From: Verrucomicrobium sp. BvORR034
Lineage (GTDB): Bacteria > Verrucomicrobiota > Verrucomicrobiia > Verrucomicrobiales > Verrucomicrobiaceae
Direction of reading: 5' to 3'
DNA: 64,000 bases
Assembly: GCF_000739635.1 (NCBI RefSeq)
Contig: NZ_BATQ01000056.1
Coordinates: 1 to 64,000 of the forward strand
How positions within the stretch are numbered: position 1 is the first letter of the stretch; every line of letters begins with the position of its first letter. Below are positions 1-64,000 of this stretch, piece after piece. The position numbers were made by a program, and so were the translations under genes. Below the pieces are notes generated by a model, which was not told the origin of the DNA, did no database searches, and saw only the letters and a program-made list of their open reading frames with translations.

Positions 1-32
1 CAACGCCCCAGGGATAGATGGCCAAACTACCC

Positions 33-110
33 TTGAGGGCTGTAGGCCCGGTGTCATCAAGTCTGCCTATGACGAGCATCCCTGAATGACGTCGGGCCTA
101 CAGCCCTCAA
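33..110. repeat. Long inverted repeat, 18-bp perfect arms
   Basis: Bases 33-50 and 93-110 are perfect reverse complements (TTGAGGGCTGTAGGCCCG and its complement). The stem can be extended inward: 51-57 against 86-92 gives two G-T wobble pairs and five more Watson-Crick pairs, so a 25-pair stem with a loop at 58-85 is possible. It is extragenic, which fits a REP-like dispersed element, but copy number in the genome cannot be judged from one window. Confidence 0.8.
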
Positions 111-128
111 CATCTAAAACGAGCGCCT

Positions 129-149
129 GCCTTGGGCGTTGCCCAAGGC
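129..149. repeat. Short perfect hairpin, 9-bp arms
   Basis: GCCTTGGGC at 129-137 and GCCCAAGGC at 141-149 are perfect reverse complements around a 3-base loop (GTT). It lies directly beside the larger inverted repeat at 33-110 and probably belongs to the same extragenic element. No T-tract follows on either strand, so I do not call it a terminator. Confidence 0.75.
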
Positions 150-366
150 TGCAATGATGCCAGACCTTCGGCCCTCAATACTTTCACAAAAGGGAGATGC
201 TCGACCTCTCCACTTTTCCCTCATGGCATTGCCCTATAGGCTGGACTCTTTGGGCCCTTCAAGCCCTGAATCATCATTTCAAACGCGGCCAGTATGAGCC
301 CATCAGGGGCCACGCAGTAACGCAATGGAAGGCCTGGGATTGAGCAGACTTCAAAATGGTTCGCTC

Positions 367-381
367 GCCTGACCTTCAGGC
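367..381 (-). terminator. Weak hairpin after the LptA-like gene
   Basis: GCCTGA (367-372) and TCAGGC (376-381) form a 6-bp stem with a CCT loop, 21 bases beyond the stop codon of the minus-strand gene ending at 402. On the minus strand it is followed by GAGCGAACCATTTTG, which is only weakly T-rich. It is a possible terminator. Confidence 0.3.
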
Positions 382-401
382 ATGGGTCGGCTATCGCTGG
401 C

Positions 402-1271
402 CTACTGGACTGGCGTTGCCTTGGGGGGTACCCCTTCGGCCATCAATTGTCTGGCGACGCGGGTTTGTGCGCGGCCTTCGGTCAGCATTTTCCCGGTCTT
501 GGGGAACAGGGTGACCTTGGTACCTTGTTCAGCAGCAATGAGTTCCTGCCCTTGCCCCTGGATTTTTGGCCAACCTGTGAGCAGCAATGTCCCTTGCGAA
601 GGGGTGTAGATGGCGGAATTCGATTGTCCGCGGTACTTTTTGTCATCCGGCACCCCGGTGAGCTGGACATTCACTTCGCCCTTGGCTTCGGCAAACTTGA
701 AGGACTTTTTGTCTTTGCCGAGGTGCACTATCAACTGAGTGGCGGAAAGGTGGAACTGCGGGCTGGTCATTTTGACCTTGCCGTTGAACACCACCCGCTC
801 GGCCTGGATATCCATCTTGGTGGCCTCATCTGCCGTGATGTGGAATCCAGAATCGCTCGGGACGGTCTGGAAGACGGAGGTGTCTTGATCAGGAGTGGGA
901 ATGTATCCAGGGATATTCTCAAGTGTCTTCCCCGTTGCCTTGACAGTGCTTGGTCCGGTCTGATCCAGCCAGGGGACTGCCGCGCCCGATTGTCTGGAGC
1001 CCAATGGACGACGTTGGATGTTGTCTCCCAATGTCGAGCCGCCTGCTGAGGGGTCTGTCTGCTCCCAGCCATAGCGCCCATGATCCATTCTTGCTCCAAC
1101 TGCGGGTTCTGCATATTCGACCTTGTCAGGCAGAGGGGCGTGTCGCGCCACCTGCTGGATGTGGGCAGTGCGCGGAGAAGCCGCGAAACTGGTGTCCTGC
1201 ATCCGGACTACCCAACCTGCTGCGGCAACAATGCCCAGCGGAACGGCAATAAGGTATGACGACGGTGACAC
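402..1271 (-). CDS. LptA/OstA-like periplasmic protein
   Basis: A 289-residue protein starting with GTG at 1271. An N-terminal hydrophobic stretch (about residues 6-22, YLIAVPLGIVAAAGWVV) looks like a signal anchor or uncleaved signal sequence. Residues about 30-140 are low-complexity and unassigned. Residues about 142-274 resemble the LptA/OstA beta-jellyroll fold, with short strands in the order ITADEATKMDIQAERVVFNG, then KVKMTSPQFHLSATQLIVHL, then KFAEAKGEVNVQLTG and a LLLTGWPKI strand. LptA-type proteins bridge lipopolysaccharide from the inner to the outer membrane. Here only the fold resemblance is visible, and no lptB, lptC or lptD gene is adjacent. The gene is monocistronic in the window and diverges from giant gene 1. 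A good promoter lies 22 bases upstream of the start, which supports the GTG choice. Confidence 0.65.
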   Translation of the reverse strand: MSPSSYLIAVPLGIVAAAGWVVRMQDTSFAASPRTAHIQQVARHAPLPDKVEYAEPAVGARMDHGRYGWEQTDPSAGGSTLGDNIQRRPLGSRQSGAAVPWLDQTGPSTVKATGKTLENIPGYIPTPDQDTSVFQTVPSDSGFHITADEATKMDIQAERVVFNGKVKMTSPQFHLSATQLIVHLGKDKKSFKFAEAKGEVNVQLTGVPDDKKYRGQSNSAIYTPSQGTLLLTGWPKIQGQGQELIAAEQGTKVTLFPKTGKMLTEGRAQTRVARQLMAEGVPPKATPVQ

Positions 1272-1292
1272 GGCGTGGGCAATTTAGGGGCA

Positions 1293-1320
1293 ATACTAAA
1301 GATATCCCAAATATTGTCAA
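1293..1320 (-). promoter_or_regulatory. Sigma70-type promoter of the LptA-like gene
   Basis: On the minus strand a perfect TTGACA (-35, bases 1320-1315) is followed after 16 bases by TAGTAT (-10, bases 1298-1293, 4 of 6 matches to TATAAT). Transcription would start near 1286, about 15 bases before the GTG start at 1271, so the leader would be very short and without a clear ribosome binding site. Confidence 0.5.
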
Positions 1321-1860
1321 TGGTTAGATGATGTGCCTTTCAAAGTCTTGGCAAGCAGCGAATCGCGCGAAACGATCGCTCCGGCCCATCATAAAGATAT
1401 TGCTTAGTGAGACAAAGGTATGGGTTTGCTAAAAATCAGAAAACCACTGTAGGAAAAGATGCTGGAATATTGATCTCGCTAGCAAAAAATTACCTTGCTC
1501 GTCGTTTCCGCATGTTGTCTGATCGCACGAAATCAAAAATCTCAATTTGAGACACAGCGGCAATACCATGTACATCTTTGCGCCTCAGCCTTGGACCAAG
1601 GTTAGGGGAGGCATTCTTATATTGGGGAATAGTCTCTTGAGATCATTTGGGGATGGGGGATGTGCGTGTCCTCGCCCGTTGGCAAGCCTCAACACTGAAG
1701 GCCTTCTCCTCAGCATGAATGGGTTGCCTTGTGTAGACATTGTCACTCCAACGCCGGCATCGATCCAGCAGATCGGTCGACAATTTTTCGTTATACCAGG
1801 GCGGTTGAGCCTAGCCATTGCTGTTCGGCGAATGGTCAAAGATCCCTAATCCAGTTTGTC
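1321..1860. other. Non-coding region upstream of giant gene 1
   Basis: About 540 bases without a convincing gene. The first half is AT-rich (1380-1560). Open frames here lack recognisable features, and the one in frame with giant gene 1 (from 1729) encodes a Cys/His-rich stretch that does not look like a signal peptide. The promoter of giant gene 1 must lie here, but I found no box pair good enough to call. Confidence 0.5.
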
Positions 1861-4800
1861 ATGAAATACTCCAGCCCTCTCCTTCGCGCCATGCGTCGCA
1901 GCTTGGTGGTTCCGGTGAACGCTGCCCTGTTGGTCTGTTTTGGGACTTGGAGTGCAAAGTCAATCGGCGGCGACACCACCTGGAACCAGGTTGCTGCGGG
2001 TGTCTACGACTGGAATATGGATGGCAACTGGGTGCCTGCTCCCTTTCCAAACTCTCCAGGTTCCATCGCCCGCCTTACCACGGCCACTGGCAGCCAGACT
2101 GTCGAGCTCGAGCAATCTATTACCCTTGGCAAGCTCGTTTTGGGGACGGCTGGATTCAGCACCGTGGCACCAGCCTACACTCTGGAACAAGGGGCTGCGG
2201 GAACTCTCGCCTTCGATCATTTTGGCGTGGGTGGTACTGCGACTCTGGAGAAGTCGGGGTTCAATACAGACTTCATCAACGTTCCAGTCACCCTGGTTGA
2301 TTCCTTGCTGGCAAACATCAACGGAGGGGCTGTCAAGATCTCAGGTCCGGTCAGCGGCACCTTCGGCAGCGGTGTGACGGCCATAACCAAGGTTGGCAAC
2401 GGAAATCTGATTCTCTCTGGAAGCAACACCTATACCGGTACTTCGCTAGTCAACGGAGGGCTTCTGACGATCACGCATGCAAATGCCCTCGGTGCCGGTG
2501 GTGCCGGGAATGGAACGGTGGTCATCAGTGGCGGCCAGTTGAAAATCGGTGGCAACATAACCGTAGCCAATGAACTTCTTACGCTCTCCAGCGAACGATC
2601 CCTCCTTGGAACAATCGTCAATCCTGAAGTCAATGGAGGTTTTGTAAGCGTTGGGGACAACTCGTGGTTGGGGGCGATTACTCTCGGAGGGGCCAGTCGA
2701 ATTTACTCGAACTTTGGGATGCTTACGTTGGGCGATTTCGCAACTGGTGGTAATCAGCTGGTCTTGCGCGGAAGCGGGAACAAGACCTTTGGAGGTGCAG
2801 TGACGGGTAGTGGCTTCATCATCCACGAATCGGGCACGTTGCTCTTCAATCCCACGTCTGCGACTGGGTGGACCGGCAGACTGCGTGCATCGGGCGGCAT
2901 AATCAGGATTGGTTCGGTGGCAGCGTTACCCAACAACGCAACACCCATTGAGATGAACAACGGCACGTTTCAGGTGTACGCGGATGCGGGCTTCACCACC
3001 GCGGGCAATATCGACTTTGCGAACAACAGCGGCACCTTGTATCTCGACAGGGCCTTGGGAGGAACTGGGCTCAACCAGATTTTCACGTTTGGAGAAATCT
3101 CCAGCATGAACAGTCGCACCTTTACAGTCAATGGGCGAAACGGCTACGGAGTTTCGTTTGCCGACAACCTGGACAATGGTGGTGTAGTTGCTGCAGGTGG
3201 GGATACAATGATCTTCACCAATAATGCGCAGGGTCTGTTGACGCTCTCTGGTGACATCAACTTGAATAACGCTGCTGCCCGCGCCATCACCTTCAATACC
3301 AACAACGGTAATGTGCTGGTCCAGGCGGGGGGCGGCGGGGTCGGGATCCTTGTTCAAGGTGGAGCCGGAGCGGTCAACCTTGTGAAGGCCGGCAATGGCA
3401 CCCTGTTCATGACGGGGACCTTGCTTGCGTCGTCCATCACGGGTGGCACCTCAGTGAATGGTGGCGTCCTGGAAGTAAATACGTTGAACATCCTCGGCAC
3501 CGGAACGATCAACATTGGCACAGGTACGACTGCGCCGACCAGCACGTCTGCTCCGACGCTGCGTTATGTGGGCACGGGAGACACCTTCACCCATGTGATC
3601 AACCTTGCCGGCTCCACGGGCAACGGCCGAATTGACGCCAGTGGCACTGGTGCGTTGGTGCTGAACGGAAACATCACCGCCGGGACGGCTGGTGCCAAGT
3701 CACTGGTGCTCGGTGGCACCAGCACGGCTGCCAACACCATCAATGGTACCATTGTCGATAGTTCAAGTGGTGCTACCGGGGTGATGAAAGTGGGCAAAGG
3801 CACCTGGGTTCTCGCTGGCAACAACACTTACACCGGCACCACTCAGATCATGAACGGTGTGCTGCGAATCAATGCGAATGCGACGGGAACCAGTGGCCTG
3901 GGCAATACAGCTTTGACCTTCGGAGCGGTTGCGACCGCTGAAAACACCATCCTTTCTCCAGGGCAGTCTGCGGGAGGGCGCTTTGAGTACAATGCCAATG
4001 CGGCAGGTACTCCGGAGGTTCTTGGGGCGCTGAATTTCGCCGCTGGTGAAGGCACTGTGGCGCTCATCAACAACGGAGGCACGTCGACGTTGACCTTTGC
4101 TTCCCTAACTGCGCCAACGATTGGCGCCACTGGCAACTTTACGACAAGCGGGGGTGCACTTGGCACGACGATTCGCATTGCATTCACTGCGGCTCCAGGA
4201 ACTGCGCTCACCAACAACAATGCAATGTTGTTCTTCAATGGGGCTGACTACGCCTTTTACGATACCACCACTGTGGGCTCGGAACACATCCGTGCTTTAA
4301 ACTACGGTACGGATTCGACCACGGCGGCTGCCGACACCTTCACGGCCAATCGCCACGTTTCGGTGACAACAGATGGAAACACCGGGGGCTCGATCACGCT
4401 GAATACTGTCAAGTTGTCCAACAATGCCACAGACCTTGTCGTTACGGGCACATTGACCCTGAATCAGGCTGCTGGCACTTCGGGCGGTATCCTCTCGACG
4501 GGGGCCACCCAAACCATCTCTGGTGGAGTGGGGATTACCACTGGCGGTGCTGGAGCACTTGTGATCCGCGTGGATGAAGCTTCGGACGATCTGGCTATCT
4601 CCACGGTGCTGACCAATGGCACCACTGGCGGGCTTGTTAAGAGCGGGTTGGGGCTCCTGGAATTGTCTGGTGCCAATGCCTACACTGGTACCACTTTTGT
4701 CAACCAGGGTACGGTTCGGCTTGCGGGATCGGGCACGCTTGGAGCGGCGGCAAATGGTCTGACGGTGCGGCAGGAGGGTACAGTGGATCTCAATGGTATC

Positions 4801-7800
4801 GCGCTGACGATCGGTGCCTTTAATGGTGCAGGCACGGTAACGAACGGATCTGGCACGTCAGCCGTGCTCACGATCGGTACGGGGTCTGCCACCGGTTTGT
4901 ACACCGGCCTCATCTCTGGCAACCTTGGGTTGTCCAAAACGGGCACTGGCACCATCCGCATTACAGGTGCCCATACATACACTGGCGTCACCACCATTGG
5001 CGGCACTGGCACCACCAGCATCCTGGATGTTGTCAATCTTGCTGATGGTGGCGCGGCAAGCAGCATCGGCCAGTCAAGCAATGCGGCTGCTAATCTCGTC
5101 TTCAATGGGGGGATTCTCAACTACATCGGCTCCACCGTAAGTACGGATCGCAGCTTCACGTTGGGCGCAGGGGCCTCTGCCGGACGAATTAACAGTAACA
5201 CGGGGGCGTATCTTTTGGGGGGCTCGTCGACTTTTGCTGGGTCACTGATCTTCTCTGGACCAGGGCCGATTGCTTTTTTGAACTCGGGTGCTCGTACTCT
5301 CACGCTGGGCGGGGCGTCAACCGGGGATAATGAAATTCGCCTGCAGTTGATCGACAACGGATCGGACAAGACCAGCCTCTCCAAGGAGGAAGCTGGACTC
5401 TGGATTCTGGGCAATGCTGGCAACTCCTACTCTGGAGACACCATCATTCGTGGAGGTGCTTTGCGGGCGTTGGATGGCACGACCCTTCCAACTGCCAGCA
5501 ATCTCTTCCTCAATGGAACCACAACCGCTGCTGGTGGTGTGTTGGAAACCACCGGGGTATTTGACCGGGCTCTGGGAACAGGGGCTGATCAGTTGCGCTG
5601 GGGGGCGAACGCGGGTGGCTTCGGTGCCTGGTATGGCAGTCTTACCGTCAACATCAATGGAGATGGCGGCATGTTAACTTGGGGGACGACTGCCAATTTC
5701 CTGGCCGGAAATGCTGCGTTGATCTTTCAGAGTGCCACTTCCGAAGGAACGGTGGACTTCGTCAACGCTCTGAATCTGGGAACGGGTGCTGCACGTGTGG
5801 TGACCGTCAATGACAACGGCAACACGACTTTGGACTATGCGAAGCTGTCAGGCGTGATCTCAGGAGGATTTGTTGGGGCCGCGAATGATGCCTTCATCAA
5901 GAATGGAAGTGGCACTCTGGTTCTTGGTTCCAACAACACCTATGTGGGGAACACCCGCATTGATGCTGGCACTTTGGTTGTTTCCAAGATTGGCAGTGGT
6001 GCTGATGCATCATCCAGTTTGGGGGCGGGGCCAAGCGTGGCAGATGGAGGCTTTGTTCGCTTCAATGGTGGAACTCTTTTCTACATCGGTGAAGGTGAAA
6101 TAACGGATCGGCAGTTTGTCATGGCTGCCAGCGGGACGCTCACGGCTGAAGGGACCGGGGCGTTGGTTATCACGTCAAACCTGGGTTTCTCGGGCGCAAC
6201 TGGAACCCGTACGCTGACGTTGGGAGGCATAGGCGCGAACATCAACACTTTTGCAGGGATCATTGCCAACAATACTGCTGGCGGAGCCACCTCAGTCACT
6301 CATAACGGGTCTGGTACTTGGTTGCTCAGTGGTGCCAATACCTTCACTGGCACCCTCACCAACCAGCAGGGGACTTTGATGATCGCCAACAATGCGGCGC
6401 TCGGTGACATGACGGTGGCGCGCTCGTTTGTCATGAACGACAACGGCATCATCCACGCCCTGACGGATCTCTCAACACCCGGCACCGTGTCCTGGACTCT
6501 GCCTGGAAACATTGTCTATTTTACCGGTCCGGGCGGGGTCACCATCAACGGAACGTTCACTGCCAACCGCGCAGGGGACAACGAGATTCGGAACCAGCTC
6601 GATTTCGGAAAAGAACTGGTGTTTTCCAGTTCATCGACGTTGACTCTGTCCAACGACGCATCGGCCCGTATCTTGTCGATTAGCGGAACGGGCACCACCC
6701 GACTCAGTGGCATCATCAATGAGGCTGGCGGCGCAGCGGGTGATCAGCTCAGAATCACTGCGACCGGCGTGGTGATCATGGACGGTGCGGCCACCAACAG
6801 CTTTACCGGGGCCACCACCATCGGCCTCACCAACAGCGGCACTTCTGGAGGGACCCTTCGTCTCAATCGCACCACCTTGAATCCCTTGGGGACGGGGGCA
6901 TTGCAGTTCGGTCAGGGCGGGATTCTTGAGGCGGCTGTCGATTTGAAGGGTGCCAATGCCCTCGGCAATAGTTCTGTCTCGATCATCGGTGGTACGACCT
7001 CTGCGGTAACCAGCACTGTGACTGGAAATCAGGATATTGATTTCAACGGCGCGTTCACCAACAACGGCAACAACAACACGTTTTTCAACAACCTTGACCC
7101 TTCCAAGAGGCTTCTCCTCTCCAATACGGTCAACTTGTCGAACGATGGCACAGCACGTAGGCTGACGATTCGTGGATTTGGTGAGACACAGATTACTGGC
7201 CAAATCGTCAATGGCAGCACATCCAACAGCGCGATCACCTACAACGGGGCGCTGACTGGCAAGCTGGTGCTGGGGGGGGCGACGGCCAACACCTTTACTG
7301 GTGGTGTCATTCACACGGGGGGCACGCTGGTGCTTGCCAAGGCCGATGCATTGTCCCCGTTGGGGACAACGGCGGCATTCCAGGCCCAAGGGGGCTGGCT
7401 GCAATCCACGGTCGTAGGCGGATCCACCATTGCAACGTCATTTACCCTTGGCGGAGCAGCAGGTCCCTTCTCGTACTTTGTCAACGGTGCCCAGAACATC
7501 ACGTTCTCGGGAACTTCTACGAACAGCGCGGGCAACCACACCATCAACAGTGATATCACGGGTGCTGGAGTGTTGACGTTTTCAGGAACGGTGAACTTGA
7601 GCAACGATTCGACATCGCGGATCCTGACTGTGGGTGGTGCGGGCAACACGACCTTCTCTGGTGTCATCGCCAATGGCAACGGATCCACTGCGGGGGCATT
7701 CATCAAGGCCGGTTCAGGTACGGTCACGATGATCGCGGACAATACCTATTCTGGCAGTACCACGGTACTGGGTGGTGAGTTGGCCTTGAATTTCTCTTCG

Positions 7801-10800
7801 GTGACAGGAACGAAACTGTCGTCGTCTGCAGCGCTGGTGTTGGGATCAAACATCTTCCCGACCGCCTCCACGAATGCTGATTCCAACAACAGTTATGCCA
7901 ATCCCACGGTGCGGCTCTTGGGCCACGCCTCCACCGCTGTGACGGAGACGGTCTCGGGCGTGACGTTGAATCAGGGTGGTTCGCGGATCATCCTGACTGG
8001 CGCGGGTGGTGCGTTGACTCTGGCTGCTGGAGCGATCACCCGCACCCAGTCGGGTGCGACCCTGGACGTTGCGATTACCGGGGCGGGTGTCAACATGTCC
8101 ACCACGAACACGCTGGTCAATGGTATCCTCGGTGGGTATCTGACGTTGAATGGAACAGATTTTGCCGGCCTGAGCGGCTCCAATCTTGCGGTGGCGACCT
8201 ACAGTACCAATAACGCAGTCAACACCTGGACATCTGGAATCAACGTCTCCAACAACGCCGTCTATGCGGGCACCTTGGGATCCTCACTCTCCGTCAACAG
8301 CATTCGATTTGGCTTCGCAGGCGGCTCGACCATCACCATTGGCAGCAACGTGAACCTCACAGTCGCGAGCGGTGGCGTACTCGTTAGCAGTGGCGTGGGC
8401 AACAATGCCAGCACCATCACTGGTGGCACCATTGATGGCGGTGCCGGTCTGGAGCTCATCTTCCACCAGCACAATACAGCCAACACGCTCACGGTTGCGT
8501 CACGGATTCTCGACTCCAACCGGGTGGTGAAGAGTGGCGACGGCACGCTCATCTTGAGCGGTGCAAATGCTTACTACGGTGAAACCATCATCAATGAAGG
8601 TCTGGTGCAGGCCGATGGCGGATCGGCCATTGGCGACTACTCGATGGTCACCCTCCGCAATGATGCGACGGCAGCCCTGCAGATCAATGGAAACGAAACC
8701 ATTGGTTCCATTCAGGGGGGAGGCGCCGTCGGTGGTCATATCACGTTTGGCTCCAACAACATCACTGTGAATCAACTGGCCGTGACCAACTACGGCGGTG
8801 TTCTCACTGGTAGCGGAAACCTCTCGTTCCAAGGCAATGGCCAGTTTCGCTACTACGGTGCTTCCTCGGCCAGCTATACGGGTGCTGTCAGTCTTGACGG
8901 AAGCATGGCGGGCCTGATCCACCTCCTCGGAGATGGGGTTCAAAACCTGACTGGGGCCAGTTCTTTCACCATCAAGAATGGCTCCTTCTTGATTGACAAC
9001 AATGGCAGCCGCCCCGTCAACCGCGTCGGTGACACGGCTGGAATCAGCCTTCAAAACGCCCGTGGACTGGTGGGTGGCGTGGCGAGCGGTCTGTGGATGC
9101 GCACGGATCAGGCTTCACAGGTTTACAACTGGAACCAGACGGCAAACACTGCGGACTACGTCAATCTAATCAGCGAATCCTTTGGAGCCCTCACTCTGGC
9201 CGGAGGGGACAACTATGCCCGCCTTGAGAGCACGGGCGGCGGGTTCCTGAGGCTGACGGCCGACAGTCTCGTTCGGAATGCGGGTGCCACGTTCAATGTC
9301 CGCGGCACCAATTTGGGGCTCGGGCCAAACATTGGGATCACCACCCAGCGGACCGCGTTGACTTTTACGAACGAACCCACTTCTTACCTCGTTGGGGGCG
9401 GCGGTGCCGCCAATACCACGACCATCAGCGTCATTCCATGGGCAGTGGGGCAGTCTGTCACTGGGGCAGTGGGAATCAACGACCGGGGTAACAGCTTCCT
9501 TACCTTTGACTCCGTAACCAAGTCGCTTCGCTCTCTCAATCTCGCCACGGAATATGGAACGAACTTTGAGACGCTCCTCACAAACGTCCGGATAGCCTCT
9601 TCGACGACCGCGTTTTCCAGTGCTCCGCTGGGTGCAGTCGGTGCCAATGTGCTGGTGCTTGATTCTTCCGCCGGCGGTGCGGTGGCTGTCATGGGAGATG
9701 GTTCAGGGGCGCTGACTCTCAACGCTGGCGGGTTGCTTTCCACTTCTCAGGGGGGAAGTGCCGCCACAAGCGTAGGTGGTTTTACCGACATCCTTACCAA
9801 CACCTCCGAGTACGTGATTTTCACGCAGGGAGCCCACTCGTTGACCTTGAACAGCGGGCTGAACACGGCTGCGGCTTCCCTGATCAAGTCTGGTGACGGA
9901 CGCCTCATCCTTGGTGCCGCCAGCAGTGTGGCGGGCACAGTTTATGTGAATGACGGCTTTCTTCAGCTCGACAACACCATTGCTGCAGGAAACATCATTG
10001 TGAATGGCGGCAGCTTGGTATCGAATTTTGTGGAAGCGCTGAACGACACGACATCCGTGAACCTGATGGATGCCAGTGTGTCCTATGTCGTTCTCAAGAG
10101 TGATACGATCAACAACATCAACGCCGTTTCCGGTGCGCGGGTGAACATCGCGGCCCCCGCTGTATTGACAATCAATGGGGCGCTGAACGCCCTCCTCACG
10201 GGTTCTGGCTCTTACGCCAAGGGAAGTGCTGGCACACAGGTCTTCGGTGCAGGGCACGGATACACGGGGGGCACTATCGTCAAGGTGGACACACTCCAAC
10301 TGGACAACAGTGTGGTGGGCCTGGGCAAGATCTCCGATTACTCCGCGGTCACTGTGGAAACCGGTGCCACACTGGACTTCAACAGTGTTACGGAAACGGT
10401 TGGCTCACTGGCTGGAGGCGGCTCAGTCCTTCTTGGAACAGCCACGCTGACAATTGGTGCGGACAACACGAATACGAATTTCTCCGGGGGCATCAGCGGC
10501 TCCGGTGGCGTTACCAAGATCGGCACCGGCACCCAGATCTTCTCGGGCAGTAACCTTTTCACGGGACCGTTGACCATTCTTGGAGGCACCATGGCGCTGG
10601 ACCAGGCAAGCGGTAATGCCCTTCCGGACAACCTTGTTATTGTATTGAACCGTGGTGGACGACTGGATGTGCGCACCAACGAGACGGTGGGGCAGATCAC
10701 CGCAGCGAAAAACAGCAGCATCAACATTGCGGATGCTGGCGAGGTGTTGAACATCAACTACACCACGGCTGGACCCGTGACGCATACCCTGGACAGCAAC

Positions 10801-13800
10801 TTCACCGGACTAGGCGGCGTCACCATCACCAACACGGGTGTGGGAGCGGCAGCGAATGCCATCACCCTAAACATGGGAGGATTTGCCACGCAGCAGGGTG
10901 CAATGACGATTGCGTCATCCGCTGCTTCCACGACGGAGTTCACGGTGAATATCGGGACGACCTCGCTTCCCCATCGCCACCTGAGTTCGGTAGCATTGCT
11001 TGACCTCCAGTCGGCCGTCAACAACACGCTCACAGTCAATGTGGGCCCGAACTCCGCCATCAACTTCTCCACCTATGAGGTGCTTGGAGGGCTTTCCTCT
11101 TCTGGAGCCGGCGTGGTGCGTGTCAACTTGGTCAACAACGGCAACATCTCCTCAGTCTCCGTAGGTGGTAACAACCAGAACACGACCTTCAACGGCGCGT
11201 TCGTCGGCAATAACGCACAGGCAGCGGTTTTCAAGACCGGCACTGGTGTGTTCACCATCACCAACAGCGCGATTGGTGACAAGAACGACGGTGTTTGGCG
11301 TGTTGATGACGGGACCTTGGCGCTCGGGGGCACTGCGGGGACGGATCGCCTGGACGGTGCGACCGTAGTGGTGCTTGGCAACAAAGGAGGGGCCACCGGC
11401 TCGACATTTGACATCACGACCGGAACCGAAACCATCGCCGCCATCCGTGGCGGTGGACGCGCCACAGGATTGTCCGGTGTGGGAAGTACGAACAACACAG
11501 ACGCGAGCCTCGGAGGCAACGAAATTGGTGGCACTGGTGGCAACGTAAACCTCTCCGCAGGGACGACACTCTCAATCAATGCAGCGACTGTCACCAATGT
11601 CTTTGGCGGTGTGTTTACCGGGACTGGGACATTCCAGAAGCAGGGTTCAAGCAACTTGCTCCTCCTCGCGGAAGGTACAAGCGCTATGACTTACGCAGCA
11701 AACGCCGGAGTCACCCGCCTGCACTTCGCCAATCGTTCCGTGGCATTTGGCGAGGTGGCAAGCGCTGACGTGCGAGGTGGTTTGGCGGACGCCGCAACCC
11801 TGAACATGACGGCTGGCACTTTTGAAACAAGCGGCTTGAACGAAACAATCGGAACATTGATAGGCACTTCGGGGACGGTCAACTTGGGGACTTCCGCCTC
11901 CGCGTACGGCGCTGGCACAGGAAAGCTGACCATCAATAACTCCGGGAATGGGACCATTGCGGCAGTCATCGCTCAGAGTTCGGGTGGGCTCTTCAACGCG
12001 GCGGTTTCTGGCGCGCAACACGTGGGCGGACTGGTCAAAAATGGGCTTGGCAATGTCACCTTGTCTGCAACGAACACATTTGTTGGCGACCTTGCCATCA
12101 ATCAAGGGACTATCACCCTTTCTGGCGGGAATGCGATAGCCGACACTGTGCGCGTGAGTGTGTCCAATGGAGCCACTTTGGCCTTGTCGAGCACAGAAGC
12201 GATCGGGTCCCTTAGTGGAGGTGGCAGTGTCAATCTCAACCTTGGGACTGCGAGAACATTGATCCTTTCCGACAACGGCAATACGACTTTTAGCGGTGTG
12301 ATTTCAGGATCTGGAGACAGTGCTCTGTCGTTGCTTGGCGGCACTTTGACGTTGAGCAACAGCCAGACATATCTTGGAATCACAACGTTGCAGAACAGCG
12401 CCAAGTTGGTGCTCAATGGTGCCAACATACTGGCCGATACTGCTGTCAATGCGTCGGCAGGGACCTTGGTGCTTGGAGGGAGCAGTATTGTTATGGGCTT
12501 GGGCGCAACCGGCCTGGAAGTTCGTGGTGATGACACCGACCTAACTAGCGGATCGAACTACATCTACCAGCACATGGGGGGTACCGGTACTTTTCAATTG
12601 AACAGCCTTCTCCGGACCGTCAATACGGGTGCCACATTAAATGTTCACTTCGGAGCTGCCACCACGGATACAGCCAATACCTCTGCTGGAATCCTCGGCG
12701 GGTGGGCTATAGCTGACAATTCAACCTGGGCGCTGAATCAGACTGGGGGCCCGGATGGTGTGATCGTGGGTCTGGCGAATTCAGGGTACTCTGCAAATGT
12801 ATTTGGTGGTTCCAATTCACATGTGGATGTCACCACCAGTTTCGGTGTCTCGACGGTCGTGGCGAATACGATTCGGTTCAATTCCGGTTGGAACAACACC
12901 ATAACTGTTGGTGTGGGAGGCTCGATTCTGCTTCAGAGCGGAGGGATTCTGATCACAGAAGGGGTTGGGGCAGGCACTTCGACCATCACTGGAGGAACTT
13001 TGACTGCCTCCAACCTCGATGCGCAAGAGATCATCATCCATCAACACAACCGACAAGGGGCATTTGTGCTAGACAGCATCATCACGAATGCTCCGAATCC
13101 CACAGGCTTGACCAAGGTGGGACGGGGCACGGCGATCATCACCCAAAACAATACTGCGTCGGGTAACACTCGAATCTTTGAAGGGTTGATGGTGGTCGGG
13201 GATGGTGGGACCAATGGCCGGTTGACCTCGGGCAGCATCATTCTCCAAGGTATTTTGGAGTTCAATCTCAGTAGCACACTGCAGATTAACTCGGTGTTGG
13301 ATAGCAGGACTTCAAACGGTGCGCTTAACTCCAGTCTGCCCCTATTCTCATTGGGTTGGCTCCGCCAGAATAATGCTGCGGGAACTTTGGTACTTGCGGC
13401 CGACAGTTTGGCCTACACCGGCAAGATAAGTGTGCTACAAGGCACGCTGGAAGCGAGGTCTAGCAACGCTCTGGGGGCGGCCAATACCACTTCAGGCGGG
13501 GTCTTCGTCGAGCAAGGGGCAAGGCTGCGTTTTGGAGGTGGACCCATCACTCTGGCGGCTAACAAGGTGATCGCACTTGAGGGGGCAACATTCGAGGCCC
13601 GTGACGCCAGTCACACATTTAATGGCATCCTTCAGGTGACGAAAGACAGCACCATCGACGTCGGATCCGGTCTGACCCTCACCTTCAGTGGCACCAATGA
13701 CAATGCGATCTATGGTCTGGTGGAAAGCGATCACACATTTGCCGACCTCGCCTTTCAGGGCGCTGGGGGAGTGACCCAGCTCTCTCAGGCTGCGGTATTT

Positions 13801-16800
13801 GCGAACGCATGGGGGGACACCACCATCGGAACCGGGCATACCGTCCGCTTGGGCAACAACAACAACCTGGGGAGCTTGGGATACGGCAGCATTGTGAACA
13901 ATGGAACGCTGGAGTTCCTCCGCAATGACACCGTCATTATTCTCGACAATGCTATCACTGGGACAGGGGACCTGATTTTCAGCCGCCCTGGGTCTGTCTT
14001 GCTGACCGGGGGCAGTACCTCAACCGGGAACATAGCTGTCGGCAACCCTTCGGTGGATCGGGCTCTTGTACAAATCGGCAACTTCGGCTTCGACGACTCT
14101 CTCAATACGGCCTCTGGGAAGACTGTCACCGTCACGTCTGTGGGATCCGGTCTGGATTCTCACTTCAGGTTTGGCACGCAGACCAACCTCCTCAATACCG
14201 ACGCAAGTTTCGTGCTCGCCGTTGGTACAGGAAGGGATGCCTATCTGGTCAAACGTGGTTCAGGCGTAGTCCAGATCAACGGCACGATTACCACTTCGGG
14301 CGGTGCCGGTGGCAACCTGGGGACGATCAACATCGATTCCGGCACGCTTCGGTTTACCAATGGCATCGGGACTTCTACAAACCCGTTTGCCGGTGAAATC
14401 AACATGAGCGGCGGCGTTTTGGAACTCACTGGTACCGCCGACACCTACCTTGGGGGGGCAACGGGAGGCCTGCTGCAAGGTACAGGGGCAGTGTTTGCCT
14501 GGCGCAGTACTGGTACGCTCCACATCACGAGCGGTGGTCATACCTACTCCAACAACCGGGACAACCTCGCGGGTCTCTATGCTTACAACGGTACCATCAA
14601 CTTGAACAACTCCGGTGGGAATGCCTGGTCCAACGACGGGTACATCTACCTGATGAACGGTGCCACGCTGCAGATCAACTCTGCTGGCGGGGAAACCATC
14701 GGGTCTGTTGGGATGATGAAGGGCTCCTCCATGGTGCTGAACACGACCTTGTCCCTCAACAATGGCGCTGGCGTGAACCGCATCTCCTTCCTCGCAGGGG
14801 ACATTTCTGGAAGCGGTGGATTGGTCAAGATTGGCCGCAATGGCGGAAACAACGAAACCTCCCCCTCCATCGTACTTGCCAGCACCAACAACAGTTTCAG
14901 TGGGCAGGTTGTCATTCGTGTGGGTGGCATTGAAGTCTTGAACATCGCTGATGCAGGGGTGAACAGCTCCCTGGGATCAGGCGGAACCATCGTCATGGGA
15001 GACGACGGCACGGCCACCTCGACGGATCCCCAAATTCGCGCGTTCCTTGCGATTCACAACTCGACGGTGAATTCTTCGAACCGCGGATTCCTCATCACCG
15101 GCACTGCCACGCACAGTGCGGGTGGGGTGCGCGAGATTGGCGCATTTGGCAAGCAGTTGTTGCTTTCGGGAGATGTGACGAATGACGCCGGCACCACGGC
15201 GCGGGTGTTCCAACTCACGGGGAACAGCGAAGCCAACAACACCCTCTCCGGAAACATTCTTCAGGGTGCGGGAACTGGGGGCATGATCGTGCGCAAGGAG
15301 AGCACTGGCCGGTGGATTCTGTCCGGAACCAACACCTTCTCTGGCAACCTGGAAATCAACAACGGCTTCCTCGGCATCACCAGCGTGGCGGCCACGGGGG
15401 CCGCCGGAAACGAAATCCGGCTGGGTAGCGGTGGCAACACGGCTACTCTGGAGTGGATGGGAACCTCCACGGGGACGTTTGCCAAGAATCTGAATTTCAA
15501 TGGAACAACTGGTACTGCCCGCATCAACGCGAACGGCACGGCCGCTGTCGTGTTCAATTCGGTCAGTATCACGAACAACAACAACCGCACCATTGCACTG
15601 GGCGGGACTTCCGCTCCGGGCGTTATCAATATCATCGCGGGCAATCTGGTGGACACCGGTACAGCGGCGCAATCGCTGACCAAAGACGGGCGTGCCACTT
15701 GGCGCCTCAGCGGGGCGAACACGATTGACGGGAGTTTCACCATCAACGCCGGCATCCTTCAGGTGCAGGGTTCACAGGCGATTGGTGACACCCGCACAGT
15801 GAACGTTGCGAACGGCCTCGTGCCTTTTGATGAAAACGGGAATCCTGTGGCAGCTCCTGCCACTTTGGAACTGCTCTCCAATGAGTCGATCGGGATGCTT
15901 CTAGGTGCCCGTGGTGGCATCGTGAATCTCAACGGCAACACCCTCACGATTCTCGGTAACACGACGGCCCAAAGCTTTCAGGGCAAGATCACTGGAACGG
16001 GTGGGGTGACGCTTGGCTCTTCCGGAAATGCCAATGCTTTTGGTCTGAACAATGTGGAAAACGCCAGCAGCGGTCTCCAAGGGCTGGCCAACTACTCTCA
16101 GTTCCTGAGTGACTACACAGGCGCGACGACCATCGTTAGCTCCCAGTGGCACACCGCCTATCTGGCTGATGTTGGCACTGCCAGCGGTATCGGGAAGGGT
16201 GACTCCACCAGCAACACGACGAACGCGGCGAGCCTTGTCCTCAACGGTGGAAGCACGAACTCCAGCAACAGCGGACTTCTCTATCAGGGCACGGCGAACG
16301 TGACCAATACCAACCGACTGTTCCGCCTGGGAGTTGCGGGTACTGGCACGGATGCCACTGGCATCTGGAACAGTGCAGGGATTGTTCACGGTATTTCCAA
16401 CGGCACACTCAATTTCACGAACACCGCTGCGATCGAGTACACTGGTAGTGGTGCAAGAACGCTCACGCTCCGCGGCACGAACATCTCCAACAACACGTTC
16501 ACTCCCATCATTGGGGATGGGGCTGGCGGTGCCACCTCCTTCCGCAAGGTCGAGGGGGGGACATGGATCCTGGCCGGTGCGAACACCTACACTGGGGTCA
16601 CCAGCGTGACCAACGGCAAGCTCATCCTGCGCCATAATCTTGCGTTGGGAACTTCTGCAGGCGGTACGACTGTCTCTGGTGCATCGGGAATTGGTATCGA
16701 ACTTCAGAACAACATCACGATCACCGGAGAGGCTCTCACTATCACGGGTGACGGCGGGTCACTCGGTTCCGGAGGAGCGAGCTCCAACATCTGGGCTGGC

Positions 16801-19800
16801 AATGTGGTGATGAACCAGAACGCTCGCATTTATGCCAGAGCTGGTTCGACCCTGGAGATCAGCGGAATCGTGAGCAGCGACACCAACGGCCGCGCCTTCA
16901 ACAAATATGACATGGGTACGGTCGTGCTCTCCGGATCGAATACTTACTCTGGAGCCACCAGCCTCTTGGGAGGCACACTTCGCTTGAACTACGGTGCCAA
17001 CAACAATAGCAAGCTCGCTGACGGCACTTCGCTGACGCTCGGCGGTACCGGTCTTGCCACGCTAAATGGAATGGCAGAGTACAACAACGCGATCACCCAT
17101 CAGGTATGGGGACAGGGGGGCGTGCTTGAACTTGCCGGCGGCTCTCACACGGAGATTGTAAGCGCCACTGCGATCAATAACGGGGCCAGCAGAATCATCC
17201 GCAGTTCAGGAACTGCACGGATCGCTCTCAACGTCATCACCCGCAGCGTGGGCGGCACTTTGGACTTTGGCGAGGACAACATCGCGACGACCGACACCAA
17301 CAACACCAACGGCATTCTTGGCGGATGGGCCACCGTGGGGCGCAATACCTGGGCCGTATCCGTCAATAGCGGAGCAGCAGACACACTGATCACAGGTCTG
17401 GTGGCGTACAACAACGACGCCTACGTTCCCACCTTCAATACCAATGTCGTGAGCTTCGCCGCGGCGGCGACCGACTTCACCACCAATACGATCCGATTCA
17501 ATGCGGTCTCCGGTGGTGTACTCAACATGAGTGGCGCCAACAACTTCCTGCAAAGCGGCGGCATTCTCATGACAGCGGCCTCAGGTGCGGTCACCATTGA
17601 AGGGGGAAGTGCCGTGGTGCTTCGTCATGGGACGCAAGCGACTGCTGCGAACAGCCATGACCTTGTCATTCACCAGCACAGTGCCAGTGACTTGACCATT
17701 AATGTTGTGCTGGGTGAAAACATCACGGCCGGCAGTGCGAATACGCAGGGGCTCACGAAGACTGGTGCAGGCAAAGTGATCCTTACCCAGGACAATACGT
17801 TCCGCGGGACGATCAACATCTCTGAAGGCACATTGCAGGTCGGCAATGGGGGCAGTAGCGGCTCTCTCGGTGCTGGCGGCAGCACCTTCAATCCAGTGAT
17901 CATGGGGGATGGGACCACGTTGATTCTCAACACCACGAAGGCGACGGAATACAACTTCCAGACGATTTCGGGGAATGGGCACATCATTCTTGCTGACACC
18001 AACACGCAGACTTTCCTGCTGGATGATGCTAATTCCAGCTGGTTGGGTCGTATCACCATTGACGGAGGCATCCTTCGGGTTCGTGGACAGAACACTGCGC
18101 TGGGCGATCAGCGGTCCATGGTCACTGTCAACGATGGGGGCACATTGGAAGCTTCAGGGTCAGGGCAGACGTTCAATACCCGCATTGTCTTCAATGAAGG
18201 CGCGGTTCTAGCCGCGCGGTCGGCTGTGATTTCGGCCGTGCTCACCAACACCACTGCCACGTTCAGTGGAAAAATGGAGTTCAACAACGCGACCACGGCG
18301 GGCATGTCGGTGGTCGTTGACAGTGCGCAGAGCTTGACCATCTCGGGTGTGATTCAGGGTGCCAAAGGGTTCACCAAGTCCGGCAACGGCACGTTGGTGC
18401 TTTCAAGTGTCAACTGGGTGGATGGTGCAGCCACCTTGTCGGGCCAGATTGTTGTCAGTGAAGGAACACTCCAGCTGGGTGGTGATGGTCAGCAGCGCAA
18501 CCTTGGCGCAGTAGGCGTCAACAACGAGACGATCATTCTCCAGAATGGCCGCATCAACCTCAACAACGCTGACTTGAACTGGGCGGATCTCTCATCCCCG
18601 CAGCGTGAGATCGTCCGTATCAGCGGCACTGGCCTTGCAAGCGGTGCCACTGCCAACACAGGTGCCTTGATCAACACCTCCGGCACAGCCACCCTTGCCT
18701 TCCTGGAGTTGGGTGCAAATGCCACGGTGGGCGGCAACAGCCGTATCGACTTGGCGACCTACGACACAGACTCCTCCAGCCTGATCTCTGCCCAGCAGCC
18801 TCAGGTGGACGGCAACAACTTTGCCCTGAGCAAGGTGGGCACCAATGAACTGGTCTTCCGCGAAACGGCCTTTACCGAACTCGCGGCCCTCAACATCCGT
18901 GAAGGCACGCTTCGACTGGAAACCAATGCGCCCTTCATACCCATCCGCAATGAGGTGGGCAGCACCACCAACCCCACCTCCTCAGTTGGAAGCGGATTGG
19001 GAGCCATGTTGGCGGCAAACGTAGGCGTGGTGAATCTGAACTACGCGGGCACTCCCACGAATGATGCGGCATCTGGAGTTCAGAACGTCATGGCCATTCC
19101 CCGTCTGGACTTCTACAGACAGCATGGCGTGGTCCATACCACACCGATTAATTTCGGACGCGGCATCATCTCGCTCAACTCAGATACGCTGCCCTACGTC
19201 TATACGACACTGGCTGGCACCATGACTTTGACTGGGGCTGCCAACGGGACCGACTCGCTCTTTGTAATTGAAGGTGGTGGTGGCGGCACCAACGTCGAGG
19301 CTGGTGTCTACCGCAATCCGTTCTCCGCGCTGATCATTGATGCAGACGTGACGGGCACAGGTGGGTTCACCAAGCTGGGCACCCGTGAGTTGATCTTTAC
19401 GAAGGACACCTCCTTCACTGGAGACGCCGTGGTCAACCGGTTCTCCAACAATGATTTCTACCTGGATCCGAAATACGGCAACCAGGGGGCCATGCAGATG
19501 ATTGGCGTGGCCCTTGCTGGTGCAGGGACCTTCAACAACGCCAGCCGGATGGTGCTGGAGCGGGGCGGGGTGCTCCGCCTCGTCAACAACAGCAGCTATA
19601 ACGACAAGCTGGGCATCGTGAATGCCAACAACAATGACCGTTTGAACAACAACGGCCAGTTGGTCATGCGCAATGGTTACTTGGTCTTCGACCTGGGGGC
19701 GACCGCCAACTCTGAGAACATCGGGAACGTCGTCATTGGCGAGAACACCGCCACCGGGCGCACCGCGAGCTACATTGATTTTGATCTTCAGAGTGGAGCC

Positions 19801-22800
19801 AACGTCACTCACAATATTGGTATTCAAAGCATCACTCGCAATGTGGGTTCCGTGCTCGAATTCCGCGTCTATGATTCGGAGGCGAGGTTCGGGGGAACCA
19901 CGGGTGATAGCGTCCGGCTCCAGTTGCTGGATGGTGGTACTTCAATTGCTTCGTTGCTAACCGGCAGCGCATCTGGAGTGACTCGTCATGTTGTGCAGGG
20001 GCTCTTCGGCGGCATTGCCATGATTCCCCAGGACCATGCCTACCGCTTCTCTGGCACGCAGGATGCACTGGGGCAGCAGCGGCTCATGTTCTGGCGTGCA
20101 GCCAGAGACTTCATGACGACCGAGACCATCTCGGGTCAGACGTATCTCCGGCCGCTCGACGACAGTGAATACTCCCAGAACGCTTTTGTGACCGGGGGCA
20201 ACGTAAACATCAGTGAGATTTCCTTCTACCAGCGGGATTCGATGAAGATCAACACGCTGCGTCTGGGCAATCTCAATGACAACCTGGGCAACAACGCGAC
20301 TTCCCTGCCTGGTACCCGGCAGGTGGAGGTTCAGGACTCCTCCATCAGCCTGTTCCTGGATGACAATGTTGTTCTCAACATTGCGTCAGGGATGGTCATG
20401 GGTGCCTCTTGGTCTGAAGGCGGCCTCGTAAACGGTCAGCAGCAAGTCATCTTGGGTGGGACCTTGCAGTTCGGCAGCAAGGAGGCCATCTTCCATGTAG
20501 TGGGCGGTGGCTATGCCACCGACTTTGGCGGAATTCGCGGAGACAACCGACTTGAAGTGCGCTCCACGATTGCAGGGACGGGTGGTCTCACCAAGTCAGG
20601 CACGACGGAACTGCGTTTGGACGGGCGGAACACGTTCTCCGGACTAACCACCGTCACCAACGGCAATCTTTACATCAGAAACGGTGAGGCATTGGGTGCA
20701 GGGAACGCTGGTGCCTTTGATGGCACTGCGGGTCCGAATGGCAACATCGTCACGGGTTGGGGACAGATCCTTCAAGGCAACGGAAGCAACATTGGCTCTG
20801 CGAACGCTCGCGAGGATCTGTATGTGGGGGTGATCAACCAGAGTGCCATTGTGCTCCGCTCGGATACTTCAGTGAACTCCTGGACAGGTAACATCATCAT
20901 CGACAACGTCGACAATGCCGGCATGGTCGTGAACACGCCAGTCATTCAGACCAACTCCCAGGATACGCTGATCCTCAACGGCAGCATCGCCGGCGGCAGC
21001 ACACTGGTCCTTGAAGACGGCCTTGCGACCTCGCTCGATTCCAATCCCCGCGTCGTCACTTTTAACTCGGCTGATACCGCAAACGGCGACGGCTGGATTC
21101 TGCTGAAGAAGGCAATCGGTGACCGGTATGTCGGGGGACAGGCGGTTTCAATTGCGGACACCGTGTCCACCCAGACGACCATTGCCGGCGTTCGGACCAA
21201 CGAGAATCAGGCGCTGGCAGTGACGTTCAACCCAAGCAGCAACGAGGCGATCTACGAAACCTATGAGTCATGGGCGGCAGTGGGTAGGCTCACGATGAAT
21301 CGCGGATGGCTGCGCTACATGGGTGACGGGGACTTCTATGCTGCAGATACTGTTGCCAAGATGGGCATCACGAGCACCAATCTCCCTTCCGGCAACGTGG
21401 GCATCCGTCTCGGCAATGGCGCTGACGGCGGTGTTGGGGCACTGCTCCTGACCAAGGCAGGTCAAAGCTTCGCTGCCAGCGGCCAGCTCAACTGGCAGCA
21501 GATCAACAACAATGCCAATGGCCTGACCATCATCGGCGGCGAAAACGAGAACGGTGTGGTCACCTTTGGTAATGGCGCCGGACGGTTCGATACCGAGCGT
21601 CTTGTGGCTTTTCACGCCTCTATGGGCGGCGAGGTGCAGGTCAAGTTCCAGATTACCACTGGGGGCGGGGCTGCGGATTTCATGAGCAAGATCGGGCGGG
21701 GCACGGTGCGGATGCTTGGCAGCACCTTGGGCGGGGGGAACATCAATGACGTCGGTATCTTTGGTGGCACGATGATCTATGACTACCGGACCAACAACAC
21801 GGTGATGAATGACAACACCGCCATCCTGAAACTGGGTGGTGGCACATTGCACCTTGTTGGCAACGCTACGGCGGACACCACTCAGAATTTCCAGCGTGCC
21901 GCAGGTACGGGCAGCACCTCACAAAACACCTTCAGCGTGTTCAGTGGTGGCTCTCAGATCGTGGGTGAGGCTGCCGCAGGGCGTGCTCTCAACATCAACA
22001 TCGGAGCCGATGCTTTCGGCTTGGCTCAGCCGAACCGGACGATTACCCGCAACGTGGGTGGCACGGTTGGATTTGTGGGAACAGGAGCAGGAACGGTCAA
22101 CATCACCTTGGCCGGTGCCAACGTGCCCCGGAATGTCACCTTTGGTTGGGCGACTTACGGGACAAGCATTCACACCGCCTTGGACTTTGCCATGGTAGAT
22201 GCCACGGATGTCGTAGCGAACAAGGTCAAGGCCATCAACCGTAATCCCGGACACAACGTGAACAACGTTGCGGCCTGGGGGGCAGGCATGGATGTCAGTG
22301 AAAATGGAGGCGCTGGCTTCACCGGCATCTTGGGGGCGAATCTTGCCATCAACACGCTGCATTTTGACGCCAGTACCGAGAGCCTCGTGAACCTGGGGAG
22401 CAATACTCTAACCGTGTCCGGCGGGGGCATCTTGGTGAGCTCGGAGGTGGGGTCGTTCAACAAGACCATCACAGGTGGTGTGCTCACGACCTCAGCTGTC
22501 GCGAGCAGCGGCATGATGACCAATGGGGAATTGATCATCCATCAGTACGGGTCGGGGATTTTGACGATCGGTTCGACTCTGGGGGATGCCAACCTGACCA
22601 GTGTGGTCATCAACGGGGTGCAAACCACCATCAATGAGGTGCTGGGTGCCTCGCCCACTCTCACTCCTGGCACGGTCCGTCTCACCGCAGCCGGCGGCAA
22701 TCAGCAACGCGCCTTCTATCTGAACGGGGGAATTCTGGAAGTGAGCAATGAAAACCAGCTGGGCTTGGTGGACATTGCTTCAGTCACAAACCTTCTCTTC

Positions 22801-25134
22801 CTCAATGGTGGTACCTTCCGCTGGACCGGCACCGGCACCACCATCCTGGATGAACAGCGCCAGATCCAGGTGGGTGGCAACGGTGGGGTGATCGACGTGG
22901 CCAACTCCGATGCCGTCCTCGGCATACAGGGGGAGGTGTTCACGGATGTCAACACGACCAACCTGATGACCGGTGCCGGGGCCGCTTTTGGTGGCAACGA
23001 CATCATCAAGAAGGGTGCGGGTACTCTGCTGATTCAAGACCTTACTGACGCCAATGTGGGCTTCGGCGGGCTTCTGGACATTCGGGAGGGCACTCTGCGA
23101 GTCAGCGGCGCCCGCTCGAACTCTGGCACCGCTGCGAACACCATTGTGGTGACAAACATGTTCGGAACGAACAGATCGTGGCTCGATGCCACCATTTTCC
23201 GCCAGGGGACAAACTTGGAATTCCGCATGGGTGACCTCCAGACCGCCAGCCATGTCTATCAGATGCGTGAGAATTTCCGCTTTGATGGCAACAACGTGAT
23301 CTCCATGCAGCGTGCGGGGGCCAATGCTCACATCATCCATCTTGATGGGGTCATCGACCTCGAGGGTGCTGTAACCGTGGATATTACCACAGGTCACGTG
23401 ATGCGTTGGAACAACGACGGTGGCTATCTGACGGGCTCGGGCAACCTCATCAAGACTGGTCTTGGGGAACTTCAGTTGCGCGAAAACAGCCCTGACTGGA
23501 CGGGGAGCGTCTCAATTCTGCAAGGTAAGCTGCTTGCGGGAAGCCAAGGGAAACCGCTCGGAAGTGGCACGGGTGCCATCACCTTGGGCTCTGCAGAGCA
23601 TACCGGGCTTGCCTGGTTGAGCCTGCACAATGAGACAGGTCTGCCCATTGCGCTGACCCTCGAAAACGACATCAACGTCATCTACAATCCGCTCCAAACC
23701 AAGCGGTTGGGGCTGACGTTGCCCGCTGCCAACGGTCAGGATCACTACCTGAACGGTGATATCACCATGGGGGACCATCTTGCCCTGTACATCGAGGACA
23801 GCACGATTCCCACAGGAGGCAAATTCGACTGGATTCACTTCAATGGACAGTTCAAAGACGACCTGGTGAACAACCGTTCCGGCAACCTGGTGCTGCGCTT
23901 TGACAATACCAGCGGTGTTGAAAACGATACAAACACCAACGGTGGTCAGAGCTTCGGCTACTTCAACTTCAACAACGACAACTCGGGCTGGAGTGGAGAC
24001 GTGGTGGTGGCTACCAATGCTTCCTACTTTTACAATGAGACTACCATCTTGCGGTTGGGGCACGACAAGGCGCTGACGGAGAAGAACGAGGTAACGATGA
24101 ACTTCAACTCTCGTCTCCAGGTGGCAGGCAACAATGTTACCATTGGTGGTCTGATCACCCAAGGGGGCAGTGGGCAGCCGCAAGGTTCCACTGGCAGCAG
24201 TGAATTCATTGAGAACGCTGCGGCCACGGAAGGTACGCTGACCATCAAGCAAACCACCCCAGCAGAGGTGGAAGTGCTTTGGGATGCTTACTTCCAGGAC
24301 GGAACCACGGCCAGCCACTTCATTCAACCTGACAGCGGCACCACCTCATCCTCACTGAATCTTGTCAAGGACGGCCTCGGCTGGGCCACATTGACTCTGA
24401 ACAACAACTATACAGGACTCACCACCGTGGCCCAGGGTACGCTCCAAGTGGGTCGCAACGGCTTCGGCGACACGGGTGCGGACTACAACACCAAGGGCAC
24501 CCTGGTCAACGCCGGGGCAACATTGGCCGGTACTGGCGTGGTTCAGGGGGGCGCTTCGGTCACCCATCAGGTCAACGGGAACTTGAAGCCGGGCGACTTC
24601 GGCGGCGAGGGGAACGGGACCCTGACGTTCAACGGCAACACGGCCTTCGGCAGCACGGCGAACATCTACTTCCAGATTTCGCACGCCACCTTCAACGCCC
24701 CGGAAGTGCTCCATATCAAGGACACGGCCGCAATTGCAGCCATCCCTGCCAAGTATGCCACTACTCTTAATGACATCGTATTGACCAATCAGCACGACCA
24801 CGTTGAGATCAACGGAACGCTTACAGTGGACGCCAACACCAAGTTTATCATTGTGGACAACGGCTACAACCCTGTCGCGGGTGATGTATTCAACCTTATT
24901 GACTGGGTTGGTGCTTCTTTGACCGTAAACACGGGTGGAGAAGTTCGTTTCGGTGGTTTGTTGGGGGCGCTTGATCTCCCCAACTTGGGACCTGATTATC
25001 GTTGGGACACCAGCCTGTTTAACAGCGCCGGCATCCTGGTGGTGACAAGTGTGCCAGAACCCGGGCGCATGGCCCTATTGCTTCTGGGCCTAATCGTATT
25101 GTTTGGGGGGCGTTGCCGTCGCAAAATGCCTTGA
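1861..25134 (+). CDS. Giant autotransporter-repeat PEP-CTERM surface protein 1
   Basis: A 7757-residue protein. I start it at ATG 1861 because this gives a classical signal peptide (basic MKYSSPLLRAMRRS, then a hydrophobic core ending near residue 37); an upstream in-frame ATG at 1729 would bury it. After the signal comes a W..N...W-type opening (TTWNQVAAGVYDWNMDGNW) common in this class. The rest is Gly/Asn/Thr/Ser-rich and contains at least 30 autotransporter-associated beta-strand repeats of the form K.G.GTL.LSG.NTYTG.T.V..GTL.., for example near 2390, 3780, 4640, 16550 and 24370. Four copies of a larger module are listed separately. There is no C-terminal beta-barrel. The protein instead ends in VPEP (residues 7731-7734), a hydrophobic helix and RCRRK, a PEP-CTERM exosortase signal. 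A long beta-solenoid on the outer surface is the likely structure; ligand and role are unknown. A 272-bp gap with its own promoter separates it from the downstream cassette. Confidence 0.9.
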   Translation: MKYSSPLLRAMRRSLVVPVNAALLVCFGTWSAKSIGGDTTWNQVAAGVYDWNMDGNWVPAPFPNSPGSIARLTTATGSQTVELEQSITLGKLVLGTAGFSTVAPAYTLEQGAAGTLAFDHFGVGGTATLEKSGFNTDFINVPVTLVDSLLANINGGAVKISGPVSGTFGSGVTAITKVGNGNLILSGSNTYTGTSLVNGGLLTITHANALGAGGAGNGTVVISGGQLKIGGNITVANELLTLSSERSLLGTIVNPEVNGGFVSVGDNSWLGAITLGGASRIYSNFGMLTLGDFATGGNQLVLRGSGNKTFGGAVTGSGFIIHESGTLLFNPTSATGWTGRLRASGGIIRIGSVAALPNNATPIEMNNGTFQVYADAGFTTAGNIDFANNSGTLYLDRALGGTGLNQIFTFGEISSMNSRTFTVNGRNGYGVSFADNLDNGGVVAAGGDTMIFTNNAQGLLTLSGDINLNNAAARAITFNTNNGNVLVQAGGGGVGILVQGGAGAVNLVKAGNGTLFMTGTLLASSITGGTSVNGGVLEVNTLNILGTGTINIGTGTTAPTSTSAPTLRYVGTGDTFTHVINLAGSTGNGRIDASGTGALVLNGNITAGTAGAKSLVLGGTSTAANTINGTIVDSSSGATGVMKVGKGTWVLAGNNTYTGTTQIMNGVLRINANATGTSGLGNTALTFGAVATAENTILSPGQSAGGRFEYNANAAGTPEVLGALNFAAGEGTVALINNGGTSTLTFASLTAPTIGATGNFTTSGGALGTTIRIAFTAAPGTALTNNNAMLFFNGADYAFYDTTTVGSEHIRALNYGTDSTTAAADTFTANRHVSVTTDGNTGGSITLNTVKLSNNATDLVVTGTLTLNQAAGTSGGILSTGATQTISGGVGITTGGAGALVIRVDEASDDLAISTVLTNGTTGGLVKSGLGLLELSGANAYTGTTFVNQGTVRLAGSGTLGAAANGLTVRQEGTVDLNGIALTIGAFNGAGTVTNGSGTSAVLTIGTGSATGLYTGLISGNLGLSKTGTGTIRITGAHTYTGVTTIGGTGTTSILDVVNLADGGAASSIGQSSNAAANLVFNGGILNYIGSTVSTDRSFTLGAGASAGRINSNTGAYLLGGSSTFAGSLIFSGPGPIAFLNSGARTLTLGGASTGDNEIRLQLIDNGSDKTSLSKEEAGLWILGNAGNSYSGDTIIRGGALRALDGTTLPTASNLFLNGTTTAAGGVLETTGVFDRALGTGADQLRWGANAGGFGAWYGSLTVNINGDGGMLTWGTTANFLAGNAALIFQSATSEGTVDFVNALNLGTGAARVVTVNDNGNTTLDYAKLSGVISGGFVGAANDAFIKNGSGTLVLGSNNTYVGNTRIDAGTLVVSKIGSGADASSSLGAGPSVADGGFVRFNGGTLFYIGEGEITDRQFVMAASGTLTAEGTGALVITSNLGFSGATGTRTLTLGGIGANINTFAGIIANNTAGGATSVTHNGSGTWLLSGANTFTGTLTNQQGTLMIANNAALGDMTVARSFVMNDNGIIHALTDLSTPGTVSWTLPGNIVYFTGPGGVTINGTFTANRAGDNEIRNQLDFGKELVFSSSSTLTLSNDASARILSISGTGTTRLSGIINEAGGAAGDQLRITATGVVIMDGAATNSFTGATTIGLTNSGTSGGTLRLNRTTLNPLGTGALQFGQGGILEAAVDLKGANALGNSSVSIIGGTTSAVTSTVTGNQDIDFNGAFTNNGNNNTFFNNLDPSKRLLLSNTVNLSNDGTARRLTIRGFGETQITGQIVNGSTSNSAITYNGALTGKLVLGGATANTFTGGVIHTGGTLVLAKADALSPLGTTAAFQAQGGWLQSTVVGGSTIATSFTLGGAAGPFSYFVNGAQNITFSGTSTNSAGNHTINSDITGAGVLTFSGTVNLSNDSTSRILTVGGAGNTTFSGVIANGNGSTAGAFIKAGSGTVTMIADNTYSGSTTVLGGELALNFSSVTGTKLSSSAALVLGSNIFPTASTNADSNNSYANPTVRLLGHASTAVTETVSGVTLNQGGSRIILTGAGGALTLAAGAITRTQSGATLDVAITGAGVNMSTTNTLVNGILGGYLTLNGTDFAGLSGSNLAVATYSTNNAVNTWTSGINVSNNAVYAGTLGSSLSVNSIRFGFAGGSTITIGSNVNLTVASGGVLVSSGVGNNASTITGGTIDGGAGLELIFHQHNTANTLTVASRILDSNRVVKSGDGTLILSGANAYYGETIINEGLVQADGGSAIGDYSMVTLRNDATAALQINGNETIGSIQGGGAVGGHITFGSNNITVNQLAVTNYGGVLTGSGNLSFQGNGQFRYYGASSASYTGAVSLDGSMAGLIHLLGDGVQNLTGASSFTIKNGSFLIDNNGSRPVNRVGDTAGISLQNARGLVGGVASGLWMRTDQASQVYNWNQTANTADYVNLISESFGALTLAGGDNYARLESTGGGFLRLTADSLVRNAGATFNVRGTNLGLGPNIGITTQRTALTFTNEPTSYLVGGGGAANTTTISVIPWAVGQSVTGAVGINDRGNSFLTFDSVTKSLRSLNLATEYGTNFETLLTNVRIASSTTAFSSAPLGAVGANVLVLDSSAGGAVAVMGDGSGALTLNAGGLLSTSQGGSAATSVGGFTDILTNTSEYVIFTQGAHSLTLNSGLNTAAASLIKSGDGRLILGAASSVAGTVYVNDGFLQLDNTIAAGNIIVNGGSLVSNFVEALNDTTSVNLMDASVSYVVLKSDTINNINAVSGARVNIAAPAVLTINGALNALLTGSGSYAKGSAGTQVFGAGHGYTGGTIVKVDTLQLDNSVVGLGKISDYSAVTVETGATLDFNSVTETVGSLAGGGSVLLGTATLTIGADNTNTNFSGGISGSGGVTKIGTGTQIFSGSNLFTGPLTILGGTMALDQASGNALPDNLVIVLNRGGRLDVRTNETVGQITAAKNSSINIADAGEVLNINYTTAGPVTHTLDSNFTGLGGVTITNTGVGAAANAITLNMGGFATQQGAMTIASSAASTTEFTVNIGTTSLPHRHLSSVALLDLQSAVNNTLTVNVGPNSAINFSTYEVLGGLSSSGAGVVRVNLVNNGNISSVSVGGNNQNTTFNGAFVGNNAQAAVFKTGTGVFTITNSAIGDKNDGVWRVDDGTLALGGTAGTDRLDGATVVVLGNKGGATGSTFDITTGTETIAAIRGGGRATGLSGVGSTNNTDASLGGNEIGGTGGNVNLSAGTTLSINAATVTNVFGGVFTGTGTFQKQGSSNLLLLAEGTSAMTYAANAGVTRLHFANRSVAFGEVASADVRGGLADAATLNMTAGTFETSGLNETIGTLIGTSGTVNLGTSASAYGAGTGKLTINNSGNGTIAAVIAQSSGGLFNAAVSGAQHVGGLVKNGLGNVTLSATNTFVGDLAINQGTITLSGGNAIADTVRVSVSNGATLALSSTEAIGSLSGGGSVNLNLGTARTLILSDNGNTTFSGVISGSGDSALSLLGGTLTLSNSQTYLGITTLQNSAKLVLNGANILADTAVNASAGTLVLGGSSIVMGLGATGLEVRGDDTDLTSGSNYIYQHMGGTGTFQLNSLLRTVNTGATLNVHFGAATTDTANTSAGILGGWAIADNSTWALNQTGGPDGVIVGLANSGYSANVFGGSNSHVDVTTSFGVSTVVANTIRFNSGWNNTITVGVGGSILLQSGGILITEGVGAGTSTITGGTLTASNLDAQEIIIHQHNRQGAFVLDSIITNAPNPTGLTKVGRGTAIITQNNTASGNTRIFEGLMVVGDGGTNGRLTSGSIILQGILEFNLSSTLQINSVLDSRTSNGALNSSLPLFSLGWLRQNNAAGTLVLAADSLAYTGKISVLQGTLEARSSNALGAANTTSGGVFVEQGARLRFGGGPITLAANKVIALEGATFEARDASHTFNGILQVTKDSTIDVGSGLTLTFSGTNDNAIYGLVESDHTFADLAFQGAGGVTQLSQAAVFANAWGDTTIGTGHTVRLGNNNNLGSLGYGSIVNNGTLEFLRNDTVIILDNAITGTGDLIFSRPGSVLLTGGSTSTGNIAVGNPSVDRALVQIGNFGFDDSLNTASGKTVTVTSVGSGLDSHFRFGTQTNLLNTDASFVLAVGTGRDAYLVKRGSGVVQINGTITTSGGAGGNLGTINIDSGTLRFTNGIGTSTNPFAGEINMSGGVLELTGTADTYLGGATGGLLQGTGAVFAWRSTGTLHITSGGHTYSNNRDNLAGLYAYNGTINLNNSGGNAWSNDGYIYLMNGATLQINSAGGETIGSVGMMKGSSMVLNTTLSLNNGAGVNRISFLAGDISGSGGLVKIGRNGGNNETSPSIVLASTNNSFSGQVVIRVGGIEVLNIADAGVNSSLGSGGTIVMGDDGTATSTDPQIRAFLAIHNSTVNSSNRGFLITGTATHSAGGVREIGAFGKQLLLSGDVTNDAGTTARVFQLTGNSEANNTLSGNILQGAGTGGMIVRKESTGRWILSGTNTFSGNLEINNGFLGITSVAATGAAGNEIRLGSGGNTATLEWMGTSTGTFAKNLNFNGTTGTARINANGTAAVVFNSVSITNNNNRTIALGGTSAPGVINIIAGNLVDTGTAAQSLTKDGRATWRLSGANTIDGSFTINAGILQVQGSQAIGDTRTVNVANGLVPFDENGNPVAAPATLELLSNESIGMLLGARGGIVNLNGNTLTILGNTTAQSFQGKITGTGGVTLGSSGNANAFGLNNVENASSGLQGLANYSQFLSDYTGATTIVSSQWHTAYLADVGTASGIGKGDSTSNTTNAASLVLNGGSTNSSNSGLLYQGTANVTNTNRLFRLGVAGTGTDATGIWNSAGIVHGISNGTLNFTNTAAIEYTGSGARTLTLRGTNISNNTFTPIIGDGAGGATSFRKVEGGTWILAGANTYTGVTSVTNGKLILRHNLALGTSAGGTTVSGASGIGIELQNNITITGEALTITGDGGSLGSGGASSNIWAGNVVMNQNARIYARAGSTLEISGIVSSDTNGRAFNKYDMGTVVLSGSNTYSGATSLLGGTLRLNYGANNNSKLADGTSLTLGGTGLATLNGMAEYNNAITHQVWGQGGVLELAGGSHTEIVSATAINNGASRIIRSSGTARIALNVITRSVGGTLDFGEDNIATTDTNNTNGILGGWATVGRNTWAVSVNSGAADTLITGLVAYNNDAYVPTFNTNVVSFAAAATDFTTNTIRFNAVSGGVLNMSGANNFLQSGGILMTAASGAVTIEGGSAVVLRHGTQATAANSHDLVIHQHSASDLTINVVLGENITAGSANTQGLTKTGAGKVILTQDNTFRGTINISEGTLQVGNGGSSGSLGAGGSTFNPVIMGDGTTLILNTTKATEYNFQTISGNGHIILADTNTQTFLLDDANSSWLGRITIDGGILRVRGQNTALGDQRSMVTVNDGGTLEASGSGQTFNTRIVFNEGAVLAARSAVISAVLTNTTATFSGKMEFNNATTAGMSVVVDSAQSLTISGVIQGAKGFTKSGNGTLVLSSVNWVDGAATLSGQIVVSEGTLQLGGDGQQRNLGAVGVNNETIILQNGRINLNNADLNWADLSSPQREIVRISGTGLASGATANTGALINTSGTATLAFLELGANATVGGNSRIDLATYDTDSSSLISAQQPQVDGNNFALSKVGTNELVFRETAFTELAALNIREGTLRLETNAPFIPIRNEVGSTTNPTSSVGSGLGAMLAANVGVVNLNYAGTPTNDAASGVQNVMAIPRLDFYRQHGVVHTTPINFGRGIISLNSDTLPYVYTTLAGTMTLTGAANGTDSLFVIEGGGGGTNVEAGVYRNPFSALIIDADVTGTGGFTKLGTRELIFTKDTSFTGDAVVNRFSNNDFYLDPKYGNQGAMQMIGVALAGAGTFNNASRMVLERGGVLRLVNNSSYNDKLGIVNANNNDRLNNNGQLVMRNGYLVFDLGATANSENIGNVVIGENTATGRTASYIDFDLQSGANVTHNIGIQSITRNVGSVLEFRVYDSEARFGGTTGDSVRLQLLDGGTSIASLLTGSASGVTRHVVQGLFGGIAMIPQDHAYRFSGTQDALGQQRLMFWRAARDFMTTETISGQTYLRPLDDSEYSQNAFVTGGNVNISEISFYQRDSMKINTLRLGNLNDNLGNNATSLPGTRQVEVQDSSISLFLDDNVVLNIASGMVMGASWSEGGLVNGQQQVILGGTLQFGSKEAIFHVVGGGYATDFGGIRGDNRLEVRSTIAGTGGLTKSGTTELRLDGRNTFSGLTTVTNGNLYIRNGEALGAGNAGAFDGTAGPNGNIVTGWGQILQGNGSNIGSANAREDLYVGVINQSAIVLRSDTSVNSWTGNIIIDNVDNAGMVVNTPVIQTNSQDTLILNGSIAGGSTLVLEDGLATSLDSNPRVVTFNSADTANGDGWILLKKAIGDRYVGGQAVSIADTVSTQTTIAGVRTNENQALAVTFNPSSNEAIYETYESWAAVGRLTMNRGWLRYMGDGDFYAADTVAKMGITSTNLPSGNVGIRLGNGADGGVGALLLTKAGQSFAASGQLNWQQINNNANGLTIIGGENENGVVTFGNGAGRFDTERLVAFHASMGGEVQVKFQITTGGGAADFMSKIGRGTVRMLGSTLGGGNINDVGIFGGTMIYDYRTNNTVMNDNTAILKLGGGTLHLVGNATADTTQNFQRAAGTGSTSQNTFSVFSGGSQIVGEAAAGRALNINIGADAFGLAQPNRTITRNVGGTVGFVGTGAGTVNITLAGANVPRNVTFGWATYGTSIHTALDFAMVDATDVVANKVKAINRNPGHNVNNVAAWGAGMDVSENGGAGFTGILGANLAINTLHFDASTESLVNLGSNTLTVSGGGILVSSEVGSFNKTITGGVLTTSAVASSGMMTNGELIIHQYGSGILTIGSTLGDANLTSVVINGVQTTINEVLGASPTLTPGTVRLTAAGGNQQRAFYLNGGILEVSNENQLGLVDIASVTNLLFLNGGTFRWTGTGTTILDEQRQIQVGGNGGVIDVANSDAVLGIQGEVFTDVNTTNLMTGAGAAFGGNDIIKKGAGTLLIQDLTDANVGFGGLLDIREGTLRVSGARSNSGTAANTIVVTNMFGTNRSWLDATIFRQGTNLEFRMGDLQTASHVYQMRENFRFDGNNVISMQRAGANAHIIHLDGVIDLEGAVTVDITTGHVMRWNNDGGYLTGSGNLIKTGLGELQLRENSPDWTGSVSILQGKLLAGSQGKPLGSGTGAITLGSAEHTGLAWLSLHNETGLPIALTLENDINVIYNPLQTKRLGLTLPAANGQDHYLNGDITMGDHLALYIEDSTIPTGGKFDWIHFNGQFKDDLVNNRSGNLVLRFDNTSGVENDTNTNGGQSFGYFNFNNDNSGWSGDVVVATNASYFYNETTILRLGHDKALTEKNEVTMNFNSRLQVAGNNVTIGGLITQGGSGQPQGSTGSSEFIENAAATEGTLTIKQTTPAEVEVLWDAYFQDGTTASHFIQPDSGTTSSSLNLVKDGLGWATLTLNNNYTGLTTVAQGTLQVGRNGFGDTGADYNTKGTLVNAGATLAGTGVVQGGASVTHQVNGNLKPGDFGGEGNGTLTFNGNTAFGSTANIYFQISHATFNAPEVLHIKDTAAIAAIPAKYATTLNDIVLTNQHDHVEINGTLTVDANTKFIIVDNGYNPVAGDVFNLIDWVGASLTVNTGGEVRFGGLLGALDLPNLGPDYRWDTSLFNSAGILVVTSVPEPGRMALLLLGLIVLFGGRCRRKMP
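7900..8570 (+). repeat. Giant 1, large module copy A
   Basis: Coding repeat of roughly 220 residues. Ordered landmarks are GGSRII, then ITRTQSGATLDV, ILGGYL, NSIRFGF, SGGVLVSSGVG, TITGGTI, ELIFHQHN and a beta-strand repeat (VKSGDGTLILSG). The same landmarks in the same order recur at 12530, 17090 and 21835. Boundaries are approximate. Confidence 0.6.
12530..13200 (+). repeat. Giant 1, large module copy B
   Basis: Landmarks are LRTVNTGATLNV, ILGGWAIADNSTWAL, NTIRFNSG, SGGILITEGVG, TITGGTL, EIIIHQHN and then TKVGRGTAIITQNNT. This copy matches copy C most closely around ILGGWA and NTIRFN. Boundaries are approximate. Confidence 0.6.
17090..17870 (+). repeat. Giant 1, large module copy C
   Basis: Landmarks are GGSHTEIV, ITRSVGGTLDF, ILGGWATVGRNTWAV, NTIRFNAV, SGGILMTA, VTIEGGS, DLVIHQHS and then TKTGAGKVILTQDNT. 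The insertion between the GGS and HQH parts is longer than in the other copies. Boundaries are approximate. Confidence 0.6.
21835..22620 (+). repeat. Giant 1, large module copy D
   Basis: Most diverged copy. Landmarks are GGSQIVG, ITRNVGGTVGF, FGWATYG, NTLHFDA, SGGGILVSSEVG, TITGGVL and ELIIHQYG. A related segment in giant 2 has DLVIHNYN near 40195. Boundaries are approximate. Confidence 0.55.
25051..25131 (+). other. PEP-CTERM sorting signal of giant 1
   Basis: The last 27 residues are VPEPGR, a hydrophobic helix (MALLLLGLIVLF) and a basic tail (GGRCRRKMP). This is the three-part PEP-CTERM layout, recognised in known systems by an exosortase that removes the tail. No exosortase gene lies in the window. 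Confidence 0.85.
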
Positions 25135-25238
25135 TCGCCGCCGGTATTTTCAGAGTTGCGCATCGCGTGTGAAAGGCGTCCAAGACTCTTCCGGAGGTCT
25201 GCGTCCCCGGGGAGCCTGGGCCACCAGATCCAAGCCAG

Positions 25239-25258
25239 CCCCATCGACATTGATGGGG
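25239..25258. repeat. Hairpin downstream of giant gene 1
   Basis: CCCCATC (25239-25245) and GATGGGG (25252-25258) form a perfect 7-bp stem with a 6-base loop, about 105 bases after the giant 1 stop codon. No T-tract follows, so an intrinsic terminator is possible but not shown. Confidence 0.4.
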
Positions 25259-25306
25259 GGGAACGGGTAGTGTAGGGTAACTGCTTATATTGATTTAAGG
25301 GGGTTC

Positions 25307-25326
25307 TTTCCTTTTCTGAAAGGAAA
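25307..25326. repeat. Hairpin just upstream of the cassette promoter
   Basis: TTTCCTTT (25307-25314) and AAAGGAAA (25319-25326) form a perfect 8-bp inverted repeat with a TCTG loop. It ends 14 bases before the -35 box at 25341. It could be an operator or part of the end of the giant 1 transcript. Confidence 0.45.
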
Positions 25327-25340
25327 TGCGTGTTTTCACA

Positions 25341-25369
25341 TTGACGATTCTTGGTAGTTACATTGTAAT
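25341..25369 (+). promoter_or_regulatory. Sigma70-type promoter of the Verru_Chthon operon
   Basis: TTGACG (25341-25346, 5 of 6 to consensus) and TGTAAT (25364-25369, 5 of 6) are separated by exactly 17 bases. Transcription would start near 25376, about 30 bases before the ATG of cassette gene A at 25407. This is the best promoter match I found in the window and suggests that the cassette and giant 2 can be transcribed independently of giant 1. Confidence 0.65.
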
Positions 25370-25406
25370 CTAGGCGATTAGAAAATTAAGCGCCTAAATT
25401 GTTCCT

Positions 25407-28400
25407 ATGAGACTCACCCACCTCAACCTGCATCGCCTGCGGCGAAACAAAGGCGTAGCTCTGATTCTGGTAATCTCCGTGCTAGCGCTGTTGACGATAT
25501 TGTCGGTGGCGCTTTTCTCGGTGTCCGAAACTGAGCGATCATCCTCGGCTGCTCAGTATGATCAGGAACACGGTCGCGAACTGGGCGACACAGCGGTGAA
25601 CGTCGCAATGGGGCAGATCTGGCAAGGCACTAAGAGGAAAACCAACTCCGGCAGCGGTCCTACCGCTTTCCTGTGGGCCTCACAGCCAGGCGCGATTCGT
25701 CGCTACAATCTGGATGGCACGTTCAATGCCGGATTCCGTCTGTACTCCAGTTCCCAAATGATTGTTACCGGGAGTGAGACGGCGATGATTGGGGATGCTC
25801 CTCCACCGAATTGGAACACCATGCCAGCAAGGTATGTCGATCTTAACGATCCTGTAATTCGACCCACGCCAGGAATCGGCACAGGAGCCGCAGTTTATTT
25901 CCCCATTATTGACCCCCGGGCCTACGTAGGTGATTCCAGTGCTCAGAGTATCCGAAACATCGAGGGATTCAGCTATGGAACAAGATCGTTGATTGCTGGC
26001 GCAGGAGGCGGTTCTGACATCTATGGGGTCAAGGTGGCTGCCAACATGGATGATACCACCGCACGGTTGGCCATGCCTGTTGAGTGGTTGTATGTGTTGA
26101 AGGACGGCACTCTGGGGGCGCTAAACGGCTCCAATGAATTTGTCAAGCCCAATGGATCGGTGCTTGCCTTGGCTGAAGCAGCACAGAATCCGATCGTTGG
26201 CCGGGTCGCTTTCTGGACTGACGACGAGTCCTGCAAGATCAACATTAATACCGCCAGTGAGCCAACAGTCTGGAATACACCGCAGGTCTTCCATGAGCGG
26301 GACATCTGGTGGGCACACTATCAACCTACCACCTATGAGTATCAGCGTTATCCTGGCCACCCTGCCACGGTAGCTTTGAGCTCCGTTATGTTCCCCAACC
26401 AGGACATGGATCTGTATGGTAAAGATCCATCCAGCGCTTCCTTCAAGGCAATCCTCCGGAAGAAAGAGTCAATCTACAACTTGGCACCAAAGATCAACTT
26501 TGGTGGTTCGAAGGCTGGGAGTGAGCCCTACTGGAAATTTGTCGACAATTTCAAGACATATCAGTCGGTGATGTATGAGCAGTACGTCAGCTTGGCTCAG
26601 TCCGTCAAAGAGAGGCTGTACGCCTCTGTGGATGAGCTCTACTTCTCAAATGATCTGGTCAACAAGAAGCGTGGGTTGGTGTCGATGCTCGACGACAATG
26701 GGAGTGCAACATCGCAGAACCTTTTCTCACTGCCAGGGGAGGCGGCATCCAATGATAAAGTGATGCTAGAGCGGGCTCGGTTCTTCCTGACTGCAAACAG
26801 CCGGATGCCAGAGACCAATATGTTCGGGACACCCCGCATTGCCATTTGGCCTGTGGCGGACGAGTCCAAGGGCGCGGCTTTCCGTACTGGGTTTGATCAG
26901 CTCATCGCCTTCTGTTCGTCGATGGGGCAGCGTACCAATACCAGCACTGCCAAGAGCTACTTTTTCCGGAGGAAGAACGCCTACAGCCCTACTGAGGATA
27001 TTCAGATTCAGCGCAATGCAGCGTTGCTGTCCTATCTGATGTCACTCATGCATCAAAAGATGCCCGGTGGTGCCACGTTTGCCACCAAGTATCCAGATGA
27101 CTACAAGCAAATCTTGGTCGAGATTTTTGACTATGTTCGCGCAACGAATCTCTATGATGGGTTCTTGGCTCCGAAAAAAGAGGATCTTCAAAAGGCAGGC
27201 GGACCGTACGACCTGAACAATGGTACCAAATTTGGCAATGGACCTGGTGAAATCAGCGCGGATGGTCAAATTTACAGGAACCGACCCAAGAATTTTAAGA
27301 CCTTCACGTATGACCGGGCAAGTGCTAGTGAGACTCGCACCGGCAGTGACTTGGGTGGTGCTGGAACTGAGCGCCAAGTGGAGCGTAACTTCCCTGGACA
27401 TGGCATGGTCACACCTTCTCAGTTGGAAGGTGGCACATACATGGGGTTTGGGCGTTTCCTGACTCTCTCTGAAGTTGGATTTCAGTTCATTTGCACGGCA
27501 GATGGCACTACGGACAAGGGGAGCTATCGTACTTTGGTGCCTGGCACCGAGCCGAATACGTGGGTCAAGGGTCCAGTCGCCAGCGGCGGGCGGACAGCCG
27601 TTCGCATCATTCGTCATACCGGTGGTGGCAAAGGGAATGGATTACCGGGTGAATACGATGATTCCTTCCTTGGCAAGAGGGAGAAACTCTTCTGGTACTC
27701 CAACTATCCTCCCCGGCCGACTGCTGCAACAATGCGCAATTTTTATGGTGTGGATCCTAATGCGGGACCAGACAAGCCCAATAGCCCTTACAACCACCCT
27801 GGATGTCAGCCGGCAAACTGGAATGCTACACTTCGCAGCGGGGCGCCACCTCTTGCCGCTGGTGAGCGGCAGATCCAAGGCATGCTTGTGCTGAAGTTGA
27901 CCATGCCCGCAGCTGGTTTCACTGAAATGAACGCCGACTTCACCCTTGAGATCGAAGGGCTGGGGGAGATGACCTTGAATGGCAACGAGCTTTATGGCCG
28001 GTCAAACAACAGAATGTTCTGGAAGTCGCCCCAAAACGTCTTTGACTCCACCCATTGCCGTCCGGTTGGTGGGGCCATTAGCTCCCATGCAATGACCGTG
28101 AATCGGCGAATCGGAACACAAGGGCAAGTAGGAATCAGCGCCGACGTGGGCTACGATTCCAGTGCGAATTCTGGAGGTGATCCACATCGTGGCACGAAGA
28201 ATTTCGATCTCACGACTCGATTTGTCACGGTTGTGCCGGATGGCCAGGACGCTATGCAATTTGGAGGTGGTCCGCTTATCATCAAGCTCTACAGCGGCCA
28301 TTTGACCACGGACGAAAACTTGGTGCAGACCTTTTCGCTCACCATGCCATCCCGGTCCATCCCTGTGCCGCAACTAGTTACCCTCAGCTCAGACCATGAA

Positions 28401-30386
28401 CAGTGGCAAAACTCTGATGGCACCGTGGACTGGAATGAGGCTACGGATGCCCCACGTTGGTGGGCGCTCAACTTCTCTGGAGCGTTGAATCGCTTCGTGG
28501 GTGCCTGGGTCGGCGCGGCCGGCGGTTGGAATAGCGTTAGTCTGCAGAACGATCTGAATACTCCTTTGGCAACTCGGACCAAAGGTCGATTCTTCACCAA
28601 TGGCGGCAAAGACCGTACTACAGCGGGGAATGCACCGCGCGGAGCCACTACACTTTGGGCATATGAACCAGGTGGTGGCAACTTCAACTCCGGCCTGATT
28701 AACCCAACCAACCCCGCCCAAGACTCGGCTTCCGATGTCCACAGTGACACTAAATACTCCGACACTAAACCCGAAGACGGTGCGGCGCGTGATTCCCGTG
28801 GGGCTGACACGCTTTTCACCATGGTGCCAGTGCACGGGGATACCCGACTAGTGGCGGCAACGAAAGAAGTCGGACCAGACATGTGGGTGGAGCATCCGCG
28901 GAATAATCTACTTGGCTTGGATAAGCCTGGAACGAACAGTTCAACCTCGTTTCGGCAGTATGTTGCTCACAATCTCAACCGGTTCTATAGCGACACCGAT
29001 GCCGGATATGACCGCGGTGATGTTCGCTATCGGCTGATTGCTAATGCGGCTTACAACGGCGCGAGAATTCCAGATGTGCCCTCCTCTGTTCAGCCGACCT
29101 TCGTCAACAATGCCCGCCGCTATGGTGACTTTGACAACGGCATCGCAGGTTTGCGTGATGGACCATACATCAACAAGCCTGATGAGGGAGATGCTGCGCT
29201 GACATTCCACGCATATGGTAACAACAACTCGCAGACAGTGCGTCTTCCCAATGCGTACTTGGCGACCTACGACTATGGTTGGCTGTTCTCTGATCCGGGT
29301 GAGAGCTTCATGACGCCCAACAGAATTCTTCCTTCTCCTGGCATGTTCGGGTCATTACCGACAGGGGTGAAGTCCAGAGAGCCTTGGAAGACGTTGCTCT
29401 TCAGGCCGAACCTCAAACCTTCCACCAATGCAACCTATGGTCCCGGTATGGCCAATCATCCGGGGGCGGCCTCTTGGCAGAAGGGTGTGGATCCAGCAGA
29501 CCATTACTTCATGGATCTGTTCTGGATGCCCATCGTTGAGCCATACGCCATTAGTGAGCCTTTCTCGACGGCTGGAAAAGTGAACATCAACTATCAGATT
29601 GTTCCCTTCACTCACATCCGCCGTGCTACGGGCATTCATGCGGTCATGAAAGGTGAAATCATCAGAGCCATCCCGCGGGATGACGCTGGAAACTACCTCA
29701 ACATGCCTGGTACCACCAAAGATGTCACGACGACTGACAATTACATGTATCGTCAACCTTGGACGGATGTGTCAACCCGGCAGGTGCCAGGGGCGAACAT
29801 GAAGCAGTGGTATCGCAGCATTGAAGTGGAGAAGCGTGCTGGTACAACAGTGACCGGAACGCTGAAGCAGTTCGAAAGTCGGTTCAATTTCACGGAAGAG
29901 AGGGACTATACACCTCCAACGGCACAGGCCGGCCTGTTCCGCACGGCAAGTCAAGTGTGCGAAATCTACTTGATGCCCAAGAGAACGTCGGCAACCGGTG
30001 ACGGCAATGATGCCACCGTCTCTACGGACTACACCCCGCAAACGGTAAGTGACTTCTGGGCAATTCGCCGACTGACAGGGGACAACACCAAGGAAAAGCC
30101 TTACACCAACATCTATGGTAAAATCACCACCCAAAGCAACACCTTTAGAGTGCACTATCGTGCTCAGGTAGTGCGGAAGGCCCGCTCGGTGGAAGCTAAC
30201 AGGTTTGTTCCTGGTCAGGATGCGGTGCTCACTGACTATCGCGGTTCGTCATTGATTGAACGGCGTATTGATCCCGGCAACCCGGACATTCCAGACTATG
30301 CAACGAGTACGAGCCCCACGAGTTTGAGGCCGCTCGATGACTTCTACCGGTTCCGCGTGCTGGAAGTGAAGCGGTTCATGCCCTGA
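25407..30386 (+). CDS. Verru_Chthon cassette protein A (GspK-like, very large)
   Basis: A 1659-residue protein matching my knowledge of Verru_Chthon cassette protein A. The N-terminus is prepilin-like: a short basic leader (MRLTHLNLHRLRRNKG), then VALILVISVLALLTILSVAL and a charged SVSETERS, resembling PilX/GspK rather than a classical pilin. Near residue 275 (about 26230) is the motif CKININTASE, like the KxNxNTA motif of GspK. A second KVNINYQIVPFTHIRRATG motif lies near residue 1390 (about 29577). GspK is usually about 300-350 residues, so this is several times longer; the extra part contains no domain I recognise. By analogy with GspK it would sit at the tip of a pseudopilus in the periplasm. 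It is the first gene of a tight operon with B, C, D and giant 2. No Shine-Dalgarno sequence precedes it. Confidence 0.8.
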   Translation: MRLTHLNLHRLRRNKGVALILVISVLALLTILSVALFSVSETERSSSAAQYDQEHGRELGDTAVNVAMGQIWQGTKRKTNSGSGPTAFLWASQPGAIRRYNLDGTFNAGFRLYSSSQMIVTGSETAMIGDAPPPNWNTMPARYVDLNDPVIRPTPGIGTGAAVYFPIIDPRAYVGDSSAQSIRNIEGFSYGTRSLIAGAGGGSDIYGVKVAANMDDTTARLAMPVEWLYVLKDGTLGALNGSNEFVKPNGSVLALAEAAQNPIVGRVAFWTDDESCKININTASEPTVWNTPQVFHERDIWWAHYQPTTYEYQRYPGHPATVALSSVMFPNQDMDLYGKDPSSASFKAILRKKESIYNLAPKINFGGSKAGSEPYWKFVDNFKTYQSVMYEQYVSLAQSVKERLYASVDELYFSNDLVNKKRGLVSMLDDNGSATSQNLFSLPGEAASNDKVMLERARFFLTANSRMPETNMFGTPRIAIWPVADESKGAAFRTGFDQLIAFCSSMGQRTNTSTAKSYFFRRKNAYSPTEDIQIQRNAALLSYLMSLMHQKMPGGATFATKYPDDYKQILVEIFDYVRATNLYDGFLAPKKEDLQKAGGPYDLNNGTKFGNGPGEISADGQIYRNRPKNFKTFTYDRASASETRTGSDLGGAGTERQVERNFPGHGMVTPSQLEGGTYMGFGRFLTLSEVGFQFICTADGTTDKGSYRTLVPGTEPNTWVKGPVASGGRTAVRIIRHTGGGKGNGLPGEYDDSFLGKREKLFWYSNYPPRPTAATMRNFYGVDPNAGPDKPNSPYNHPGCQPANWNATLRSGAPPLAAGERQIQGMLVLKLTMPAAGFTEMNADFTLEIEGLGEMTLNGNELYGRSNNRMFWKSPQNVFDSTHCRPVGGAISSHAMTVNRRIGTQGQVGISADVGYDSSANSGGDPHRGTKNFDLTTRFVTVVPDGQDAMQFGGGPLIIKLYSGHLTTDENLVQTFSLTMPSRSIPVPQLVTLSSDHEQWQNSDGTVDWNEATDAPRWWALNFSGALNRFVGAWVGAAGGWNSVSLQNDLNTPLATRTKGRFFTNGGKDRTTAGNAPRGATTLWAYEPGGGNFNSGLINPTNPAQDSASDVHSDTKYSDTKPEDGAARDSRGADTLFTMVPVHGDTRLVAATKEVGPDMWVEHPRNNLLGLDKPGTNSSTSFRQYVAHNLNRFYSDTDAGYDRGDVRYRLIANAAYNGARIPDVPSSVQPTFVNNARRYGDFDNGIAGLRDGPYINKPDEGDAALTFHAYGNNNSQTVRLPNAYLATYDYGWLFSDPGESFMTPNRILPSPGMFGSLPTGVKSREPWKTLLFRPNLKPSTNATYGPGMANHPGAASWQKGVDPADHYFMDLFWMPIVEPYAISEPFSTAGKVNINYQIVPFTHIRRATGIHAVMKGEIIRAIPRDDAGNYLNMPGTTKDVTTTDNYMYRQPWTDVSTRQVPGANMKQWYRSIEVEKRAGTTVTGTLKQFESRFNFTEERDYTPPTAQAGLFRTASQVCEIYLMPKRTSATGDGNDATVSTDYTPQTVSDFWAIRRLTGDNTKEKPYTNIYGKITTQSNTFRVHYRAQVVRKARSVEANRFVPGQDAVLTDYRGSSLIERRIDPGNPDIPDYATSTSPTSLRPLDDFYRFRVLEVKRFMP

Positions 30387-30424
30387 TTGGCGCTCATTTT
30401 TTTAACAGCCTCTCATTTGCAACT

Positions 30425-30976
30425 ATGAGAATTCATTTTGGTATCAAGTCGTTCAAATCGTCCGCAGCATTTTCGTTGCCGGAGGTTGCCATAGCCGTCG
30501 CCATTGCCGCGCTCGGAATCATTTCCATTCTGGGGATCATTCCCACTGGCCTGGAAAATGTGAGGAAAGCGGGAAATGCTATTGCAACAGCTCGAATCTA
30601 CCAACAGATGTTGGGAGAACTTCAGGCTGCGGATTGGGGCAACGAGCAGGGCGGCGGTTTGGGCTGGACGAAGCTTAGCGAATATGATGGGGCCAGGCGG
30701 TACTTCGATGGTGAGGGAACCCCTCTTGGTGTGCCGGGCGTTGGCTTGAACGATGCACTACAGATGCAGTTGGCCTACGTGGCTGAGTATGAATTTGCCG
30801 GTGGGGCGCAGGGTCCGTTGCTCTCAGGGGGAGCTAGCGCAGCCGTAGGGCAGAACAATGACCTCAAAAATGTGCGGATCCATATCGCGGTCACCCCCAA
30901 CCAAGGCTATGTCTTTGAGGACAAGACGGGGGGCAAGCATGAGAAACGGGCTTTTACAGTGGCACGACAGTTTTGA
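30425..30976 (+). CDS. Verru_Chthon cassette protein B (GspI-like pseudopilin)
   Basis: A 183-residue protein starting at ATG 30425, 38 bases after gene A. After a basic leader (MRIHFGIKSFKSS) comes A-A-FSLPEVAIAVAIAALGII, a class III prepilin signal with cleavage expected before Phe and the conserved Glu at mature position 5. The residue before the cleavage site is Ala, where prepilin peptidases usually prefer Gly. A soluble domain with no recognised fold follows. By type II secretion analogy (a short hydrophobic stem, then a helix carrying NVRKAGNAIATARIYQQM) it most resembles GspI/PilV-type minor pseudopilins. It should be processed by a prepilin peptidase encoded elsewhere. No Shine-Dalgarno sequence is seen. 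Confidence 0.8.
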   Translation: MRIHFGIKSFKSSAAFSLPEVAIAVAIAALGIISILGIIPTGLENVRKAGNAIATARIYQQMLGELQAADWGNEQGGGLGWTKLSEYDGARRYFDGEGTPLGVPGVGLNDALQMQLAYVAEYEFAGGAQGPLLSGGASAAVGQNNDLKNVRIHIAVTPNQGYVFEDKTGGKHEKRAFTVARQF

Positions 30977-31024
30977 GTTGTCACGTGGAACAAATTTCAA
31001 GTAAGATTACTAATTCCCCCAAAT

Positions 31025-32107
31025 ATGAGAGGTTTCAACCGAACCTTGTTGGCAAAGTCATCGAAAAATCGCATTCCAGGCTTTACCCTTGTGGAAGTTT
31101 TGGTTTCGATGACCGTTCTTGCGGTGCTTATGATGGTTGTCACCACCGTAATGAGTGATGTCCAGAAGTCGTGGAGACAAGCAAACTCAAAAGTCTCAGA
31201 GTTTCGTGAAGCAAGGCGGGCATTTGACCGAATGGTGAATTCTGTGAGCCAAGCCGAGTTGAATGCCTATCTTTGCTATCGATATGCAGGTTCGACCGAT
31301 CCATTGACACCGCCTTCAAAGACTCTCAAGGATCAGCCGTCAGGCTATGTTCGATACTCTGAACTGCAGTTTGTATGCGGTCCGTCGAGTCTGAACGGTG
31401 CTGTTAAGCTCACCGGCCTTTCGGACTCGCTTTCGCCAGGGCATGCCGTGTTTTTCCAGGCTCCGATGGGGACGTCGAATCAGTACAGGCTCCCTACAGC
31501 CTTGAACGGGTGCGGGTTCTACGTCCGGTTCGGTGATGACGCAGCCTACCGCCCTCCGTTCCTCAACGGACTGAGCAAGAATCCTGTCAATCGGTATCGC
31601 TTGTTTGAGTTTCGAACTCCTGCTGAGGACAACACGGGGTATGATACCAACCAGCCTTGGTATCAGGAATTCGCGTCCTGGAGTCGTCCGATCGCAAACA
31701 ATATCATTCTGCTCATCATCTCACCGCAACTCTCAAATTCAGATGCCACAGGGGCCGGTGGGCTTCCCACGTCCATTGCTCCCAATTACATCTATGACAG
31801 CAGGCCTGCAGGGGGGGTCTCGAGCGGGGATCAGACTCAGCAAGAATATCAACTTCCGCCAATGGTTGCTGTGACCATGGTTGCAATAGATGAGGCGACG
31901 GCCTCCAATCTGGAGTTGGACTCGGGTGCGAATCCACCGCTAGCGGCGGAACTGGATTCGGGCAATCTCTTCAAAAACGCCAACTCCTACCAAGCTGATC
32001 TGGAAAAGCTTGAAGGAAACCTGGTCGCCAAACGTGTGAATTTTCGAGTGTTCACTGCCACTATCCCGATCCGAGCATCAAAATGGGGCAAAGGTACTAA
32101 TTCCTAG
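31025..32107 (+). CDS. Verru_Chthon cassette protein C (GspJ-like pseudopilin)
   Basis: A 360-residue protein starting at ATG 31025, 48 bases after gene B. The leader is basic (MRGFNRTLLAKSSKNRIPG) and is followed by FTLVEVLVSMTVLAVLMMVV, a textbook prepilin signal with Gly before the cleavage site and Glu at mature position 5. The helix continues with SDVQKSWRQANSKVSEFREA, like GspJ/PilW N-terminal stems. The remaining ~300 residues show no family I can name beyond Verru_Chthon protein C. A run of seven G at 31811-31817 lies inside the coding region. Its position in the cassette suggests that it forms a tip complex with A, B and D. Confidence 0.8.
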   Translation: MRGFNRTLLAKSSKNRIPGFTLVEVLVSMTVLAVLMMVVTTVMSDVQKSWRQANSKVSEFREARRAFDRMVNSVSQAELNAYLCYRYAGSTDPLTPPSKTLKDQPSGYVRYSELQFVCGPSSLNGAVKLTGLSDSLSPGHAVFFQAPMGTSNQYRLPTALNGCGFYVRFGDDAAYRPPFLNGLSKNPVNRYRLFEFRTPAEDNTGYDTNQPWYQEFASWSRPIANNIILLIISPQLSNSDATGAGGLPTSIAPNYIYDSRPAGGVSSGDQTQQEYQLPPMVAVTMVAIDEATASNLELDSGANPPLAAELDSGNLFKNANSYQADLEKLEGNLVAKRVNFRVFTATIPIRASKWGKGTNS

Positions 32108-32140
32108 CCCATATTCCACGATCAGCGGAGTCTTCTGAAT

Positions 32141-32884
32141 ATGCAACTTCATATGCTTGTGCACCAATCACAGGGAAATAGAACTCGAAACGCCTTCACT
32201 CTCATTGAGTTGTTGGTGGTCATTGTTGTGATCGGGGTGATCATCGCAATAGCAGCTCCTGGTCTGGTGGGAACGATGGGGGGCATGAGGGTGTCGCAGG
32301 CTGGCGAAATGATCGCGGGCGAAGTTTCGGCAGCTCAAGCTGCAGCGCAGAGTATCAATCGTCCCATTGAAGTGCGTTTTTATAAGGTGCCGAGTGTTGA
32401 GGATGATCTCAACGGCACTGCAGGTGGGAGCTATCGAGGAATCCTGCTGTTGGAATACTACCACACTGGCGAGGTGGACCCGCGCACGATAATCTCTGGT
32501 GGCGGTGGCGCTCCGGTGTTCCTGAGCACTCCGCTCGCGGTCGTGCGGAAACCGATCTCAGTTCTGCCCAACGGAGTGGTGATTTCAGAGCAGCAGCAGC
32601 TGTCGAGTCTTTTTAGTGCTGGTGCGTCATCGACCTCTTCGAGCCAAGCCTCGATTCCAACTATCGTGCGTCGTGGAACGGGGTTTGAACCCTATGATTT
32701 GCCTTCCTCAGAATATCACTCGCTGGTAATCTACCCTGATTCCACCAATTTGAACTCGGCTGGACAATGGTTTGTCACGGTGGTCCCCGAAGGGGATCTC
32801 CAAAAAGCACCTGCAGATCTTGTGAACTTTTTTACTGTTCAGATTGACCCGGTCAATTCAAGATTGAGCCTCTACCGGCCCTGA
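32141..32884 (+). CDS. Verru_Chthon cassette protein D (GspH-like pseudopilin)
   Basis: A 247-residue protein starting at ATG 32141, 33 bases after gene C. A leader (MQLHMLVHQSQGNRTRNA) is followed by FTLIELLVVIVVIGVIIAIA, a canonical type IV pilin/pseudopilin N-terminus with Glu at mature position 5. As in protein B, the residue before the cleavage site is Ala. The next part (MRVSQAGEMIAGEVSAAQAA) is the helix that packs into the pilus in GspH/FimT-type proteins, and the C-terminal part is a predicted beta-rich globular domain. The cassette ends here, and giant gene 2 follows after 55 bases with no terminator between them. Confidence 0.82.
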   Translation: MQLHMLVHQSQGNRTRNAFTLIELLVVIVVIGVIIAIAAPGLVGTMGGMRVSQAGEMIAGEVSAAQAAAQSINRPIEVRFYKVPSVEDDLNGTAGGSYRGILLLEYYHTGEVDPRTIISGGGGAPVFLSTPLAVVRKPISVLPNGVVISEQQQLSSLFSAGASSTSSSQASIPTIVRRGTGFEPYDLPSSEYHSLVIYPDSTNLNSAGQWFVTVVPEGDLQKAPADLVNFFTVQIDPVNSRLSLYRP

Positions 32885-32939
32885 TTTTTCCGTCCCTCAG
32901 CACATTTTCCTACTCTCGGCGTTCTCCCCCTACTCCGTC

Positions 32940-35900
32940 ATGCTCATGTCCACACCTTCACGTACTGACCTCCTACCTCGACTCTTGAAGAGACAGCGCT
33001 CGACATCGCTTGGGCATTCTGTCCAGCGCAAGACTCGATTTGCGAGCATTGCGACAGCGCTAGCCGTGGCTGTTTCCTCGGGCGTATCTTGGGGGCAGAC
33101 CTTTAGTTGGACCAATACGACAACGGGAGATTGGAACAATTCAGCCAACTGGAGTCCATCTGGAGTGCCCAATGGTGCCAGTTCTCAGGCACAGATCACC
33201 AATGCGATCAGTGCCAATGCCATTGTTAACCTCAACTTGGCTGTCACGCTGGGAGACCTGACAATTGGGGAGAGCGATGGAACGCATGCTTTTTGGATAC
33301 GCCCAACTGTTGCCAACGGGACCCTTACTTTCCTTAACAACGTAGCCGATGCGACCCTCGTAAAGAATGGCGGGGCAACCGATGTCATTGAAGCTGCGAC
33401 GACCAGTCTGGACCAAAAGTGGATCATCACTGTAAATGCTGGCGCATTGAATTTGGCGGGCAAGGTTACAGGTCAAACGGGCCGGCTGGAGAAAGAAGGC
33501 GGTTCAACGTTGAACCTCATTGGTTCCCTGAACGTGCAGAACTACGGTGGTGCCACAAGGGGGGTGTTGGTCAACAATGGCACGATGAACATCCTCAACC
33601 CTGCCAACTCTATCGCCAACTTGGTGACAGTGCAGGGTGGCACTCTCAACATTGGGGGTAATGCCGCTTCACGCGCGCTGACTGCTGCTGCCTCAAGTGG
33701 AGCGACACAGTTGACCTTGGATTCCGTCACAGGTTTGAGCGTGGGGATGGCGATTCAGGGGCCTGGTATTTCTTCGGGCACCATCATCACCGGTATCGCC
33801 GGGAATGTCATAACGCTGAGCGTGCCCACTGGTAGTGCATTGAGCGTGAATTCGGAGCGCATTGTCTTTGGTGGTCCCACCTTGGGGATTGCCTCCAGCG
33901 CTGATACCACGCACGTCACGCTGAATTCTGTGGCAGGATTGGCTACAGGCATGACGGTAAGCGGCACCAACATCGCGGCTGGGACCACCATTCTCGCCAT
34001 CGTTGGGAACACCGTCACCTTGAGCCAGGCATACAGCGGTTCCGTTACCGCAAATGATACGTTGTCATTTGGCACGGCATCAAGGAATGGCCTAGCTGGT
34101 GCGTACGGCGGTGGCAACGGTGCAGGATTCGCTACCGCAACGGCGAACGCTGGCGGAAGTACGATCACGCTTAATTCCACAGCCGGCCTCTCCTTGGGTA
34201 TGTTGGTGACCGGTCCTGGCGTACCCGCCAACACCACCATCAGTGCTATCGCTGGGAATCAGATCACTCTCAGCAATCCTCTGTCTGGCACTGGGACGGT
34301 GGTAGCTGTAAATGCACCTTTCTACTTTGGCACCGGCCAGACGACGTTCATTGCTGGGCAGGGGGCGCTTGCCATCACAGGGGGCACAACAAACTTCGGC
34401 ACGGCGGGGAACGCAGCAAATGTTACGATTGATGCTGATCTCATTTCGATTACAGGCGGTACGCTCAATCTCCAGAATGGGAATGGTGGCGGTTTCACTG
34501 ATGTTCGTGCTGGTGCCACCAATAAGCTGAAACTCGATGGGGGGACAGTGGGGACTGCCGCAGGCACTGCGACGGGGTATGTGCGTTTCGCGGATGGAAT
34601 GACTTTGGAGTTGAACAACAACGCCACCTTCAACATCACAGGAATCAGCCAAAACTATACCTTCGCATCCATCGGGCATGGTGTGAGCAGCACCGGTTCT
34701 CCCATCGGCAACGACACCACCATCATCTCATCAACAGGCAATTCCACGCTGACACTCGGTGGTGATGCCACGAACGATGTGTTCAATGGGGCCCTCAACA
34801 TGAGTGGCTCAACGAACTCGAGAATCATCAAGATTGGCAATGAGATTCTGACCTTGGGAGGGGCTCGAGACAACGCTGCGGGACGCGTGGAAGTTCGCTC
34901 TGGAACCGTTGTCTTGGCCAAAGCGAGCAGCCCTACCGTTCATGCTCTGGGTGGCACGTCCACAGTGGGCGATGGAGTGGGTGGTGTTGGGGCGGATGTT
35001 CTCCAGATTGGTGGCACAAACGTCGGGCTAGGCGGTGTCATGATGGGGGCCAACTATCGCGACCAGATTCATCGTGGTGTAACCATCAACTTGACGGCTT
35101 CGGGTGTGTTGGACTTGGCGGGATTCAGTGAGGGCTTCAATCAGCTCAACGGCGTGGTAGGCGGTGAAGTTCGCAACAGTGCGGGCGCAACGACCCAGTC
35201 GACGCTTTTCCTCGGGGAGAACAACCCGGCCGCATTTACTTTCAGTGGCAACATCGGTGGTACGGGGGCGCTTGCCACCCGGAACATCAACTTCTGGAAA
35301 GGCAGCAGCAGCAATATTACCTTTGACCAGCTCAACACCTACACTGGGCAAACGTTGATTGGACGTGCCAGCTTGGTGCTTCAAGGGGCCAACGGCGCCA
35401 TTTCTGGGACAAGCGACCTCTTCGTTACCACAGGTGGTCAGTTCGCGATTCTAGACAACAGCGCGCTCCATGCTTCCAATAATCGTGTCAATGACTCGGC
35501 AACTGTTGTGTTGGACAAAGGTGGCTTGGTGTTGCTTCGTCGCAACAACAACGTGTTGAACCTGAGCACCGAAACCTTTGGCAATCTGACGGTTCAAAAC
35601 GGTTTTAGCCAAGTTCGAATTGACCATTCGGATGGTGCCAACACCACCAGCAACGTTCTGGGCAATCAAGCTACTCTCACCTTCAGCGGTTACACGCACA
35701 ATCAAGGTGGCGTGGTGGCGTTCACGGAGGTCGCCAACGTTTCAGGAACAGCAGCGTTCTCCACAACCAACGCCGCGACAGCCAAATCTCGCGTTCAGTT
35801 CCTCGACTTCGCAACCAATTCCTGGTTGATTGGCGATGAAGTCAAGGTGTTAATTGGTGCATACGGTGGTACGCACAATGGAGCCGTTGACCGTTTGGTA

Positions 35901-38900
35901 ACCTTGGATTCCAGCGGCTATGTCCGTTTGCTGGACACGGGGTCTTCGACCGACTTCCGCACCCGGTTTACCGCCAACGGAACATTTACCGCACCCAACG
36001 TGACTGCGAGCAATTTGGGGACGGCCACACGTGATGATAACGCCGCCAACACCATTGGGACCTTCATCATGAAAATTGACCCAACAGGGTCATCACCCAC
36101 CAATGAACTTAAGGGTGAAGTTAGTTACAATGCCTGGGTCCAATCGGGTAGTGGGTCGGTGACGATCTCGGAGCAGAACATTTTGCACTTGGGTGGGCGG
36201 GCTGCCGATGCAACGTTCGGCTACCTTGCAACTGATGGGACAGGTATGCTGCTCGTAAACAACGGTGGCAGCGTTGTTTTCAACGGCGGCACCGTCAACT
36301 TTGGGGCTCGGGAGGCCAATATTCGGGCAAACAACACAACGACGTTCCGTTCCAAAATTACCGGCTCAAATGGTTTGGTGAAGAGCGGTGGAGCTGTTCT
36401 CATCATGCAGGGATGGAACACTTACAGTGGACTGACCACGCTGACCCAAGGCGAGATTCAGATCTTTACCGACAAGGCTTTGGGCTTGAGTGGGGCTGGC
36501 AACGGCGTGCGGGCCTCCAACGCCAGCATTACGCTCACCAGTGGCGTCAACATTGGTGAGTTCGGACAACCGTCTGGTTCGACTAATGTAACCAAAGATT
36601 TGACGATGGATATCGGCGCGAACCTCCTTCAGGCGACCGACCAAGCCAACGTCTGGAACGGTAAGATCATGATGAATAACGTTTTTGCTTATGGGCAAAA
36701 TGCGAACAACATCACCTTTCGAGCAAACAATGATTCTGTCTTGGTGCTTAATGGTGCCATCACTGGCATCAGCTCGGCATTTGGTGGATTCAACATGGAT
36801 CCTGCATATAACGCACAGGGTGAAGGTCGTGGTCTTATCTTTGAGAATGGCGGCTCTACCGCAAATCGCGGTGGCATAATTCGTGTCAACGGCAGCCTGA
36901 CCGACGAGGATTTCGTCGGTGCGGTGGCCAACCACCAACGGTTGAACGTGTTCATGCGTGGTTACACAGGGCAGAGCAGTGCGACCAACAGCAAATTCAA
37001 CGTATTCCTTAAGGACGCATCGCAGACTAACGGCGTGCTGGACGTTCGTTCTGGCTACCTGCATCTTGAGAACGGCTACGCGTCCGGTGGGGGGCCTGGT
37101 GGAGCGGGGACCAACTTTGTCGTCACTGCTGAGGCTCTGGCGGGCGATCTCACGCTGACGGTTGATTCTGTCGTAGGCCTTACAGTTGGGACGGTGATAA
37201 CTGGAGCAGGCTTGGACGTGGGCACCACGATCGCTGCGATCAATGGCAACGTCATCGTTCTGAGCGTTCCCCTAGTCGGTGATGTTCCGGCGAACAGTGT
37301 CTACTCGTCAGGGGCCGGTGGTACGTTCACGATCATCCGCAACCACGATGGTGGTAACGTTGACCGGGCCGGAACCATCAGCGCCATTCTGCTGAGCAAG
37401 GCGGGGGCAGTATTCCGGTCTCCCAACATTCAGTTGGCTGAAAACGTAGGGTCGTACTCATCAAATTCGACCCATATCATGGGCGGTGAACATACCTCTG
37501 GCACGGCAATTTTTGGTAGTGGAGCCAACACAGTGGATCTCAATCCCATCACTGGAACTTCGGGTTTCTCGGTGTCGATTGGTGGAACCGCCATTAATTC
37601 CGGCGTCAATTCGTTGGCGATTTCCAGCACTTCGAATTTGCGGGTTGGCTATGGGGTTGCCGGGACGGGCATTCCAGCGGGGGCAAAAATCGGGTCAATC
37701 TCCGGCAACACGATCACAATTGTGGATGCCAATGGCAACCCGATCAACACGTCTGCTGGCATTCCTGCCAACACTTCGCTCACTTTCGGCTACCTTAGTT
37801 CGACCACCAACAAGATCACCACGGCAGCGGCGCCTGTTCTGACTCTCAATAAGACTCCGACCTTCGGATTTGGAACTGGAGAGGGGCAGATTCCGATGAA
37901 TTCAGTGTCCGGTCTGGTCGTCGGCATGACCGTGACTGGGCAGGGTATTGCGCCTAACACTACCATTTCCAGCATTGACTATAATAGTGGTGTCATTTCG
38001 CTCAGCACAACCACCACCGGCAATGACAATGGAACGATTACATTTGGCATTGCGACCAACTCCAGTGTGATCATGGTCAACAACATCAGCGGACTCACCG
38101 CTGGGTCCGGCATCTCTGGTACTGGAATTCAAGGGGATACTAGGATTGCTTCTATCGACCAAGTCTCGCCCGGCTTGTACGCGCTGACGCTGACGCGTAA
38201 TACCAATGCCGCTCCTGGCGCCTCACCGACCTACGAGTTCTACCAACCCACGAATACCATCCAATTGTCAGATGTGACGGGGCTTCAAGTCGGTATGGGC
38301 ATTGCGGGCACTGGTATCCGTGCTGGTACGATCATCACGGGAATTGATCCGGTCACTCGTACGATCACGATGAGCGCTCCGACGAATGGTTTGGCTCCTG
38401 CCAGCCAGGCCTACACGTTCCCGCTTCCGGTGGTGAGTTATAACGTAGGATTGAATGCTCCTTCTGGAACAAGTGTGCTGAACCTCTCTTCGGTGGCCGG
38501 ACTTGTAGTCGGCACAACGGTCAGCGGTACTGGTATTCAAAATGGCACTGTCATTCTCGCGATCGACACGGCCACGAACACCATCACTCTCAGCCTCCCT
38601 ACCAATGCTGCGCTGACGTCGAACTCGAGCTCGATCAACATCCAAAAGAACTCGAACTATGCGGAAGCGAGATTGTACCAGCAAGAAGGTGGTACTACTG
38701 ATTTCCAGCTGCGGTTCACTGAAGACGGAGGATTTGGCCTCCAGAATGAGGTCGCTGGCCTAACCAAAGTGGGGCGTGGCACGACTATTGTCAGTGGTAG
38801 CACTACGGGTGCAGGTGATCTTGATGGCGGTGTCAACGTCCATGGTGGAGCTCTTGTCTTTTCATACGGCAGCGTCAACGGCAACAACTCCCGTGTTAAC

Positions 38901-41900
38901 GGAGCTGGTGCGGGTGCGATCTCCGCGTCCCCCTACCAGCTTACCATGGCTGGCGGTGAATTGAGACTGGAGAATCTTGGAACTGCAGGGAATGTTGTGG
39001 AGAGTCTCCGTGGTGTGCTCACTCTGCGGCCTGGTGGATCCTCAATCACAGGTAAAGCTGCACTGAGTGCGACCATTACGCTTCATTTGGGCTTGGATAA
39101 CCCATTCACTCCCTTCATCACCACGCCGATAGTTAACGGCTCAATTCAGAAGGTGGTGGCCAACCCCAACTGGTACTGGCGTGATCCTGATCGCTATGCT
39201 GGCGCGACATTGAATTTTGTCATTGATCCCTCCCAACAGGGGACCACTCGCTATTACTATTCGCAGAATGCTCTGGATGGTGACGGCATCAATGGCGGCG
39301 GTGGATTGGGTTACTTTACAGCTCTGCCATACATGACAATCAAGACTGCGGCTCCAGGAGACACCGCGTATGTCGACTTTGCCTCATTCATCTCAGAGCC
39401 GACGGGTACGCAGAGCAACACGTTGATTGGTGACTCGAGCGGTGTAATGGGATCAAATCTCTATAATCTCAACAATGAAAATGGGGCAGCCAATGTCAGC
39501 AACTGGGATTTGTATGCCAGAGGCCTGATGGATGGTGACAACCCTGGAGATATTGGGGTCATCAATACCGGCTATTTCACGGACGACCTTCTTGGCGGTA
39601 CGTCTGCAAAGTACTCGGGAACTCTCCAGGCCAACTACGGCAATGACTTTTACGGCGCGAAGCTGATCCGCTACGCTGCCAACCTCGCCGATAGCACCAT
39701 TACCATCGCCTCTGGAACAAGGTTGGTGGTGGGTGCTCAAACCGACTACCACAGCTTCACCGCTGCTGCGGGAGACGCAACCAAGGCGGGTGGCGCGATC
39801 CTAATCTCGAACTCTGTAGGCGCTCACAATCAGTTCCTTCTTGGTGGGCAGATTACGTCCGCGCTTCTCAGCAATTATGCGGCCCCGGCACCCAAGGTGG
39901 CAAACACGGGGGCTGCGGCAACTGCCGGGGCCAACTCCGTCACCCTCACTTCAACTTCGGGTCTGACGGTAGGAATGACCGTGGTGGGAGTTGGCGTTGC
40001 TCCTGGTACCACGATCACGGGTATTTCAGGCAATGTGATCACACTTAGCACTGGGCTGACCTACTCGTTGAGTGGAAATCAGAAGCTGGAGTTCAACTCC
40101 ATGTGGATGCCTGGTGCTCTGACGCGCCCCAACGACACCACTGCGCTTATTACGAATCCGTCCCCCGATGCGAGTCAGTACGTGTCTCGCGATCTGGTCA
40201 TTCACAACTACAACGAGTCCGGCGTGTTCACCGTGGGGTCTCAAGTTGTGGACTACACCGGGGCTCCGTCCGGCCCTTCGAAGCTCAATTTGGTCGTGTC
40301 TGGTCCAGGGGTTACGCATCTCACGAATGCCGCAAACAGCTATACAGGTTCAACTTTTGTGAACGGAGGCGGCGTTAATGACGTCACCGGACAGCCTATT
40401 ATTGGCACCTTGTGGATTGCCAACCAGAATCGCCTTGGAACAGTGCCAGCGACGACCAATCCGAGCAGCATCTACCTGAACGGCGGACGCCTTCGATTTG
40501 CCGCTGATACCAACCCCAGCACCACCAACCTTGGGAATCTGACTCTGGACGCGCGTCGTGGTATTACTTTGGGCGGTAATGGAGGTTACATCGAACTCGT
40601 TGGCTCTACGCCAGATAGTGGTACCACCCTGCAGTATGACGGGATCATCCGTTCTGAAGACAATTACCAGTCGGGTAATACCGCCGCGAATCAGTTGCTT
40701 GCCAACCCGGGTGTAGGAGACCTTATCAAAGAAGGAAATGGTCGATTGATTCTTACTAATAGTAAGACGATCTCACCTTTGATTGGCCCGATCTCGTCCT
40801 CATTTACCCTGTGGAATGCCTACTATGGACTCACTGAGGTTCGTGGTGGTGTGCTCGAACTCCGCATCAATCAGGCGGATTCTGGAATTCTTGGCAGCAA
40901 TGATACGACTATCGACGGGACGGTTGTTCGGAGTGGAGCTCGCCTCGACTTCGAAATTACGGGTGGTGCAGGCAATGGTACCAAAGAATGGATCAATTTG
41001 AACGGTGGTACGTTGGGCACTACGGCCAATCACGTGGATGGCACTCTGGATGGTGTGATCAATGTGACGGCGAATAGTACCATCGATGTTGCAGGAGGTT
41101 CCGCCCTCCCCAACGGTGCGGTGCGTACACTCCGTCTTAACACCAGTGCTGGCTACCTTTCGGGAACCGGGCGGATCACGAAGACCGGAGCGGGGCGCTT
41201 GGTGTTGTTTGAAAACAACTCTGAATTCACAGGTGGTTGGGAGATCCGTGGAGGCTCGGTGATCGGTCGCTCACAAGGCCTGCCTGTGGGGCAAACCGGC
41301 AACATTTTGCTTGGTGACACCAGTTCGAATCCCGCAGTCGGCACTGCTGGTCTCTATCTTGCGAGCCGCATCATGGGCAGCAACTTTACGAGCGAATACA
41401 ATGTGAAGAACGACATTGTTGTTCGGGCTCCTGCTGCCGGTTCTCAGATCAAGGAGATCGGTGCGCAAAATAGCGTTACCGACCTTGGACCCACGTTGAG
41501 CTTGGGCTCGGTGTCTTACAGCAATGGTGGAAACACCATCAATGTTGGTGTGGCCAATGCTGGCAGTTTCCATCCGGGGATGGTTGTCACCGGTGCCAAC
41601 ATCCATCCTGGTACAGTGGTGACCGCCGTAAACTTCGACACTGGCGTTGTCACGGTGAGTCGTAACTTCTACGGTGCTGGAACCTCGATAACGGGGACCT
41701 CGTTTGGCACATCTCTCACAGGAACGACTGTGAGCGGCAGCAACATCGTAAACGTCCCGGGCGGTGTGTCCAATCTCTTCACTGGAATGCAGGTCTCGGG
41801 GCCTGGCATCGCTGCAGGAACGGTTATCACCGCCATCAACGCGGTAACAAATCAGGTGACCCTGAGTTCTAATGCCAGCACGACAACGGGCGTGGCATTT

Positions 41901-44390
41901 GCAACGCTTGCAAATCAGGGGGCGTCGACAACGAGCGGCAACGCCACGATTACCATCACTGGTGCGAATGCTGCAGCGGTCATGGCGACCTTGTTCCCTG
42001 GGATGCAGGTCTCTGGTACCAACATTCCGGCCGGTGCAACCATTGTGTCGGTGAATCATTCAGCCAATCAGATCACTCTGAATACGAACGCATCCGCAAC
42101 TGGGGCGATTGTTAACTTCGGGGCCCAGAAGAACTTCAATACCATTAGCGGCAGCAATGTGGTGACGGTCACTGGAAATGTCACTGGGCTCACGGTGGGA
42201 CAGGTATTGAATGGCATTACTGGCATCCCCAATGGCGCGACCATTCAGTCCATTGATCCGATCACAAACAAGATCACCATCAGTCAAAATGCCACTGTCA
42301 CCAATGTTTCGGTGGCTGGAGCGTCGTACACCACTGGTCAAAACAATGACATCTACAGGTATTCTGGGAGTATTACGCTCAATGACGGGTTGCAGCTTGC
42401 TTACCGGGATGTGGGCGTCAATGCCGGGTTGGTCAATTCTTCCACGGTAAATACCACAGCCACGTTGTCTGGCGGCAATACCATTGTAGTGGCGAATGCC
42501 AGCGGACTAACCGTGGGCATGGAAGTGATTGGGGCCGGTATTCCGGCTGGAGCGACGATTACAGCTATCTCCGGGACGACAATCACTTTGAATGTCCCTA
42601 CCATGGGAACTGGATCGGGGTTCTTCCTGACCGCATCGAACAACATCTGGGGTGCTCAGCAGGGTGGCCCGGTTCGTAGAATCGTCGTGGATGGTCAACT
42701 CTCAGGCAGCGGTGGACTTACTACGGTGGTTGACCTTGCTGGAACGGTCGGAAATCTGGTGCGGACCTACTTTGAGATCAATCATGCCAACAACTCAGGT
42801 TGGACCGGCAGTCTCGTAACCGGGAATGCAAGCGACATTCAGACACAGCAGCATGTCGTGCGGTTTGGTAGCAGTGGTGCGATCAGTTCGTCCAATAGCG
42901 TGACCATGAAGTACAACACTTCACTCGAAGTTGGAGGCAACAATCTCACTATCGGCAATCTCACAATTGATGCTGGAGTTGTCGCAACGGGTAATGGCGC
43001 AGCAATCAAGGGCATCATCATTGAAAATGCATCGAACAATGCTGGCTCCATCCGGATTGTCCAAAATGCCAACAGCAACTGGGATGCCCTCTTCCAGAAC
43101 GGGATCACTCCTGCGATCTACAGTGCAGCCTCAACCAGCACGCATGACAACAGTCTGAGTATCATCAAAGCTGGTACGGGAGTCGCAACGTTGACCCAGA
43201 ACAACACCTATACTGGAACGACGACCATCGAGAATGGCACGCTCAGATCTGGGGCCAACAATGTAATCCCTGATGCTAGTGCCGTCACGGTGAATGCGAC
43301 GGGGGCTGGGGTGACAGCAGTGTTGGATCTTAACGGGTTCAACGACACCATTGCCTCACTCACCCTTGGGGGAAGTACTACTACCAGTACGGCCAACGTC
43401 CAAACTGGTGCAGGAACTCTCACGGTGCTTGGCAACGTTACCTATAGCGCTGCCAACAACGCCCAGACTTCGACTGTGACTGGCAATGTGGCTCTCACTT
43501 CTGCCTCCACCACCTTTACCGTGGGGGACAGTACTACTGCGGCAACTGACCTTATGGTTACGGCAGCATTGAGTGGCTCAGTTGGTATTGTCAAGGATGG
43601 GGCAGGCCTCATGGCCCTTGGCGGCAACAACACCTATACTGGCAATACTACGGTGAATGCAGGTAACCTGCAGGTCGGTGTGGGTGGCGTGGGGCGCACC
43701 AGCGCGTTGGGTGGGACTGGGGTTACCACGGTCGCTGCAACGGCTACTATCTCAGGTACAGGTACGGTGAGTGGTACGGCTGGAGTGACAAACCACGTGG
43801 TGAATGGCACCATTCGCCCAGGGGACAGCGGGGGCTCAGGAAACGGTACGTTGACGTTTTCGGGCAATCTCAATACTGCCGCAGCCACGTCGCAGTTCGC
43901 TCTCCAGTTGGGATCGACCAACTACGTGTACTCCAATGCATCGGCGCTGGAGACGCCAGGTTCAGGTGCGTACACAGCCGCCATCGCTCAAATCACCACG
44001 GATATGAGCACGCAAGCCGCAGTGGGGTATGACAAGGTGGACGTGAAGGGTACACTCACTTTGGGCACGGACACTCGGTTCACCGTGACGTACGCAGCGG
44101 GCACAACAGACTTTGCAGTCGGCTCGGTCTTCAACCTCCTTGACTGGACGACCATCCTCACCGGTGGCAACTCAAACGGTGCCCTCGGTAACGGAACTCG
44201 CGGTGCCGGATTGCTTGGGGACATGGACCTTCCGACGCTTGGTGCTGGCAAGTTCTGGGATGTTTCCCAGTTCTATACCCATGGCATCATCTTTGTCGCC
44301 GGGGCGGTGCCTGAGCCAAGCCGTGTGGTGCTTCTTTTGATCGCATTCGGCGCGGCAGTCATGCGCCGCCGCCGTCGTTCGGCCTGCTAG
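32940..44390 (+). CDS. Giant autotransporter-repeat PEP-CTERM surface protein 2
   Basis: A 3816-residue protein from ATG 32940 (a second ATG at 32946 is equally possible). A long signal peptide has a basic n-region of about 33 residues and a hydrophobic core, with cleavage likely after SWG near residue 52. A W.N..TGDWNNSANW.P.GVPN opening follows. Beta-strand repeats of the K.G.G...L.G.NTYTG type occur near 36375, 38760, 41175, 43165 and 43595. Fifteen copies of a different ~60-residue repeat are inserted in six places (listed separately). The C-terminal ~180 residues resemble giant 1, with NL(I/L)DW, LDLP.L, W..S.F and then VPEP (residues 3790-3793), a hydrophobic helix and RRRRRSAC. It lacks a beta-barrel. 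Surface or matrix location after exosortase processing is inferred. It is the last gene of the cassette operon, and a strong hairpin follows. Confidence 0.9.
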   Translation: MLMSTPSRTDLLPRLLKRQRSTSLGHSVQRKTRFASIATALAVAVSSGVSWGQTFSWTNTTTGDWNNSANWSPSGVPNGASSQAQITNAISANAIVNLNLAVTLGDLTIGESDGTHAFWIRPTVANGTLTFLNNVADATLVKNGGATDVIEAATTSLDQKWIITVNAGALNLAGKVTGQTGRLEKEGGSTLNLIGSLNVQNYGGATRGVLVNNGTMNILNPANSIANLVTVQGGTLNIGGNAASRALTAAASSGATQLTLDSVTGLSVGMAIQGPGISSGTIITGIAGNVITLSVPTGSALSVNSERIVFGGPTLGIASSADTTHVTLNSVAGLATGMTVSGTNIAAGTTILAIVGNTVTLSQAYSGSVTANDTLSFGTASRNGLAGAYGGGNGAGFATATANAGGSTITLNSTAGLSLGMLVTGPGVPANTTISAIAGNQITLSNPLSGTGTVVAVNAPFYFGTGQTTFIAGQGALAITGGTTNFGTAGNAANVTIDADLISITGGTLNLQNGNGGGFTDVRAGATNKLKLDGGTVGTAAGTATGYVRFADGMTLELNNNATFNITGISQNYTFASIGHGVSSTGSPIGNDTTIISSTGNSTLTLGGDATNDVFNGALNMSGSTNSRIIKIGNEILTLGGARDNAAGRVEVRSGTVVLAKASSPTVHALGGTSTVGDGVGGVGADVLQIGGTNVGLGGVMMGANYRDQIHRGVTINLTASGVLDLAGFSEGFNQLNGVVGGEVRNSAGATTQSTLFLGENNPAAFTFSGNIGGTGALATRNINFWKGSSSNITFDQLNTYTGQTLIGRASLVLQGANGAISGTSDLFVTTGGQFAILDNSALHASNNRVNDSATVVLDKGGLVLLRRNNNVLNLSTETFGNLTVQNGFSQVRIDHSDGANTTSNVLGNQATLTFSGYTHNQGGVVAFTEVANVSGTAAFSTTNAATAKSRVQFLDFATNSWLIGDEVKVLIGAYGGTHNGAVDRLVTLDSSGYVRLLDTGSSTDFRTRFTANGTFTAPNVTASNLGTATRDDNAANTIGTFIMKIDPTGSSPTNELKGEVSYNAWVQSGSGSVTISEQNILHLGGRAADATFGYLATDGTGMLLVNNGGSVVFNGGTVNFGAREANIRANNTTTFRSKITGSNGLVKSGGAVLIMQGWNTYSGLTTLTQGEIQIFTDKALGLSGAGNGVRASNASITLTSGVNIGEFGQPSGSTNVTKDLTMDIGANLLQATDQANVWNGKIMMNNVFAYGQNANNITFRANNDSVLVLNGAITGISSAFGGFNMDPAYNAQGEGRGLIFENGGSTANRGGIIRVNGSLTDEDFVGAVANHQRLNVFMRGYTGQSSATNSKFNVFLKDASQTNGVLDVRSGYLHLENGYASGGGPGGAGTNFVVTAEALAGDLTLTVDSVVGLTVGTVITGAGLDVGTTIAAINGNVIVLSVPLVGDVPANSVYSSGAGGTFTIIRNHDGGNVDRAGTISAILLSKAGAVFRSPNIQLAENVGSYSSNSTHIMGGEHTSGTAIFGSGANTVDLNPITGTSGFSVSIGGTAINSGVNSLAISSTSNLRVGYGVAGTGIPAGAKIGSISGNTITIVDANGNPINTSAGIPANTSLTFGYLSSTTNKITTAAAPVLTLNKTPTFGFGTGEGQIPMNSVSGLVVGMTVTGQGIAPNTTISSIDYNSGVISLSTTTTGNDNGTITFGIATNSSVIMVNNISGLTAGSGISGTGIQGDTRIASIDQVSPGLYALTLTRNTNAAPGASPTYEFYQPTNTIQLSDVTGLQVGMGIAGTGIRAGTIITGIDPVTRTITMSAPTNGLAPASQAYTFPLPVVSYNVGLNAPSGTSVLNLSSVAGLVVGTTVSGTGIQNGTVILAIDTATNTITLSLPTNAALTSNSSSINIQKNSNYAEARLYQQEGGTTDFQLRFTEDGGFGLQNEVAGLTKVGRGTTIVSGSTTGAGDLDGGVNVHGGALVFSYGSVNGNNSRVNGAGAGAISASPYQLTMAGGELRLENLGTAGNVVESLRGVLTLRPGGSSITGKAALSATITLHLGLDNPFTPFITTPIVNGSIQKVVANPNWYWRDPDRYAGATLNFVIDPSQQGTTRYYYSQNALDGDGINGGGGLGYFTALPYMTIKTAAPGDTAYVDFASFISEPTGTQSNTLIGDSSGVMGSNLYNLNNENGAANVSNWDLYARGLMDGDNPGDIGVINTGYFTDDLLGGTSAKYSGTLQANYGNDFYGAKLIRYAANLADSTITIASGTRLVVGAQTDYHSFTAAAGDATKAGGAILISNSVGAHNQFLLGGQITSALLSNYAAPAPKVANTGAAATAGANSVTLTSTSGLTVGMTVVGVGVAPGTTITGISGNVITLSTGLTYSLSGNQKLEFNSMWMPGALTRPNDTTALITNPSPDASQYVSRDLVIHNYNESGVFTVGSQVVDYTGAPSGPSKLNLVVSGPGVTHLTNAANSYTGSTFVNGGGVNDVTGQPIIGTLWIANQNRLGTVPATTNPSSIYLNGGRLRFAADTNPSTTNLGNLTLDARRGITLGGNGGYIELVGSTPDSGTTLQYDGIIRSEDNYQSGNTAANQLLANPGVGDLIKEGNGRLILTNSKTISPLIGPISSSFTLWNAYYGLTEVRGGVLELRINQADSGILGSNDTTIDGTVVRSGARLDFEITGGAGNGTKEWINLNGGTLGTTANHVDGTLDGVINVTANSTIDVAGGSALPNGAVRTLRLNTSAGYLSGTGRITKTGAGRLVLFENNSEFTGGWEIRGGSVIGRSQGLPVGQTGNILLGDTSSNPAVGTAGLYLASRIMGSNFTSEYNVKNDIVVRAPAAGSQIKEIGAQNSVTDLGPTLSLGSVSYSNGGNTINVGVANAGSFHPGMVVTGANIHPGTVVTAVNFDTGVVTVSRNFYGAGTSITGTSFGTSLTGTTVSGSNIVNVPGGVSNLFTGMQVSGPGIAAGTVITAINAVTNQVTLSSNASTTTGVAFATLANQGASTTSGNATITITGANAAAVMATLFPGMQVSGTNIPAGATIVSVNHSANQITLNTNASATGAIVNFGAQKNFNTISGSNVVTVTGNVTGLTVGQVLNGITGIPNGATIQSIDPITNKITISQNATVTNVSVAGASYTTGQNNDIYRYSGSITLNDGLQLAYRDVGVNAGLVNSSTVNTTATLSGGNTIVVANASGLTVGMEVIGAGIPAGATITAISGTTITLNVPTMGTGSGFFLTASNNIWGAQQGGPVRRIVVDGQLSGSGGLTTVVDLAGTVGNLVRTYFEINHANNSGWTGSLVTGNASDIQTQQHVVRFGSSGAISSSNSVTMKYNTSLEVGGNNLTIGNLTIDAGVVATGNGAAIKGIIIENASNNAGSIRIVQNANSNWDALFQNGITPAIYSAASTSTHDNSLSIIKAGTGVATLTQNNTYTGTTTIENGTLRSGANNVIPDASAVTVNATGAGVTAVLDLNGFNDTIASLTLGGSTTTSTANVQTGAGTLTVLGNVTYSAANNAQTSTVTGNVALTSASTTFTVGDSTTAATDLMVTAALSGSVGIVKDGAGLMALGGNNTYTGNTTVNAGNLQVGVGGVGRTSALGGTGVTTVAATATISGTGTVSGTAGVTNHVVNGTIRPGDSGGSGNGTLTFSGNLNTAAATSQFALQLGSTNYVYSNASALETPGSGAYTAAIAQITTDMSTQAAVGYDKVDVKGTLTLGTDTRFTVTYAAGTTDFAVGSVFNLLDWTTILTGGNSNGALGNGTRGAGLLGDMDLPTLGAGKFWDVSQFYTHGIIFVAGAVPEPSRVVLLLIAFGAAVMRRRRRSAC
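33685..34330 (+). repeat. VGM repeats 1-3 of giant 2 (tandem)
   Basis: Three tandem copies of a ~60-residue repeat: V/L-T-L-(D/N)-S-(V/T)-.-G-L-(S/A).G-M..-.-G.(G/N)(I/V)..(G/N)T.I..I.GN.(I/V)TLS. Examples are GLSVGMAIQGPGISSGTIIT, GLATGMTVSGTNIAAGTTIL and GLSLGMLVTGPGVPANTTIS. Each copy ends with F.FG or similar. Confidence 0.8.
37120..37315 (+). repeat. VGM repeat 4 of giant 2 (single)
   Basis: One copy: GLTVGTVITGAGLDVGTTIA followed by AINGNVIVLSVP. It stands alone between GGPGGAGTNF and a TFTIIRNHDGGNVDRAGTIS segment. Confidence 0.75.
37590..38645 (+). repeat. VGM repeats 5-9 of giant 2 (tandem)
   Basis: Five tandem copies, the longest run. Core strings in order are NLRVGYGVAGTGIPAGAKIG, GLVVGMTVTGQGIAPNTTIS, GLTAGSGISGTGIQGDTRIA, GLQVGMGIAGTGIRAGTIIT and GLVVGTTVSGTGIQNGTVIL. 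Neighbouring copies differ clearly, so this is not a recent nucleotide duplication. Confidence 0.8.
39920..40095 (+). repeat. VGM repeat 10 of giant 2 (single)
   Basis: One near-consensus copy: GLTVGMTVVGVGVAPGTTIT then GISGNVITLS. It is embedded in the giant 2 relative of the HQH module (FLLGG before it, DLVIHNYN after it). Confidence 0.75.
41510..42340 (+). repeat. VGM repeats 11-14 of giant 2 (tandem)
   Basis: Four tandem copies with cores SFHPGMVVTGANIHPGTVVT, LFTGMQVSGPGIAAGTVIT, LFPGMQVSGTNIPAGATIV and GLTVGQVLNGITGIPNGATI. They sit between segments (KEIGAQ and YRYSGSITL) whose counterparts in giant 1 are almost adjacent (near 23710-23770). Confidence 0.75.
42455..42645 (+). repeat. 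VGM repeat 15 of giant 2 (single)
   Basis: One copy: GLTVGMEVIGAGIPAGATIT then AISGTTITLNVP. It interrupts the segment LQLAYRD...VVDGQL, which is continuous in giant 1 (LALYIED...HFNGQF, near 23780-23850). Confidence 0.75.
44307..44387 (+). other. PEP-CTERM sorting signal of giant 2
   Basis: The last 27 residues are VPEPSR, a hydrophobic helix (VVLLLIAFGAAVM) and a strongly basic tail RRRRRSAC. The layout is the same as in giant 1 and fits an exosortase substrate. Confidence 0.88.
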
Positions 44391-44409
44391 GTTGTCATGT
44401 GCGTTCTCA

Positions 44410-44440
44410 CAGGGCCAGCTGTCTGCGACAGCTGGCCCTG
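44410..44440 (+). terminator. Strong hairpin ending the cassette/giant 2 operon
   Basis: CAGGGCCAGCTGTC (44410-44423) and its perfect complement (44427-44440) form a 14-bp stem with a 3-base loop, 20 bases after the giant 2 stop codon. A moderately T-rich stretch (CTTCGTTTCC) follows. It is very likely a transcription terminator. Confidence 0.8.
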
Positions 44441-44533
44441 CTTCGTTTCCGGGCGTTTCCGGTTCACTCTAAATCTACACGGACTCTTGCCCCCGAACTC
44501 CCCCTGTGATTTGATGAAGGCCTTTATCGGCCG

Positions 44534-47500
44534 ATGATCTCCTGGTTTGCCCGCAATCACGTCGCTGCCAACCTCCTCATGCTTGCGGTGGTGGCGGCGG
44601 GGGCTTGGACGTTGTTTTCCGGGAAGATCCCTTTGGAGGTATTTCCGGACGTGCCGTCCCGGATGCTCTCGGTAAGCGTGCCTTATCCGGGCTCCACGCC
44701 AGAGGAGGTGGAGGAGATGATTGTGCTAAAGATCGAGGAGGCGATCCAGCAGGTTCAGGGCATCAAGCACATTAACTCCACTGCGAGCTCCAGTGGCGCG
44801 AACATCAGCATCGAGGTGGAGGAGGGGAACGATCCCCGCCAGGTGCTGGAGGATGTGAAGATTCGTGTGGATGCGGTGCCTCAGTTTCCTGAGGAGGCGG
44901 AGAAGCCGGTGGTGCAACTCGATGACTGGTTCATGTCCGTGATCACCGTGGTCATCTCAGCGGAGATGGCAGACCGGGACCTCCGCAGGTTGGGAGAGCA
45001 GGTGAGGGACGAAGTGGGCGCCTTACCCGGTATTTCACACGTGTCTCTCGGCGGCATCCGGCCGCTGGAGATCAGCATGGAGATCCCCGAGGCGACATTG
45101 CGGAAGTACGGGCTCACGTTGGAATCCATCAGCCGGGCCATTCAAAGTGCCGCCATTGACCTGCCGGCCGGGGTGGTACAGACTGAGTCTGGCGATGTCG
45201 CCATCCGTACCCGCGGCCGGGCCTACAGCGGCGAGGACTACGCCAAGGTCGTGGTGGCGAGCCGGGAAGACGGCACGAAGTTGACGCTCGGTGACATCGC
45301 AATGATCGAAGACGGGTTCAATGAAAACCCGCTGATTGCCCGTTTGAATGGCAAAAAGTGCGTTGTCGTCAACGTCATGCGGGAGGGTTCGCAGAATGCG
45401 ATCAAGATCGCCGACGATGTCAAAAGCTACATCAATGCTGCCCGTGCCAAACTGCCCGATGGCGTCACCATTGAGTACTGGAACGACCGCTCCAAGATCG
45501 TCAAAGGGCGCATCGACCTGCTCCTGGGCAACGCCCAGAGCTCACTGATCCTGGTGTTCCTTTGCATCGGTCTTTTTCTCCGGCTCGACTCGGTCATCTG
45601 GGTGGCGTTGGGCCTTCCTGTCGCCTTCCTGGGAGCATTCGCCCTCATGCCGTGGCTTGGAATCACCATCAATACCTCCACGCTGTTCGGGTTCATTCTC
45701 GTGCTGGGGATCGTCGTGGATGACGCCATCGTGATCAGCGAGCACGTGGACAAGCTGCAACGACAAGGTCTGCCGCCTCTACAGGCGGCCATCGAAGGCA
45801 CCCGGAGAATGGCCGTGCCCATCACCTTCGGAGTGCTCACCACCGTGATGGCCTTCCTGCCCATGGTGTTTGAGAAGGGCGACTGGGCCCGGATGTTCCA
45901 ACCCATCGCGCTCGTCTTCGTCACCGTCATGCTGATCGCGCTGGTCGAGACCAAGATCATCCTGCCGGCTCACCTGGCCCATCCCTTCATGGAGCCGTTG
46001 ATGAAGCATCTGGCTCCGTTTTACAACTTCACCGACGGCTGCCTGCAATGGGTGATCACCCGCCTCTACCGGCCATCCATTCGTTGGAGCCTGCAGCACC
46101 GTTACACGGTGCTGGCCATCTTCTTTGGAGGGCTGTTGCTCCTTTGTGGCTTCTTCTTCGGTGGCCGCATTCTTTTCGTCAAGTTCCCCCGGATCGACAG
46201 TGAGCGCATCGAGGCACGGCTCACGATGCTAGATGGCACGCCCTTCGAGGTGACCGACCGCCACATCGCGAGGATCTATGAAATTGGCGAGCAACTCCGT
46301 CGTGAATACGTGGGGCCGGATGGCAGGCCAGTCATCCGCCACATCCTTGCCACCACGGGAACGACGCGGTTGACTGGCAGCACAGGCGGCAGCGGCGGGG
46401 TGTCGCACTTGGGTGAGGTGAACATGGAGTGCTACGGCCCCGAGGAGCGCAGCCTCAAGGTTCGGACGCCCGATATCGCCAATGAATGGCGCCGGCGCAT
46501 TGGCCAGATTGTCGGAGCAGAGGAACTCAACTTCCGGGCGGAGATCCTACGCAGCGGAGATCCGATCGATGTCCAGCTTTCGGGCACCAATCCCCAGGAG
46601 CTCCTCGCCTTGTCCAGCCAGATCAAGGAGAAGCTGGGGCAGTATCGCGGGGTGTTTGATATTGCAGACTCCCTCGACTCTGGTCGAAATGAGATCCAAC
46701 TCCGCCTCAAGCCCGAGGCCCGCCAGTTCGGGGTGACGGTCAACGATCTGGCTCGCCAGGTCCGGCAGGCGTTTTACGGGTTCGAGGTACAGCGCATCCA
46801 GAGAGGGCGCAATGAAGTGAAAGTCATGGTCCGCTCGCCGCGGGATGAGCGCCGCAACCTGGCCACCCTGGACACCATGCGGGTGCGTCTGCCTGATGGG
46901 CTGGAGTTGCCATTCTCCAGCGTGGCCGAGATCAAGGTGGACAAAAGCTTCACCAGCATTCGCCGCGTGGACCGCCGCCGGGCGCTGAACGTCACGGCAG
47001 ATGTGGACAAATCCAGCACCGACGTAGCCGTCGTGCGGGCAGGACTCTCGGAGTATCTCACCGACCTCATGGCGGCGCATCCTCACGTGCACTGGAGTTT
47101 TGAAGGCGAGGCAAGATCGGAGAGGGAGTCCGCGTCCGCCGGTTGGATGGCTCTCATCACGGTGGGACTGGGGCTCTATGCGATGATGGCCATCCCGTTC
47201 AAGTCCTACACCCAACCGCTCATCGTGTTGCTCGTTATCCCGTTCGGCGTGGTGGGAGCAGTGCTGGGGCACCTGTTCCATGGCATGCCTGTCAGTATGA
47301 TGAGTCTCTTTGGGATGCTTGCCGTGTCCGGTGTGATCGTGAATGACACGCTCGTGCTGGTGGATGAAATCAACTCCCAGCGCGACGAGACAGGGGACCT
47401 CGAACTGGCTGCGCGGGAGGGGGGCGCATCACGATTCCGCGCCATCTTGCTCACGCAGATCACCACCTTTTTCGGCCTTGTCCCGCTCATTTTCGACAAC

Positions 47501-47707
47501 AGCCCGCAGAGCACTCACAATCAGTTCCTTCTGCCCGTGTCGGTCGCGATGGGCTATGGCAGCCTCTTCGCCACGGTGATTACTCTCTACCTGGTGCCTC
47601 TGTGCTACCTGGCGGTGGATGACCTGTTGGGGCTCTTTAGGAAACAACCCCGCAAGGCCGCGGCCATCGCTTCTCCGGATGACAATGGGGCAGTTGTGGG
47701 AGTGTGA
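44534..47707 (+). CDS. RND-family efflux permease (AcrB/HAE1-like)
   Basis: A 1057-residue inner-membrane protein, close to the ~1040-1050 of AcrB. The N-terminus has the first membrane helix (ARNHVAANLLMLAVVAAGAW) followed by PLEVFPDVPSRMLSVSVPYPG, the usual RND start. The proton-relay pair of helix 4 is D396-D397 (GIVVDDAIVISEH). The helix 10 segment reads FGMLAVSGVIVNDTLVLVDE, so the lysine of AcrB (K940) is not obvious, as in many AcrB relatives of this branch. It should pump a lipophilic compound out of the cell using the proton gradient with an adaptor and an outer-membrane channel. Neither partner gene is adjacent: a terminator precedes it and an opposing gene follows. The substrate cannot be told. 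The start ATG lacks a clear Shine-Dalgarno sequence. Confidence 0.9.
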   Translation: MISWFARNHVAANLLMLAVVAAGAWTLFSGKIPLEVFPDVPSRMLSVSVPYPGSTPEEVEEMIVLKIEEAIQQVQGIKHINSTASSSGANISIEVEEGNDPRQVLEDVKIRVDAVPQFPEEAEKPVVQLDDWFMSVITVVISAEMADRDLRRLGEQVRDEVGALPGISHVSLGGIRPLEISMEIPEATLRKYGLTLESISRAIQSAAIDLPAGVVQTESGDVAIRTRGRAYSGEDYAKVVVASREDGTKLTLGDIAMIEDGFNENPLIARLNGKKCVVVNVMREGSQNAIKIADDVKSYINAARAKLPDGVTIEYWNDRSKIVKGRIDLLLGNAQSSLILVFLCIGLFLRLDSVIWVALGLPVAFLGAFALMPWLGITINTSTLFGFILVLGIVVDDAIVISEHVDKLQRQGLPPLQAAIEGTRRMAVPITFGVLTTVMAFLPMVFEKGDWARMFQPIALVFVTVMLIALVETKIILPAHLAHPFMEPLMKHLAPFYNFTDGCLQWVITRLYRPSIRWSLQHRYTVLAIFFGGLLLLCGFFFGGRILFVKFPRIDSERIEARLTMLDGTPFEVTDRHIARIYEIGEQLRREYVGPDGRPVIRHILATTGTTRLTGSTGGSGGVSHLGEVNMECYGPEERSLKVRTPDIANEWRRRIGQIVGAEELNFRAEILRSGDPIDVQLSGTNPQELLALSSQIKEKLGQYRGVFDIADSLDSGRNEIQLRLKPEARQFGVTVNDLARQVRQAFYGFEVQRIQRGRNEVKVMVRSPRDERRNLATLDTMRVRLPDGLELPFSSVAEIKVDKSFTSIRRVDRRRALNVTADVDKSSTDVAVVRAGLSEYLTDLMAAHPHVHWSFEGEARSERESASAGWMALITVGLGLYAMMAIPFKSYTQPLIVLLVIPFGVVGAVLGHLFHGMPVSMMSLFGMLAVSGVIVNDTLVLVDEINSQRDETGDLELAAREGGASRFRAILLTQITTFFGLVPLIFDNSPQSTHNQFLLPVSVAMGYGSLFATVITLYLVPLCYLAVDDLLGLFRKQPRKAAAIASPDDNGAVVGV

Positions 47708-47712
47708 CGGGA

Positions 47713-47733
47713 GCGGGGCGTTTTCCGCCCCGC
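47713..47733. terminator. Hairpin between convergent genes
   Basis: GCGGGGCG (47713-47720) and CGCCCCGC (47726-47733) form a perfect GC-only 8-bp stem with a TTTTC loop, just after the RND permease stop and 22 bases beyond the stop of the opposing cytochrome gene. It could serve both strands, although no T-tract follows on either side. Confidence 0.55.
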
Positions 47734-47755
47734 CCGCCGATGACCAACTGGGCTC

Positions 47756-50482
47756 TTACTTCAGCGTCTTGATGTAGAGGACGAGTGATTCGATCTGTGA
47801 ATCGTTCAAGATCCCCGCATAAATGGGCATTCCGGCGTCGAATTTCTCAAAGCCCTTCACCACCTTGGCGCTGGGGTTGAGGATGGATTCGCGGAGATAC
47901 GCTTCATCAGCGAGGGCTTTGTTGCCATCCTTGAGCATCCGGTCACTGCCAAAGAGCCCTTTCCAGCTGGGGCCAACCTTGCCCACCACGCTGCCATCCG
48001 TCGAGTGACAGGCCATGCAACCAATCATCTGGTACAGTTTGAAGCCTTCCTCCACTGTGGGTTTGGCAGCCTCCACCATTACTGCCTTCCGGGGAGTGAG
48101 GTCCACCGTGAGCGGCTCGAACCCTTCTTTCTCGGGCTCAAACTTGGTCAGCTCATAGGGGGTGTAGTAGGCGTTGTTGTGGGCCTCCAGGCCCTCGCTG
48201 CCCTTGATGCCCCAGCCCGTGCGCATCTGCATGACCGGCTTCATGTCAGGGATCCCGACGAATACCGACTTGCCGTCCTTGGAAAGGTAAGCACTGCTAG
48301 GCACCATCCATTCCTGGCCGGGGGAGCCATCCAGCTTCAGGTGCGGGGATCCGTAGTCAAAGGTGCGCTTGTAGTTCCATCGCTCCACGCTGTAGCTGGC
48401 AGGATCGGTCGCAGACTTCGGATCCAGGGCCTCGTTGAACCTGAGAAGCACGCCCTTGTCCATGGGGACGAGACCCGTTAGCAGCACCCGACGCCCACCG
48501 GTGTAGTGAATGCGGGCGAGTCCGCTGATGCGCTTGGCAGTGGTGCCCCAGATCTGGAAACCTGTTACATAGAACTGGCCGTCCGCAGGATTCACTGCGC
48601 CGTTTAGCGGTGAGAAGTCCAGGTCCTGGGTGAAGGGAACCACCGCAGCCTGAGGCTTTGGAGACCGGTCGTTCATCAACACTCGGAACAACTCCGGCCG
48701 GTTGTAGCCGATGTGGATCATCTCGTCATTCAGCGTGCCCATTTTGGCATCGACCAACCAGGTTTGCGTCACCGCGCTCGCATTGACGGGGTGGGGGATC
48801 CAGGTCAGGGGATCGGCAATCGCTGCCGGGTACTTCTCCTTCGGGGCAATGGTGGGCAGGTGACCGTAGAACTGGTCATCCTTGATGATCTGCAGGGGGG
48901 TGGAGGGCACATAGTTGCCCTGTTGGTCGCTGGCAGTGACGAGCCCCGTCTTCGGATGCACGCCGATAAACGGCTGGCGCAGCCCGTGGCCCAGCACTTC
49001 AAAGGATCGCCCGTCCGGCGAAATGCGGATCACCGTCCCGTTGTGCTTGCCATAGGTGGTGCCCTCCTGGCCGCCCTTGCTGATCACAAAGGAACCGTCC
49101 GGAGCCAGCTTCATGCTGTTGGGGAACTCACGGGTCTCCGCCGTCTGGCCGAAGAGGTCGCAGAACATCTCATACTGGTCCGCCACCTTGTCCCCATTCG
49201 TGTCGCGTAGTTTCCAGATACCATTGCGGTCGAAGACAAAGAGCTCGCCCTTTCGCACGACCAGGCTCATGGGCTCATGCAGGCCGGAGGCGTAGCGCTT
49301 CCATGTCACCGTTTTGAGATCGTCCTTGAGGCCAGAGACCAGCCACACATCGCCATCCATCGTCACCGCCGCCGCGTTCCCCTGATCGTCCAGGAAGGCC
49401 AGATCCGCCACGCGGACATTGCGCTTCCACGGGTTGGGATTCGGCAGCGGGATGTCCTCGATCGCATAGGCATCCTTGGTGCTCGGATCAACTTTGCCGG
49501 AGGTGGTGACGGCCTCGGTCCACCTGGTTGCCTTTGGGATTGCGAAGGTGACGTCAGGTGTTCCCTTCGGCGTCATCTCGTTGACGGTCATCTTTGCGCC
49601 CAAGTAGCTACGCACGAGCAACTTTACCGGGGATTGGCTTGCTGGCAGCGTGACGAAGTTTGTGCCATCCTGGTCCGAGTGTTGGACGCTGCCATTTCCC
49701 TGCACCGAAGCAAAGAGCATGGACTCCCGCCCCGAACCTGCGACGAGCGTCAAAGGTTGATCGTGTGCTGGGACATAGAAATGCCGTTCCACTTGGGTCT
49801 GGTTGCCACTGCGCCGGGAGGTGATCCACTCCTTCAGCTCCACGCCCCCTACGACGTACTTCAATACCGGACCGGGATCGCTCAGCTCGATTCCTATAAA
49901 CCGGCCATGTGTCTCGTCTAGCGGACCGCGGCCCACCTCTTCGGGGGAGTTCGAGGGGGATCGGGGGTCCTTCAGTTCTGCCTTGTTCCCCACCTGCCAT
50001 CCGGGGTAGATCCCGTTGGCCACCCAGGGCTTGCCAATGGGCTTGACCAGATCCTCCTGACCGTCCTTCGTCTTCTGGCCTGCGAGATGGTATGACCCTG
50101 TGGACAAGGCGTTTTGAGTCATCGGCGGCTGGCCCTCTTCGCCCTGCCAGATCAGCGCCATGCGCAGGAGGTCCGTATCGAAGCAAGCCCAGGTGTTGCC
50201 GCCGAGGTTCAACACGATGCCGCGCGGCGTGAGATTGTTCTTCGGCCAGCCTTCGCCCAGTTCTCTCGCATCCAGCACCGTGGAAAAGAACGGGAAGTCC
50301 GCCTCAACCCAATCCCCATAGCCAGATGCCGCACGAGCAGTCAGCAGGGCTTTTTCCTTCTGAGCTCTGGCCTTGGCGGCAGCTTCCGCCTTTTCCTGCT
50401 CCTTGTCCTTGGCGCAGGAGACCGACGCCAGTGACGCGAGCAGGGTGGTGAATAATGCAGTCTTCAGGATCATGGTGGCCAT
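47756..50482 (-). CDS. DUF6797-like secreted cytochrome c protein
   Basis: A 908-residue exported protein of a type common in Planctomycetes and Verrucomicrobia. It has an N-terminal signal (MATMILKTALFTTLLASLASVSC; the Cys may make it a lipoprotein, but the lipobox is poor). A Lys/Glu/Ala-rich linker follows, then a large domain starting YGDWVEADFPFFSTVLDARE, a beta-propeller-like middle (strands such as AAVTMDGDVWLVSGL and LFVFDRNGIWKLRDTNGD), and a C-terminal monohaem cytochrome c domain with C822-M-A-C825-H826 and a likely Met ligand in DAGMPIY. Such proteins probably pass electrons from an oxidised substrate, often suspected to be a sugar, to the respiratory chain. The substrate here is unknown. 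Two starts (50482 and 50473) are possible. It diverges from the PQQ-like propeller gene at 50654. Confidence 0.8.
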   Translation of the reverse strand: MATMILKTALFTTLLASLASVSCAKDKEQEKAEAAAKARAQKEKALLTARAASGYGDWVEADFPFFSTVLDARELGEGWPKNNLTPRGIVLNLGGNTWACFDTDLLRMALIWQGEEGQPPMTQNALSTGSYHLAGQKTKDGQEDLVKPIGKPWVANGIYPGWQVGNKAELKDPRSPSNSPEEVGRGPLDETHGRFIGIELSDPGPVLKYVVGGVELKEWITSRRSGNQTQVERHFYVPAHDQPLTLVAGSGRESMLFASVQGNGSVQHSDQDGTNFVTLPASQSPVKLLVRSYLGAKMTVNEMTPKGTPDVTFAIPKATRWTEAVTTSGKVDPSTKDAYAIEDIPLPNPNPWKRNVRVADLAFLDDQGNAAAVTMDGDVWLVSGLKDDLKTVTWKRYASGLHEPMSLVVRKGELFVFDRNGIWKLRDTNGDKVADQYEMFCDLFGQTAETREFPNSMKLAPDGSFVISKGGQEGTTYGKHNGTVIRISPDGRSFEVLGHGLRQPFIGVHPKTGLVTASDQQGNYVPSTPLQIIKDDQFYGHLPTIAPKEKYPAAIADPLTWIPHPVNASAVTQTWLVDAKMGTLNDEMIHIGYNRPELFRVLMNDRSPKPQAAVVPFTQDLDFSPLNGAVNPADGQFYVTGFQIWGTTAKRISGLARIHYTGGRRVLLTGLVPMDKGVLLRFNEALDPKSATDPASYSVERWNYKRTFDYGSPHLKLDGSPGQEWMVPSSAYLSKDGKSVFVGIPDMKPVMQMRTGWGIKGSEGLEAHNNAYYTPYELTKFEPEKEGFEPLTVDLTPRKAVMVEAAKPTVEEGFKLYQMIGCMACHSTDGSVVGKVGPSWKGLFGSDRMLKDGNKALADEAYLRESILNPSAKVVKGFEKFDAGMPIYAGILNDSQIESLVLYIKTLK

Positions 50483-50653
50483 TGAGTACGTGTTAGCGGG
50501 AGCGCTCCTTCAGGCAACGGAGATTCTCCAGCGAGTGCAAATGTCTCCAGAGTGGAAATGGTTAAAGGTTGCACCCTTGTCCGACGTTTGATGTGATCGA
50601 ATCTCCACCGTCGTTTTAGTCTGGCCTGCCTGTATTCCTTCCCCTTTGTCGCC

Positions 50654-51931
50654 ATGAACCGTTCGTTGCTGCTCCCCCTGATCACTCTTTCTGCCGTGAC
50701 CTTTGCACCCATGGGCGTCCGGGGAGAGGAATGGTCCCGTTTTCGTGGCCCCAATGGCAGTGGCGTGATCGACGCGACCAATCTCCCCGCCACCTTTGAA
50801 GGGGCCAACACGGCCTGGAAGGTTGCGGTGGGGCCTGGCTGGTCCTCTCCCGTGTTGTGGAAGGACAAGGTCATCCTCACAGCCGAGACTGGAGAAGGGA
50901 AACGAGCTGTCGAGTGCCTCAATGCCTCGGATGGCTCAGTGGCCTGGAAGTTCGAGGTTCCCTACCACCCGCATAAGCAGCACAAGTTTAATGCTTTCGC
51001 CTCTTCCACGCCGTTTGTGGATGCCGAGCGCATCTATGTGAACTGGACGAATGGTGACGCGGTGGAGGCTCTCGCACTGGATCACCAGGGGAAGCTTCTC
51101 TGGAGAAAAGAGAATCTGGCACCCTACGTTCATGAGCATGGTTCCGGGGCCTCCGCCGTCGTTGCGGAAGGGGTGATGCTGGTCCGTTGCGAATCAGAGC
51201 TTCCGGAAGGGGAGGGTGGGGGCACTAGCTACCTGCTGGGACTGGATGTCGCCACGGGCGAGACCAAGTGGAAGCTGCCACTGCCCAACAGCAAGAATCC
51301 CTACAGCACCCCCTTGGTGCGGAAGACCGCCAAAGGGAGTGAGTTCATCATGGCCGACACCACCAGCGGGTTTTTCGGCGTGGACGCCGCGACGGGCAAG
51401 ATGACCTGGCAGCACAATCCTGGGTTCACCCAGCGCAGTGTGGGCTCGTTCGCGTATGCCAAGGACATCATTTTCGGCACCATGGGGTCAGGGGGCGGTG
51501 GCAAGGAATCGGCCGTGCTCAAACTCGGCGCTGACAAGCCGACGGAACTGTACCGCCTCGTCATGGGCATTCCCTATGTGCCCACCCCCTTGGTGATCGG
51601 AGATCTCATGTACCTCCTCGGCGACGGTGGCATCTTGAAATGCGTCAAGCTCGAGACGGGTGAGGAAGTGTACAACGAACGTGTCATCGGCACCCAGGGC
51701 CGCAGCACGAAGTATTTCTCCAGCCCAGTCGCGGCGGACGGAAAGATCTATTGCAGTTCCCAAACTGGAGATGTCGTGGTGGTCAAGGCGGGGCCCCAGT
51801 TTGAGATCTTGGCGACCAACAAGCTGGACGGGCCGATCAACGCCACACCCGCCATCGGGCATGGCCGGGTGTACGTGCGCACGGACACTTCCCTCTGGGC
51901 TCTCGGGGCCAAGACGGTGCCCGTGCCTTGA
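50654..51931 (+). CDS. Secreted PQQ-like beta-propeller protein
   Basis: A 425-residue protein with a clear signal peptide (MNRSLLLPLITLSAVTFAPM, cleavage near GVRG-EE). The mature part opens with EEWSRFRGPNGSG, the signature of a large PVC family of PQQ-binding-like propeller proteins. Blade motifs of the type AxDGxxxW recur: LNASDGSVAWKFEV, LDHQGKLLWRKE, LDVATGETKWKLPL and VDAATGKMTWQHN. There is no haem motif and no sign of PQQ dehydrogenase active-site residues, so it may be a binding or scaffold propeller (BamB-like fold) rather than an enzyme. It is transcribed away from the cytochrome gene, and the 171-bp gap must hold both promoters. It faces the convergent permease gene at only 15 bp. 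Confidence 0.82.
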   Translation: MNRSLLLPLITLSAVTFAPMGVRGEEWSRFRGPNGSGVIDATNLPATFEGANTAWKVAVGPGWSSPVLWKDKVILTAETGEGKRAVECLNASDGSVAWKFEVPYHPHKQHKFNAFASSTPFVDAERIYVNWTNGDAVEALALDHQGKLLWRKENLAPYVHEHGSGASAVVAEGVMLVRCESELPEGEGGGTSYLLGLDVATGETKWKLPLPNSKNPYSTPLVRKTAKGSEFIMADTTSGFFGVDAATGKMTWQHNPGFTQRSVGSFAYAKDIIFGTMGSGGGGKESAVLKLGADKPTELYRLVMGIPYVPTPLVIGDLMYLLGDGGILKCVKLETGEEVYNERVIGTQGRSTKYFSSPVAADGKIYCSSQTGDVVVVKAGPQFEILATNKLDGPINATPAIGHGRVYVRTDTSLWALGAKTVPVP

Positions 51932-51946
51932 TTGAGAGAGCTTGGA

Positions 51947-53545
51947 TTAATTGGCGCGGGTGGTAATCCGGATCTTGTTGTCGGGACCGGCTACCACCAC
52001 AAATCCCGTGGTCTGCGGGCGCTTCCCCAGCAGCCACAGCAGCCCCGCGGCCACTGCGTAAACGATGGCAAATTCCGGGGCCGCGAACCATCCGATGTGG
52101 TTCTCCACCCCGCCAGGAGTCAGCTTGTAGGCGTGCATGAGACCGATTGCGGAGAGCACCGCTGCCGCCAGCATCCATGCAGCAGCCTGGCGGTACTTCC
52201 GGTCGATGACAAAGACGATCACGGCCGAGTAGACGATGGAAGTCACGATGAAGCCCTGGCTCAAGGCAATGACACCCCGGATGTGCAGCGCAGAGCCGAA
52301 CTGATCTACGGTTTCATAGAGCGTCTTGCCCGCAACACGGAGAGTTTCCTGGACCTGCACCAGCAACCATGCCGCCATGGAGGGGGCGAGACCCGCCGCC
52401 ACCGCCACCGCATGGTGGCTGGGGCTAGCTTGGAACGCTTGAGCAGTGATCACCAGACCGATCCAGAGCAGGATCCCCAGGGTCACCTCCAGCGGAACAA
52501 AACGGAGCACATCACCCACCGCACCAAATAGCGCGATGGCGCAGATCACCACCCCGTTGAGCCAGGAGTAGCTCCAGCGCGCGCCCATCGCCTTCCACCC
52601 TGGGTGGCCGATGTAGAGTGTGGTCGCGAACGGACTTCCCAGGCAGGCCGCCACGATACTGCCGATCCCGTTGGCACAGAGGGACGTGGTCGTTGAGTAT
52701 TGGTCACCCGCTGCTTCGGCGCTCTCCAGGCACTGGAGTGACCCGATGATGTTGAAGAGGCCCATGGGGATGATCACCGAGAGGTAGCCCCAACCGACCG
52801 GCGTCAGCAGGAACTCATAGAGCTGGTTCCCGTACCAGAGTGGTGGATGAAATCCGAGAGGGCCGCCCTCCGCGGGGAGTGGCATGGGCAGGACTCCAAA
52901 CCCACGCAAAATCCAAGCCAGCGCAGTGCCGATCACCACTGCCACAAAGCCAGCCGGCAGTCCCAGAGGCAGCTTCACCTTGCCAGCATACCCTAAAAGG
53001 ATGATCAGCAGGGGGAGCAGCCCCAGCGCCGGATTGGCGAAGGCTTGAAAGACAAATCCCATGGCGATGAAGGTGATGGCGATGCCTGCCAGGGTGGAGA
53101 GCAAGGCTGCCCGCGGCGTGTGTTGGCGCAACCAGCCGCCGAAGGCTGCGGCCATCAACTCCATGAGTCCGCTGACGAAGCAGGCCAGCAGGCCAGCCTT
53201 CCAGGCCAGGCTGGCGTCTTGCGTCTGCCGGTACACGGGAGCCATGATGAAGACGATATAGGCAATCAGGCTCACCGTGTTGATGCCGTAGGGCATCGCG
53301 GTCACGTCACTTCGGTTTTCCTTCTTTGCGAGCAGCCACGCCTGGATGGCAAAGAAGAAGTTTCCGACCAGAATCGAGATCGCTGCCCCCGGCAGTATTT
53401 TGGTTGTCACATCAGCAGCAGACATCCCGCAAAACAGCGGGCAAAGGGTGAAAATCAGCAGGAGCTGAAGCAGGTTGTCGATAAAAAGACCAAAAAAGCC
53501 GTCCAAATCGCCCTTTGTAATACTACCAATTGAAAACAATCTCAT
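51947..53545 (-). CDS. NCS2-like nucleobase/xanthine-uracil permease
   Basis: A 532-residue, strongly hydrophobic protein with 12 or more predicted membrane helices, resembling the NCS2 (xanthine/uracil) permease superfamily. Landmarks are GDLDGFFGLFIDNLLQLLLI at the start, DVTAMPYGINTVSLIAYIVF (half-helix region), and IIPMGLFNIIGSLQCLESAE with Glu near helix 8. The framework suggests import of a purine or pyrimidine base by proton symport; the exact substrate is not readable. A longer in-frame start exists at 53635, but I use 53545: it begins MRLFSIGS at the membrane domain and has a strong GGAGG four bases upstream. The gene is 93 bp downstream of ligA on the same strand, with a structured leader in between. 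Confidence 0.72.
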   Translation of the reverse strand: MRLFSIGSITKGDLDGFFGLFIDNLLQLLLIFTLCPLFCGMSAADVTTKILPGAAISILVGNFFFAIQAWLLAKKENRSDVTAMPYGINTVSLIAYIVFIMAPVYRQTQDASLAWKAGLLACFVSGLMELMAAAFGGWLRQHTPRAALLSTLAGIAITFIAMGFVFQAFANPALGLLPLLIILLGYAGKVKLPLGLPAGFVAVVIGTALAWILRGFGVLPMPLPAEGGPLGFHPPLWYGNQLYEFLLTPVGWGYLSVIIPMGLFNIIGSLQCLESAEAAGDQYSTTTSLCANGIGSIVAACLGSPFATTLYIGHPGWKAMGARWSYSWLNGVVICAIALFGAVGDVLRFVPLEVTLGILLWIGLVITAQAFQASPSHHAVAVAAGLAPSMAAWLLVQVQETLRVAGKTLYETVDQFGSALHIRGVIALSQGFIVTSIVYSAVIVFVIDRKYRQAAAWMLAAAVLSAIGLMHAYKLTPGGVENHIGWFAAPEFAIVYAVAAGLLWLLGKRPQTTGFVVVAGPDNKIRITTRAN

Positions 53546-53548
53546 GCT

Positions 53549-53553
53549 CCTCC
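53549..53553 (-). promoter_or_regulatory. Ribosome binding site of the NCS2-like permease
   Basis: GGAGG (minus strand) lies four bases before the ATG at 53545 and decides this start over the one at 53635. The bases also form the right arm of a small CTCCC-TT-GGGAG inverted repeat (53550-53561), so the site could be hidden by pairing. Confidence 0.65.
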
Positions 53554-53598
53554 CAAGGGAGCAGGAATCGTGCGGGAGAAAAGAGAAACACCGTAACA

Positions 53599-53638
53599 TT
53601 TTTGTCCATAGGTGGTATCTCCCACCCGCGGGCAAAAA
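53599..53638 (-). promoter_or_regulatory. Structured leader upstream of the permease
   Basis: Outer arms 53599-53607 and 53630-53638 pair over 9 positions (one G-U), and inner arms 53611-53615 and 53622-53626 pair over 5 more, with loop 53616-53621. It lies directly after the ligA stop codon, and its A/U pairs are at the stem base with the T-run on the 5' side, so it is not a standard terminator. A regulatory leader of the permease is possible. I do not recognise a known riboswitch consensus. Confidence 0.35.
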
Positions 53639-56070
<2,432 letters not shown>

Positions 56071-56224
56071 CTTCCAAGAACGGCAGCAGAAGGCGGGGCG
56101 CAAATGAAGAATCCAAACCCCGGTGCTGGGTTTCACGGCGGTTCGAGGACTGTTGTGGAGCGAAATCGCATCCTGGCCCTGCGCCATGCTTTACTCAGTC
56201 CGGCATTTTTGCTTTTCTGCGGAC

Positions 56225-56719
56225 ATGTCAGCTGAAGCCAATCTATTGCAATTGAACGTCGCCCTCCCTCCCGCACCCACCCCGGTAGCTGTGTACAAGC
56301 CGCTCGTGATCGCAGGCAACAAGGCCTACGTGTCTGGCCACGGTCCGGTCCAGGAGGATGGCTCCCTGATTGTGGGACGCGTGGGTGCTGATTTGACACT
56401 GGAGGAGGGGCACGCTGCCGCCCGTCAGGTGGGGCTGGCCATCCTTGCCACGCTTCGCAAGCATTTGGGCTCATTGGATGCCGTGAAACGCGTCGTCAAG
56501 GTGCTGGGCATGGTCAATTCCGCTCCTGATTTCTACGATCATCCCAAGGTGATCAACGGCTGCAGCGAGCTCTTTGCAGAGATCTGGGGCAAGGACAACG
56601 GGGTGGGCGCACGCAGCGCCGTCGGCATGGGCCCCCTCCCGGGAAACATCGCAGTCGAAATCGAAGTCATCTTTGAAATCAACCTGACGTCGTCTGACCA
56701 GATGGTGGACGACATCTAG
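56225..56719 (+). CDS. RidA-like (YjgF/UK114) protein
   Basis: A 164-residue protein from ATG 56225; a longer frame from 56123 would add a Cys/Trp-rich stretch overlapping the divergent VanZ-like gene. Family landmarks are PVAVYKPLVIAGNKAYVSGH near the start, the central GHAAARQVGLAILATLRKHL helix, KRVVKVLGMVNSAPDF, and the C-terminal NGVGARSAVGMGPLPGN followed by AVEIEVIFEI. The Arg in GARSAVG corresponds to the Arg that binds the substrate carboxylate in RidA, so hydrolysis of reactive imines/enamines is plausible. It belongs to the longer (~150-residue) subgroup rather than to classical 130-residue RidA, whose activity is less certain. It is monocistronic and convergent with the sulfatase gene. 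Confidence 0.85.
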   Translation: MSAEANLLQLNVALPPAPTPVAVYKPLVIAGNKAYVSGHGPVQEDGSLIVGRVGADLTLEEGHAAARQVGLAILATLRKHLGSLDAVKRVVKVLGMVNSAPDFYDHPKVINGCSELFAEIWGKDNGVGARSAVGMGPLPGNIAVEIEVIFEINLTSSDQMVDDI

Positions 56720-56762
56720 AACTCAGCTTCTCTTCTCTCCTCACAGGTGTGAACTAAATTCG

Positions 56763-56792
56763 CTGGTGGTTGGCTGGACAGCCAACCACCAG
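56763..56792. terminator. Bidirectional hairpin between ridA-like and sulfatase genes
   Basis: CTGGTGGTTGGCTG (56763-56776) and its perfect complement (56779-56792) are separated by only two bases, giving a 13-14-bp stem. It lies between the stop codons of two convergent genes (56719 and 56814). Neither side has a long T-tract, but the position and stability favour a shared terminator. Confidence 0.65.
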
Positions 56793-56813
56793 ATCGACAG
56801 CTTTGATTGGCAA

Positions 56814-58256
56814 TCAATCCGCGCCGGATTGACCGGCCTTCTTCTTGCCCTTTCCGCCGCCCCCATTGCCGGGGCGGCCATTGGCATCCGCCTGATTGAC
56901 CTTGGGCAGCCACTGGGCCAGTTGCGCCTTTTGCTCCGCAAAACGGGTGTCGTCCGCCAGATTGGTATGCTCGAGCGGGTCCTTGGTTTCGTCGTAGAGC
57001 TCTTCGTCACCGTTCTCGTACCGGGTGTAGCGCCAGCCTTCACTACGCACGGTGTGGTTGCCAAACTTGTAGGTTGTCAGGGCCGGAGTGGTCCACTCGG
57101 CGGCGGGGTTTTGCAGCAGCGACTTGATGCTCTTCCCTTCCACATGTGAAGGCACGGGGATCCCGCTCAAGTCGCACAGGGTGGGGTACAGGCTCATGAA
57201 ATCCACCGTGCGCTCGCAGACGCTGCCTGGCTTGGTCAGACCGGGCACGACCCACAGAAGGGGGGCGCGGGTGCTCTCTTCCCAGAGGGCGAATTTCCGC
57301 CAATGTTCTTTCTCGCCCAGATGCCAGCCGTGGTCTCCCCAGAAGACGATGATGGTGTTTTCCCGCATGGGAGATTTTTCATAGGCGTCCAGCAGACGGC
57401 CGATGTTCATGTCCGTGTAGCTGATGGCGGCCAAGTAGCCCTGGACGGCCTCCTTCCATCGCCCACTGGCTAGCATCTTGGCGTGGTCACCGTTGGGGCC
57501 AGCCATGCGCACGCCGGAAGGGGGCACGTCGGTGAGATCTCCCTCGATGTTCGGTGGCAGTTCGATCTTGTCCAGCGGGTGGAGGTCGTAGTACTTCTGC
57601 GGCACATTCCACGGCATATGAGGCTTGTGCAGACCGCAGGCGATGAACACAGGACGATCGTGTTTTTTGCCGAGCTGTTCGATCGCGTAGTCAGCGATCT
57701 GCCAGTCACTCAGGTCTTCGTCTTTGCAGTCCAGAGGAGCGAACTTGATCCCGCCCACGCCATCGTTGCCCGTGGGTTTGGGATCGTTCTTCTTCTCCGC
57801 AGGGTATTCGTTCCACTCGCTCGTCCGGTCAAAGCCGCCGTGATAGATCTTTCCTGAACCCAAGACCTCGTAGCCTGCCTTCCGGAACGTGGTGGGAAGA
57901 GTTTTTTCCTCTGGGATGACGGGCCGCCAGTCATCATCGTTGTCGTAGATGCCGGAGGTCGAGGGGCGGAGACCCGTCATGAGGGCTGCTCGCGACGGGT
58001 TGCAAGAGGGGGAGGCGCAGTAGCTCCGGGTGAAGCGGGTTCCCATGGCGGCCAGACGGTCCAGATTGGGCGTCTTGCTCTGCATGTTGCGGCCCAGATA
58101 ACCGACCCAATGATTGAGGTCGTCCACCGCGATGAACAGCACATTGGGTTGTTTGGCAGCCGTATCCTGGGCCTGAAGAGGGGACAGGGACTGATTGAAA
58201 ACGATGCCCCCCAGAAGCAGGGCGGCCATGGAGAGTTTCAACAAAGAAAAACGCAT
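56814..58256 (-). CDS. Secreted sulfatase (iduronate-2-sulfatase-like)
   Basis: A 480-residue protein from ATG 58256, chosen because it gives a clean signal peptide (MRFSLLKLSMAALLLGGIVF, cleavage near LQA-QD). The open frame reaches back to 58784 but overlaps proA there. Mature landmarks are PNVLFIAVDDLNHWVGYLG (metal-binding Asp pair), the sulfatase signature CNPSRAALMTGLRPSTSGIY, whose Cys is the one converted to formylglycine, GSGKIYHGG, and WGDHGWHLGEKEHWRKFALW (second metal site). It should hydrolyse sulfate esters, most likely on a sulfated polysaccharide, in the periplasm or outside the cell. Activation needs a formylglycine-generating enzyme, which is not in the window. The C-terminus is a Gly/Lys-rich tail. 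Its start codon lies inside a terminator-like hairpin (see findings). Confidence 0.9.
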   Translation of the reverse strand: MRFSLLKLSMAALLLGGIVFNQSLSPLQAQDTAAKQPNVLFIAVDDLNHWVGYLGRNMQSKTPNLDRLAAMGTRFTRSYCASPSCNPSRAALMTGLRPSTSGIYDNDDDWRPVIPEEKTLPTTFRKAGYEVLGSGKIYHGGFDRTSEWNEYPAEKKNDPKPTGNDGVGGIKFAPLDCKDEDLSDWQIADYAIEQLGKKHDRPVFIACGLHKPHMPWNVPQKYYDLHPLDKIELPPNIEGDLTDVPPSGVRMAGPNGDHAKMLASGRWKEAVQGYLAAISYTDMNIGRLLDAYEKSPMRENTIIVFWGDHGWHLGEKEHWRKFALWEESTRAPLLWVVPGLTKPGSVCERTVDFMSLYPTLCDLSGIPVPSHVEGKSIKSLLQNPAAEWTTPALTTYKFGNHTVRSEGWRYTRYENGDEELYDETKDPLEHTNLADDTRFAEQKAQLAQWLPKVNQADANGRPGNGGGGKGKKKAGQSGAD

Positions 58257-58280
58257 GCCTTCCAGACGAAAGGCATGCGT
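58251..58280 (-). terminator. Intrinsic terminator after proA, overlapping the sulfatase start
   Basis: A perfect 11-bp inverted repeat (58251-58261 with 58270-58280, 8-base loop). Read on the minus strand it lies 49 bases after the proA stop and is followed by TTTTCTTTG, the canonical form of a Rho-independent terminator. The ATG of the sulfatase (58256-58254) is within the right arm of the stem, and the T-tract encodes its first residues. Confidence 0.75.
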
Positions 58281-58329
58281 GGATGTTTCTGAGAAATTTG
58301 CTCTTGGCGGGGAGACGAATCTCCAGGAG

Positions 58330-59598
58330 TTAGAGCCGCACCTGGCCGTTGCCGTTGACCAGATACTTGTAGCTACACAGCTCTGCCAGCCCCATCGGGC
58401 CGCGGGCATGCAGCTTGTCCGTGCTGATGCCGATCTCGGCACCGAATCCGAACTCGCCACCGTCATTAAAACGGGTGCTCGCATTCCAAAGCACCACGGC
58501 AGAGTCCACTTCATGCTGGAACCGGGCGGCCACGGTGGCATCTTCGGAAACGATGACGTCCGTGTGGTGGGAGCCGTAGGTGTTGATGTGTTGGACGGCT
58601 TCCTCCGTACCCGAAACGGTCTTGATGGACAGAATCTGGTCCAGGTACTCCGTGCTCCAGTCTTCTTCAGTGGCGGGCTTGGCCCCGGGCCAGACGGCCA
58701 GTACTTCGGCATCTCCCCTGACTTCCACCCCACGAGGTCCCAGAATCTCCCGGAGGGTGGCATAAAAACCTTCTGCTCCCTCACGGTCCACTAGCACGGT
58801 TTCCACCGCATTGCAGGCGCTGGGCTTCTGGCACTTGCCGTTCAAAATCAGGTTGGCGGCCATCTCGTGGCTCGCCGTGTGGTGCACATAGACGTGGCAG
58901 ACGCCATCATAGTGCTTGATCACGGGCATACGGGCGGCCTGCACGACGCGCTCGATCAATCCCTTCCCACCGCGGGGGATGATCAGATCCAGGTAGCGGT
59001 CCATCTTGGCAAGATGATCCACGCTCTCCCGGTCAGTGAAGGGGATGAGCTGAATGCTGTCCTGGGGTAGCCCCGCTTTTTCACCGCCAGCTTGCAATGC
59101 CGCCGCGAGGGCGGTGTTGGAGTGAATCGCCTCCGAGCCGCCCCGCAAAATGGTGGCATTGCCGGTTTTGAAGCAAAGTATGGCCGCGTCACTGGTGACG
59201 TTCGGTCGGGATTCGTAGATGATGCCGATGACGCCGATCGGCACCCGCACTTTTTGCATCTCCAGGCCGTTTGGACGTGTCCATTTACCGAGCACTTCGC
59301 CCACGGGGTCGGGGAGCTCCGCCACTTGCTCGATGGCCGCGGCGATGCCTTCCAGAGATTTCGGGTCGAGTCGCAGGCGGTCCACCATCGGTTTGCTGAG
59401 CCCTTTTTCCTCGGCCGCAGCCACATCTTTGGCGTTGGCAGCCAGGATGCTGTCGCGCTGCTCTCTCACGCCGACCGCCATGGCCCGCAGGATGTCATTC
59501 TTCTGGGCAGTGGTCAGTTTGACCAGCTCATGAGAGGCGGCCCGGGCTCTGGCCCCCATGGCGAGGATGGCGTTGGCGATGTCGGACGTTTGGGTCAT
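58330..59598 (-). CDS. proA: Gamma-glutamyl phosphate reductase
   Basis: A 422-residue protein, the normal size for ProA (E. coli 417). It reduces glutamyl 5-phosphate with NADPH to glutamate semialdehyde, the second step of proline synthesis, in the cytoplasm. Landmarks are VRVPIGVIGIIYESRPNVT (residues about 118-135), the nucleotide-binding GNATILRGGSEA, LIIPRGGKGLI, and the catalytic Cys262 in KPSACNAVETVL, with FGFGAEIGISTDKLHARGPM near the end. All key residues are present. It follows proB by 81 bp on the same strand, giving the standard proBA order. An intrinsic terminator ends the transcript just inside the next gene. Confidence 0.97.
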   Translation of the reverse strand: MTQTSDIANAILAMGARARAASHELVKLTTAQKNDILRAMAVGVREQRDSILAANAKDVAAAEEKGLSKPMVDRLRLDPKSLEGIAAAIEQVAELPDPVGEVLGKWTRPNGLEMQKVRVPIGVIGIIYESRPNVTSDAAILCFKTGNATILRGGSEAIHSNTALAAALQAGGEKAGLPQDSIQLIPFTDRESVDHLAKMDRYLDLIIPRGGKGLIERVVQAARMPVIKHYDGVCHVYVHHTASHEMAANLILNGKCQKPSACNAVETVLVDREGAEGFYATLREILGPRGVEVRGDAEVLAVWPGAKPATEEDWSTEYLDQILSIKTVSGTEEAVQHINTYGSHHTDVIVSEDATVAARFQHEVDSAVVLWNASTRFNDGGEFGFGAEIGISTDKLHARGPMGLAELCSYKYLVNGNGQVRL

Positions 59599-59679
59599 TG
59601 AGCGGTGGTTGACGGAACGGGAAAGGGAGGTTGCAGGAGGACAAACGAGAGTTCGCTCCCGCGAGGGATACGCAGGGGA

Positions 59680-60462
59680 TCAGGCTTTGGAGGCAGGCAG
59701 GGGGAAGCGGGTTCCCGTGCCATTGCCTTCCACGAGATCGGCAATTTGCTCCGGATGGCGCCCAGAGGCGATGATGCACTCCACATTGCCCGCCACGGCA
59801 TCGGCCACGGCACGCAGTTTGGAAGCCATGCCACCCACGGAAAAGGCGCCCTTGTCCTCCTGAGCCAGGTGCAGGACCGAGTTCACGTCCTCGACCACTG
59901 GCACGATGTTGACTGCGCCATCGCTCTTGAGATCCATCAGACCCGGCACGCTCGTGAGCAGGATCAGCAGATCCGCACCCCAAAGCTGGGCCACGCGTGA
60001 AGAGAGCTTGTCGTTGTCGCCGAAACGCAGTTCTTCCACCGCCACTGAGTCATTCTCATTGATGATGGGGACCACGTTGGGATTCTCCAGCAGACGCAGC
60101 AGGGTGTTCTTCACCTTCTCTGCGCGTTCTTTGCTCTCCAGGTCGGCGTGGGTGAGCAAGAGTTGCGCAACGTAGAGGCCATGCCCACGCAAGTAGCTCT
60201 GATACGTGTGCATGAGATAGGTCTGGCCGACGGCCGCACAGGCCTGTAGGGTGGTGATTTCCTGCGGCCGCTCCCGGAAGCCCATGGCCTTGAGACCAGA
60301 GGCCACGGCACCGCTACTCACCACGACCACGGCATGGCCGCGGCGCTTGAGTTCCGCAATGGCCTGCACCAGTTTGCACAACTGTTCCTCATCCATCTCC
60401 GCACGATCCGTGCGTGTGAGGATGCCACTGCCGAACTTGAGGATGACTCGTCTGCCGCTCAT
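59680..60462 (-). CDS. proB: Glutamate 5-kinase, short form without PUA domain
   Basis: A 260-residue amino acid kinase that phosphorylates glutamate with ATP, the first step of proline synthesis. Landmarks are VILKFGSGILT (residues 6-16), VVVSSGAVASGL (phosphate-binding Gly-rich loop), PIINENDSVAVEEL (about 132-145), RFGDNDKLSS and GGMASK (210-215). E. coli ProB has 367 residues including a C-terminal PUA domain; here the protein ends after the kinase domain (LVEGNGTGTRF), a known natural short form. Feedback inhibition by proline may differ, because the PUA domain affects it in E. coli; that is inference. It is the first gene of a proBA operon, divergent from the TPR gene. Confidence 0.95.
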   Translation of the reverse strand: MSGRRVILKFGSGILTRTDRAEMDEEQLCKLVQAIAELKRRGHAVVVVSSGAVASGLKAMGFRERPQEITTLQACAAVGQTYLMHTYQSYLRGHGLYVAQLLLTHADLESKERAEKVKNTLLRLLENPNVVPIINENDSVAVEELRFGDNDKLSSRVAQLWGADLLILLTSVPGLMDLKSDGAVNIVPVVEDVNSVLHLAQEDKGAFSVGGMASKLRAVADAVAGNVECIIASGRHPEQIADLVEGNGTGTRFPLPASKA

Positions 60463-60714
60463 GACTGATTTTTTGGAATCCGCAGCATGGGCGAGACAGG
60501 CTCGCTTTGCAAGCGGAGGGAGAATGAGTGACTTTCCTTAATCGGAGTCTAAAACGTTTCTAATGAAATGGCGGGCCAGCCGTTTTGGAATGCTCAAGTC
60601 CCCTGAAGGGGCGGGCGAAAAAATCGCTTTCTTTCAGGAAAAATAGCCTTGCCCATGTCCCGACCTATCTTGCAAACTACCATTTGTGATGTTCGCCCTA
60701 GCGGCCGTGTGCTT

Positions 60715-63700
60715 ATGAGACCGTTTTTCCTGCTCGCTCTTCTATCCGTTGGTTCCGCCTCCCTTGTCTGCGGTCAAGCACCTCCTGCCACCCCTCCTGC
60801 TGCACCGGCCACCGCGCCGATGAACAAGGAGCAGGAAATGGAGGCGCTTTTCTCCGAGGCCCAGGCAGCGTTTGGCCAGGGCCGCTTTGATGTGGCATTG
60901 CAAAAAATTGGTGCCATTCACACCGCCACCAGCAACAAGGACTTTGAGGCCGTGATGTACCTTGAAGGTGCAGCTCACTTCAATCTTAAGCAGTGGGCGG
61001 AGGCCATTAAGTTTTTCGAAGACTTCATCAAGAAGTTCCCCCAGAGCAACAGTCTCAACGATGCGAAAATTGCCGTCGGCGAGGCCTATTTGAACAGCGG
61101 AAGCGCTGACAAGGGGATTGCGGCTCTCAAAGAAGCCGCTGCCGTACCGGAACTCCGCGATCGCGCAGGCTTGATGATCGCCTATCACCACAAGAAGGCT
61201 GGTCAGCCCGATGAGGCTCTCAGCATTCTCGAAGTGGTGCTTAAAGATCTACAGGGAACACCGTCTGCAGAGCAGCAGCAGGCCATCCTCATGGCCTCTG
61301 AAATTTATGTCGGCAAGGGCGACACTGACAAGGCCGGCCAGATGATGGAAAAGCTTCGCTCCGGATCCTCCGCAGATGAAAGCGTCGTTCAACTGAACGT
61401 GCTCTCCCAGCAAGTGGGTGATGCCATGCTGGAGCAGAAGCGTTATGGGGAGGCCCTCCGTGCCTATCAAAGCATGCGTCGCCAGGGCGAACTGGTGGCC
61501 ATCCAGAAGGCTCGTATTTCGAAGATCGAGCAGTGGCAGACCCAGATCGCAGCTGGCGGACGAGTGCAGTTCATGGGCAAGTTGCTCAGCAAAGAAGAGG
61601 CTGTCGCCTTGCTGGACACGAACAAAAAGATCCTCGCCGACATTGAAGGAGTGAAGGACTACGATGCCTCCATTATCTACCGTCTCGGTCAGTGTTTCTA
61701 TGAAATGGGCCGCATGTATGAGTCCCTTTTGGCCTTCCAGACCATCTACGAAGATTTCAAAGAGAACAAGGATCGTGATCGCTGTCTCTTTGGCATGATC
61801 GTGTGCAACGCCGGTCTGCAGCGTGCTGGCCGCGCTTATCTTCTCTGCGAGAAGTACATGAACGAGTTCCCCGAGGGGGCCAACATCGGACAGGTGACCG
61901 ACATGTTCGGTTCGCTGGCCTTCGAGAGTGGCAACATTGAAGCCGCTATCAAGGCGTTTGAGCGTGCCAAGCTGGCCAAAGACGCAGACAAGGAACGCCT
62001 CAACTACCTCCTCGGAGTGGTGCTCTTCGAATCACAGCGGTTCGACGACTGCCGCCTCGCATTCCAGGAATTGATCAGCCTGAACAAGACTTCCGCCTAC
62101 AAGGACGAGGCCGAGTACCGCATCGCGCTGAGCTACTTCTTCCAGAACGATTCGCAGAAGACTCGCAAAGCTCTGCGCGAATACATTGCTGGCAACGCCA
62201 AGGGACAGTATCTCGTGGATGCCAAGTATCGTCTGGCGTTCATTGACTTCCAGGGCGGGGACAAGGGAGATGCCATGGAGCAGCTTGAGAAGCTGGTGGT
62301 AGAAGCCCCGAACGATCAAAACGTGGGTCAGGTCTGGTCGCTTCTCGGCGACATCTACAGCCAGATGGTCGACGAGAGTGGCAAAATTGACTATACTGCC
62401 AAATGTCTCGAGGCCTACCGCAATGCGGTGGACAAGGCCAAGACTGAGGACGTGCTCAACTATGCGATCGACGCTGCCACCAACCTGATGGTTGACAAGA
62501 ACATGTGGAAAGAGCTGGCCCAGATGTGGTCCAGCTACTACCAGGCCAACAAAGATAAACCCTCTGCTCTCAAGGCCATTTACTGGATCACCCGTGGGGT
62601 TGAGCGTGAAGCCAAGGCTCTGGAAAGCGAAGGCAAACCAGACAAGGCCAAGGAGAAACTGGACGAAGGTCGCAAACTGGTGGCCGGTGCAATGGCCCCA
62701 CACCTTGGCAATCCCGCCAACGAGCAGGTGGAAGTGCTCATCCAGCAGCTTGTCACCATGATGGTGCCCAAGAAGCGTCCCCGCGCTGCGGCTCCCGCTA
62801 CCAAGCCTGCAGCGGTGACGCCTGCTGACGCCACCAAGAAAGAAGGCGAAGCAGCTACCCCAGCCATGGCGGCGGATGCCAGCAAGGCAACCGACACCGC
62901 CGCTGCGGCGACCCCGGCTCCCGCCCCTGGCCCGACGTTTGAGGAAGTGGAAACCGAATTCAAAAAGCTCATGACGCCACAAGGCGATGAGAGCCTGCTG
63001 AACGGCACCGCTGCAGCCCGTATCCTCTATGGCCGCGCCCTGATTGCCCGTGGTTTCCGGGATGTGGCCAAGTATGAGAACCTCATGAGCATCATTCCTG
63101 ATGCCGCAAAGATTGAGGAACTCAGCCCCCTGCTGCTGGCCGGCTTGGGCGAAATGCTGACCAAGAAGGGTGACACAGAAAAAGCCGCCGCCTGCTTCCA
63201 GCAGCTGCGTGCCAAGTATCCCAACAGTGAATTCGGTGACAAAGCCCCAGTGGGTCTGGGGGACATCGAGTTCAATAACAAGGAGTACCAGAAAGCCCTC
63301 GACCTCTACAACGAGGCCATTGAGAAGTATGCCTCCAGCTCCAGCATCCTTGAAGCAACGCTGGGCAAGGCCAAGGCTCTCCTGGCCTTGAAAAAGTACG
63401 ACGAAGCCGAGAAGGTCTTCACCACGATCCAGGCCACCAAGGAATGGCGCGGTGCCCACCCCGCCGCCCTGTTGGGGTTGGGTGAAGCCGCTGAGGCGAA
63501 GAAGGATCTCAAGAAGGCGGTGAGCTTCTACCAGCGCATCATCCTTGCCTATCGTCGCGACAAGGCCGTGCTTGCCCAGGCCTACCTTCGTGCTGCCAAG
63601 TGCTTCATCGAACTCAACGACAAGGAAAGTGCCCGGACGGTCCTCCAGCAGATGCTGGCCCAGAAGGACATCACGGAGTTCCCCGAATTCAACGAAGGCA

Positions 63701-63729
63701 AGGCCCTCCTGAGCAAGACCAGCAACTAA
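60715..63729 (+). CDS. Large secreted TPR-repeat protein
   Basis: A 1004-residue protein. I use ATG 60715 because it gives a clean signal peptide (MRPFFLLALLSVGSASLVCG, then QAPPATPPAAP); an upstream ATG at 60649 adds 22 polar residues before it. A Pro/Ala linker follows, then tetratricopeptide-type helical repeats over about residues 35-680, such as FSEAQAAFGQGRFDVALQKI, GAAHFNLKQWAEAIKFFEDF and AFESGNIEAAIKAFERAKLA. A Lys/Ala/Pro/Thr-rich linker (about 685-745) is followed by more repeats (GLGDIEFNNKEYQKALDLYN, LLALKKYDEAEKVFTTIQ). TPR arrays bind proteins. A periplasmic scaffold in envelope assembly or energy-coupled transport is possible but not shown. A small exported protein follows after 15 bp, so this is the start of an operon. 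No Shine-Dalgarno sequence is seen. Confidence 0.85.
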   Translation: MRPFFLLALLSVGSASLVCGQAPPATPPAAPATAPMNKEQEMEALFSEAQAAFGQGRFDVALQKIGAIHTATSNKDFEAVMYLEGAAHFNLKQWAEAIKFFEDFIKKFPQSNSLNDAKIAVGEAYLNSGSADKGIAALKEAAAVPELRDRAGLMIAYHHKKAGQPDEALSILEVVLKDLQGTPSAEQQQAILMASEIYVGKGDTDKAGQMMEKLRSGSSADESVVQLNVLSQQVGDAMLEQKRYGEALRAYQSMRRQGELVAIQKARISKIEQWQTQIAAGGRVQFMGKLLSKEEAVALLDTNKKILADIEGVKDYDASIIYRLGQCFYEMGRMYESLLAFQTIYEDFKENKDRDRCLFGMIVCNAGLQRAGRAYLLCEKYMNEFPEGANIGQVTDMFGSLAFESGNIEAAIKAFERAKLAKDADKERLNYLLGVVLFESQRFDDCRLAFQELISLNKTSAYKDEAEYRIALSYFFQNDSQKTRKALREYIAGNAKGQYLVDAKYRLAFIDFQGGDKGDAMEQLEKLVVEAPNDQNVGQVWSLLGDIYSQMVDESGKIDYTAKCLEAYRNAVDKAKTEDVLNYAIDAATNLMVDKNMWKELAQMWSSYYQANKDKPSALKAIYWITRGVEREAKALESEGKPDKAKEKLDEGRKLVAGAMAPHLGNPANEQVEVLIQQLVTMMVPKKRPRAAAPATKPAAVTPADATKKEGEAATPAMAADASKATDTAAAATPAPAPGPTFEEVETEFKKLMTPQGDESLLNGTAAARILYGRALIARGFRDVAKYENLMSIIPDAAKIEELSPLLLAGLGEMLTKKGDTEKAAACFQQLRAKYPNSEFGDKAPVGLGDIEFNNKEYQKALDLYNEAIEKYASSSSILEATLGKAKALLALKKYDEAEKVFTTIQATKEWRGAHPAALLGLGEAAEAKKDLKKAVSFYQRIILAYRRDKAVLAQAYLRAAKCFIELNDKESARTVLQQMLAQKDITEFPEFNEGKALLSKTSN

Positions 63730-63744
63730 TTTTCCTCTCGATCC

Positions 63745-64000
63745 ATGCTTTCATTCAAATCACTGTTGTTTCCGCTGGCTTGTATTGCTCTCGGTGCACC
63801 GGCGCTTCACGCCCAGGCGCTCGTGCTCAAGAACAACGACCGCATTCCCTTTGGCAGCTTTAGCGTCGAAGGAGGCAAGGTCAGCCGCACGATCAAGATG
63901 AGCAATGGTGCTGAGGCCAAGGCCAGCATCAACCTCACCGACATCGCCCGGCTGGAGTGGCCGGAAGTTCGCGAGGTGCTCGAAGCGCAGGCCATGCTGG
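63745..64000 (+). CDS. Small secreted protein, 5' part only
   Basis: An open frame starting at ATG 63745, 15 bp after the TPR gene, and running off the window end (85 residues visible). A classical signal peptide is clear (MLSFKSLLFPLACIALGAPA, cleavage near LHA-QA). The mature start reads ALVLKNNDRIPFGSFSVEGG, then KVSRTIKMSNGAEAKASINL, then TDIARLEWPEVREVLEAQAM. I do not recognise the family. The short beta-strands followed by an acidic helix, and the tight coupling to the TPR gene, suggest a partner in the same envelope process. Confidence 0.75.
   Translation, partial: MLSFKSLLFPLACIALGAPALHAQALVLKNNDRIPFGSFSVEGGKVSRTIKMSNGAEAKASINLTDIARLEWPEVREVLEAQAML

What the first reader, a model, noticed from the sequence alone, without database searches (positions are those of the whole stretch)
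25407..44390. Verru_Chthon cassette reads as a dedicated minor-pseudopilin tip for giant surface proteins
Seen: four consecutive genes with prepilin-like N-termini, spaced 33-48 bp, followed after 55 bp by a 3816-residue PEP-CTERM giant and preceded by a 7757-residue one. Known: type II secretion uses four minor pseudopilins, GspK (large, KxNxNTA motif), GspI, GspJ and GspH, as a tip complex. Protein A has the GspK-like CKININTASE motif, and D, C and B look like GspH, GspJ and GspI. Inference: this is a split-off pseudopilus tip specialised for exporting or assembling giant beta-solenoid proteins, with the main secretion machine, prepilin peptidase and exosortase supplied from elsewhere. As I recall, the cassette families are named but have no assigned function.
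Basis: partly seen in the sequence, partly recalled or inferred. Interest (0 to 1): 0.88.

Follow-up and report, generated by a model that had tools for sequence, protein, structure and literature searches.

The report
Extra secretion-tip cassettes beside surface proteins
This bacterium carries about two dozen extra copies of the four-protein 'tip' that normally caps a secretion machine, most of them next to the gene of a (often giant) surface protein, as if a few shared machines could be fitted with many interchangeable heads.

Summary
A, B, C and D (25407-32884, +) match Verru_Chthon families TIGR02600, 02598, 02599 and 02596 above cut-off, between two PEP-CTERM giants (7757 and 3816 aa). 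The pseudopilin-tip reading is well supported: a predicted structure of an A homologue matches GspK best (3ci0_K, Z 7.7, 260 of 280 residues) around a ~700-1100-residue insertion; C matches only GspJ-type pseudopilins and one Thermus pilin above Z 5; some sibling cassettes run D-B-C-A, the GspH-I-J-K order. 'Dedicated to giants' needs correcting. This genome has about 24 cassettes; 17 of 52 immediate neighbour genes are PEP-CTERM genes (about 0.6 expected), but these are 251-7801 aa long, a third of cassettes have none within two genes, many giants have no cassette, and other families of the order have giants without detected cassettes. In relatives, cassettes also sit beside giants that lack PEP-CTERM. 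The two type II secretion loci have their own normal-size GspK, so cassettes are additional tips. Most likely: interchangeable tips that assemble on shared machinery and export or display the linked surface protein. Contacts, and export versus display, are untested. New variant of a known kind.

The parts
1861..25134 (+). Upstream giant surface protein, 7757 aa from the ATG at 1861, PATR beta-strand repeats, C-terminal PEP-CTERM (VPEPGR...)
25407..30386 (+). Cassette protein A, GspK-like minor pseudopilin with a large insertion (1659 aa)
   Evidence: TIGR02600 998 bits; GspK-like fold of a homologue; N-terminal profile match to GspK
26235..26255 (+). First KxNxNTA motif of A (K277-A283)
   Evidence: Invariant or nearly so in A homologues
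29574..29591 (+). Second GKxNxN motif of A (G1390-N1395); about 1100 residues after the first
   Evidence: Conserved columns; insertion length
30123..30170 (+). C-terminal segment TTQSNTFRVH of A, resembling LTVRS..FRV near the end of GspK
   Evidence: the C-terminal profile match alone is weak
30425..30976 (+). Cassette protein B, GspI-like minor pseudopilin
   Evidence: TIGR02598 80 bits; position in D-B-C-A cassettes; profile ties GspI/GspJ
31025..32107 (+). Cassette protein C, GspJ-like minor pseudopilin
   Evidence: TIGR02599 329 bits; predicted structure of this protein matches GspJ/EpsJ/XcpW, Z up to 10.9
32141..32884 (+). Cassette protein D, GspH-like minor pseudopilin
   Evidence: TIGR02596 93 bits, GspH model 1.6e-6; profile ties GspG/GspH
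32940..44390 (+). Downstream giant surface protein, 3816 aa, PATR repeats, C-terminal PEP-CTERM

Best explanation
The cassette encodes a complete extra set of type II secretion-like minor pseudopilins: D = GspH-like, B = GspI-like, C = GspJ-like, A = GspK-like with a large insertion. After cleavage by the cell's prepilin peptidase the four form a tip complex that assembles on the pseudopilus of one of the few shared machines encoded elsewhere. The big insertion of A gives the tip its specificity and engages the surface protein encoded next door, which is exported through a secretin or displayed at the tip. About 24 such cassettes in this genome act as interchangeable heads for the same machinery. 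Shown: family identity, GspK-like and GspJ-like predicted folds, H-I-J-K gene order in siblings, multiplicity, linkage to surface-protein genes, machinery elsewhere with its own GspK. Inferred: complex formation, use of the shared machine, contact of A with the partner, export or display.
For: A model (pLDDT 81, pTM 0.85): best PDB match GspK 3ci0_K, Z 7.7, 260/280 residues, next non-helix match Z 3.2. C model: ten best matches are GspJ-type or a Thermus pilin, Z 9.8-10.9, then 4.3. N-part of A to GspK profile 96%, E 4e-9. Cross-table: A best to GspK, C best to GspJ. A lacks the +5 glutamate. D-B-C-A order equals E. coli gspH-I-J-K. About 24 cassettes against two T2SS loci with their own GspK. 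17 of 52 neighbours PEP-CTERM against 0.56 expected, 15 on the same strand. Insertion of A is its most variable part. A length rises with partner length, rho 0.79, n=16. T2SS secretins in all six other cassette genomes tested.
Against: About a third of cassettes have no PEP-CTERM gene within two genes. Many PEP-CTERM proteins and giants have no linked cassette. One clade lost B yet keeps A, C, D, though GspI belongs to the core of known tips. A misses the curated GspK cut-off (28.5 against 130 bits), and Foldseek alone did not find GspK significant. The length correlation is uncorrected for relatedness. No contact or export was tested.
Confidence: 0.55

Rival explanations
1. Type IV pilus-like priming and tip-adhesin complex: the four proteins prime a pilus and the neighbouring surface protein sits at its tip as an adhesin, as PilY1 does with FimU, PilV, PilW and PilX. 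Function is attachment, not secretion.
For: M. xanthus has three clusters, each of one PilY1 and four minor pilins, serving one machine (PMC7541494). The genome has PilB/PilC/PilT-type genes. Three of 18 A proteins match PilX_N weakly. Partner giants in relatives carry Ig domains and DUF5122 beta-propellers.
Against: Structure and sequence point to GspK and GspJ rather than PilX and PilW as far as tested. No PilY1 family match in the partners. PEP-CTERM partners are expected to pass an exosortase at the inner membrane.
Confidence: 0.22
2. The oversized A is itself the displayed or secreted molecule; B, C and D only carry it, and the PEP-CTERM neighbour is co-regulated but never touches the cassette.
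For: A is up to about 1840 aa in relatives, its insertion includes a beta-sandwich-like part at model residues 537-786, several cassettes lack a PEP-CTERM neighbour, and two A genes stand in tandem without B, C, D at C38.
Against: Linkage to surface-protein genes is about thirtyfold above chance and persists in relatives after loss of PEP-CTERM; A length tracks partner length.
Confidence: 0.15
3. One reading: a tip dedicated to giant proteins only.
For: In about half of the 80 loci from relatives a large same-strand ORF lies directly upstream of A; the window has giants on both sides.
Against: Partners of 251-292 aa exist; giants of 4241, 7022, 5090 and 2694 aa have no pseudopilin gene in the stretches read around them; PATR giants occur in families without A above cut-off in the survey. 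Many upstream-giant loci in relatives are orthologues of one locus before guaB.
Confidence: 0.03

Closest known systems
Type II secretion minor pseudopilin tip GspH-GspI-GspJ-GspK (XcpUVWX; PDB 3ci0, 5vtm, 9a1f)
   Same: Four prepilin-like proteins with matching folds for A (GspK) and C (GspJ), GspK-type N-terminus without +5 glutamate, NxN motif, and H-I-J-K gene order in sibling cassettes.
   Different: Not in a T2SS operon; about 24 copies per genome; A is 3-6 times larger than GspK through an insertion; A below the curated GspK cut-off; linked to surface-protein genes; B lost in one clade.
PilY1 plus FimU-PilV-PilW-PilX clusters of Myxococcus xanthus (PMC7541494)
   Same: Several clusters of four minor pilins plus one large surface protein serving one machine; the closest functional analogue.
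   Different: Partners here are PATR/PEP-CTERM or Ig/DUF5122 proteins, not PilY1; about 24 cassettes rather than 3; folds and order fit pseudopilins.
Verru_Chthon cassette families TIGR02600, TIGR02598, TIGR02599, TIGR02596
   Same: All four proteins exceed the curated cut-offs.
   Different: The families are subfamily models with no function in their names; the structural assignment and the neighbour statistics are added here.
PEP-CTERM/exosortase sorting system (PMC1569441)
   Same: Most linked partners end in PEP-CTERM; three exosortase matches and about 72 PEP-CTERM genes above cut-off, comparable to 65 reported for Verrucomicrobium spinosum.
   Different: That system is defined by the sorting signal and exosortase; cassette partners in one clade of relatives lack PEP-CTERM.

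Membership tests
Verru_Chthon cassette (TIGR02600/02598/02599/02596) | All four adjacent proteins above the curated cut-offs | tested here: met
   998/332, 80/51, 329/257, 93/70 bits
T2SS GspK (NF037980 equivalog) | Whole-protein score above the curated cut-off of 130 bits | tested here: not met
   A scores 28.5 bits, N-terminal part only; so A is GspK-like, not a member of that equivalog
T2SS GspK | GspK fold | tested here: met
   3ci0_K is the best match of the A homologue model, Z 7.7, 260 of 280 residues; Z under 8 is middling by itself, so this rests also
T2SS GspJ | GspJ fold | tested here: met
   Ten best matches of window C are GspJ/EpsJ/XcpW or TTHA1219, Z 9.8-10.9, then 4.3
T2SS GspI and GspH (B and D) | Fold of GspI and GspH | not tested
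   Only two structure jobs were available; sequence profiles tie I/J for B and G/H for D
T2SS minor pseudopilin set | Gene order H-I-J-K within a T2SS operon | tested here: inconclusive
   Order D-B-C-A in siblings, A-B-C-D in the window; never seen inside a T2SS operon in the loci read
T2SS tip complex | A-B-C-D form a complex at the pseudopilus tip and are needed for secretion | not testable with these tools
   No complex prediction or experiment available
T4aP PilY1/minor-pilin priming complex | PilY1-family partner | tested here: not met
   No such family in the partners scanned
Autotransporter (type V secretion) | C-terminal outer-membrane beta-barrel in the giants | tested here: not met
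   Only PATR and PEP-CTERM matched; the C-terminus is PEP-CTERM
PEP-CTERM/exosortase cargo | C-terminal PEP-CTERM domain in the giants and exosortase in the genome | tested here: met

The most novel reading that the evidence does not exclude
One or two shared type II machines are reprogrammed by about 24 interchangeable tip sets, each with a GspK-like protein whose oversized insertion is a receptor fitted to its linked surface protein, so that cargo choice is made by exchanging the pseudopilus tip.
Probability: 0.3. Interest if true: 0.86.

Novelty: new variant of a known kind. Interest (0 to 1): 0.68.

Why it matters
How type II secretion recognises its cargo is an old open question, and the minor pseudopilin tip is described as critical for binding substrates (PMC6211770). 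A genome with about 24 tip sets, most of them beside a candidate cargo gene, and only two T2SS loci that carry their own GspK makes the question directly testable by single-cassette deletion and pairwise binding. It also gives four named but unexplained protein families a concrete structural identity.

Tried and rejected
PDB sequence search with the A profile: nothing; with the C profile: mostly matches to the N-terminal pilin helix. Foldseek alone: no significant match for A, 3ci0_K only at rank 23; the VIA second look put it first. hhalign of A against single GspK sequences aligned only the N-terminal region. Weak TIGR02600 hits in 208 of 388 genomes looked like a wide spread of A, but the distant loci read are mostly another family of about 1200 aa without the NxNTA motif and without a cassette, ending in FRWL, so they were not counted. 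Idea that cassette plus giant were swapped as a unit upstream of guaB: dropped, since the guaB tree puts the two giant types in separate clades, so divergence in place suffices. My own profiles for B, C and D drifted onto the shared N-terminus and mislabelled C and D; the labels used here come from NCBIfam. Promoter and terminator scans gave no more than shuffles. The 6900-gene total used is an estimate from genome size.

Full report
Observation. The four genes, their spacing, prepilin-like N-termini, the CKININTASE motif and the two flanking PEP-CTERM giants are present as described. The proteins exceed the curated cut-offs of TIGR02600, TIGR02598, TIGR02599 and TIGR02596. The upstream giant is 7757 aa from the likely ATG start at 1861.

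The whole genome. The window is C145:1-64000 of an 8.58-Mb assembly. It holds 22 B matches, 16 above cut-off, and about 24 A genes, so about 24 cassettes. The window's order is A-B-C-D. In cassettes at C38 (54-61 kb) and C19 the curated models give D-B-C-A, and at C21 B-C-D-A. E. coli gspH-I-J-K is the order that D-B-C-A reproduces if D=H, B=I, C=J, A=K.

Structure. An alignment of 55 A proteins led by the 1195-aa homologue in L185 gave a model with pLDDT 81 and pTM 0.85. Among the 1000 Foldseek candidates re-aligned, GspK of the GspK-GspI-GspJ complex (3ci0_K) is first: Z 7.7, rmsd 3.7, 260 of 280 residues, spread from model residue 29 to 1195. The other matches above Z 4 cover a single long helix of about 40 residues, and the next is Z 3.2. 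Z 7.7 alone is middling by the tool's own warning. The assignment also rests on the N-terminal profile match (96%, E 4e-9), the NxN motif and missing +5 glutamate, the gene order and the cross-table. C of the window (pLDDT 87.5) matches only GspJ-type minor pseudopilins and one Thermus pilin above Z 5. B and D rest on sequence and position only.

What is unusual about A. Between a GspK-like N-terminal part and a conserved C-terminal part lies a region of 691-1144 residues, against medians of 294 and 280 for the two ends; it holds the most variable and most insertion-rich stretch of the protein. Ordinary GspK proteins of this genome are 315 and 340 aa. In this genome A length rises with the length of the linked PEP-CTERM protein (rho 0.79, n = 16, P 2e-4; rho 0.62, P 0.02 for A over 1200 aa). 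That list was compiled by hand and relatedness was not corrected for, so it is a lead, not a result.

Neighbours. Of 52 genes immediately beside 26 cassette clusters, 17 encode PEP-CTERM proteins; 0.56 are expected from about 74 such genes in an estimated 6900; 15 of the 17 are on the cassette's strand; 17 of 26 clusters have one within two genes. The 26 clusters include one cassette split in two and one pilin pair of the C154 machine. Partner lengths run from 251 to 7801 aa. Conversely, giants of 4241, 7022, 5090 and 2694 aa have no pseudopilin gene in the stretches read around them, and by my count about sixteen of 26 PEP-CTERM frames over 1200 aa are not linked to a cassette. Genomes of other families of the order have PATR giants, while A above cut-off was found only in the window's own family and one genome of another. 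So 'giant' is not the rule; 'surface protein' is.

Relatives. In 80 loci from named genomes a large same-strand ORF lies directly upstream of A in about half; many are orthologues of one locus before guaB, so they are not independent. Some of these giants end in PEP-CTERM. Others end in a different conserved region; two that were scanned carry PATR repeats and Ig domains, one also DUF5122 propellers. In one clade B is missing: C starts 1-33 bp after A or overlaps it. One B-less cassette has a PEP-CTERM giant (L150) and two with B have the other type (L129, L156), so the two changes are not coupled. The constant is linkage to a large repeat protein.

Machinery. Two T2SS loci, C116 and C24, carry E, F, G, K, M-like and D genes; further GspE/PilB- and GspF/PilC-type genes lie at C154, C187 and C189. 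There are fifteen secretin matches, fourteen T2SSE-family matches, three exosortase matches and prepilin peptidase matches on C110 and C111. All six other cassette-bearing genomes tested have GspD homologues. Cassettes thus far outnumber machines, and the T2SS loci do not depend on them for GspK.

Mechanism. Most likely the cassettes are alternative tips for shared machinery, with A's insertion as the specific part. The best functional analogue is the set of three PilY1/minor-pilin clusters of M. xanthus that serve one pilus machine (PMC7541494). Type II tips are described as critical for binding secretion substrates (PMC6211770). Export versus display at a pilus tip is open. No paper in the library names the cassette, and the searches made found none linking it to PEP-CTERM giants.

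Noticed in passing
L196-L201, L204-L209, L215 and weak hits: Another family of about 1200-aa proteins with a GspK/PilX-like N-terminus and a C-terminal FRWL motif, widespread and apparently multi-copy in other Verrucomicrobiota families, without a Verru_Chthon cassette.
   Followed up: partly
G000 C38:116378-125450 (L023): Two further A genes in tandem without B, C or D, behind a 1746-aa PEP-CTERM gene.
   Followed up: no
G000 C23:29826-35066 (L042/L043): A 1746-aa ORF beside a cassette has a weak PEP-CTERM match in its middle, possibly a fusion or a frameshift in the assembly.
   Followed up: no
L132, L135, L139, L140, L144, L146, L155, L177: Cassettes that lack B altogether; how a tip without a GspI-like protein would form is unexplained.
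   Followed up: partly
L146, L129 upstream giants: Giant proteins with PATR repeats, Ig domains and (L146) DUF5122 propellers that end without PEP-CTERM, in a conserved region near GYF...SG.V.F.
   Followed up: partly
window 44534-47707: RND efflux permease (1057 aa) follows the second giant on the same strand; no sign that it belongs to the cassette.
   Followed up: no
G406 C8: A PATR repeat inside an open frame of 18,596 codons in another family of the order.
   Followed up: no
G000 C65:39364-44478 (L036/L037) and L116: The C65 A protein is nearly identical to one of Verrucomicrobium sp. BvORR106, which suggests the window comes from a close relative of that strain.
   Followed up: no
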